A DNA stretch of 34,409 nt from a virus. Position 1 is the stretch's first letter; every line of letters starts with the position of its first letter. This document shows, one piece after another, positions 1-34,409 of the stretch. The translations under genes and the position numbers were made by a program. The stretch is taken from IMG/VR virus record IMGVR_UViG_3300031963_000523, positions 1 to 34,409 of that record; one strand, 5' to 3'. The notes under the pieces were generated by a model. The model was not told the DNA's origin and did not search any database. It saw only the letters and a list, made by a program, of their open reading frames with translations.

Positions 1-2
1 GG

Positions 3-617
3 TACGCTGTTGCTGGAGACGACCATGCACTCGGCGACGGGCGAACCCTGCCGCGTGGTGGACTTGTTATGTATCGAGAATGGTACGGTGCTAGCAGTCC
101 AAACGTCGGTCTCAAGCTTAACGCATCAGATGTTGCTCGTGGAATTCATGAGCGTGAAGCACTAGACCCGGAAATTGACTATGGGGTTCTGGATCCGGCT
201 GCATTTGCGCAGGATGGGGGGCCGTCCATTGCAGAACGGCTGCGCTACAAGCCTTGGGAAGTGAGCTTCCGCCCGGCAGATAACAAGCGGGTGGGAAGCC
301 TCGGGCATTTTGCGGGTTGGGATCTGGTTCGCCACAGGCTGGATGGCCAGGCGCCCGAGCGGCCCATGATCGTTTTCTTTGAAAACTGCAAGGACACGAT
401 CAGGACGCTTCCCCTTGTTCAGCACGACTCGGCGCGGGTTGAGGACGTTGACACCAACAGCGAAGACCACGCGGTGGATTGCCTGCGGTATGCGTGTGCT
501 TCAAGGCCGTGGGTCAAGGCGGTGGAGAAACCGGATCAGCCGGTGAAGGGCCTCGAGGTTGTCACGCTCAACCAGCTCTGGAAGCGGCAGGGGCAGTTGA
601 AGGGAACGCGGTTGTAG
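3..617 (+). CDS. terL: Terminase large subunit, C-terminal nuclease part (5' partial)
   Basis: The reading frame is open to the left edge, so only the last 204 residues of the DNA-packaging motor are visible. They carry the C-terminal RNase H-like nuclease region that cuts concatemeric DNA. A GVLDPAAF segment with an acidic residue follows a segment rich in D, R and E. After it come a FRPADNKRVGS stretch and the typical terminal block DTNSEDHAVDCLRYA, which ends most large terminases of this type. The ATPase half lies outside the window. The stop is followed 2 bases later by the start of the ADP-ribosyltransferase-like gene, which suggests co-transcription. Assignment rests on family knowledge of the C-terminal block and on position upstream of the portal. 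Confidence 0.88.
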   Translation, partial: YAVAGDDHALGDGRTLPRGGLVMYREWYGASSPNVGLKLNASDVARGIHEREALDPEIDYGVLDPAAFAQDGGPSIAERLRYKPWEVSFRPADNKRVGSLGHFAGWDLVRHRLDGQAPERPMIVFFENCKDTIRTLPLVQHDSARVEDVDTNSEDHAVDCLRYACASRPWVKAVEKPDQPVKGLEVVTLNQLWKRQGQLKGTRL

Positions 618-619
618 CC

Positions 620-1687
620 ATGGGCAAGAAAAAGTTCCGCAAGGGCGACCTGAATTGGGCCGAGCGCAATCTCGTATACCCCTTGGCGCGCGGGGCGGAT
701 CTTGCTGCCAACGACTGGTTCGGCGAGCGCGGCCTTGCAAGGGGGCTGACCCAGCGTGCCGGACTTCCTGCCTACGAGGAGGCTTTTGCCGATCAGGAGG
801 ACAACGACTTCGCCAACTTCGCGGCTGAGGTTCCTCGTGCAATCCTCTCTGCCGGCCCTCTTGGCCCCGCGGCGATGGGTGGGCGGGTTCTTTCCATGAC
901 GGCGGCCGGTACGCTAGCGGGAGCGGCGCGTGACCCCGGACGGGGCACGGATGAACAGCAAGCCAAGACGCGCATGTGGAACACGCTGATGGGCGGAGGG
1001 GCAACAGCCGCCGGCGGCGCGTTAGGCCCGGCCCTCGGCCGACTGCCCTATCAGATCTATCACCGGGTGCGTTACCCGGCAGCCAATGCCGCCATGAGGC
1101 AATACATCGGGTCTACGGAAGCAGCCGGGCAGATGCTGGCCAAGGATCCAGCCGCAGCGGGGCGCGCGGCAGAGACGCTGCCAAAGTGGTCGGGCAAGAG
1201 CTACAGGGCGCAGCCAGCGGATGCCTTTGCAGAGCGTCTGCAGGGCCTGAAGCCTGGAGATGTGTTCAAGCCGGGCCGGCCCATGAGCACCTCTGCAAGG
1301 CCGGAGACGGCGGAGCAGTTTGCAACGAGTGTGGGCAATAGCGGCCCCATGATCGTCATCAGGAACAAGTCAGGGCGCGATGCGCGATGGCTTGCGCCGA
1401 ATGAGCAGGAAATCGTCACCAACCCTAACGCCAGTTATCGTGTTCTCAGCGTCACGCGAGATCCGAAGACCGGGGCGGTAACGCGCATGGAGATCGAGGA
1501 AATCGGTCCGGCCATGGGGCTGGGGCGCAGGGCGGTGCAGGGCGTCATGGAGACGGGCGCGCCTGTAAGTGCCGCTGGGTCTTACGGAGCTACCATGTCA
1601 GCCGGCGAAAAGATCAGGGCGCACGATGAGATGATGCGCCGCGCGAGAGTGAAGGGCAGGCCCGCTATCCGCAAGCCTGCGCCTTGA
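620..1687 (+). CDS. Probable mono-ADP-ribosyltransferase, candidate injected effector
   Basis: A 355-residue protein. The ATG 2 bases after the terminase stop is preferred over upstream in-frame starts. The N-terminal half (about 1-150) is Ala/Gly-rich with a glycine-zipper stretch (GGGATAAGGALGPALG), like phage internal proteins. Residues about 190-290 look like an R-S-E class ADP-ribosyltransferase: Arg196 in SYRA, Ser-Thr-Ser 223-225 in PMSTSARPE, and Glu262-Gln-Glu264 in NEQEIV followed by SYRVLSV. This matches the Arg, STS and ExE elements of arginine-type transferases, which move ADP-ribose from NAD+ to a protein. Phage T4 Alt is a known virion-packaged example. The position beside terminase and the zipper region suggest packaging and injection, which is inference. 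No target can be read from the sequence. Confidence 0.7.
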   Translation: MGKKKFRKGDLNWAERNLVYPLARGADLAANDWFGERGLARGLTQRAGLPAYEEAFADQEDNDFANFAAEVPRAILSAGPLGPAAMGGRVLSMTAAGTLAGAARDPGRGTDEQQAKTRMWNTLMGGGATAAGGALGPALGRLPYQIYHRVRYPAANAAMRQYIGSTEAAGQMLAKDPAAAGRAAETLPKWSGKSYRAQPADAFAERLQGLKPGDVFKPGRPMSTSARPETAEQFATSVGNSGPMIVIRNKSGRDARWLAPNEQEIVTNPNASYRVLSVTRDPKTGAVTRMEIEEIGPAMGLGRRAVQGVMETGAPVSAAGSYGATMSAGEKIRAHDEMMRRARVKGRPAIRKPAP

Positions 1688-1694
1688 GCCAGCC

Positions 1695-1883
1695 TTACAC
1701 CTTCAGCGTGACCGGGCAGACGTGAGCCGCTGGGATCGTGATGATGTACTTGCTGCCGAGGTGGTCATACACGCAGATGCGATTGAGCCCATCGACATAT
1801 GAGTATTTGAAAAACGCCACGCCGGCATGAGCCGCGCCGACAGTGGCCAGGCTGAAAACAACTCCTGCAATCAGTTTCTTCAT
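1695..1883 (-). CDS. Small secreted protein (moron-type)
   Basis: A 62-residue protein on the strand opposite to the late genes. The start at 1883 is supported by an AGGAG ribosome site just upstream, and it gives a textbook signal peptide: MKK, a hydrophobic core of about 14 residues, then AHA before Gly21 as the likely cleavage site. The mature part is about 42 residues with two cysteines (Cys37, Cys56) that could form a disulfide. A sigma70-like promoter lies just upstream (1908-1936). It converges on the ADP-ribosyltransferase-like gene with a 7-base gap. Reverse orientation, an own promoter and an export signal fit a moron expressed independently of the lytic programme, perhaps from the prophage. 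I do not know its function. Confidence 0.72.
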   Translation of the reverse strand: MKKLIAGVVFSLATVGAAHAGVAFFKYSYVDGLNRICVYDHLGSKYIITIPAAHVCPVTLKV

Positions 1884-1907
1884 AGTGGTCTCCTCTTGGC
1901 TGAAGCC

Positions 1908-1936
1908 ATGAGAACACAATGGGCCAAGTTTGGCAA
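1908..1936 (-). promoter_or_regulatory. Sigma70-like promoter for the small secreted protein
   Basis: Read on the minus strand, TTGCCA (plus positions 1931-1936, five of six consensus bases) is followed after exactly 17 bases by TCTCAT (1908-1913, four of six). Transcription would start near 1901, giving a leader of under 20 bases before the ATG at 1883. No other gene lies downstream on this strand. Confidence 0.5.
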
Positions 1937-2034
1937 AATTGCGGCGGCGTGGAGCGCAGGAACACACCTACCGCTCGGTTTAGCTCTGATTTCCTGACAG
2001 CCGCTGCCGCAAATCCTCAGAAGGGGACGAGACA

Positions 2035-2685
2035 ATGTCCGGGTATGAATACGAAGACGACGACACGGATTACACGCCTTACGTCCTTGCGGGCGTGGGC
2101 GGTGCGGGTGGTCGCCTTATTGGCCGAAAGCTCGCCGGCAAGGGCGGCAAGGTCAAGGTCAAGGGCAAGAAGACGGGCGGGGGCAAGACCTCAAAGGAGC
2201 TTCGCGCGGATCGTTTTGCCAACATCGGAACGGGTGCAGGTGCGGGCGCTGGATATGCGTTAGGCGGGATTGCAACGGGTGACGAAACCGTGCGCGGGAC
2301 GCTTGATCGCGTAATTGAGGCAAGAGAGGCGGCAAGGGGTGCCGGGGAAGCCGTGATGTCCCCGACCGGTCGGCAATTGGCGTCTGATGCCTTGTGGGTG
2401 GCAGGCCTTGGAACGGCCGCGAGTGGCTTCATCCCGGCCTCGAGAATTGTCAAACGCCTGATCAAGGAAACAAAATCAAAGAAGAAGGGCAAGGCTCAGG
2501 GGTTCAGCGCGGCCGACATCAAGGACTACAAGCAAATGGGCAAGCTGGGTGCTGCGGGTGTTGGCATGGGCATTGCGCACGGGCAGATCAAGCCAGAGCG
2601 CCGGCAGTCCTACAATCCCTACGATGTGGTCCCAAGCCCGGTCTTTCAGGACAGCTTCGATCCTTATGCAAACCGCAGGCGCTAG
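2035..2685 (+). CDS. Glycine-zipper protein, largest member of the dispersed paralog family
   Basis: A 216-residue protein with no recognised enzyme domain. An acidic, tyrosine-rich N-terminus (about 1-15) leads into DYTPYVLAGVGGAGGRLIGR, a glycine zipper. This resembles the DYAPLAGGVAGGLVGRR segment of the protein at 12965. A Lys-rich stretch follows (about 35-55). Further small-residue segments are GTGAGAGAGYALGG, GLGTAASGF and LGAAGVGMGIAHG, and the protein ends in a basic ANRRR tail. Compared with its five relatives it appears to have extra zipper segments. It sits between the ART-like gene and the portal region, so a virion role is likely. Membrane insertion during DNA delivery is inference. 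Ribosome site AAGGGGA is a little upstream of the ATG. Confidence 0.7.
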   Translation: MSGYEYEDDDTDYTPYVLAGVGGAGGRLIGRKLAGKGGKVKVKGKKTGGGKTSKELRADRFANIGTGAGAGAGYALGGIATGDETVRGTLDRVIEAREAARGAGEAVMSPTGRQLASDALWVAGLGTAASGFIPASRIVKRLIKETKSKKKGKAQGFSAADIKDYKQMGKLGAAGVGMGIAHGQIKPERRQSYNPYDVVPSPVFQDSFDPYANRRR

Positions 2686-2694
2686 GAGACTTAC

Positions 2695-3009
2695 ATGCCT
2701 TTGATTTCTACGATTGCTGGCGGCGAGGGGCCTGATGCCTATCAGTTCACCAACATCACGTCCGCGACCACGACCACATGCAAGAGCGGTATGGGCACGC
2801 TCATACGCATTGTGGTAAACCGCAAGATCGCCTCCGGGGTCATTACCGTGTACGACAACACGGCTGCCAGCGGAACCAAGATTGCAACCATCACCAACCC
2901 TGCCACCTTGCTCGATAACGCTCAGGTGTTCGAGTACAGCGTTGGTTTTGACAATGGCCTGACCATCGTCACGTCATCCACCGATGACATTACCGTGGTC
3001 TGGAGGTAG
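2695..3009 (+). CDS. Small beta-rich structural protein
   Basis: A 104-residue protein rich in Thr, Val and Ile with alternating hydrophobic residues (for example VITVYDNTAASGTKIATI), consistent with a small beta-sandwich. A GGAG ribosome site precedes the ATG by about 7 bases. The portal gene begins 4 bases after its stop, so the two are translationally linked. Proteins of this size and style near a portal are often minor head or decoration components, but I cannot name a family. No catalytic motif is visible. Confidence 0.7.
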   Translation: MPLISTIAGGEGPDAYQFTNITSATTTTCKSGMGTLIRIVVNRKIASGVITVYDNTAASGTKIATITNPATLLDNAQVFEYSVGFDNGLTIVTSSTDDITVVWR

Positions 3010-3013
3010 TAGC

Positions 3014-5509
3014 GTGGCGCCTGTTGTGGACCCAAAGCGGCAGGCGGAGGAAGATCGCGCCACCTTCAAGAGGTGGATGGACGAGATCGAGGCCACCAAG
3101 AAGGTATTCCGCGAGTATCAGGACCGCTGCAAGCGGATCCTGAAGATCTACAAGGACGACCGCAAGCGTACAGACGCCTTTGACGAAGCGAAGCAGTCGC
3201 ACAAGCTGAATATCCTCTGGTCCAACATCCAGACCTTGCAGCCGGCGCTGTACAGCCAGACACCAACGCCCAATGTCTCGCGCCGTTTCCTAGATCGTGA
3301 TCCTACAAGCCGGGCAGCAGCGATGATCCTGGAGCGCAACCTGCGCACTGCGCAGGAGCTCTGCGATTTCGACTACGTCATGCGCCGAGTAAGGGATGAT
3401 TATCTCCTGTGTGCGCGCGGGGTTGACTGGGTCCGCTTTGCGCCTGAGATGGGCAAGGTTCCCATGCGCGAGCCTGTAACGCAGGTTGAGCTCGAGGGCA
3501 CGGGGCAGAGCGTCTTCCGGCCTCTGAGGGGCGGGGAGCCGATCCCGGCCGATCAGGTGAAGGAAGACGAAGAGGGCCTCTACTACGAGAGCGACCCTGA
3601 AGAGCAGATCCTGGCCTATGGCTTGGCGCTGGATCACGTTGTGTGGTCGGACTTCCTGCACGAGCCCGTCAACGACTGGTCCAAGGTAAACTGGGCAGCC
3701 AAGCGCGTGCTCATGAAGCGGCCCCAGCTCATCAAGACCTTTGGCGACAAGATCGGGCGCAAGGTAAAGCTCAACAAGACCTACAACGGCAAGCAGGCGG
3801 ACGAGTATTCTTCCGATGAGAAGAAGAAAGCCGATTGCGCCGAGGTGTGGGAGGTCTGGGACAAGGGGCGCCGGGAGGTTCTCTGGGTCTCGGACGGGTA
3901 TGAAGACGCGCCCATCAAGAGGCAGCAGGATCCGCTGAAGCTTACGGGGTTCTTCCCCTTTCCAAGGCCGCTCTTCGGTACACTGACAACCGACAGCCTT
4001 ATTCCGGTCCCTGACTACGCCCTTTATCAGGACCAGGCGCAGCAGATCGACCAGATCACGGATCGCATCCGCCTTCTCATCAAGGCCTTGCGGGTCGTTG
4101 GCATGTACAATGCCGAGGCGTCCGACCTCTCGCGCCTGTTGGGCGAGGCGGACGAGAATGAAATGATCCCGGTTGAGAACTGGATGGCTTTTGCCCAGTC
4201 TGGTGGCTTGAAGACCAATATCGACTGGCTGCCGATCGAGCAGATACAGGTGGTGCTGAACGGTCTTTTCCAGGCCCGTAGCCAATTGAAGCAGGATCTG
4301 TACGAGGTTACGGGGATCTCGGACATCATCCGCGGGGCAACGGCTCCAAGCGAGACAGCTACCGCCCAACAGATCAAGGCGAATTTCGGAAACCTGAGGC
4401 TTCAGGACCGGCAGGCTGAAATGGCGCGGTTTGCGCGCGATACGCTGAAGATCATGGCGGAGATACAGTCCGAGCACTACGCTCCCGAGGCCTTGATAGA
4501 AATGAGCGGCATTGCGGAGACGGATGAGTTCAGGATCCCGCCGGCAAACGCGCAGGATCCAAATGCGCAGATGCAATACGAGCAGGCGGTACAGGCGCGA
4601 GATGCCAAGCTCATGGAGGCTGTAAACCTTATCCGATCGGACAGGCTGAGAACCTTCCGCGTTGACATCGAGACTGATGCGACGGTTGCTCCAGACCAGC
4701 AGAAGGAAAAGGAAAGCCGCGTTGAGTTCCTGACAGCGGTCTCGCCCTTCCTTGAGAAGGCGGCACAGGTCGGGCAGCAGGTGCCGCAGCTCACGCCGCT
4801 TCTCATGAAGATGCTTGAATTTGGTGTGCGTGGGTTCCGCGCCGGGCGCACGCTTGAGTCCGCCATTGAGGAAACGATTTCGATGGCAGAGCAAGCGCAG
4901 CAGCAGGCACAGATGCAGCCGCAGCAGCCTCCTTCCGACCCGAAGGCTGAAGCGGAGGCGCAGAAAATTCAGGTTGAGACGCAGAGGCTGCAGGGCGAGA
5001 TGCAAATTGCTCAGGCCAACGCGCAGCAGAAGCTTACCGAGATGCAGGCCCGATCGGCGGAGGCGGAGCGCAAGTTCCAATTCGAGATGCAGAAGCTTGC
5101 CGCGGAGCTTGATTTCCGCAGGGCGGAGCATGAGCAGCGCAAGCTTGATCTCGCCGCGTCCATCAAGCTCAAGGAGCTTCAGATCGACAACGAGGTTCGA
5201 AAGGGTGCATCGGACATGATTGCCGGCATGCCGCAGGAAAAGACAGAACTGGACTCCGCCAAGGAAACCGTGGAGCTGGCTCAAGCAAAGCTGAGGCTGG
5301 CGCAGATGCAGGCTGAGTATGCCGCGCTTGTCTCAAGGCTTCAGGGCTTTGAGGGGGTCCAGGAGATCCTGGACAAGGTCGGCGCAGACCCGGCTGACAT
5401 GGCTCCCATCGCGCCTCGCAAGCCCAAGGATAGGGTCTACACGATCGTGCGCAACGAGAACGGCCAGATGGAGCAGGTTGTGGCGCAGGATGTGCCGGTG
5501 AGCGTGTAG
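3014..5509 (+). CDS. Portal protein, P22-like family
   Basis: An 831-residue protein. The start is taken as GTG at 3014 because GGAGG lies at 3002-3006 with 7-base spacing and the upstream stop is at 3009; an upstream in-frame start at 2984 would overlap the previous gene. The early region (residues about 5-60) is helical and highly charged. The central part contains SDFLHEPVNDW and EVTGISDIIRGA, the latter a segment typical of podovirus portals in this class. Residues about 620-735 are a Gln/Glu-rich coiled coil that would form the barrel projecting into the capsid. The portal is the dodecameric DNA gate and the docking point for terminase and then the adaptor. Length is near that of the P22 gp1 type, slightly longer. 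Confidence 0.88.
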   Translation: MAPVVDPKRQAEEDRATFKRWMDEIEATKKVFREYQDRCKRILKIYKDDRKRTDAFDEAKQSHKLNILWSNIQTLQPALYSQTPTPNVSRRFLDRDPTSRAAAMILERNLRTAQELCDFDYVMRRVRDDYLLCARGVDWVRFAPEMGKVPMREPVTQVELEGTGQSVFRPLRGGEPIPADQVKEDEEGLYYESDPEEQILAYGLALDHVVWSDFLHEPVNDWSKVNWAAKRVLMKRPQLIKTFGDKIGRKVKLNKTYNGKQADEYSSDEKKKADCAEVWEVWDKGRREVLWVSDGYEDAPIKRQQDPLKLTGFFPFPRPLFGTLTTDSLIPVPDYALYQDQAQQIDQITDRIRLLIKALRVVGMYNAEASDLSRLLGEADENEMIPVENWMAFAQSGGLKTNIDWLPIEQIQVVLNGLFQARSQLKQDLYEVTGISDIIRGATAPSETATAQQIKANFGNLRLQDRQAEMARFARDTLKIMAEIQSEHYAPEALIEMSGIAETDEFRIPPANAQDPNAQMQYEQAVQARDAKLMEAVNLIRSDRLRTFRVDIETDATVAPDQQKEKESRVEFLTAVSPFLEKAAQVGQQVPQLTPLLMKMLEFGVRGFRAGRTLESAIEETISMAEQAQQQAQMQPQQPPSDPKAEAEAQKIQVETQRLQGEMQIAQANAQQKLTEMQARSAEAERKFQFEMQKLAAELDFRRAEHEQRKLDLAASIKLKELQIDNEVRKGASDMIAGMPQEKTELDSAKETVELAQAKLRLAQMQAEYAALVSRLQGFEGVQEILDKVGADPADMAPIAPRKPKDRVYTIVRNENGQMEQVVAQDVPVSV

Positions 5510-5510
5510 C

Positions 5511-5918
5511 ATGGCTATCCAGCTTTCCACGACGGTACGCAACGCACGGCTTGACGCAATTGAAACCGCGGTTGGTACTGCGGCTATCATCCGGATAAGG
5601 ACGGGTTCAGCGCCGGCGAATTGTGCGGCGGCGGACACGGGCACCATACTTGCGGAAATCACTTGTCCGAGCGACTGGCTGGCGGCGGCTTCAGGCGGAA
5701 CGAAGTCCAAGAGCGGAACGTGGGAAGACTTGTCGGCAAACAACTCAGGCACGGCAGAGCATTTTCGGCTTTATGACAGTGCGGGCACCACTTGCCACTT
5801 GCAGGGAACGGTGACGGCGACGGGCGGGGGTGGGGACATGGAGGTCAGCTCCACGTCTTTCACGGCTGGCCAGAGCTTCACGATTTCCACCTTCACCCTT
5901 ACAGACGGTAACGCCTGA
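5511..5918 (+). CDS. Small phage structural protein
   Basis: A 135-residue protein starting one base after the portal stop. It opens with the helix-like MAIQLSTTVRNARLDAIETA and continues as a Thr/Ser/Gly-rich beta protein with RLYDSAGTTCHLQGTVTATG. I recognise the type from many phages of Proteobacteria, where it sits among virion or tail surface genes, but its function is not established. Its stop overlaps the next ATG (TGATG), the first of three tightly coupled genes. Role as a virion surface component is inference from these neighbours. Confidence 0.7.
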   Translation: MAIQLSTTVRNARLDAIETAVGTAAIIRIRTGSAPANCAAADTGTILAEITCPSDWLAAASGGTKSKSGTWEDLSANNSGTAEHFRLYDSAGTTCHLQGTVTATGGGGDMEVSSTSFTAGQSFTISTFTLTDGNA

Positions 5919-6361
5919 TGGCAGATGATCTTGGTTACACCCCAGGATCCGGCGCGACGGTAGCGACGGACGAAATAAGCGGCCGGCATTTCCAGCTTGC
6001 CAAGATGGTACACGGCGCGAATGGCGTCGCGCATCTGACATCTGACTCCAACCCGATGCCGATCGACGCGAAAGGCGAATTGATCGAGGCCCTCGAAGCC
6101 ATGCGCATGGCCCTTCAGGCCCTGACGCGCACGATGGGTATGGCCATGCCCGACACGGCTGGCAGGCTCCGTGTGCTGGCTGAAAACCCGACGGCTGCCA
6201 ACCTGCAAGCCACGGTCAGCATTGCCGCGACGCAGACGCTGACAACGGTCAGCACGCTGTCGAACCAGACCAATGTCGGCGGTCTTGCCGCCACGGAACA
6301 AATCCCCTCCCTCATGCGGTTAGGTGCTGACAGCCTGCGCCGCAACATATCGGTGACCTAA
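5918..6361 (+). CDS. Phage structural protein of unknown role
   Basis: A 147-residue protein starting in a TGATG overlap. The N-terminal segment ATDEISGRHFQLAKMVHG is a recurrent feature of small virion proteins in many phages. The middle (about 45-75) is helical. The C-terminal half has Thr-rich repeats (ATVSIAATQTLTTVSTLSNQ) that may form a beta or fibrous strand. Its stop overlaps the next start (TAATG). The tight coupling to the Kelch-like protein suggests both belong to one surface structure. No enzyme motif. Confidence 0.68.
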   Translation: MADDLGYTPGSGATVATDEISGRHFQLAKMVHGANGVAHLTSDSNPMPIDAKGELIEALEAMRMALQALTRTMGMAMPDTAGRLRVLAENPTAANLQATVSIAATQTLTTVSTLSNQTNVGGLAATEQIPSLMRLGADSLRRNISVT

Positions 6362-7800
6362 TGGCCACGACCAACGGAAACAAAAAGATCCTTGACCTCA
6401 AGCGGTGGGAGTTTTGCACGCCAGCCCCAGCGGCCACGGTAGCATCGGCGCTTGTCATCTCGTCACGCCACTATCGCCAGCAGCAACTCTACGTCACCAG
6501 CACCACGACCGCGTGGCTTTACAACCCGCAGGAAGACGGTTGGGCGCAAGTTCCGTCCCCGGCCCTTTCTACCTTCGCGGCAGGCGCGTGTGGTGTTGCG
6601 GGGGCGTTTTCGACCGGAACGACGGTTGCCGCCTCTTCGCTTACCGCGACGGCTGGCAGCACGACGACCATCACCACCAACCAGACCATCGCGCGCGACC
6701 TTCGCGGATACAGCGTCTATTTCGTGGGTGGCACCAATGCTGGCAAGCTAAAGACCATCGCCAGCAATACGATCGGCACCAACGCGGTCATCACGTTCGA
6801 CAGCGCGGAAGCGGTGGCCTTCGACAACACCAGTCAATACCGCCTGAAGACACCCGTCTGGTTCGTCTTCGGCGCGGGAACGCTTGCTGCCGCGTCATTC
6901 CGCAAATATTGCTTCGCCACCAATTCGTGGACATCGCTGCAAGGTGTCACGGGCCTTCCCGCGACCTTCGGCACGGACGGACGGCTTGTTTCCACGCCAG
7001 CGTGGATCGACACCGGGTTCCAGTCCTTCGCCACGGGAACGGCCACGGCGGGTGCCGCCACAACCCTCACCAATTCAGGCAAGGCGTGGGCGACCAACCA
7101 GTGGGCGAACTTCCAGCTTCGCATCACAGGCGGCACGGGTACAGGCCAGATCCGCACGGTGGCCAGCAACACGGGCACGGTGCTCACGGTGTCGGCGGCG
7201 TGGACTACCAACCCGGACGCCACCAGCACCTACAGCCTGGAAGGCAACGACGACTTCATTTACCTGATGGGCAATAACGCGGTTGCCATGTACCGCTACA
7301 GCATCAGCGGCAACTCTTGGTCCACGCTAGCCCCGACTGCGGCGCGGGCTGCAGCCCCTGGCCTTGCCGCTTCCGGGCATTGGGTGTGGGATGTTTCCGA
7401 CAGTGCGTGGACGGCGGAAAACAGCATCATCAACGGGCGGCGCATCTACAGCTTCCGTGGCGGTGCCGGTGCCCTGCTCGACTACTACGACATCGCTGCC
7501 AACACGTGGGTCAGCGGCGTCACATATGCTCCGGCCACTGAAACCTTCACCACCGGGACGAAGTACGCCTACAGCGGAAACTTCATCTACATGCAGAAGG
7601 ACGCCACGGGCCGCTGGTTCCGCTTCAATGTCGTAACGCATGAGCAGGACGGCTGGAACACGATGACCTACACGCAAGGCGCGGCGCTTCTCGGCGACAC
7701 GTGCTTTGACGTGGAGTACCGCGATGGGGCCACCGAAATTGTCTACATCTACATGGTGCTGAACACCAGCACCGTCATGCTCCGGCAGATGGTGGTGTAA
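6361..7800 (+). CDS. Kelch-like/beta-propeller virion surface protein with a duplicated beta domain
   Basis: A 479-residue protein. It contains Kelch-type blade elements: WLYNPQEDGWAQVPSPAL near residue 57, MYRYSISGNSWSTLAP near 310, LDYYDIAANTWVSG near 372, and FRFNVVTHEQDGWNTM near 420. Between blades are two copies of a separate Thr/Gly-rich module, at roughly residues 80-160 and 230-300. Both have G-T-x-A-G-x-x-T-T-x-T, GGTxxGxxxTxASNT and a closing xSxYxLxxx element. Kelch propellers bind proteins or glycans. Its place behind the portal with small beta proteins suggests a head or tail surface role, which is inference. Start is the TAATG overlap. Confidence 0.72.
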   Translation: MATTNGNKKILDLKRWEFCTPAPAATVASALVISSRHYRQQQLYVTSTTTAWLYNPQEDGWAQVPSPALSTFAAGACGVAGAFSTGTTVAASSLTATAGSTTTITTNQTIARDLRGYSVYFVGGTNAGKLKTIASNTIGTNAVITFDSAEAVAFDNTSQYRLKTPVWFVFGAGTLAAASFRKYCFATNSWTSLQGVTGLPATFGTDGRLVSTPAWIDTGFQSFATGTATAGAATTLTNSGKAWATNQWANFQLRITGGTGTGQIRTVASNTGTVLTVSAAWTTNPDATSTYSLEGNDDFIYLMGNNAVAMYRYSISGNSWSTLAPTAARAAAPGLAASGHWVWDVSDSAWTAENSIINGRRIYSFRGGAGALLDYYDIAANTWVSGVTYAPATETFTTGTKYAYSGNFIYMQKDATGRWFRFNVVTHEQDGWNTMTYTQGAALLGDTCFDVEYRDGATEIVYIYMVLNTSTVMLRQMVV

Positions 7801-7967
7801 TGAGCATTGAAGAGCTTATCGAAATGATGAACCGGCGGCTTGTGTATTTGAGCCAGCTACGCACATCTGCAATCTCACTGGGCGACGTGGATCAGGCTGA
7901 AAAGGTTGACGCAGAAATTGCCTCGACGCAGGAAACGCTCAACAAGCTTCTGTCAATCCCGGCTTAA
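7800..7967 (+). CDS. Short coiled-coil phage protein
   Basis: A 55-residue protein whose ATG overlaps the TAA of the Kelch-like gene (TAATG). The sequence starts MSIEELIEMMNRRLVYLSQL and is nearly all alpha-helical. It has heptad-like spacing and a second helix around QAEKVDAEIASTQETLNKLL, so a helical hairpin is likely. Peptides of this type accompany tail and surface genes in many phages and may trimerise or bridge subunits. It is easily missed because of its size; the overlap start and clean stop support it. Confidence 0.68.
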   Translation: MSIEELIEMMNRRLVYLSQLRTSAISLGDVDQAEKVDAEIASTQETLNKLLSIPA

Positions 7968-7970
7968 ACC

Positions 7971-8702
7971 ATGACCCTGCTAACGCTGCTCCAATCTCCC
8001 GGCAGCGGAGGCAACACGGGGGCCGTGTCAAAGACGCTTGAAAGCGTCACGCTTCAGGCAACTGGAACGGTTGCTGCAGGGGCAAGTGGTAGCGTTGTAG
8101 TTTCACTTTCCCTGGCAAGCCTGTCGGCAAGTGGAAGCTTGGCGGGTGGGGCTGTAACGGGCTCCCTTTCCAAGACCCTTGGCGGGGTTTTGCTTTCCTC
8201 TGCAGCCGTTGTCCCCGAGCCTCCTGCCCCGCCGGCAGCGGTGTCTTCCGGGTCCACGGGCGGGGGAGGGGCTGCAAGCTTCTACCGCGGCAAGTACCGC
8301 GGCGAGTTGCGAAAAGCCATTGAAAGCGCGGTTCGCTCCGCAAGTGGCGAGACAAGGGCGCAGCGGCGCAAGCGCACGCAGAGGCTGAAGGCGCGGGCGC
8401 GTGAGTTTGTAGAGGTCTTCGACATCGAGGTTCCGCAGGCGCGGGTTTTTGTCGAAGCGCCGGAGCTTGGCGGCCTCGAGGTCATCCGCCGGCAGATCCT
8501 CGACCTGTCCCGCAATCTGGCGGGGGTGCGCGAGCAAGCGCAGCAACGCGAGGAAGACCGATTAAGGAATGAAGCGGAGACCGCCCGCATGTTGCAGGCG
8601 GCGTTGTTGTCTTATCTGGAAGAGATGGGACGTATCGAGCAGCGTGAGGAAGACGACGTGATCTCCCTCATCGTGGCTTTGGATGCAAGAGAGAGGATGT
8701 GA
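7971..8702 (+). CDS. Repeat plus coiled-coil structural protein
   Basis: A 243-residue protein. Residues about 15-85 hold two related repeats of the form SKTLxxVxLxAxGTV (VSKTLESVTLQATGTVA and LSKTLGGVLLSSAAVV), a type seen in phage tail-associated proteins. A Pro/Gly linker (PEPPAPPAAVSSGSTGGGG) follows. The C-terminal half (about 105-243) is strongly helical and charged, with RRKRTQRLKARAREF and a long coiled coil rich in Arg, Glu and Gln. One internal stretch (ELRKAIESAVRS) loosely recalls the tag motif but is not at a terminus. It ends the surface module; its stop overlaps the next start (TGATG). Confidence 0.68.
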   Translation: MTLLTLLQSPGSGGNTGAVSKTLESVTLQATGTVAAGASGSVVVSLSLASLSASGSLAGGAVTGSLSKTLGGVLLSSAAVVPEPPAPPAAVSSGSTGGGGAASFYRGKYRGELRKAIESAVRSASGETRAQRRKRTQRLKARAREFVEVFDIEVPQARVFVEAPELGGLEVIRRQILDLSRNLAGVREQAQQREEDRLRNEAETARMLQAALLSYLEEMGRIEQREEDDVISLIVALDARERM

Positions 8703-9067
8703 TGGCTGAGAAGCAAAACACTCCAAAAAGATATTACACTCGAGGCGGGCGGGAGGTCACGCGCGACGGACAGCTTTTGGAAGAGCAACTTCTCCCGGAC
8801 AATCGAGACATTTTTGAAAAGGCGTTGGACACGGCAACTCCGTTGGCTGCTGGATATCTTGGAGCAAAAATAGGGTCCAAAATTGCAAGGCTGCCTTTAC
8901 GCAAAAGGGATTACTCGGAAGGAAGAGTCCCAATTGACGATTGGCTCGCGCGCGGGCTCGGCGGCGGCTACGGCTTTGCTGGCGGATTTGCCAACACCAA
9001 TACCGCAATACAAGAAAAGAATTTGAAGCGCCGCGGAGCTGATGCTGTTCGTAGGCGAAAGAATTAA
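8702..9067 (+). CDS. RDIFEKALD-tagged glycine-zipper protein (paralog A)
   Basis: A 121-residue member of the dispersed small-protein family. The ATG at 8702 overlaps the preceding stop (TGATG), is preceded by GAGAGG and is preferred over the GTG one codon upstream. Order: a charged N-terminus of about 33 residues; the motif NRDIFEKALD at about 35-44; a first glycine/alanine segment ATPLAAGYLGAKIGSKIA; a basic loop; a second segment RGLGGGYGFAGGFA; and a basic tail RRRKN. The motif is nearly identical to those at 9777, 12965 and 18290. Membrane association is inferred from the zipper spacing. No enzymatic residues stand out. Confidence 0.72.
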   Translation: MAEKQNTPKRYYTRGGREVTRDGQLLEEQLLPDNRDIFEKALDTATPLAAGYLGAKIGSKIARLPLRKRDYSEGRVPIDDWLARGLGGGYGFAGGFANTNTAIQEKNLKRRGADAVRRRKN

Positions 9068-9077
9068 GGAAATAACG

Positions 9078-9395
9078 ATGGCACGTTCCCGGCATTGCGA
9101 CATCTGCAAAGGGTGGCATGACATGGAAGAGCCTTGGCCCACCGCGTGCCTCGGGCATTACCGCAGGCGGGGTGAGGCCAATTCAAAGTCCATGCACGTC
9201 ATGGGCGACATGCAGCCTTACAAGAACGTCGTGGACGGCACCGTGATCGGCGGCCGCAAGCAGCACCGCGATTTCCTGAGGTCACGCGGCCTTGTGGAGG
9301 TCGGCAACGAGAAGATCGAGCAGCGTTACCAGGCTCCGCCCACCCCCGTGAATGACATCAAGCGGGCAATGGATGAGCTTGGATACAAGGGGTAA
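9078..9395 (+). CDS. Small zinc-binding-type phage protein with C-terminal DIKRAM tag
   Basis: A 105-residue protein. ATG 9078 is chosen because AAGGA lies 7 bases upstream; an earlier in-frame start would overlap the previous gene. Cys7-x2-Cys10, His14, Cys24 and His27 form a probable zinc site in the segment CDICKGWHDMEEPWPTACLG. The following MHVMGDMQPYKNVVDGTVIG block is typical of a small phage protein family found beside head genes. The last residues, TPVNDIKRAMDELGYKG, resemble the tag on neighbouring proteins although the Arg before DI is replaced. The core family is widespread in phages but its function is unknown to me. Confidence 0.7.
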   Translation: MARSRHCDICKGWHDMEEPWPTACLGHYRRRGEANSKSMHVMGDMQPYKNVVDGTVIGGRKQHRDFLRSRGLVEVGNEKIEQRYQAPPTPVNDIKRAMDELGYKG

Positions 9396-9400
9396 AAAAC

Positions 9401-9814
9401 ATGGCGTTTCCTGCGCGCAGAAAAGATGATGGTTACGACGCTTACAAACGGCAGGTCGGCAAGCATGAAACCACGCGGCCCTCGCGTGTTCCCACCACGG
9501 TAGGCGCTGGCCGGGAAAAAAGAGCCATGTATTGGGAAACGGACCCTGAGAAAATCATGGAGTTCCGCAAGCAGTACATCGCCCGATACGGCAAGGAGCC
9601 TGATTGGGATATTGAAATCATGCCCGGGGGAACCGGCATTTTCGGGAATAAGGTGCCTTCGTCCATTTATGGCGACAGAGGCAATTTCAAGCCTGCAAAG
9701 TGGAAGTCTGCCTATACAAAGGGCCGCCCGGCCTCCAAACCATCAGAGCGCGCTGAAATAAGGGCTGCAATCCTGCGTGCGATTGAAACTGGAAAATCAG
9801 ACGAAATCGAATGA
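9401..9814 (+). CDS. Hypothetical basic protein with a weak C-terminal tag
   Basis: A 137-residue basic, mostly hydrophilic protein. The centre reads YWETDPEKIMEFRKQYIARY, then a glycine-rich turn and IFGNKVPSSIYGDRGNF. Near the C-terminus RAEIRAAILRAIETGKS is a looser version of the tag, lacking the Asp. It starts 5 bases after the previous stop. I do not recognise a family. Its neighbours are all small accessory proteins, so a virion accessory role is likely but unproven. Confidence 0.6.
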   Translation: MAFPARRKDDGYDAYKRQVGKHETTRPSRVPTTVGAGREKRAMYWETDPEKIMEFRKQYIARYGKEPDWDIEIMPGGTGIFGNKVPSSIYGDRGNFKPAKWKSAYTKGRPASKPSERAEIRAAILRAIETGKSDEIE

Positions 9815-10184
9815 GCGAAGACAAAGGCGGAAGAAAGAAGACGCACGCGATGTGTTTGAGAAAGCCTTGGACGACGGGTCTTTGACATTTAATGGCGATC
9901 AAGAGCTTCTTGACTTCTCTGCCATCCTTGGAGGCCTGATTGGCGCGGGTGTTGCAGGAACCGTTGGCAGGGCTGCAACGCGTGGATTAGGTATGCGCCG
10001 CAGCGGGTTCTTGATTGAGGTGCCGTTGCTCGCTGGTGGCGCTTACGCAGGTGGCAAGACGGCGCATGATGCCGCAAAGGCGCACATTGCCCAGCGCAAG
10101 AAGCACAAGGACGACGCAGGCGACGATGCCTTTGACCAATTGAAAAGATTGCAAGAGCGTCAAAGCAGGACGCGCAAGAGATAA
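9777..10184 (+). CDS. RDVFEKALD-tagged glycine-zipper protein (paralog B), start uncertain
   Basis: About 135 residues if read from GTG 9777, overlapping the previous gene by 38 bases. Content fits the family: ARDVFEKALDDG near residue 24, zipper ILGGLIGAGVAGTVGRAATRG, short loop, second segment LLAGGAYAGGKTAHDA, charged stretch, tail SRTRKR. The natural start is in doubt. An ATG at 9811 overlaps the upstream stop (ATGA) as in other genes here and would encode MSEDKGG, like the MSEKEDP of the paralog at 18290. That ATG is in a different frame and meets a stop after 24 codons. One missing base in the purine run 9825-9840 would join the two. It could be a real indel, a sequencing error or recoding. 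Confidence 0.6.
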   Translation: MRLKLENQTKSNERRQRRKKEDARDVFEKALDDGSLTFNGDQELLDFSAILGGLIGAGVAGTVGRAATRGLGMRRSGFLIEVPLLAGGAYAGGKTAHDAAKAHIAQRKKHKDDAGDDAFDQLKRLQERQSRTRKR

Positions 10185-10210
10185 ACTCCAGATTATTCAA
10201 GACTGACAGG

Positions 10211-10234
10211 CCGCCCCTCACCGGGCGGTTTTTT
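10211..10234 (+). terminator. Rho-independent terminator upstream of the scaffold gene
   Basis: CCGCCC (10211-10216) and GGGCGG (10223-10228) form a perfect 6-bp GC stem with a 6-base loop, followed at once by six T. It lies after the tagged small genes and before the scaffold start at 10294. Confidence 0.85.
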
Positions 10235-10293
10235 GTTGTCGCGGCAACGCGGCGGGAAACGAGTAACCCCAACCTCGATACGGAGCATACCCC

Positions 10294-11382
10294 ATGTCCC
10301 CTGATGTTTACGACGCCACCGAAGATTTCGATGTGATGGCTGGTGACGACGAAGACTACACGCCCGAGATTGACGCCCCGGATGACGAGGGCGAAGATGA
10401 AACCCTCGAGGCGGCTGATGAGGATATTGGGCCGGAAGACGAAGAGGATCCGGATGGGGATGAGGACGAAGAGGAACAAGAGCTAGCCGAAGACGGCGAG
10501 GACGAGGGCGAGGACGAGGACGAAGACGAAGACGAAGACGACGGTCCAGACCCGATCGACCCTCCCCCCAACTGGCCGCAGCAAGAGCAGGCTTTCTTCC
10601 GGGAGCTGCCTCCGGAGCTCCAGCACGCCTATCTCGACCGTGCAAAGCACATGATGGCGGACTACACCCGCAAGACGCAGGAAATCGCCCGCGTCCGGCA
10701 AGGCTATCAGGAGCTCGAGCGGGTCATAGCTCCCCACGTCCAGCAATGGGCCTTGAATGGCATGGGGCCTGCGCAGGCCATGCAGCAGCTCATTGCGCTG
10801 TCTGACTATGCCACCAAGAGCCCGCAGGAGTTCATCAAGTATTTCGCCAATCTTCGCGGCGTCGATCTCCAAGCCCTCGCCATACCGGCGCAGGAAGAGT
10901 ACATCGACCCGCAAGTGGCTGCGTTGCAGCAGCAGCTTGCCGGCGTTCAACAGCAGTTGAACTACACCAGCCAGGCTCAAGCCTACGCGCAGCAAGTTGC
11001 CCAGCAACAGCAGTACACCCAGGCGTTTGAAGAAACGAATGGGGCCATCGACAACTTTGCAAGCCAGGTCGGTCCTGACGGCAAGCCGCTCTATCCATAC
11101 TTCAACCAGCTTGAAGAAGATATGTCGGCGCTCATTGAGACCGGTCGCGCCCAGACGCTCCACGAGGCTTATGAAACCGCCAAGTGGGCCAACCCGTATA
11201 CGCGCTCCAAGCTTCTTGCCCAGTCCCGTGCGCGGGATAACAGGCTGACACGGCAGCGCGCGGAGCAGGCCCGGATGGCGGCGTCAAGCATCACTGGATC
11301 CTCGGCAATGTACGGCGAGCAATCCACCGAGGGCATGTCAACGCGCCAGCTTCTGGAAGCGGCGTCGGCAGGCCTGATCTGA
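10294..11382 (+). CDS. Capsid scaffolding protein
   Basis: A 362-residue protein directly upstream of the major capsid gene. Residues about 7-85 are an extreme Asp/Glu tract. A PPPNWPQQEQAFFRELPPE segment follows, the usual conserved start of the folded part of scaffold proteins of this class. The remainder is helical and Gln-rich (about 200-250). The C-terminal region is basic (SRARDNRLTRQRAEQARMA) and is likely the coat-binding end. The scaffold guides coat assembly and leaves before DNA packaging. It is the first gene after terminator 1, with a leader of about 60 bases. I see no convincing promoter in that leader. Confidence 0.85.
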   Translation: MSPDVYDATEDFDVMAGDDEDYTPEIDAPDDEGEDETLEAADEDIGPEDEEDPDGDEDEEEQELAEDGEDEGEDEDEDEDEDDGPDPIDPPPNWPQQEQAFFRELPPELQHAYLDRAKHMMADYTRKTQEIARVRQGYQELERVIAPHVQQWALNGMGPAQAMQQLIALSDYATKSPQEFIKYFANLRGVDLQALAIPAQEEYIDPQVAALQQQLAGVQQQLNYTSQAQAYAQQVAQQQQYTQAFEETNGAIDNFASQVGPDGKPLYPYFNQLEEDMSALIETGRAQTLHEAYETAKWANPYTRSKLLAQSRARDNRLTRQRAEQARMAASSITGSSAMYGEQSTEGMSTRQLLEAASAGLI

Positions 11383-11409
11383 CATCAACAACCAATGAGG
11401 TAAAAGACA

Positions 11410-12375
11410 ATGCCCAGTCCCGGTTTGGACGAAATTGTCACGACCACGCTCCGCTATCGCTCGGGCAAGCTTCGTGACAACATGAGCAAGAACATTGCTC
11501 TTCTCTCACGCCTTCAGGAACGTGAAAACGTCGCTCCTGTCTCCGGCGGTCGCTCGATCGTTGAGGAGCTTGAGTACGCTGAAAACTCCACGTTCATGTA
11601 CTACAGCGGCGATGAAACGCTGAACGTCATGAACTCGGATGTGTTCACGGCCGCGGAGTTCGATTGGAAACAGTGCGCCGTCGCCGTCAAGATCAACGGC
11701 CTCGAGCTCCTGAAGAACTCCGGCCGCGAGAAGGTCATCGACCTGCTCGAAGCCCGCATCAAGAACGCCGAAAAGACCATGCTCAACAACCTGAGCACGG
11801 GTGTCTATTCGGACGGCACCGGTACGGGTGGCAAGCAGATCGGCGGTCTGCAGCTTCTTGTGTCGGACGCCGGCACGGGCACGGTTGGTGGCATCAACTC
11901 CACGACCTATCCGTTCTGGCAGAACCAGGTGTATGATTTCAGCGCCAATGGCGTCTCGGCTTCGGCCCTGACGATCCAGGACGCGATGAACTCGCTCTAC
12001 CTGGCCACCTCTCGTAACCGCGACACGGTTGACCTGATCGTGGCTGATAACACCTACTTCGGCTTCTACTGGAAGTCGCTGCAGGCTATCCAGCGCGTGA
12101 CGGATGACAAGCTTGCCTCGGCAGGCTTCCAGACCCTGAAGTTCATGGGCGCGGATGTTGTGTTCGACGGTGGGTTCTCCGGCACGGCGCCGGCGGCCCA
12201 TATGTATTTCCTCAACACCAACTACATCAAGTTCCGCCCGCATCGTGACCGCAACATGGTCCCGATGAACCCGGACCGGTTCAGCGTCAATCAGGACGCT
12301 ATGGTGAAGCTGATCGGATGGGCCGGCAACATGACCTGCAGCAATCGCTCGCTGCAGGGCGTCATTGTCGCTTGA
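11410..12375 (+). CDS. Major capsid protein
   Basis: A 321-residue coat protein with a good GAGG ribosome site. The N-terminal region begins with helix-forming residues (LRYRSGKLRDNMSKNIALLS). Then come SGGRSIVEELEYAEN and FDWKQCAVAVKINGLEL, a beta-strand and helix pattern shared by HK97-fold coat proteins of this lineage. Later segments NRDTVDLIVADNTYFGFYW and the near-terminal NQDAMVKLIGWAGNMTCSN are also typical. It forms the icosahedral shell. Position between scaffold and decoration protein supports the call. There is no sign of a fused protease domain, and no protease gene is seen in the window. Confidence 0.88.
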   Translation: MPSPGLDEIVTTTLRYRSGKLRDNMSKNIALLSRLQERENVAPVSGGRSIVEELEYAENSTFMYYSGDETLNVMNSDVFTAAEFDWKQCAVAVKINGLELLKNSGREKVIDLLEARIKNAEKTMLNNLSTGVYSDGTGTGGKQIGGLQLLVSDAGTGTVGGINSTTYPFWQNQVYDFSANGVSASALTIQDAMNSLYLATSRNRDTVDLIVADNTYFGFYWKSLQAIQRVTDDKLASAGFQTLKFMGADVVFDGGFSGTAPAAHMYFLNTNYIKFRPHRDRNMVPMNPDRFSVNQDAMVKLIGWAGNMTCSNRSLQGVIVA

Positions 12376-12391
12376 TAGGGGGGATGCACAC

Positions 12392-12898
12392 ATGACGAAG
12401 TTCATTATCACTGACACCTTGATCGGTGGTCAGGACATTGCCTCCACTGAAACCACGGCGCAGCACCCGCTCGGCACGATTGTCCGCGCGCGGCATCTGA
12501 CAACTCTGGGCGGCGGTGAGTTCATCTACCTGTTGGGCGTTGCCAGCACGGAAGTTGGCTCGCTGGTCACGTACAACGCGACCACGTACCAGACGACGCT
12601 TGCTCCGACCAACGCCACAACGGACGGCCCTCCGGTCGCTGTGGCCATGTCGGCGAACGTGGCCAGCCAGTACGGCTGGTATCAGATCCAGGGCCTTGCG
12701 GTTATCAAGAAGACCGCGGTTGCGGTGACGCCGCAGTCTGGCATCTGGCTGTCCGGCACGGCGGGGCGCGTCTATGTGACGGCTTCGACGGGCAAGGGCA
12801 TTGTTGGCGCGCGTAGTGCCAACCTTGCCACGGTTGCCTCTGGCACCTCGACGGTGACGGTTCTCATCAACCGTCCGTCCATCGAGACTGCCACGTAA
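12392..12898 (+). CDS. Probable capsid decoration/stabilising protein
   Basis: A 168-residue beta-rich protein immediately after the coat gene. ATG 12392 has a G-rich ribosome site 8 bases upstream and is preferred over the in-frame start at 12365, which lies inside the coat gene. Features are alternating hydrophobic strands, GTIVRARHLTTLGGGEFIYL near the N-terminus and a compact C-terminal half with TASTGKGIVGARSANLATV. Position, size and composition match proteins that bind the outside of HK97-fold shells. It is the last gene before terminator 2. The specific family is not certain. Confidence 0.7.
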   Translation: MTKFIITDTLIGGQDIASTETTAQHPLGTIVRARHLTTLGGGEFIYLLGVASTEVGSLVTYNATTYQTTLAPTNATTDGPPVAVAMSANVASQYGWYQIQGLAVIKKTAVAVTPQSGIWLSGTAGRVYVTASTGKGIVGARSANLATVASGTSTVTVLINRPSIETAT

Positions 12899-12906
12899 GC
12901 GCGATT

Positions 12907-12940
12907 GGGCTGGCTCTCTCAAAGGGGCCAGCCCTTTTTT
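12907..12940 (+). terminator. Rho-independent terminator downstream of the capsid genes
   Basis: GGGCTGGC (12907-12914) pairs with GCCAGCCC (12927-12934) in a perfect 8-bp stem, with a 12-base loop and a run of six T. Together with the terminator at 10211 it brackets the scaffold, coat and decoration genes. Confidence 0.88.
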
Positions 12941-12964
12941 CTCCTAGCAAGGAATAAGCGCTCC

Positions 12965-13285
12965 ATGAGCAAAACATCTGTACGCAAGGACATTGAGAAG
13001 TCAGTAGAAGAGACTGACGATCGGGACATTTTTGAGAAGGCGCTTGATTACGCTCCGCTTGCAGGTGGGGTGGCTGGCGGATTGGTTGGGCGCCGTGTCA
13101 TGTCAAATGTTATCAAGCGCCGCGCAGTGCGGGAGGGAAAAATGAGCCCTCAGGAGTTGCGCGAGTTGCGTAGATTGCAGGTTCCGTCAAGTGATGTTGA
13201 CGGGAGCATCATCTTTGTTGGCTCTGGCGCCGGAGCTGGCACTTTGGCGGGTATGACCGCCAAGGAGCGTTACCGCAAAAAGTAA
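12965..13285 (+). CDS. Double-tagged glycine-zipper protein (paralog C)
   Basis: A 106-residue protein that carries both motifs. SVRKDIEKSVEE (about 5-16) is followed by DDRDIFEKALDYAP (about 18-31). It continues with zipper LAGGVAGGLVGRRV, a charged helical loop containing MSPQELRELRRLQ, a second segment FVGSGAGAGTLAGMTA and a basic tail RYRKK. The loop resembles LTPKEMAEYRKAQ in the paralog at 18290, so the two are true relatives rather than convergent. The ATG at 12965 has AAGGA 11 bases upstream. It is the first gene after terminator 2. Membrane insertion or virion packaging is inferred, not shown. Confidence 0.74.
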   Translation: MSKTSVRKDIEKSVEETDDRDIFEKALDYAPLAGGVAGGLVGRRVMSNVIKRRAVREGKMSPQELRELRRLQVPSSDVDGSIIFVGSGAGAGTLAGMTAKERYRKK

Positions 13286-13294
13286 TTTTCTCCC

Positions 13295-13570
13295 ATGAGC
13301 ACCGTCCGCGACGACATCAAGCGCGCCATGACGCCTGCATGGCAACGCTCCGAAGGGCAGAACCCAGAAGGCGGGCTCAACGCAAAGGGCAGGGCGTCTT
13401 ACAACCGTGCGACGGGCGGCAACCTGAAGCCGCCCCAGCCTGAAGGTGGACCGCGCAAGCGTTCATTCTGCGCGCGCATGGGCGGGATGAAGAAGAAGCT
13501 CACCTCTGCCGCAACAGCCAATGATCCGGACAGCCGGATCAACAAGGCTCTCAGGAAATGGGATTGCTGA
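13295..13570 (+). CDS. Conserved phage small protein (SFCARM family) with N-terminal tag
   Basis: A 91-residue protein. Residues 3-13 are the tag TVRDDIKRAM. The rest is a widespread small phage family: PAWQRSEGQNPEGGLNAKGR, then the SFCARMGGM block and the ending INKALRKWDC. I recall this family as DUF6321, mainly from marine phages; the number should be checked. Its function is unknown to me. The conserved Cys residues at 58 and 91 could matter for fold or metal binding. The stop overlaps the next ATG (TGATG). The tag precedes the conserved core and appears to be an addition to it. Confidence 0.75.
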   Translation: MSTVRDDIKRAMTPAWQRSEGQNPEGGLNAKGRASYNRATGGNLKPPQPEGGPRKRSFCARMGGMKKKLTSAATANDPDSRINKALRKWDC

Positions 13571-13767
13571 TGAACAAGGGCTATAGCGTCCGCAAGGACA
13601 TAAACCGCGCTCTGAAGGCCCCCGTATGGGAGCGGGCGAACCCGAAGAGAAAGAGCGAGCCCCTGTCATCGGGAGCAAAGGCTGCAGCAAGGGCAAGGGC
13701 AGAACGAGCGGGCCGGCCCTATCCCAACCTGATCGACAATATGTGGGCGGCAAGGAAGCAAGGCTGA
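13570..13767 (+). CDS. Conserved phage small protein (RPYPNLIDN family) with N-terminal tag
   Basis: A 65-residue basic protein. The TGATG overlap sets the start at 13570 rather than 13558. Residues 6-15 are the tag SVRKDINRAL, then APVWERANPKRK, an Ala/Arg-rich helix (GAKAAARARAERAG) and the ending RPYPNLIDNMWAA. The core after the tag matches a small family common in phages, often next to the SFCARM-type protein as here. PAWQRSE in the neighbour and PVWERAN here occupy the same place after the tag, which suggests related architecture. Function unknown. Confidence 0.72.
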   Translation: MNKGYSVRKDINRALKAPVWERANPKRKSEPLSSGAKAAARARAERAGRPYPNLIDNMWAARKQG

Positions 13768-13770
13768 AGA

Positions 13771-15846
13771 ATGCAAATGCTGCACATCGCCTGCGTCCAG
13801 AAGGGTAACTACCTCGGGCGCGGTGCTGAATACGTCAACAAGCTCCACGACATGGTCCGGCGCAATCTGCCGGCGGGGCTTGCAGGATCCTTCGTCTGCT
13901 TCACGGATGATTTCGACCTTGGTTATCACCCGGACATTGAGCTGAGAAAGATACCCGGCTTCCTGCAAGGCTGGTGGTCAAAGCTCTACCTGTTCAAGGA
14001 AGGGTTGTTCCCGTCCGGAGACAGGGTGTTGTTCTTCGATCTTGACACGCTGATTGTCGGCCCCCTGGATGACCTCGCGGCATGGGACGGGCCATTTGCA
14101 ATCCTGCGGGATTTCTACCGCCCGGACGGCTACCAGTCTTCGGTGATGGCATGGCAAGCAGGGTTCGGCCATCACATCTGGGAGCGGTACGTAGAGGCTG
14201 ATTATCCGACCCATGACGTGGGCGGGGATCAGTCATGGATCGAGCGGCACACGCTGGGAGCCACTCTGCAGGACATCTTCCCGGGCGAGTTTGTGAGCTT
14301 CAAGAAGGATTGCGGGAAGTATCCGCCAAAGGGCGCGCGCGTCATCGTGTTTCACGGGGAACCAAGGCCGCATGACGTGCAGGACGGTTGGGTTCCTGAC
14401 GTGTGGAAGATCGGCGGCGTCGGGTCTCTTGAGCTTATTGTCCAGTGCAACACTGAAATGGAAAGCCTGCGGTCAAACGTGAAACACGCACTGAGCCTAG
14501 GGCTTCCAGAACTGGAACAGCGTCCTTTGACCGAAAAGGCGGTGTGCATTGTTGGTGGCGGCCCGTCGCTGAAGCATTACATCCCTGAGCTGAAGGCAAG
14601 GGCTGCGGCGGGGCAGGTTATTTGGGCCCTGAACAACGCTGCACGCTATTTGCTTGATAACGGCGTGCCGCTGGACGGGCAGTGGATGGTAGACGCACGT
14701 CCCTTGAACGCCGCGTTTGTTGTCCCGGAGGTTACCAAGTACCTCGCCTCCCAATGCGCGCCGGAGACATTCGCGGCCGCGGGGCGGGATGTGGTCCTCT
14801 GGCACGAAGCAACGTGCGATGAGTTCATTGAAAAGAGGCCTGTAACACTCATCGGGGGCGGCACCACGGTCGGGATCAAGGCCATGTGCGGGGCTTATGC
14901 CATCGGGTTCAACACCATCCACCTCTTCGGGATGGACTCCTCCGTAACAGACACCCACCACGCCTATTCCCAGCCGGAGAACGACTCCGACCCGATCGTG
15001 GATGTGAACGTGGAAGGGGCTGCGTTCAGGGCGGCACCGTGGATGGTGCGGCAGGTTGAGGATTTCATGGGGCTGGCGGACGAGCTGGCACGCATGGATT
15101 GCGAGATCCACGTCCATTGCGGGGGCATGCTGGGTTACGTTGCCTCGTGCATGGCGCGGGACAGGAGCAAGCCGGTCGAGATTGAGGGCAACCTCGTGCG
15201 CTATGATGGGCTTTGGCGTCCGGCGTCCGATCGTGTTTCGGTCCCTGCCGTTCTTGGTGAAGTTCACAAGGTTCACAAGATTATTGAGGCCTTGCCTGAG
15301 GGCAGGCGGCGGACGGTGATCCAGGCGGGAGGTCATGTCGGGATTTTCGCCAATGAGATGGCCGGAAAGTTCAAGTCCGTCCTGACCTTCGAGCCTGATG
15401 CTGACAATTTCAAATGCCTGATAAGGAACGTCACACATGAAAACGTGTGCGCGCACAACATGGCGCTTGGTCAAGAGGCTGGTTCTATTGCCCTTGTCGA
15501 GCGTGATGACCACAACAGCGGTTCTATTGGTCTTGACCCAGATGGGGTTGCAACGGTTCCTGTTGTGGCTGTCGATGAGCTAGAGCCCGAGAGCGTTGAC
15601 CTGATCTACCTTGATATCGAGGGGATGGAGGGCCCGGCTTTGTGGGGGGCTTCCAAGACCATCCGCCGGGATCTTCCCCTCATTGTCTGCGAGAACAAGG
15701 GCCTTGAGCACCTGACCAAGACGGAGGGCGTGCTCGAGCAGTTCATGGTCCAGCACGGGTATCGCAAAGTAGCGCGCCTCATGCGCGATGATGTGTTCGC
15801 CCCTGTTGAGCGGGCGGATGAACTGGAACGGATGTTCCTGCACTGA
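13771..15846 (+). CDS. Three-domain fusion: GT-A glycosyltransferase, DUF115-like domain, FkbM-type methyltransferase
   Basis: A 691-residue protein. Residues about 1-220 look like a GT-A glycosyltransferase with the nucleotide-sugar/metal motif Asp90-Leu-Asp92 in FFDLDTLIVG. Residues about 255-460 match the DUF115/MptE-like family of flagellar Maf proteins: CIVGGGPSLKHY at 259, LIGGGTTVGIKAM, and IHLFGMDSS. Residues about 500-670 match FkbM-type SAM-dependent methyltransferases: VIQAGGHVGIFANEMA at 516, TFEPDADNF and YLDIEGMEG with Asp615. The predicted job is to transfer a sugar and O-methylate it. The substrate could be a virion protein or a host surface glycan. Start is at 13771 or the ATG two codons later. 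A fusion of this kind among head genes is unusual. Confidence 0.75.
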   Translation: MQMLHIACVQKGNYLGRGAEYVNKLHDMVRRNLPAGLAGSFVCFTDDFDLGYHPDIELRKIPGFLQGWWSKLYLFKEGLFPSGDRVLFFDLDTLIVGPLDDLAAWDGPFAILRDFYRPDGYQSSVMAWQAGFGHHIWERYVEADYPTHDVGGDQSWIERHTLGATLQDIFPGEFVSFKKDCGKYPPKGARVIVFHGEPRPHDVQDGWVPDVWKIGGVGSLELIVQCNTEMESLRSNVKHALSLGLPELEQRPLTEKAVCIVGGGPSLKHYIPELKARAAAGQVIWALNNAARYLLDNGVPLDGQWMVDARPLNAAFVVPEVTKYLASQCAPETFAAAGRDVVLWHEATCDEFIEKRPVTLIGGGTTVGIKAMCGAYAIGFNTIHLFGMDSSVTDTHHAYSQPENDSDPIVDVNVEGAAFRAAPWMVRQVEDFMGLADELARMDCEIHVHCGGMLGYVASCMARDRSKPVEIEGNLVRYDGLWRPASDRVSVPAVLGEVHKVHKIIEALPEGRRRTVIQAGGHVGIFANEMAGKFKSVLTFEPDADNFKCLIRNVTHENVCAHNMALGQEAGSIALVERDDHNSGSIGLDPDGVATVPVVAVDELEPESVDLIYLDIEGMEGPALWGASKTIRRDLPLIVCENKGLEHLTKTEGVLEQFMVQHGYRKVARLMRDDVFAPVERADELERMFLH

Positions 15847-15905
15847 TCCAAAATCCTGACCACTCCGCCAATTCCGGCGGAAGTCATTTGAAGAAGGAGA
15901 ACTCC

Positions 15906-16517
15906 ATGTCCCTCGAGGGTCTGGAAATGCACGACCGCGTTGCCTTGCAGCAGCGGTTGCCAAAGAAAGAGAACATGCAGCACGTCACGCCGCGGTTCTA
16001 CGAAGAGATGGTCAAGACCGACCAGATGGACCAGAACGGCCTCCCCGTGTTCCGTACCATCGAATACGTGGAAATCATGATCGCTGGTGACAGGGGCAAT
16101 GCTCCGGTCAAGCGCGTGACGGACGCCATCAAGCAGCAGTATGCCGATGCTTACGCGCGGTGGAAGGCGACCAAGGTAAACCCCGACATGGTTGGCGACG
16201 GGGTTCCCCTCTCCCTCTGGCCCGTCATCCCGCGCGAGATGGCAAAGGCGCTTGAATACATCAACGTCTTCACGGTGCAGCAGCTCGCCAGCCTCTCGGA
16301 CGAGGCTATCAGCAAGCCTGGAGCGATTGGGCTGCGCGACATGCGAGAGAAGGCGCGTGCGTTCATCGAGAGTGCAAAGAGCGCCGCCCCGATTGCCAAG
16401 CTTGAGATTGAAAACAAGGATTTGCGCAACCGCATCTCCATGCTGGAGGGCCAGCTTCAACAGATCATCGCCGGCCCGAAAGACAAGGGCGATGCAAAGA
16501 ACTTCAAGAAGGAGTAG
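15906..16517 (+). CDS. Conserved phage head/tail-region protein with helix-hairpin-helix-like segment
   Basis: A 203-residue protein. ATG 15906 has GAAGGAGA at 7-base spacing. Segments FRTIEYVEIMIAGDRG and IKQQYADAYARWKAT form a recognisable conserved core. Residues about 120-158 (FTVQQLASLSDEAI, then GAIGLRDMREKARAF) resemble a helix-hairpin-helix. The last 40 residues are a coiled coil and Lys-rich tail. Proteins of this kind recur in podovirus late regions near the adaptor gene, so a head-completion or virion role is likely, but no function is known to me. Confidence 0.7.
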   Translation: MSLEGLEMHDRVALQQRLPKKENMQHVTPRFYEEMVKTDQMDQNGLPVFRTIEYVEIMIAGDRGNAPVKRVTDAIKQQYADAYARWKATKVNPDMVGDGVPLSLWPVIPREMAKALEYINVFTVQQLASLSDEAISKPGAIGLRDMREKARAFIESAKSAAPIAKLEIENKDLRNRISMLEGQLQQIIAGPKDKGDAKNFKKE

Positions 16518-16520
16518 AAC

Positions 16521-16874
16521 ATGCCTCGCATTCGGTCGCTTATGTCCGCCGGCACGCCGGCGCTTCAGGCGCAGGCTATCGTTGGCCTGACGCAGTCAAC
16601 AACCACAACCGGCTCAACCTCAACGGACGCGCGCCAGATCACCTCCAGCAACACGCTGTTCACGGGTGGTTCGGGTGGTGCAATTCTCCCGGCTTCGGAC
16701 TCCGGGGATCGGTTTGTGCTCGTCAACACAAGCGGTGGCTCGGCGACGATCTACCCGCCGACGGGTGCGACCATCAACGGCACCACGTCCGTTTCGATGA
16801 GCAACAACACATCGACCACGGTTGTATTTATCAGCCCGACCGTTTGCCACTGCATCCCGCGCACTCCGTCGTAG
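16521..16874 (+). CDS. Small beta-rich virion protein
   Basis: A 117-residue Thr/Ser/Gly-rich protein with a good GAAGGAG ribosome site. The N-terminus is a short helix (ALQAQAIVGL). The rest has alternating hydrophobics and the stretch RFVLVNTSGGSATIYPPTGA, suggestive of a jelly-roll or sandwich fold of a small virion surface protein. No tag motif. The family could not be named. Confidence 0.65.
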   Translation: MPRIRSLMSAGTPALQAQAIVGLTQSTTTTGSTSTDARQITSSNTLFTGGSGGAILPASDSGDRFVLVNTSGGSATIYPPTGATINGTTSVSMSNNTSTTVVFISPTVCHCIPRTPS

Positions 16875-16888
16875 AAAGGGTATGACCC

Positions 16889-17164
16889 ATGTACAGTGTA
16901 AAGAACCAACCGCTGCAGATGGCCCCGACTGGCCGCATGGGGCAGTACAAGCCCAAGACCGCCAAGTCCTATCCCGTGCAGGGCAGGGGCACCTTGCAGG
17001 ATCTGCCGCGGTCAGTGGTCAGGCCCATTCCTCCGGCTTACCGGGATGAGTTTGGCAAGCCCACCCGCCCCGGACAGCGCAGCACGGTGCGCGATGACCT
17101 CATGAAGGCCATAGTGACATCGAAGCAGAAGGGCATGGATGCAATGAGGGGGCGTGGGTACTAA
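16889..17164 (+). CDS. Small basic Pro-rich protein with C-terminal STVRDDLMKAI tag
   Basis: A 91-residue basic protein, disordered-looking for the first 65 residues (many Pro, Gly, Lys). The tag STVRDDLMKAI is at about 69-79, followed by a Lys/Arg-rich tail ending MRGRGY. The tag here is at the C-terminal end, the opposite side from most of its neighbours. The stop overlaps the adaptor start (TAATG). No known domain is seen. Confidence 0.66.
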   Translation: MYSVKNQPLQMAPTGRMGQYKPKTAKSYPVQGRGTLQDLPRSVVRPIPPAYRDEFGKPTRPGQRSTVRDDLMKAIVTSKQKGMDAMRGRGY

Positions 17165-17862
17165 TGTCCCTGCTCACGATCGTCAACCGCGCGCAGGCAA
17201 TGCTCAACCTGCCTGTGACATCCACGGTCTACTCAAGCACGGGCGAGACGCAAAGACAGCTTCTCGCCCTGTGCAACATGGCCGGCGACGTGTTGATGCG
17301 GGAGCACGATTGGCAGGCATTGGTGACGGAGCAATCCTTCACCACGGTTGCGACCGAGCAGCAGACGGGGCACACGCTCCCATCTGACCTTGACCGGATC
17401 ATAAGCGAGACCTTGTGGAACCGGTCAACGACTGACCCTGTCTTTGGCCCTCTTACAGCCCAAAGTTGGCAGGCGCAGAAGGCGGACGTGGTTTCAACCG
17501 TGTGGTCTCAGTACAGGATCAGAGGAAATTCGTTCTGGTTCCTGCCCGCGCCTTCTGCGGGAGAGAGCGTCTACTACGAATATGTCAGCAACAAGTGGTG
17601 CCAGTCCTCGGGCGGCACGGCGCAAAGTGCTTGGGCGGCGGACTCTGACACGGGCCGCATTCCGGAGCATCTTCTTACTCTTGGCCTTGCCTGGCGCTGG
17701 CTGGAAGCCAAGGGCCTCGACTATTCGCAGCGTTACGACGAATACGAGCGCGAGAAGGGCAAGATCATCGCGCGGGATGGAACACGCAAGAAGCTCAACG
17801 TGGCAGGCCCAACCCTTCAGGGTCTTGGACGTGGGCGCATACCAGAAGGATCGTGGAGCTGA
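17164..17862 (+). CDS. Head-tail adaptor protein, P22 gp4-like
   Basis: A 232-residue protein with the usual opening of adaptor proteins (SLLTIVNRAQAMLNLP). The helical core includes LALCNMAGDVLMREHDWQ, then LPSDLDRIISETLWN and the IPEHLLTLGLAWRWLEAKGL segment common in phage adaptors. Such proteins form the ring under the portal that joins the tail nozzle. The position after head genes and before the nozzle supports this. Length is in the normal range for gp4-like proteins. The start is fixed by a TAATG overlap. Confidence 0.8.
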   Translation: MSLLTIVNRAQAMLNLPVTSTVYSSTGETQRQLLALCNMAGDVLMREHDWQALVTEQSFTTVATEQQTGHTLPSDLDRIISETLWNRSTTDPVFGPLTAQSWQAQKADVVSTVWSQYRIRGNSFWFLPAPSAGESVYYEYVSNKWCQSSGGTAQSAWAADSDTGRIPEHLLTLGLAWRWLEAKGLDYSQRYDEYEREKGKIIARDGTRKKLNVAGPTLQGLGRGRIPEGSWS

Positions 17863-18224
17863 TGCAAGGAAAGTCCATTCGCTCTGACATCGAGCGAGCC
17901 GCTTCAGAGGTTGGCGCTTCAGAGCGCCGCTCCGTGCCCATGCCTCGCTACAAGCCGCGTGAGGAGGAGAGCTACAATCCAAATTGGACAGATCAGCAAG
18001 CCGCTCAGAACGCGCAAACTCTTTATCGCCGCGGGGTGCGGGCAGGGGAGACGGGCGAGGGTGAGGCAGAGGTCCTGGATTTCATCCGCAGAAGTGGAGA
18101 CACGCCATACGGGCAGTATATGGCGCGTGGGTATGAGGAGGGCAAGCGGCGCAGGCCGCGCCAAATGCCTCGCCCGGCTCGCCCGGGGCAGATCAAGCAG
18201 CCTTACGATGATATACCTCGCTAG
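17862..18224 (+). CDS. Basic protein with N-terminal SIRSDIERA tag
   Basis: A 120-residue protein. ATG 17862 (TGATG overlap with the adaptor stop) is preferred over GTG 17853. Residues 5-13 are SIRSDIERA. The remaining sequence is charged, with NWTDQQAAQNAQTLYRRG and a basic Pro-rich tail (RRRPRQMPRPARPG). There is no hydrophobic segment, unlike the zipper paralogs, so the tag is not tied to membrane proteins. Function unknown. Confidence 0.66.
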   Translation: MQGKSIRSDIERAASEVGASERRSVPMPRYKPREEESYNPNWTDQQAAQNAQTLYRRGVRAGETGEGEAEVLDFIRRSGDTPYGQYMARGYEEGKRRRPRQMPRPARPGQIKQPYDDIPR

Positions 18225-18289
18225 CCTATCAACGGCTCAAGAAGGCGCAGGTTTAACCGCAGGTTCAGACAGCAAGAGGGTAGAAATCC

Positions 18290-18673
18290 ATGAGTGAAAA
18301 AGAAGATCCAGAAAGCGATGATCGGGATGTTTTCGAGAAGGCATTGGACTACGCCCCGTTTGCCGGGATGGTGCTTGGCGGCATGCTTGGGTGGCGTTCC
18401 GGTCGGAAGGACGGCATCAAGGCATGGAAAAAGGTTGATAGCCTTGAGGCCAAGATAAGGAAGCTCGAGGCCAAGGGGCGAAATCCGAATGTTGGGTTGA
18501 CGCCAAAGGAAATGGCCGAATATCGAAAGGCGCAAGAGGAGCTTCAATATGCGCTTGGGAAAGGAGGCGAAAACATTGCAGGGCGCGTGATGATTAAAGC
18601 GCCGCTCGGCGCAGTAATTGGCCACACAGCCGGCAGCGCAGCAAAGGACGCTTATCCAAAGCGGAGGAAGTAG
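18290..18673 (+). CDS. RDVFEKALD-tagged glycine-zipper protein (paralog D)
   Basis: A 127-residue member of the dispersed family. DDRDVFEKALDYAP is at about residues 10-23, almost identical to the copy at 12965. Next come zipper FAGMVLGGMLGWRSGRK, a charged helical loop with LTPKEMAEYRKAQ, a second segment APLGAVIGHTAGSAA and a basic tail PKRRK. A GAGGG ribosome site is present. It sits between the adaptor-region tagged protein and a large ejection-type protein, which fits a virion role. Predicted as a two-segment membrane hairpin; this is inference. Confidence 0.74.
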   Translation: MSEKEDPESDDRDVFEKALDYAPFAGMVLGGMLGWRSGRKDGIKAWKKVDSLEAKIRKLEAKGRNPNVGLTPKEMAEYRKAQEELQYALGKGGENIAGRVMIKAPLGAVIGHTAGSAAKDAYPKRRK

Positions 18674-18676
18674 TCC

Positions 18677-19972
18677 ATGCCGTGGAAGCCAACAGACCTT
18701 AGCCGCACGGACCAGGTCCGGCAGTTCTATGCCCAGCGTCCCGACCTTCAGGCTTTCTTCTCGGATCCGGCTGCGCGGGAAGACCTCGCGCGCCGGATGA
18801 GGGAGGCGGGGATTGACGTGACGGCTGATGACCTGACGGACCCGAAAGTTCTTGCAGAGCTTGGTTCTGTTGATGATCCGGAACTGGAGAAGCTGTTTCC
18901 CTTTACTCAAGACAGCATTGCCGATCGGAAGCGCTCCTACTACCGCAAAAACCCGGGTCAGGATCCTCAGTCAACCACCTCCCGGGTTCTTGAGTTCCTT
19001 GGCCTTGACGAGCCGTACTACAACGACTCCCGCTCTTATGACTACGCCCAGAAGAAGTTCCAGAACGAGGGCAATCCCGACATGAGCTGGTTCTTGCAGC
19101 CTACAGAGGCGCAGGAGCAGGTAATGTCAGGCTCCATGCCAAGCGTCTACGGGGCTGAAGATGACCGCACCGGATCCGAGATGGCGCAAGGCGCTATCCT
19201 CGGCGCCTTGAACTGGCCTCTCTTTGGCGCGGAGGAAGAGGTTGTCGCGGGCGTTGATGCGCTGGGGGAGGGCAAGTCTTATGATAAAGCCCTTGCAGAG
19301 TCCCGCCGCGTCAAGGACCGCCATAGTCTGCACACACCCCTCTGGTCTCAGGTTCCGGAGTGGATCGCAAGCGCCGGCTTGGCTCTTCCCGTCTTTGCTG
19401 GGGGGCAGGCGGTAGCGGCGCGCGGTCTTTCGGCGGGGAGGCAAGCTGCAGGGTTCGCCCCCAAGGCGACATCTCCGACGGGTCAGGCCGTTGAAGAAAT
19501 CGCAACTGCGTCTCCTGTAGCGGCGGCGGATGCAAGCTTCTATCAGCTTGGAGAAGCGGATGGAGACCTTTCCCAGAGGGCGGAGCAGTTTGATCCTTAT
19601 TGGACCGCCAGCGTTGCAGCTTTCCCCGCCATTCTTGGCGCGGCCAACCTTGGGAGGGGGATAGTATCTGATGGGTATCGCAAGGGTAAGGAGCTGTGGC
19701 GGAGGGTTACGGGGTCCGACAAGAAATCAAAGGCGCAGCCAAAGAAATCAAAGCGGCTTGATGTTGCAGCCCTGACCAAGCAGAGCGGATCTCCCTTTGA
19801 GACCCCGCAGGGTTCGCCCCGTCGCCCTGAGCAGCCGCGCGTCATCCCCGACATCGGGCCCGTCCGCCCACCGCGGGAGGCCCCTTTGCGCCCATTGCAG
19901 CCCTCTGTGCAGGGGGGATCGGTGCGCGGGGACATTGAGCGGGCGTTGAGCAGCAAGGGGCGTAGGCGCTGA
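18677..19972 (+). CDS. Ejection-type internal protein with C-terminal GSVRGDIERAL tag
   Basis: A 431-residue protein. N-terminal residues about 1-130 are charged and helical. Residues about 178-212 hold FGAEEEVVAGVDALGEGKSY, a segment shared with the 759-residue protein at 26493 (WGPEVLAGVDTAVKGGDY). Hydrophobic Ala/Gly stretches follow at about 235-255 and 315-330. The last 110 residues are basic and Pro-rich, ending in the tag SVRGDIERAL and GRRR. This looks like an internal virion protein ejected with DNA. The role is inferred from composition and from the relative at 26493. Its stop overlaps the nozzle ATG (TGATG). Confidence 0.7.
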   Translation: MPWKPTDLSRTDQVRQFYAQRPDLQAFFSDPAAREDLARRMREAGIDVTADDLTDPKVLAELGSVDDPELEKLFPFTQDSIADRKRSYYRKNPGQDPQSTTSRVLEFLGLDEPYYNDSRSYDYAQKKFQNEGNPDMSWFLQPTEAQEQVMSGSMPSVYGAEDDRTGSEMAQGAILGALNWPLFGAEEEVVAGVDALGEGKSYDKALAESRRVKDRHSLHTPLWSQVPEWIASAGLALPVFAGGQAVAARGLSAGRQAAGFAPKATSPTGQAVEEIATASPVAAADASFYQLGEADGDLSQRAEQFDPYWTASVAAFPAILGAANLGRGIVSDGYRKGKELWRRVTGSDKKSKAQPKKSKRLDVAALTKQSGSPFETPQGSPRRPEQPRVIPDIGPVRPPREAPLRPLQPSVQGGSVRGDIERALSSKGRRR

Positions 19973-21510
19973 TGCTTCAGATCCGTGGCCGGCAGATCAG
20001 CAGGGGGCCTGCAGCGGTTGAGCGCCCCTTGCCTACACCCGTTGGCGGGTGGAACGCGCGCGATCCGCTCGAGAGCATGAAGCCATTTGATGCGGTGATC
20101 CTGGAGAACTGGTTCCCCCGGCAGAGCGATGTGACTGTCAGGGGTGGATACACCCTTCATTGCAATACGGGAGAGGGTTCGAATAGCGTCCAGACCCTTG
20201 CAGAGTGGAAGGCCACGACCAATCGCCGCCTTATTGCGGGTATAAACGGGAAGCTCATCAACGTATCCACATCAACACCTTCAACGCTCGGGACCGGGTT
20301 TTCGAACAACAGGTGGAAGTGGGTCAATTTTGCGGAGAGGCTGTTTCTTGTAAACGGAACGGACGCGCCGCAAGATTACAACGGGACAAGCCTCTCGGCC
20401 ACGGCATGGTCTGGGTCAGGGCTGACCATCACCAACCTCTCGGACGTTACCGTGTTCAAGGAGCGGCTGTTCTTCATCGAAAAGAACACGCTGAATTTCT
20501 GGTATGCGGGGTTGCAGTCCATCACGGGCACGCTGACAAAGTTTCCTCTTCAGTACACGGGAAGCTTTGGCGGCACGCTCCAGCAGATCGGAACCATCAC
20601 CACGGACGGTGGCGATGGGAGGGATGACCTTATTGCCTTCTTTCTTTCCTCTGGCGAGGTCATCATCTATCAGGGGTCGGATCCTGGAAATGCAAATTCA
20701 TGGGCACGAATAGGGACGTTCTTTCTCGGGCCCCCGATCGTCGGATCCAACCTGCAGAGATATGGCTCTGACCTGATTGCGATTACGGACGGCTCGTATA
20801 CGCCAATCACAAAGGTCTTGCCCTTTGGAAGGTCGCAGCCTTCCTCGCTGGACCTGTCAGACAAGATCAGCCTTGCAGTGTCGGAGGCCATGCGGCTTTA
20901 CCGGGACAATGCCGGGTGGCAGGTGATCTTCTACCCGCGCGGGCGCATGCTCATTTTCAACGTGCCGCGGTCAACGGCCGCCTTCGACCAGCACGTCATG
21001 AATACGGACACGCAGAGCTGGTGCAAGTTCACGGGTTGGAACTTTCCTGTCTTCGCCCTCTTCGGAAACGACCTTTACGCCGGCGGTACGGATGGGAAGG
21101 TCTACAAGTGCAATGACGGGTTTTCCGATAACGGAACCGCCATTGTGGCTGATGCTCAGACTGCGTGGAATTACTTCGGCTCTTCAGACAGGCTCAAGAA
21201 CTTCACCATGGCGCGGATTATCTTTGGCGCCGTGAGTGATCCCGGAGCCCTTGTTTCGATCGGCACGGATTTTGACATTTCCGTTCCCAGCTCAACCGTC
21301 TCCACGTCGGCCGTGACAACGGGAGGGGTATGGGACGTTGCAATATGGGATCAGGACATATGGGGCGGAGCCACGCAGGCGATAAAGGGATGGCAAGGGG
21401 TGAACGGCTTGGGCTACTCAGCTTCGATGAGGTTGCGCGTCTCGTTGACCAGCCAAGGCGTAAGCTGGAGGTCATCGGCAATGGTCATGAAGCCCGCCGG
21501 CCTGGTCTGA
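19972..21510 (+). CDS. Tail nozzle/DNA stabilisation protein, P22 gp10-like
   Basis: A 512-residue protein with the hallmark start of the family: a short N-terminus, then PTPVGGWNARDPLESMKPFD and AVILENWFPRQSDVTVRGGY. The remaining sequence is propeller-like with repeated beta units (for example RLFLVNGTDAPQDYNGT, ERLFFIEKNTLNFWYAG, NDLYAGGTDGKVYKCNDG). In P22 the gp10 hexamer is the nozzle beneath the gp4 ring and closes the DNA channel. The order adaptor, accessory genes, nozzle supports it. The 3' end overlaps the acetyltransferase reading frame. Confidence 0.83.
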   Translation: MLQIRGRQISRGPAAVERPLPTPVGGWNARDPLESMKPFDAVILENWFPRQSDVTVRGGYTLHCNTGEGSNSVQTLAEWKATTNRRLIAGINGKLINVSTSTPSTLGTGFSNNRWKWVNFAERLFLVNGTDAPQDYNGTSLSATAWSGSGLTITNLSDVTVFKERLFFIEKNTLNFWYAGLQSITGTLTKFPLQYTGSFGGTLQQIGTITTDGGDGRDDLIAFFLSSGEVIIYQGSDPGNANSWARIGTFFLGPPIVGSNLQRYGSDLIAITDGSYTPITKVLPFGRSQPSSLDLSDKISLAVSEAMRLYRDNAGWQVIFYPRGRMLIFNVPRSTAAFDQHVMNTDTQSWCKFTGWNFPVFALFGNDLYAGGTDGKVYKCNDGFSDNGTAIVADAQTAWNYFGSSDRLKNFTMARIIFGAVSDPGALVSIGTDFDISVPSSTVSTSAVTTGGVWDVAIWDQDIWGGATQAIKGWQGVNGLGYSASMRLRVSLTSQGVSWRSSAMVMKPAGLV

Positions 21511-21935
21511 AGCTTGTATTTGACGAGGATCAGGACGTTGCCGATTTCGTGATCGGTCAGTTGCCTCATCCCATCACGATTGATGAGTTCGGGCAGTTCA
21601 CGACGATCGGGATCGCGGACGAGGCAGGCAAGTTGATTGCTGGTGCGGTCTATCATCGCTGGCGCAAGTTTGACTGCGAGTTGAGCTTTGCTGCCTCGAG
21701 CCCGCGGTGGTGCCGGAAGGGTATTGTCCGGGCCTTGTTTCACTACCCGTTCGTGCAGCAGGGCTTGCAGCGCATGACGCTGATTATCGGACGGAACAAC
21801 AAGCGCGCGATCAGGTTGAACACGGGGCTTGGGTTCAAGATCGAGGGAGCCGTGCGACGTGCTTATGACGGTATGAACGATGCGCTCATTCTCGGGATGC
21901 TCCGGGAAGAGTGCAAATGGATAAGGAGACATTAA
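21390..21935 (+). CDS. GNAT-family N-acetyltransferase
   Basis: The conserved part reads from about 21510 to the stop: FTTIGIADEAGKLIAGAVYH, then RWCRKGIVRALFHYPF (acetyl-CoA-binding region) and IIGRNNKRAIRLNTGLGFKI, ending the GNAT fold. It would acetylate a small molecule or protein amine. The start is uncertain. ATG 21390 is the nearest standard in-frame start but makes a 121-base overlap with the nozzle gene. The conserved homology begins near CTG 21507, which overlaps the nozzle stop. GNAT genes beside nozzle genes occur in related phages, function unknown. About 141 to 181 residues depending on start. Confidence 0.7.
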   Translation: MARGERLGLLSFDEVARLVDQPRRKLEVIGNGHEARRPGLKLVFDEDQDVADFVIGQLPHPITIDEFGQFTTIGIADEAGKLIAGAVYHRWRKFDCELSFAASSPRWCRKGIVRALFHYPFVQQGLQRMTLIIGRNNKRAIRLNTGLGFKIEGAVRRAYDGMNDALILGMLREECKWIRRH

Positions 21936-22262
21936 ATGCCTGGACCAGCTACTTCATTCAACAAGAAAAAGTACAACAAGGACGGAACAGAAGCCACGCG
22001 ATCCATTCGCGAGGATATTGGCAAAGCCCTTGAAGATGCTTTTGACGACCCGTTTGTGCGCGGGGCAGCGGGTGCTGTTGCGGGCGCGGCTGTTGGTCGA
22101 AAGATGTTTCGAAGCGTCGGGAAGAGATCAAAGAACGTCCATCCAGAAGACGTGGGACAGATGGGATTTGTCGGGGGAGCCATCGGCGGCACGGGTGGGT
22201 TCGTTCTTGGTTCAGGGTTCGGAAACAAAATGAAGCCCCAAGGTGGAAAGAGGCGCAAATAA
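21936..22262 (+). CDS. Tagged glycine-zipper protein (paralog E)
   Basis: A 108-residue protein with an AAGGAG ribosome site. The tag SIREDIGKALEDAF is at about 23-36. It is followed by zipper VRGAAGAVAGAAVGRKM, a basic loop, a second segment GFVGGAIGGTGGFVLGSGFG and the basic tail GGKRRK. It lacks FEKALD but keeps the family plan, with the other tag in the same place. It therefore links the two motif groups. The stop is directly followed by the next ATG. Role likely in the virion, unproven. Confidence 0.7.
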   Translation: MPGPATSFNKKKYNKDGTEATRSIREDIGKALEDAFDDPFVRGAAGAVAGAAVGRKMFRSVGKRSKNVHPEDVGQMGFVGGAIGGTGGFVLGSGFGNKMKPQGGKRRK

Positions 22263-23582
22263 ATGGGCAAGGGTGGAGGAGGCAGCGCGCCAGCCGCGCC
22301 AGATCCAGTCAAGACATCTGAGGCGCAGGCGGATGCCTACATCAAGGCTGCAAAGCAATCGAGCATCCTGAACAATCTGTCTCAATTCACGCCTTACGGG
22401 AACATCACGTTCGACAAGGACGAGGAAGGCGTTCCAATCGCGCAGCGCGTGTCTCTGTCTCCTGCCCAGCAAGCGGCCTTTGACGCTCAGACGCAGTTGC
22501 AGGGCACTCTGTCCAACGCCGCCGCGCAGTTGGCAGGCTCCGTGCCTACAGGCCCCTTTGGCCTCCCGACCAATCTGCCGGGATACACAACGGGCTTGGA
22601 CCTTGATGGTGCTCCGGACTACATGCGAAGCCTCAACCTTGCCAACGTGCCTAACGCACCAGGGACGGGTGATTTCTCCGCGGACCGGAACACCTACGAA
22701 CAGGCAATGTTCAACCGCGGCATGAGCCTGATGCGACCTGAGTTTGAGCAGCAGGGAAGGGATACGCGGCAGATGCTTGCAGACCGTGGGCTGCCCATTA
22801 CGGGCGAGGCGTACAACACGGAGATGGACCGTCTTGGCCGGTCTCAGGGCGAGCAGATGGGCCGGATTGCGGCTGATGCGCTTGCTGCCGGAGCGCAAGA
22901 GCAATCGAGGATGTACGGCCTTGGTACGGACGCAAGGCAGAGGGCGATTGCGGAGCAACTCCAGCAAGGCCAGATTTCTCAACAGGCGCGGCAGGGTATC
23001 ATCTCGGAGGAATTGCAGAACGCGCAGCTTGCACAGCAAGCGCGCCAAGCAATGACCAATGAGGCTTTGCTTCAGTACAACGCGCCGGCGCAGGGTGTGG
23101 CAACGCTTCTTGGCGCGAGCCCGCGAACCCCGACCGTTCAGGGCGGAAACATCTACCAGCAGGGTGTGCAGGCTCCGGACGTGCAGGGCAACATCTGGAA
23201 CTCGTACAATTCGCAGCTCAACGCCTATAACCAGCGGCAAGCGAACAACAATTCCATGTGGTCTGGCATCGGCTCAATTGTTGGAAGCATTGCGAGCATC
23301 CCGGGCATTTTCTCGGACCGGAACATGAAGACCAAGGTGCGGTCTGCGGACACCATCCTAAACCGGATGGAGAAGATCCCGATCAAGTCATGGCAGTACA
23401 AGCCGGGCTCTGTCCCCGGTGACAATGGTGCGCGCCATGTCGGACCTATGGCTCAGGACTTCAAGGGTTTCTTTGGTTTGGGGGATGGGCGGTCCATTCC
23501 CGTTGTTGATGCAGTGGGCGTCAACATGGCAGCAACGCAGCAACTTGCTCGCAAAGTGAAGCGCATGGAGGCGCGGCGCTGA
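22263..23582 (+). CDS. Virion protein with C-terminal Peptidase_S74-type chaperone domain
   Basis: A 439-residue protein. The N-terminus (GKGGGGSAPAAPDPVKTSEA) and the FTPYGNITF segment belong to a common phage protein family near nozzle and ejection genes. The middle is Gln/Ala-rich and helical. The last 89 residues resemble the intramolecular chaperone domain S74: Ser351-Asp352 in FSDRNMKTKVR, then WQYKPG, HVGPMAQDFKGFFG and a terminal VNMAATQQLARKVKRME helix. In this family the chaperone trimerises the protein and cuts itself off just before the Ser. Self-cleavage is inferred from the conserved Ser-Asp. Confidence 0.75.
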   Translation: MGKGGGGSAPAAPDPVKTSEAQADAYIKAAKQSSILNNLSQFTPYGNITFDKDEEGVPIAQRVSLSPAQQAAFDAQTQLQGTLSNAAAQLAGSVPTGPFGLPTNLPGYTTGLDLDGAPDYMRSLNLANVPNAPGTGDFSADRNTYEQAMFNRGMSLMRPEFEQQGRDTRQMLADRGLPITGEAYNTEMDRLGRSQGEQMGRIAADALAAGAQEQSRMYGLGTDARQRAIAEQLQQGQISQQARQGIISEELQNAQLAQQARQAMTNEALLQYNAPAQGVATLLGASPRTPTVQGGNIYQQGVQAPDVQGNIWNSYNSQLNAYNQRQANNNSMWSGIGSIVGSIASIPGIFSDRNMKTKVRSADTILNRMEKIPIKSWQYKPGSVPGDNGARHVGPMAQDFKGFFGLGDGRSIPVVDAVGVNMAATQQLARKVKRMEARR

Positions 23583-23872
23583 TGCCAAAGATTTCAGGCT
23601 CCTACCACGGCATTACATCGCAACCTCAGTTCCAAACTTACCCCACGGCGGGGATGCTGCAGGTTCCACAGCAGCCTCTTGCACCTCCGCCCCCTCCGCC
23701 TCCGCCACCGCCTCCGTCGCAAGTGCCAACAGGCACGCTGCCAACAACTCCAACGACGCAACCCACATTGCCGTCCATCGCCCCGCTCGGGCCTGTGCTC
23801 CCTGGCGCGGACACCATCACGCCAGAGCGCGAGCGGCTGATCCGTTCCGTCATGAATACATACGAGAGGTAA
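23582..23872 (+). CDS. Proline-rich protein with an 11-Pro run
   Basis: A 96-residue, disordered-looking protein that starts in a TGATG overlap. It has eleven consecutive Pro at about 35-45 and a Thr/Pro-rich stretch. A charged C-terminal helix RERLIRSVMNTYER resembles the tag in shape but not in key residues. A long Pro run would need EF-P for efficient translation. It is the first of three Pro-rich proteins in a row. I do not recognise a function. Confidence 0.66.
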   Translation: MPKISGSYHGITSQPQFQTYPTAGMLQVPQQPLAPPPPPPPPPPPSQVPTGTLPTTPTTQPTLPSIAPLGPVLPGADTITPERERLIRSVMNTYER

Positions 23873-23873
23873 G

Positions 23874-24308
23874 ATGACGCCCTTCTTCCAGCAGTATCCT
23901 CCATCCCAGACAATGCCCGGCTTTGAGCAGGTTGGTCCGGGGGCCATGCCAAAGCCCATGCCCAATGTGCCCCAGATCAACCCCGGCATGCCTAAGCCGA
24001 TGGGTGACATTCCTCAAATCAATCCCGGCATGCCAAAGCCCCCGGTTGACATCCCCCAGATCAATCCGGGGATGCCGCCGGCTGTAAGCCCTGCAAATCC
24101 CATGATGCCGAAGCCTCAGACAGGCGCTCCGCAGATCAATCCCGGGCCTACAGGAAACCTGACTCCGGGGCGCGGGGCTCTCGTCAACGCCATCATGAAC
24201 CGCACACAAGCCCCACGCCCGCAGATGGGCAACTACCGCCCGCCGCAGGGCATGCGCCCGATGGGCCAGCCACAGTCCCCGCTCAACAACCGTCCAAGGA
24301 GGCCCTGA
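23874..24308 (+). CDS. Proline-rich repeat protein
   Basis: A 144-residue protein with a 14-residue repeat PKPxxxxPQINPGM three times in tandem (residues 26-67) and a degenerate fourth copy (79-92). After it comes a conserved-looking GRGALVNAIMNRTQ helix and a basic, Pro-rich tail. Disordered or extended structure is likely. Tandem copies differ at many third bases, so the repeat is old or under protein-level selection. The role is unknown; internal virion or linker protein is a guess from neighbours. Confidence 0.66.
   Translation: MTPFFQQYPPSQTMPGFEQVGPGAMPKPMPNVPQINPGMPKPMGDIPQINPGMPKPPVDIPQINPGMPPAVSPANPMMPKPQTGAPQINPGPTGNLTPGRGALVNAIMNRTQAPRPQMGNYRPPQGMRPMGQPQSPLNNRPRRP
23949..24074 (+). 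repeat. Three tandem 42-bp (14-residue) repeats
   Basis: Three in-frame copies encoding PKPxxxxPQINPGM follow one another without gaps, with a further degenerate copy at 24108-24149. Silent differences between copies show they are not recent duplications. Confidence 0.75.
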
Positions 24309-24314
24309 TCCGTC

Positions 24315-24884
24315 ATGGCGTTTTTCAACCCCAACCAGCAGTCCCAGTTGATGGGCCAGATGTTCTCCAACCCGCAAGGGCAGGGCGGGATGATGCCCCC
24401 CATGGCCGGTCAGGGCGGCGTCAACTCAGGCCCCAACATCGGCCCGTCCTTTGCCGGCCCGGAAGGCCCGCAGGGGGTATCAAGCCCGAGAGACCAATTT
24501 GGCCCGATGCCCTTCACAGGCCCCATGCCTGATTTCCAGATGGGCCCCTTCGTGCCGGGAAGTGACACGGGGATCCGCGAGCTTGGCAATGTCCCGGTCA
24601 ACCCCATGCCCTACACGCCCAATGACGGCTATGGCGGAAGGCCCCCGATCGGCCCCATGCCCCTCCCGCGCCCGGGCTCGGGACCGGATGCGCAGCCCAT
24701 GCCATTCCCCTCATCGCGCGAGCATGGCGGGCGACCTCCCATGCCTGGCCGCGGGATACCCGTGAACGACGCCATCTCCGGCACGAGCCGCCCTGCGGAT
24801 GCTGCAGGCTCTGGTGCAATCTCGGATGAAGACCGTCGCCGCCTTATTGAAGCAATCCTGCGCCGCTCTTATGGCGGCATGTAA
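24315..24884 (+). CDS. Pro/Gly/Met-rich protein with a C-terminal helical end
   Basis: A 189-residue low-complexity protein: an N-terminal helix (FNPNQQSQLMGQMFSN), then long Pro, Gly and Met-rich stretches (GPMPFTGPMPDFQMGPF). It ends in DEDRRRLIEAILRRSYGGM, similar to the ends of the two proteins before it (RERLIRSVMNTYER, GRGALVNAIMNRTQ). These endings suggest a common interaction partner. I do not recognise a function. It is the third Pro-rich gene in a row. Confidence 0.66.
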   Translation: MAFFNPNQQSQLMGQMFSNPQGQGGMMPPMAGQGGVNSGPNIGPSFAGPEGPQGVSSPRDQFGPMPFTGPMPDFQMGPFVPGSDTGIRELGNVPVNPMPYTPNDGYGGRPPIGPMPLPRPGSGPDAQPMPFPSSREHGGRPPMPGRGIPVNDAISGTSRPADAAGSGAISDEDRRRLIEAILRRSYGGM

Positions 24885-24896
24885 GGGTCAGAAGAC

Positions 24897-26489
24897 ATGG
24901 CAGTAGGCTGGCAACAGAAACCATTTCCGGGACCAACCCCGTTCTTTGGGTATCCGCAGGATGAAATGGACGGCGGCACAGGCATGCCCGTGCCTACGCT
25001 TCCGCCCGTGGGTGGCGTGGGCGCTCCGGTCCAGCCTCAGGAGGCCACCCAGCCCATCTTCGCCCCTCAGGATATGTTCAAGGGCGGCATGTTCGGCGAC
25101 ACGCCACCCGTCAACAACAAGCCGCAGGAGCAAGCCCCGGAGGGGGATTGGCCGTCCGAGGATGCAATCGGGCGCCGGCGCAAGTTGGCAGAGGCCCTCA
25201 TGGGCAAGCAGATGGAGGTCAATCACCCGGTGCAGGCGGTGGCCAATGCGGTAAGCCAGATTGCGGGGGCTTACGTCCAGAACCGTGCGGATCGGGATGA
25301 GGCGGACTTACTGAAGCGCCGGCGGGATTTCTTCCTCGGTGCGCTGAAGGACGGCGGCGACTTCGACGGCATGATGACCAAAGCCATGCAGAGCCCTGAT
25401 CCTTATCTGCAGGACATAGCGCTCAAGTACAAGCTTGCAGCTCTTCAGGATCGCGGCAAGAAGGGCGGAAGGCCTGAAGAAACTGAGATCAAATATGAAG
25501 ACGGTACGGCGCAGAGTGCCTATTGGGACACTGAGCAGAACCGGTGGGTTCCTTACGGAGACCGTTATCCGAGGTTTGCAAAGGCTGTTGGCGGCGGTGG
25601 CGGCGGTGGCGGGTCTGGTGGTGCTGGAGAAAGATTTGCCCCCGTAAAGCCAGCAGAAACAAGTGAGCAAGACCCATCACAGCAAGCTTTTTCTACTCCG
25701 GGCCCGCGGGGCAAATACTCTCTGAAAGAGGGCCCGCAAATGAATGGTCCGGACGGGCGGCCAGTGTACACAACCTATAATCCGAATGACGGTAACTATT
25801 ACTACCGCAGCCAAGATGGATTGTGGCGTGTTGCGAGCGGGCAGCGTTCTGTTTCTCCCATGACAGAGCAGCAGTTTTACAAACTGAAGTTGGAGAGGCA
25901 GGACGAAGTCAACGGCTTGAAGGCTCTGCAGAAGTATTTCCAGACCGTCAAAGACATTCCAACCGGTGTCCAGCGTTGGTCAATAGATATATCCGGGAAG
26001 TTCAAGACATTTCTTGGTCAGCAAGGGCTTACTGAAAACGAGTTCAATTTGATGGACAGCGGCGCCAAGGTGCAAGCCTTGCTTGGCATGTTCAGGACCA
26101 CGATTGTCGGCCCCGGCGTCATGACAGAATACGACGCTGTCCGTGTTTTGCAGGCGTTAGGCGGAGACCCTGCATCTGCGCTGCAAAACCCTGCTGTCAT
26201 GCAACAAATCCTTAGCGACCTCTACACGCGCAAGCGCGAGCGTGCGCTGGAAATCCAGCAAACGTACGAAGACCAATTGAAGGCAAGAGGTATTGTCCCG
26301 AAAGAAGATGGGCTTGGCGTGCCGGAAAACCTTGCGGTTCAAGAGCCAAGCAAGGCATCTGGTGCCAGGGGTCTTCCGCTTCCAAGGCGTGAGGAGAAGG
26401 GTCTTTTGAAGGACGGCGAAATATACGACATCAAAGGTCGCCCAGCGCGATGGGACGCCGCCAAGCAAAAATTCTATCCGGTGAGGTAA
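24897..26489 (+). CDS. Internal virion (ejection-type) protein
   Basis: A 530-residue protein. The first 85 residues are Pro/Gly-rich like the preceding proteins. Then IGRRRKLAEALMGKQ (about 91-105) and PVQAVANAVSQIAGAYVQNRAD form a helical segment I have seen in many phage internal proteins. A glycine linker (GGGGGGGG near 232) follows. The C-terminal half has GQQGLTENEFNLMDSGAK and MTEYDAVRVLQALGGDP, typical of internal proteins. It lies beside the 759-residue protein, so a role in the ejected DNA-delivery assembly is likely. The last segment (YDIKGRPARWDAAKQKF) looks structured. Confidence 0.7.
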   Translation: MAVGWQQKPFPGPTPFFGYPQDEMDGGTGMPVPTLPPVGGVGAPVQPQEATQPIFAPQDMFKGGMFGDTPPVNNKPQEQAPEGDWPSEDAIGRRRKLAEALMGKQMEVNHPVQAVANAVSQIAGAYVQNRADRDEADLLKRRRDFFLGALKDGGDFDGMMTKAMQSPDPYLQDIALKYKLAALQDRGKKGGRPEETEIKYEDGTAQSAYWDTEQNRWVPYGDRYPRFAKAVGGGGGGGGSGGAGERFAPVKPAETSEQDPSQQAFSTPGPRGKYSLKEGPQMNGPDGRPVYTTYNPNDGNYYYRSQDGLWRVASGQRSVSPMTEQQFYKLKLERQDEVNGLKALQKYFQTVKDIPTGVQRWSIDISGKFKTFLGQQGLTENEFNLMDSGAKVQALLGMFRTTIVGPGVMTEYDAVRVLQALGGDPASALQNPAVMQQILSDLYTRKRERALEIQQTYEDQLKARGIVPKEDGLGVPENLAVQEPSKASGARGLPLPRREEKGLLKDGEIYDIKGRPARWDAAKQKFYPVR

Positions 26490-26492
26490 CGC

Positions 26493-28772
26493 ATGCCATA
26501 CATCCCAAAGGTATCTCCGGAAGCAAAGCGGCGCTGGGTTGAGGACAATATGGGGTTGTCCTTTGAAGAGGCCACGCAGGACGACGGCGGCATAACCTTT
26601 GAAGAAGCACTGAAGGGGGAGCCATCGCCTGCGGGAGGGCGCACGTGGGGCGAATGGTACGCAGAAAACTTCGAAGACCTTGCACCCCAGGAGGTATCGG
26701 CGGGATTGCGCACGCTTGCAGGGCGCGGCACCTACGAGGAAAACCGCCGCGATCTCGAGCAGCGTCGGCGGGCAGGATTGCAGCCCGGAGACAACCGCAC
26801 GCTTGATGAGCAGCGTGCAGGCTATTCCATGAACCTTGTCAACAACGCCACGCTTGGGTGGGGCCCGGAGGTTCTGGCGGGAGTTGATACTGCGGTTAAG
26901 GGCGGAGACTATGACCGCAACCTTGAGCGCGCGCGCCGCGTGCAGCAGGACTACCGCGAAAAGGAAAGCGACTGGTCTGCCGGCAACATCGCCTCAGGAG
27001 GTGTTGGGTTCGTCTTGAGCGGCGGTCCTCTCACAAAGCTGTATCAGGGCGCGACAGGCGCTATCCGCGGCGTGCGCGCGGGCCTTGGGGCGGAAACGGC
27101 TGCGCAGGCGGCACTGGCGGCAGGGAAGACTGCACCCACGGGTGTTGCAGGTCGTATTGCAGCGGCTCCAGTTACAAAGGGTGGGAGGACGGTTGAGAAC
27201 CTTACAGCCCTTGGCCTTACGGGCACAGCGGCCGGGGAGCTCGCCCCTACAGGCCAATTGAAGGCAGAGGGCATGGGGGCGCGCATGGCGACCAATGCCG
27301 TTCTCGGCTCTGGCGCGGGGGTGCTTGGGATTGCCGCAACCAGTGCCGGGCAGAAGATGCAGAACCTCATCTTGAGCTCTGACCGCAAGGCGGCGCGGTA
27401 TCTCGCGCAGAAGTTCTACGATAGCGGAAAGAACATAGACGAGTTCGCGGAGGAGTATTTCGGCGCGGCTGCGAGTGGAAAGCCCATTGCTCCCGTTGAT
27501 GTTGCGCCTCAATCGGTGCGGGATGCAGGAACGGCTGCGGCGCGCATGCCGGGAGCGGGCCGGGATCGAGCTGTTGATTTCCTTGAAGAGCGGCAGCAGG
27601 CCATGGGCAAGAGGCTTGCGGATGACATGGAAGTCGCCCTTGGCAAGCCGCCGGGGTCTTACGTGCAGACGGCCGACGAGATCGCAGCAGCAAGGTCTGC
27701 CGAGGCCAAGCCCTATTATGACAAGGCCTTTGAAGGCAACAGGCCTGTCAGCGGGCAGAAGGTTGTGGAGCTGACCAACCGCCCAAGCGGGAAGAGCGCA
27801 ATCCAGCAAGGCCTCAAGATGGCGCAGGATGAAGGCATCCCGCTTGATGAGCTTGTGGTGCGGGACGCAAAGGGCAACATCGTGGGCTACACGATGAAGG
27901 CCATGCACTACGGCAAGATGGCGCTTGATGACATGATTGATAGCGCGGTGCGGTCTGGCAACAACCAGGCAGCGCGAAACCTCACCACGCTGAAGAACCA
28001 GTGGCTTGACGAGATGGACCGCCTCAGCCCGGATTATGCTCAAGGGCGGCGGATCTTTGCCGGCCACTCTGCAAACAACCGAGCTCTCGAGGCTGGTCGC
28101 AAGGCAGTAAACAGCCACCCTGACCAGATCAAGAAGGATCTGGATGGCATGAGCCGGAGCGAGCAGGAGTTCTACCGTCAAGGGTACTCACAGCGTGTGG
28201 TCGAGACGATCGAAAGCGCGCCGGACAAGGGTAACGCAGTCAACAGGATCTTTGGCACGCAAGCCAAGAGGGACCGGATGCGGGCGGTGCTGGGTGATGA
28301 GCAATACGAGGTCCTCGCGCAACGCTACGGGCTCGAGTCCAAGATGTACCGGACCTATGCGGATGTGAACGTGGGTTCTCCCACGGCACAACGCTCGGCG
28401 GCGCAGCAGGACCTTAACGAGGGCATCGCCTCCTTGTCTCCTGAAGCTGCAATGGGCATGGGCCAAAGCATCACGCGGGGCAGCATCATGCCCCTGATAA
28501 ACCAGCTTGGCTGGCAGAGGTTCCAGGCTGCACTTAACGCAATTGGCGCGCGCACCCGCGAGAAGATCGTTAAGCTTCTGTTTTCGAACGATGCGGATGA
28601 GGTGCGTGCCGGCTTGAAGCTGCTCGATCGGGAGTTTGCCATTGTGCAGAAGCAGGCTCAGAACCGGCAGGCTGCTGCCGCAGCTACGGCGGGCGCGGAT
28701 GAAGGGCGGGAGACCGCGCGCAAGGTTGGCCTTGGCGCGGCCGTTACCGCACAATCCTATTCCCCCTTCTAG
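26493..28772 (+). CDS. Large internal virion protein, probable ejection protein
   Basis: A 759-residue protein, the longest after the portal and among the last on this transcription unit. Residues about 116-150 (WGPEVLAGVDTAVKGGDY, then a basic helix) match the protein at 18677. Ala/Gly-rich hydrophobic stretches at about 165-190, 200-225 and 265-290 could cross membranes. The rest is mostly alpha-helical and charged. No transglycosylase motif is evident. Proteins of this type leave the capsid with DNA and build a channel across the cell envelope. Its stop overlaps the convergent minus-strand stop by 3 bases. Confidence 0.72.
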   Translation: MPYIPKVSPEAKRRWVEDNMGLSFEEATQDDGGITFEEALKGEPSPAGGRTWGEWYAENFEDLAPQEVSAGLRTLAGRGTYEENRRDLEQRRRAGLQPGDNRTLDEQRAGYSMNLVNNATLGWGPEVLAGVDTAVKGGDYDRNLERARRVQQDYREKESDWSAGNIASGGVGFVLSGGPLTKLYQGATGAIRGVRAGLGAETAAQAALAAGKTAPTGVAGRIAAAPVTKGGRTVENLTALGLTGTAAGELAPTGQLKAEGMGARMATNAVLGSGAGVLGIAATSAGQKMQNLILSSDRKAARYLAQKFYDSGKNIDEFAEEYFGAAASGKPIAPVDVAPQSVRDAGTAAARMPGAGRDRAVDFLEERQQAMGKRLADDMEVALGKPPGSYVQTADEIAAARSAEAKPYYDKAFEGNRPVSGQKVVELTNRPSGKSAIQQGLKMAQDEGIPLDELVVRDAKGNIVGYTMKAMHYGKMALDDMIDSAVRSGNNQAARNLTTLKNQWLDEMDRLSPDYAQGRRIFAGHSANNRALEAGRKAVNSHPDQIKKDLDGMSRSEQEFYRQGYSQRVVETIESAPDKGNAVNRIFGTQAKRDRMRAVLGDEQYEVLAQRYGLESKMYRTYADVNVGSPTAQRSAAQQDLNEGIASLSPEAAMGMGQSITRGSIMPLINQLGWQRFQAALNAIGARTREKIVKLLFSNDADEVRAGLKLLDREFAIVQKQAQNRQAAAAATAGADEGRETARKVGLGAAVTAQSYSPF

Positions 28773-29014
28773 CCTCGCAAGGGCAGGGGGGTGACATTGT
28801 CGGGAAGCGGTTCCGGGGGATCCTGGCTCTCCTCCCCCTCCGGTTGATCGCTCCCGGCAATGTCCTTCCTGTCAAAGAGATCATCGACCCAGCCTATGTC
28901 GATGGCTCCGATCCAGAACCCTAAGTTCATGAGGATGACCCCGATCAGGCCTCCGGTCACGCCGGCCACAAGGGTCAGGCAGAGATAGATGCACCCCGCG
29001 TACAGCTCGCGCAC
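28769..29014 (-). CDS. Small membrane protein, last gene of the minus-strand operon
   Basis: An 81-residue protein read from GTG 29014, two bases after the HTH gene stop; a GGAGG lies 13 bases upstream. Two close hydrophobic stretches (CIYLCLTLVAGVTGGLIGVI and MNLGFWIGAIDIGW) suggest one or two membrane segments. A cytoplasmic or periplasmic acidic, Pro-rich tail follows (GEESQDPPEPLPD). A longer in-frame reading up to 29245 is a shadow of the HTH gene. Function unknown; a superinfection-related membrane protein is one guess. Confidence 0.55.
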   Translation of the reverse strand: MRELYAGCIYLCLTLVAGVTGGLIGVILMNLGFWIGAIDIGWVDDLFDRKDIAGSDQPEGEESQDPPEPLPDNVTPLPLRG

Positions 29015-29016
29015 GC

Positions 29017-29235
29017 TTAGTCCATCTCCTCCTTCGTCTGGGGATACCACGGGGGGCGGAACCCTTGCTGGATGGCCAGCATTGCAGTCTGCACCGGGCC
29101 GCTGATCTCTATGTCCCCGGCTTCGTATCTGCGGACTGTCCGCCCCGGGTCTCCTCTCAACCCGAGGGCGGTGCCCATTTGATTTGCCGAAAGGCCTAAC
29201 TGGTGGCGTATACGCCGGAACTCCTTGGGGGTCAT
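29017..29235 (-). CDS. XRE-type helix-turn-helix regulator
   Basis: A 72-residue protein with a Cro/CI-type DNA-binding core: EFRRIRHQLGLSANQMGTAL, then GRTVRRYEAGDIEISGPVQT. The second helix-turn-helix half and the Tyr-Glu-x-Gly segment are family features. It probably binds the palindrome at 29803-29819 in the promoter of its own operon. No dimerisation domain beyond the HTH is present. It starts 7 bases after the preceding stop. Confidence 0.75.
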   Translation of the reverse strand: MTPKEFRRIRHQLGLSANQMGTALGLRGDPGRTVRRYEAGDIEISGPVQTAMLAIQQGFRPPWYPQTKEEMD

Positions 29236-29241
29236 CCTTGC

Positions 29242-29505
29242 TCATGCGGCAAGGCTCGCCTTCTCCGTGCGCGTGGCGCGCAGGACTGAGAAGATCGTTT
29301 CCTTGACCACATGCTCCTTTCTGATCTGGATCTTGTTGGTGAGCTTCCAGCCGCTGGTTACGGCTTCTTCCTCGCCACCAAGCTTGGCGGCGATTTCTGC
29401 GTCAATCTCCTTGAGGCGCTTTTGGTTCGCCTCGATCCCGGCCTTGAGCGCAGCGCGCTCGTCAAGCAGGGAGGGGAGAAGGTTGTCGTTCGTGAGGTCA
29501 AGCAT
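29242..29505 (-). CDS. Small coiled-coil phage protein
   Basis: An 87-residue protein; ATG 29505 has AGGAGA upstream and is preferred over an in-frame start at 29586. Residues about 8-45 form a coiled coil (LLDERAALKAGIEANQKRLK), then SGWKLTNKIQIRKEHVVKET and VLRATRTEK. Proteins of this type (an N-terminal coil, then a W-K-x-T-x-K core) are small early-type phage proteins of unknown function. It is the second gene of the minus-strand operon. Confidence 0.68.
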   Translation of the reverse strand: MLDLTNDNLLPSLLDERAALKAGIEANQKRLKEIDAEIAAKLGGEEEAVTSGWKLTNKIQIRKEHVVKETIFSVLRATRTEKASLAA

Positions 29506-29548
29506 AGTCTGTCTCCTATGGTGAGCGGGCCGATGGCCCTGAGGTTGA

Positions 29549-29752
29549 TTAGCGGAACTTGAGAAGATCGTAGATGGCGCATTCATTGGCGCCGAGTCCG
29601 GTCTCAGTGACCATCATGCAGATGTGGTCACGGCAGAAAAAGGTGGCATCGCCAACGTCCTTGCGGGTGATCGTAATGCCTTCAATTGTGACTTCGGCAA
29701 CGCCGGGCTTGAAAGCCATGTCAAAGCGTTCGCAAAGGTGAAGTTCGAACAT
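29549..29752 (-). CDS. Small protein, first gene of the minus-strand operon
   Basis: A 67-residue protein with AGGAGGT about 6 bases before the ATG, a strong ribosome site. Three Cys (7, 40, 45) and VTIEGITITRKDVGDATFFC suggest a small beta protein. I recognise no family. It is followed by the coiled-coil, HTH and membrane genes on the same strand and driven by the promoter at 29799-29827. Confidence 0.65.
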   Translation of the reverse strand: MFELHLCERFDMAFKPGVAEVTIEGITITRKDVGDATFFCRDHICMMVTETGLGANECAIYDLLKFR

Positions 29753-29798
29753 CGCGACCTCCTATTGAGTGGGCAGGATTGCCCGTTGCGATGAGATG

Positions 29799-29827
29799 AA
29801 CATAGGGCGTGACGCCCTAAGGCGCAA
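29799..29827 (-). promoter_or_regulatory. Minus-strand operon promoter
   Basis: Read on the minus strand, TTGCGC (29822-29827) is followed after exactly 17 bases by TATGTT (29799-29804). The -35 is weak (three of six), the -10 fair (four of six). The spacer is occupied by the 17-bp palindrome. Confidence 0.5.
29803..29819. promoter_or_regulatory. 17-bp palindromic operator-like site
   Basis: TAGGGCGTGACGCCCTA is perfectly palindromic around its central base. It fills the -35/-10 spacer and overlaps the -10 of the minus-strand promoter, so a bound dimer would block transcription. The HTH protein of the same operon is the natural candidate. No T-run follows on either strand, so it is not a standard terminator. 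Confidence 0.6.
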
Positions 29828-29869
29828 GAGACAATCTGAGTAATTTTATTGCTTTTTTGAGGAGGCCTT

Positions 29870-31345
29870 ATGCCTTGGAACGGTAGTGGCGTTGTAAGCC
29901 TTTTGTATTCGTGGGTAGCCAGGCGAGACGCCGGATCCCCCACCAACATCATCGGCGCAACCGAGATGGACGCGCAGGATCAGGATCTAGCGGACGCCAT
30001 TGAAAACTGTGTGGCGCGCGACGGGCAGAATACAGCCTCCGCCAATCTCCCCATGGGCGGGTTCCTGCATACTAACGTGGGAGCCGCCACCCTCCGGGCC
30101 AATTACGGGAGAGTTGCTGAGTTGCAGGACGGCACCATCTGGAGAGCCGCAAGCCCTGGAGGCACAGGAGATGCAATTACGGGGACCATTACCCCCGCAC
30201 CCTCTACATACACCACAGGCATGAAAGTTTGGGTTGTTGCGCCTGGTGCAAATACGGTGACCAACCCAACCATCAATGTGAACGCCTTGGGCGCGAAGAC
30301 CATTCGGAAGCATCAAGGGGCTCTCACTGCCGGTGACTATGGGTCGGGCGATATTCTTTACATGGTGTATGACGGCACCGGCTTTGAACTTGTAAATCCG
30401 AAGTTTGCAACGCTTTCCGCTTCCTACCAGCCACTTGATGCAACTCTTACAGCGTTGGCCGGGATTACCTATACCAGCGGAACGCTTGTTCCTACTCTCA
30501 CAGCGGCTGACACGTTTACCCTCGCAGATGCGGCAACTTTTGTCCGCACTACGGGGTCGCAAAGCATTGCCGGCGCAAAAACCTTTTCAGACTCTGTAAC
30601 CGCAACCGCCCAAGCGAACCGATTTGGGACCGCAACAGGTTCCTATACTGCGCCATCCAACACCGGCATCAATATTCTACTCTACAACAATAGCGCGACC
30701 AACTATGCCGGGATCGGATCAGATACCTCCGGTCACATGTATTTTGTCACCGGCATAACCTCCCCCTCTACACGGTTCCAGATCACAAACGCAGGTTCGC
30801 TGTTGGATGCAAATCTGAACCCGATCCTTGCTTCAGGAAAAATTGCCGTTCCAGTTCCAGCATCTTCCATGGTCAGCAACACAACGAATGGAGCGGCCAC
30901 GGGCACAACTGAAACCTCTACCAACAAGGTCATGGTCCGCACCCTGGATTTCGACACGACGACGCAGGAAGGGGCGCAGTTTTGCATTCCTATGCCGAAG
31001 AGCTGGAATGAGGGCACGGTGACTTTCCAGCCCGTTTGGACAGCGGCTAGCGGTTCCGGTGGCGTTGTGTGGGAATTGCGTGCAGTCGCAATGTCTGACG
31101 ACGACGCACTTGATGCGGCATGGGGCACGGGGCAAACATCAACAGACACTCTCATCGCTGCAAACGACGTGCACACGGGGCCTGAGTCCGCGGCAATTAC
31201 CATTGCCGGCTCCCCAGCTGAAAACGATCTCGTTTTCTTTCAAATCCGCCGCAATGTCGCGGATGCCAGCGATACGCTTGGCGTTGACGCGCGCCTGATC
31301 GCCATTCGCCTGTTCATCACAACAAACGCCCCCAACGACGCTTGA
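29870..31345 (+). CDS. Tail fibre/receptor-binding protein
   Basis: A 491-residue protein with a GGAGG ribosome site. The N-terminal MPWNGSGVVSLLYSW and the ATEMDAQDQDLADAIENCVA segment are typical virion-attachment ends of tail fibres. A module near 100-180 (TGMKVWVVAPGANTVTNPTI, then GDILYMVYDGTGFELV) is common in fibres. The middle carries beta-helix-like Thr/Ser repeats. The C-terminal 160 residues (QFCIPMPKSWNEGTVTFQPV) form a probable receptor-binding domain. The downstream small gene and glycine-rich protein may be accessory parts. Confidence 0.82.
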   Translation: MPWNGSGVVSLLYSWVARRDAGSPTNIIGATEMDAQDQDLADAIENCVARDGQNTASANLPMGGFLHTNVGAATLRANYGRVAELQDGTIWRAASPGGTGDAITGTITPAPSTYTTGMKVWVVAPGANTVTNPTINVNALGAKTIRKHQGALTAGDYGSGDILYMVYDGTGFELVNPKFATLSASYQPLDATLTALAGITYTSGTLVPTLTAADTFTLADAATFVRTTGSQSIAGAKTFSDSVTATAQANRFGTATGSYTAPSNTGINILLYNNSATNYAGIGSDTSGHMYFVTGITSPSTRFQITNAGSLLDANLNPILASGKIAVPVPASSMVSNTTNGAATGTTETSTNKVMVRTLDFDTTTQEGAQFCIPMPKSWNEGTVTFQPVWTAASGSGGVVWELRAVAMSDDDALDAAWGTGQTSTDTLIAANDVHTGPESAAITIAGSPAENDLVFFQIRRNVADASDTLGVDARLIAIRLFITTNAPNDA

Positions 31346-31354
31346 GGAACACAT

Positions 31355-31537
31355 ATGTCTGAGCAAAAGAGGAAACTTGTGGCCATTATCGAAAACGGTT
31401 CTGTGGCCCGAGGCTATCTCACCATCCACTACGTCAATGAGGAAGGGCAGGAGACACGCACGCCACGTGACATTGACCTGACAAGCGAGCAAATTGATCA
31501 GATACGATCTGCTATTGAGACCGTCATCAGCGCATGA
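31355..31537 (+). CDS. Small fibre-associated protein
   Basis: A 60-residue protein between fibre and glycine-rich protein. The beta-like segment KLVAIIENGSVARGYLTIHY is followed by a helical end (SEQIDQIRSAIETVI). Its ATGA overlap with the next gene shows translational coupling. It could be a fibre assembly chaperone or minor tip subunit, which is inference from position only. Confidence 0.62.
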   Translation: MSEQKRKLVAIIENGSVARGYLTIHYVNEEGQETRTPRDIDLTSEQIDQIRSAIETVISA

Positions 31538-32166
31538 TCCAGTTTTCTCTTGTTACCTTTGGCGGCGGGGCTCCACCCTTCACTCCGGTGACAAACACAT
31601 ACACAACCGGAACCGCTGCCACTGAAACTGTACCCGTAGGTGCTACCAGTTGCGTCATCACGGTTCGAGGTGGCGGTGGCGCCGGCGGCAGGTCATCAAT
31701 TGCCGGAGGCGGCGGTGGTGGCGGCGGCGCTCGCGCTGTCAAGACAATCTCGGTCACCGGCGGAAACACGTTCACATACACGGTAGGTGGATCCGTGTTG
31801 GGCCGCGCCACCAACGGAACTGGTAACACCGGAAACGCGTCCACCGTATCGGGGACTGTTTCAGGTGGGTCTGTATCAATTACCGCTAATGGTGGCGGTG
31901 GCGGGATCAGCTCCGGCGGCGGATTGGGCGGCACTGCAACAGGCGGCGACACAAACACAAACGGTAGTGACGGTTCTGCTGGAAGCGGAGCGGGGTCGGA
32001 CGGACCAGGCGGAGACGGTGGAAACCCCGGGGGCGGCTTTGGCGGTGCTGGCGAAAACGGCGGGACTGCGTTTGCTGGATCGCCGCCTGGTGGTGGCGGT
32101 GGCGGCGCAACCAGTGGCACGTCTGGAGACGGCGCGCGTGGTCAGATTGTCTTTGCGTACACGTGA
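31534..32166 (+). CDS. Glycine-rich tail tip/adhesin protein
   Basis: A 210-residue protein with about 80 residues of N-terminal beta structure (TETVPVGATSCVITVRGGGG) and many Gly-rich tracts: GGGGGGGG near 61-68, then several GGGGG and GGxGG runs to the end. This matches the style of phage adhesins with polyglycine type II bundles, such as those at the tips of T-even-like fibres. The final RGQIVFAYT strand is typical of this type. It likely determines host range. A start ATGA overlap is present. Confidence 0.72.
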   Translation: MIQFSLVTFGGGAPPFTPVTNTYTTGTAATETVPVGATSCVITVRGGGGAGGRSSIAGGGGGGGGARAVKTISVTGGNTFTYTVGGSVLGRATNGTGNTGNASTVSGTVSGGSVSITANGGGGGISSGGGLGGTATGGDTNTNGSDGSAGSGAGSDGPGGDGGNPGGGFGGAGENGGTAFAGSPPGGGGGGATSGTSGDGARGQIVFAYT

Positions 32167-32174
32167 GGTCTGAA

Positions 32175-32681
32175 ATGGAACCTTCCTGGCTATCCGCGGC
32201 TCGGGCGGAAATTGGAGTGCGTGAATTTGCCGGCGCGCCTGACAACCCAAGGATCATCAAATACTGGAACGACGCCGGCCTTGCCAATGTCGCTGATGGG
32301 CAGGATGAGGTGCCGTGGTGCGCTGCGTTTGTAGGTGCCATGCTTGCACGATCGAGCATTCCTCACTCTGGCAAGGCAAACGCGCGCAGTTATGAGACTT
32401 GGGGGCGAAAGCTCAACTCCCCGGCTCTTGGGTGCGTGGTTGTGTTCTCGCGTCCGCCCCATGCGTGGCAAGGGCACGTTGCTTTCTATCTTGGATCCAA
32501 TAAGCCGAGCGGCCTCGTTCAAGTGATTGGTGGCAACCAATCGGACAGCGTGTCGATCGCTTCGTTTCACATGGATCGTGTTGTGGCTTTCAGGTGGCCG
32601 GCATCGCAGCTCGTCAAGCCTGAGTGGGTTGGTCCAATTGCGTTTGGTGCGGCAGCGCCGCTTTCAGAAAGAGAGGGGTAG
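32175..32681 (+). CDS. Endolysin, CHAP/NlpC-P60-like (TIGR02594 type)
   Basis: A 168-residue protein. ATG 32175 has GAGG at 6 bases and is preferred over the GTG at 32163. Cys49 in VPWCAAFVGAML and His101 in WQGHVAFYLG are the catalytic pair of the fold. The conserved IGVREFAGAPDNPRI, ANARSYETWGR and VIGGNQSDSVSI segments complete the family pattern. It would cleave peptidoglycan peptide bonds. No signal peptide is seen, so it needs a holin for access. Two holin-like genes follow immediately. Confidence 0.82.
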   Translation: MEPSWLSAARAEIGVREFAGAPDNPRIIKYWNDAGLANVADGQDEVPWCAAFVGAMLARSSIPHSGKANARSYETWGRKLNSPALGCVVVFSRPPHAWQGHVAFYLGSNKPSGLVQVIGGNQSDSVSIASFHMDRVVAFRWPASQLVKPEWVGPIAFGAAAPLSEREG

Positions 32682-32684
32682 GGA

Positions 32685-32909
32685 GTGAGTGACATAATTG
32701 AGCTTCATCGTGATGTGGGCAAGTTGGATGGGCAAATGAAAGCCCTGACCGTTCAGGTGGACAGGCTGGCGGAACAGGTGACAGCGCTGAACAACGTGCT
32801 CAACCAGGGAAAGGGCGCGCGCACGGTGCTGCTGGTTTTGCCGGCGATGATAGGTCTTACCACCGGCGCGCTTGGCTATTTTGGGATCAAACTGACCATT
32901 GGAAACTAG
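32685..32909 (+). CDS. Holin-like protein with N-terminal coiled coil
   Basis: A 74-residue protein starting at GTG 32685, with GAGAGGGG upstream. Residues about 5-40 are a coiled coil (DVGKLDGQMKALTVQVDRLA). One membrane segment lies at about 46-68 (TVLLVLPAMIGLTTGALGYF) and a short tail follows. The position between endolysin and a second membrane protein suggests a holin or antiholin; which one cannot be read from the sequence. Confidence 0.6.
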   Translation: MSDIIELHRDVGKLDGQMKALTVQVDRLAEQVTALNNVLNQGKGARTVLLVLPAMIGLTTGALGYFGIKLTIGN

Positions 32910-32919
32910 GAGAAAGACG

Positions 32920-33162
32920 ATGAACCTGAAGCTTGTTCTTGATGTGCTTGTTGGCGCGCTCAATTACTTTCCGGGCCTGAAGACAAAGGTTGCGGCTGTT
33001 GCGGCAGTCGTGTCAGCTTTGATTGTTGCCATCAGTGCAGCCCTTTCCGCTTTCGGCGCCGGCTTTGAGATCCCATACCTTAATGAGATCAATGCGGTGC
33101 TGATTGCGCTGACTGCGGTTGGTGCTGCAAACCAGCCCGGCAACAACCTTCCCAAGCCGTAA
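32920..33162 (+). CDS. Holin-like protein with two membrane segments
   Basis: An 80-residue protein. ATG 32920 has AGGAGA at a good distance and is preferred over the ATG at 32899. Hydrophobic segments at about 22-46 (VAAVAAVVSALIVAISAALS) and 57-74 (INAVLIALTAVGAA) are separated by a short loop, like class II holins. Stop and next start overlap (TAATG). The tandem order endolysin, holins, spanins is a normal lysis cassette. Confidence 0.65.
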   Translation: MNLKLVLDVLVGALNYFPGLKTKVAAVAAVVSALIVAISAALSAFGAGFEIPYLNEINAVLIALTAVGAANQPGNNLPKP

Positions 33163-33554
33163 TGCTTGGCTATCTAAAAATGGCGGGAGTGGGGCTAATT
33201 GCGGTCCTGCTCCTGCTCTCGGCATGGACCGTGCGCGGTTGGGCTGAAGACGCTTCAAAACTGAAAGCCGCGCGCGCGGCCCTTCAGGATGAAATCAAGC
33301 GGAGGATCTCCGTCGTGCTGGAGAAGAACCAAGCGCAACGGGAGCTGGTGCTTGTCAGGTCTGAACTCTCAGAGGCCAAGCTGGCGGCCGCTGAAGCCAA
33401 AAGAAACGCCGGCGTCAAAATCATAACGCGAACCATTAAAGCGAATGTGGCGGACAATCCTGATTGCAGCATTGATGAGCCTGTTGCCGGCCTGCTCAAC
33501 CGTGCCAGAGCCGGAGACCTGTCCGCCTCCACCACCGCTCCTGACAGCCCCTGA
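33162..33554 (+). CDS. Rz: Inner-membrane spanin subunit (Rz-like)
   Basis: A 130-residue protein with one N-terminal membrane segment (about 8-26, GVGLIAVLLLLSAWTVRGWA) and then a long periplasmic coiled coil (about 30-85). This is the i-spanin architecture. It is one half of the envelope-fusing pair that breaks the outer membrane in the last step of lysis of Gram-negative cells. The partner lipoprotein is encoded in another frame inside its 3' end. Confidence 0.78.
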   Translation: MLGYLKMAGVGLIAVLLLLSAWTVRGWAEDASKLKAARAALQDEIKRRISVVLEKNQAQRELVLVRSELSEAKLAAAEAKRNAGVKIITRTIKANVADNPDCSIDEPVAGLLNRARAGDLSASTTAPDSP

Positions 33555-33717
33555 GGGCCCTCTGGCGGCGGGTAGCTCGCTCCCGGCACCAATACCCCTC
33601 CCAGACCTTCTGACCGCCTACGTGCAGGATATTCAGCGCTTTGAGGCTCTGCGGGCGAGGCACCGAGAGTTGGCTGACTGGTCGGTGCAATGCGGAAAAG
33701 GGTCTGGCGAAAACTAG
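33445..33717 (+). CDS. Rz1: Outer-membrane spanin lipoprotein (Rz1-like), embedded start
   Basis: A 90-residue protein whose first 36 codons lie inside the Rz-like gene in another frame. A signal peptide with lipobox LLPAC puts the lipidated Cys at 17. A Pro-rich region follows (CPPPPPLLTAPEGPLAAG), and then a helical end. This is the usual o-spanin plan, tethering to the inner-membrane partner. The overlap arrangement strongly supports both genes. Confidence 0.78.
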   Translation: MWRTILIAALMSLLPACSTVPEPETCPPPPPLLTAPEGPLAAGSSLPAPIPLPDLLTAYVQDIQRFEALRARHRELADWSVQCGKGSGEN

Positions 33718-33920
33718 TGCCACCTATTTTCGCCGCATCTAAAGAAGAAAGTGGGCTGACGTTAGGGGTGACGCTCAAGGTGCCCGCACTCCCGAAACTG
33801 AGAACGCCTCTAAAGCAATAATTCGAAATTCGGCGCCTCTGAACTTCCGACGATAGCGCGTAGTGTGCCGTTCACTGCAGGACGGGATCGTCCAGCGTCA
33901 CTCTCGGAAGGAGTTCCAAC

Positions 33921-34172
33921 ATGCAAAACACGTCGAACCTAGTTACCGGAGCAATGCGCCCTCTGCTTGACCGGCTACGGGAATCACGCATCGGGATCAC
34001 TAGCGGCTACAAGCACATCAACGCTGGAGCGTTGAGGGTTATCAAGATCGGTAAGCGATCTTACGTGACCGATGAGGCGTGGGCGGATTTTATCCGAAAC
34101 CTCCCCTCCTACACGCCTCGCTCAAAATACACGCCTCGCTCAAAAGCGGCGGCCACGCGACAAGCGGATTAA
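33921..34172 (+). CDS. Excisionase/AlpA-like small helix-turn-helix protein
   Basis: An 83-residue protein with AAGGAG upstream. Residues about 14-62 resemble a winged/MerR-type helix-turn-helix: GITSGYKHINAGALRVIKIG, KRSYVTDEAWADFI. These are used by excisionases and small transcription activators. The C-terminus contains YTPRSK twice because of an exact 18-bp duplication. It lies about 200 bases after the lysis cassette. It could start a regulatory region beyond the window. Confidence 0.68.
   Translation: MQNTSNLVTGAMRPLLDRLRESRIGITSGYKHINAGALRVIKIGKRSYVTDEAWADFIRNLPSYTPRSKYTPRSKAAATRQAD
34110..34145 (+). repeat. Exact 18-bp tandem duplication inside the HTH gene
   Basis: TACACGCCTCGCTCAAAA occurs twice back to back (34110-34127, 34128-34145) and adds a second YTPRSK to the protein tail. 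The identity of the copies suggests a recent slippage event. Confidence 0.8.
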
Positions 34173-34182
34173 GCGAAATAAA

Positions 34183-34211
34183 GGCCGCGCCACCAAGAAG
34201 GTCGCGCGGCC
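34183..34211. repeat. GC-rich inverted repeat after the HTH gene
   Basis: GGCCGCGC (34183-34190) and GCGCGGCC (34204-34211) form a perfect 8-bp stem with a 13-base loop, 10 bases after the HTH stop. No T-run follows, so a standard terminator is not supported; it may act as an RNA hairpin or protein site. Confidence 0.6.
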
Positions 34212-34266
34212 AATGCCCTCAAATCAACAGCAGACTCGCCAAAGCCTGCACCATCGGAGAAGATCA

Positions 34267-34323
34267 ATGGATGCCCCATCCATAATCAATGCCGACAACG
34301 CCTTCAAGTCTGAAAGTTTTTAG
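34267..34323 (+). CDS. Possible 18-residue peptide
   Basis: An ATG with GGAG about 8 bases upstream opens MDAPSIINADNAFKSESF and stops at TAG. It could be a leader peptide or a truncated gene. Only the ribosome site supports it, so this is a weak call. Confidence 0.22.
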   Translation: MDAPSIINADNAFKSESF

Positions 34324-34331
34324 CAGTGGTG

Positions 34332-34407
34332 ACGGGTGGTGACCCGTGAAAACGGGTAAAAACCTTCGAACCGTCTTTCGTGAAGCGATATACCCTGTTT
34401 CACCCGT
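34332..34407. repeat. Phased ACGGGT/ACCCGT repeats
   Basis: ACGGGT at 34332, its reverse complement ACCCGT at 34342, ACGGGT at 34352 and ACCCGT at 34402 start exactly 10, 10 and 50 bases apart, all on one DNA face. The cluster may be an operator or origin element extending beyond the window. Confidence 0.5.
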
Positions 34408-34409
34408 CA

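Follow-up and report, generated by a model that had tools for sequence, protein, structure and literature searches.

A short peptide tag on small late proteins of a phage with an Mx8-like structural module matches the scaffold terminus and is a probable prohead-loading signal

Introduction

How internal and ejection proteins gain entry into the procapsid is an old and still open question; in the case of P22 the scaffold is needed, the ejection proteins staying out of shells made in its absence, and neither the signal nor the binding partner of these proteins has been settled (PMC8402733). The C-terminal helices of the P22 scaffold bind the coat protein (PMC9965877) and foreign cargo enters P22 shells when fused to the C-terminal part of this scaffold (PMC9962691); binding of the coat is a property of the scaffold C-terminus also in herpesviruses (PMC12474303). 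In T4, the internal proteins are small and basic, the set of carriers differs between related phages and a capsid-targeting sequence (CTS) of ten residues is sufficient (PMC9026906).

The initial annotation of the window, i.e., the whole 34,409-nucleotide stretch of viral DNA analysed here, had called attention to a short peptide tag carried by many small late proteins and had interpreted it as a portable loading signal, similar in idea to the T4 CTS. This interpretation is supported by the present analysis and represents the best-supported reading of the data because the tag turned out to be the terminal motif of the scaffold in this phage family, encapsidation itself being inferred. The open-licence literature searched contained no earlier account of a tag of this kind.

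Results

Occurrence and placement of the tag

The seven strong copies originally listed are all present, in frame, at the proteins named, together with the looser copy of 9078 (Table 1; proteins are designated by the first coordinate of their gene), and the codon choice does vary among the seven, as had been maintained. The pattern [ST][VI]R.D[IL].[RK][AS] has 7 matches in the usable window genes; in 3000 permutations of the residues within each protein it averaged 0.0013 matches and did not exceed 1. The copies lie nearer to the protein ends than expected by chance (mean relative distance 0.22 vs 0.50, p = 0.0003) and the terminal placement ascribed to them holds for most, the departures being those of 21936 (residues 23–32) and of 16889 (residues 66–75 of 91, 16 short of the end). 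Among the copies presented as weaker, that of 9401 is supported by a profile of scaffold ends (p = 0.0025), those of 24315 (0.035), 23874 (0.08) and 23582 (0.16) being marginal or unsupported by the same profile.

Table 1. Position of the tag copies and of the relevant structural genes in the window
Feature	Sequence	Coordinates	Strand	Location and remarks
Flavour A	SVRKDIEKSV	12977..13006	+	residues 5-14 of glycine-zipper gene 12965-13285
Flavour A	TVRDDIKRAM	13301..13330	+	N-terminus of DUF6321 protein 13295-13570; scaffold-profile rank 2
Flavour A	SVRKDINRAL	13585..13614	+	N-terminus of 13570-13767
Flavour A	TVRDDLMKAI	17084..17113	+	16 residues before C-terminus of 16889-17164; scaffold-profile rank 4
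Flavour A	SIRSDIERAA	17874..17903	+	N-terminus of 17862-18224; scaffold-profile rank 3
Flavour A	SVRGDIERAL	19919..19948	+	7 residues before C-terminus of 18677-19972; scaffold-profile rank 1
Flavour A	SIREDIGKAL	22002..22031	+	residues 23-32 of 21936-22262; scaffold-profile rank 5
Tag-like	TPVNDIKRAM	9342..9371	+	7 residues before C-terminus of 9078-9395
Tag-like	SERAEIRAAI	9743..9772	+	13 residues before end of 9401-9814; scaffold profile p = 0.0025
Flavour B	DNRDIFEKAL	8798..8827	+	glycine-zipper protein 8699-9067
Flavour B	DARDVFEKAL	9840..9869	+	in 9777-10184
Flavour B	DDRDIFEKAL	13016..13045	+	gene 12965-13285, in tandem with flavour A
Flavour B	DDRDVFEKAL	18317..18346	+	in 18290-18673
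Scaffold protein (inferred)		10294..11382	+	directly upstream of capsid gene; Mx8p47 homologue
Scaffold C-terminal tag counterpart	STRQLLEAAS	11338..11367	+	alignment, BLASTP, cargo-profile rank 1 of 353 ten-mers
Major capsid protein		11410..12375	+	phrog_9953, 1e-111

Profile scans of the window ORFs (~34,000 residues) yielded 8 flavour A, 4 flavour B and 6 scaffold-profile matches, the same profiles giving 2, 0 and 1, respectively, when run on the complete ORF sets of lambda, T7 and P22 (~91,000 residues). In the relatives, at a score of 12, 217 matches were found on sense ORFs vs 3 on antisense and 8 on shuffled ones, a scan that is partly circular since the profiles include the relatives' own copies, a circularity from which the shuffle test and the two reciprocal profile tests given below are free. 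An equal frequency of the tag in random phage proteins, which would have refuted the original claim, was thus not observed in these samples. A ten-mer of the 19972-type tail proteins of L020-like phages (GIVGDIKTAF) was set aside, being located in mid-protein, far from either end. A DNA search of phage records with positions 12000–22000 of the window gave no near match.

A second dialect

The small proteins 8699, 9777, 12965 and 18290 carry a second dialect of the tag (flavour B), D(N/D/A/T)RD(I/V)F(E/D)KAL, which had escaped the first reading. The two dialects can be aligned without gaps (VRDDIKRAM / NRDIFEKAL) and substitute for each other within the glycine-zipper family, 21936 having flavour A at the site where its paralogues have flavour B (BLASTP of 8699 with 21936). 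In the relatives, flavour B is also found at the end of unrelated small proline-rich proteins, such as those encoded at 13876–14061 of L002 (ending in EDTRDVFEKVFGG) and at 14879–15058 of L003. On the other hand, two core positions distinguish flavour B from flavour A, and most of its occurrences are within a single paralogue family; both facts count against the loading-signal reading. The premise that the tagged proteins share nothing else is valid for most of them and fails for 12965, 21936, 8699, 9777 and 18290, which constitute one family of glycine-zipper paralogues; among the carriers outside this family the best local match between proteins is usually the tag.

The scaffold and its ends

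The product of 10294 is helical and strongly acidic (net charge −58, pI 4.1), matches Mx8p47 (BLASTP, 9e-9) and is inferred to be the scaffold from its position, acidity, fold and homology, and by analogy with published syntenic modules; sequence searches against solved structures returned no relative of this protein and Foldseek no match. It ends in STRQLLEAASAGLI, and both MAFFT and the BLASTP alignment to Mx8p47 place the ten-mer STRQLLEAAS, without guidance, in the columns occupied by the motif in the relatives. The motif counterpart lies at an end of the product encoded upstream of the capsid gene and, in the AlphaFold model, corresponds to a lone helix (residues 350–358) behind a disordered linker (335–342), i.e., to a helix predicted to sit on a flexible tether.

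The C-termini of the relatives' scaffolds carry the motif, namely SIRGDLMRAMQAQMGAV (L014), SIEDDIRAAFQEVAGSA (L020), SIREDLLAAVRQHTGAV (L012) and SVRGSLEAAWANSSGR (Mx8p47, in which the motif reads SVRGSLEAAW). In many relatives the motif is present also at the scaffold N-terminus, as in L020 (MSDMEDDIRAAMAEV), L014 (DDLRGDLAKAF) and Mx9 (SLRGSLEAAM), and the scaffold of the Nitrosovibrio sp. Nv6 prophage has SLRDDIAAAL at its start and SIRDDIRAAM at its end. The terminal element is often the best-scoring ten-mer of the entire scaffold (1/353 in the window, 1/364 in Mx8 and 1/377 in RHph_I3_18), and the two motif ten-mers occupy ranks 1 and 2 in the Nitrosovibrio and Mx9 scaffolds; the same ranking gave no clear motif for those of 45A6 and ctMlz233.

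The window's own scaffold copy is the weakest link of the argument. It is in the window's clade, the richest in cargo tags, that the scaffold copy has diverged most (STRQLLEAAS, shuffle p = 0.022); an N-terminal scaffold copy was not seen there either, so that scaffold and cargo may not share one site today.

Reciprocal profile tests

When the profile was built exclusively from scaffold C-termini of distant relatives, the window's clade being left out, 18677, 13295, 17862, 16889 and 21936 came out at the top of the 45 window proteins, and all five belong to the seven of the initial annotation. Conversely, a profile made from the cargo alone gave 38 distant scaffold C-termini a median score of 7.6, vs −8.5 for 528 other C-termini (p = 5e-22, a value that ignores the relatedness among scaffolds). 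Prominent among the next best C-termini was that of the 9078-type gene (Mx8p46 in Mx8), located upstream of the scaffold gene, whose product ends in the motif, a feature kept in the relatives; in most of these the motif lies ~7 residues from the C-terminus, as it does in the scaffold and in 18677.

Properties and conservation of the carriers

Small size (65–137 residues) and a basic pI (9.1–11.3) are shared by 11 of the 12 tagged proteins, the exception being the acidic 18677 (pI 5.8), in which a proline-rich linker precedes the tag; the median pI of the tagged proteins is 10.0, vs 7.2 for the other window proteins (p = 6e-5). In four relatives the tagged proteins also lean toward the basic side, less sharply, the comparison set including spurious ORFs. 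Several carriers have glycine-zipper, membrane-like segments. The tagged genes fall within the structural module and, in relatives of ~52 kb, within one block of structural genes.

The protein encoded by 13295 belongs to the DUF6321 family (PF19846, 3.7e-22), the domain starting at residue 22, and has a homologue in 530 phage records. The tag is absent from all seven DUF6321 homologues that were read; the closest of these, from Pelagibacter phage HTVC033P, lacks just the tag segment and then continues from the same residues, beginning with MAKTPAWQRKEG where the window counterpart begins with MSTVRDDIKRAMTPAWQRSEG. The existence of this tag-less homologue indicates that the tag is portable. 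A similar layout is seen in 13570, whose match to phrog_34011 starts only at residue 16, beyond the tag; a tblastn search of phages with this protein found no match. The tag is retained in orthologues of 18677 having no more than 30–32% overall identity and in those of 16889 (58–74%).

The Mx8-like module and the capsid protein

The structural genes of the window conform to the Mx8/Pr-lineage module, in which homologous capsid, portal, scaffold and tail genes occur in the same order, as judged from matches to phrog_9953 (1e-111), phrog_12082 (2.9e-198) and phrog_6013 (1e-55) and from homology to Mx8p47 and Mx8p50. The product of 17164–17862 matches the SU10_adaptor model of Pfam (PF24175, 1e-11). 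The homology of 26493 to Mx8p57 could not be demonstrated and this assignment was abandoned, and an Rfam search of L007/L035 gave nothing at gathering level.

The capsid protein is likely the receptor of the tag, an inference by analogy, there being neither binding data nor a model of the complex. The predicted capsid structure is poor (pLDDT 57.7), too weak for a search of the binding site; a fold search with this model found HK97-fold capsids, including those of SU10, A-1(L) and Mic1, only the last being found when the capsid sequence was compared with solved structures. To profile the receptor phylogenetically, portal relatives accompanied by an unrelated capsid were needed; the few portal matches, some of them short fragments, supplied none.

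Discussion

Proposed mechanism

What has been observed is the motif with its two dialects, its match to the scaffold end, its conservation, its restriction to structural genes, carriers that are mostly basic and a tag-less homologue. The interpretation that we consider probable, albeit far from certain, is that the tag is a portable prohead-loading signal which mimics the coat-binding end of the scaffold; encapsidation is inferred, without support from proteomics or binding data. Scaffolds of this Mx8-like podovirus lineage terminate in, and those of many members also start with, an amphipathic helix of ~10 residues, S(V/I)RxD(I/L)xxA(L/M/F/W). In the window phage, as in close relatives, about a dozen late proteins of small size and mostly basic charge would have acquired such a helix at their N- or C-terminus. 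The cargo helix would dock at the inner-shell site used by the scaffold end, offered most likely by the coat protein, so that the cargo would co-assemble with the scaffold, remain in place after scaffold exit and DNA entry and finally be ejected or kept with the genome. That the scaffold end binds coat is inferred from the analogy with P22 and herpesvirus, without binding data; encapsidation and ejection of the cargo are likewise inferred in the absence of virion proteomics, as are the roles envisaged for it, namely DNA binding, formation of a membrane pore and early host functions.

A tentative extension, possible rather than probable, is that the terminal helix of the scaffold serves as an open-ended address code: a gene product would turn into virion cargo once the ten-residue helix had been gained at one end or the other. 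The two dialects may direct proteins to two prohead sites or layers, and by swapping small tagged genes the phages of the clade would exchange a changeable set of about ten injected proteins.

Alternative explanations

The alternative that survives best, though we hold it to be unlikely, is that loading occurs through the scaffold itself, helix to helix, with the scaffold and cargo ends clustered, the cargo riding on the scaffold core and being freed at scaffold exit. Contacts with the scaffold are believed to bring in the P22 ejection proteins (PMC8402733), the core binds the T4 internal proteins (PMC9026906) and basic cargo would suit so acidic a scaffold; however, if the partner on the scaffold is its own copy of the motif, the pairing must be homotypic, for which a short single helix without heptad repeat is a weak motif, and the shared sequence is more simply explained by mimicry of a common ligand.

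Less likely still is an assembly signal directed to a target other than the capsid interior, be it the portal/neck or a host membrane, protease or chaperone. The fact that the P22 portal also co-assembles with the scaffold (PMC12005531) and the membrane-like segments of several carriers are compatible with this possibility; yet L004/G004 is tagged and has, in the stretch compared, no portal recognisably related to that of the window, and a host-directed signal is hard to reconcile with a motif that the scaffold also bears and that is confined to structural genes.

The tags could also be functionless relics of common descent, the small genes being fragments or recombination products with a single ancestral end in common, as might be suspected from the paralogy of 8699, 9777, 12965, 18290 and 21936; this explanation appears very improbable in view of the N-terminal location of the tag in some proteins and C-terminal in others, of the differing codons and of the persistence of the tag where the 18677 orthologues have fallen to ~30% identity. 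As to a chance likeness of generic amphipathic helices, motifs such as DIxRAL favour helices and are common in proteins when thresholds are low, but 7 matches against 0.0013 expected, the 217 sense vs 3 antisense matches of the relatives and the near absence from lambda, T7 and P22 leave this explanation practically no room.

Implications and comparison with known systems

A loading tag that mimics the scaffold end would give the question of procapsid entry an answer at the sequence level, and a testable one: the cargo bears the scaffold's own end. If this is true, virion cargo would become predictable from sequence across podoviruses and prophages of a broad group that is still largely uncharacterised, probable roles could be assigned to orphan families such as the clade's DUF6321 carriers and a compact natural loading tag would be available for nanocages.

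With the podoviruses of the Mx8/Pr lineage the window shares the homologues and their order, i.e., portal, small gene, scaffold, capsid, p50-like, tubeA and tubeB (PMC10386132); what distinguishes its clade is the insertion of many tagged small genes among these core genes. Herpesvirus UL26/UL26.5 offers a precedent for a coat-binding scaffold tail present also on a second, protease-bearing protein (PMC12474303); there, however, the tail is common by virtue of overlapping frames, whereas here separate, unrelated genes encode it with different codons. As in P22 gp8, a C-terminal scaffold helix would be the coat-binding element (PMC9965877), and fusion to that of gp8 loads foreign proteins (PMC9962691); unlike the helix-turn-helix of gp8, the element is here a single predicted helix and the fusions, about a dozen, are apparently natural, a profile scan finding no match to the motif among the P22 structural proteins.

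The T4 CTS (IPI–IPIII, Alt) has in common with the tag a portable peptide on the ten-residue scale, small basic carriers that are otherwise unrelated and the expected loading into the prohead. The N-terminal placement of the CTS is not respected, the tag being N-terminal in 12965, 13295, 13570 and 17862 and C-terminal in 16889, 18677, 9078 and 9401. Furthermore, Pfam revealed no prohead protease family in those window proteins that were scanned, many of which have no Pfam match in a window that may be incomplete, so that removal of the tag is not indicated. Thus, the tag would work like the T4 CTS without being classed as one: it is found at either terminus, no protease is recognised among the proteins scanned and its sequence matches the ends of the scaffold itself.

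Tagged proteins and their neighbors

The tagged 431-residue protein and the untagged candidate ejection protein of the window are partial paralogues (28% over 208 residues), and the five small basic glycine-zipper proteins, a family having further members in relatives, are candidates for ejected membrane-pore proteins. The C-termini of the products of 23582 and 24315 are kept in the relative G003 and, more loosely, in G001; these ends might represent a third dialect of the tag, the evidence being marginal for both. The MptE-like/FkbM gene is flanked by structural genes, and its product is possibly a sugar-transfer or modification enzyme of the late operon.

Window features considered here; p values derive from a profile of scaffold C-termini of distant relatives
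Position	Product	Tag or C-terminus	p
8699-9067	Glycine-zipper
9777-10184	Glycine-zipper
12965-13285	Glycine-zipper
13771-15846	MptE-like (PF01973) + FkbM methyltransferase (PF05050) domains, 691 residues
18290-18673	Glycine-zipper
18677-19972	431 residues	Tagged
21936-22262	Glycine-zipper
23582-23872		ERERLIRSVM..	0.16 (marginal)
24315-24884		RRRLIEAILRR..	0.035 (marginal)
26493-28772	Candidate ejection protein, phrog_5880, 759 residues	Untagged

Capsid genes and DUF6321

The capsid gene, uninterrupted in the window, is interrupted in several close relatives, namely the loci L035 (395-2380), L005, L006/G003 and L007/G009. Of the two inserts found in L035, the first is group I intron-like (RF00028, E 4.8e-11; its 49.4 bits fall just short of the gathering cutoff, 50) and the second lies further along the gene; L006 and L007 have a single insert.

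Untagged DUF6321 genes occur near a scaffold/capsid-assembly gene in the T7-like S-TIP37 and in pelagiphage HTVC304P (L133 and L134), being located in the latter between the scaffold and capsid genes; this closeness hints that DUF6321 is a head protein also beyond the clade of the window.
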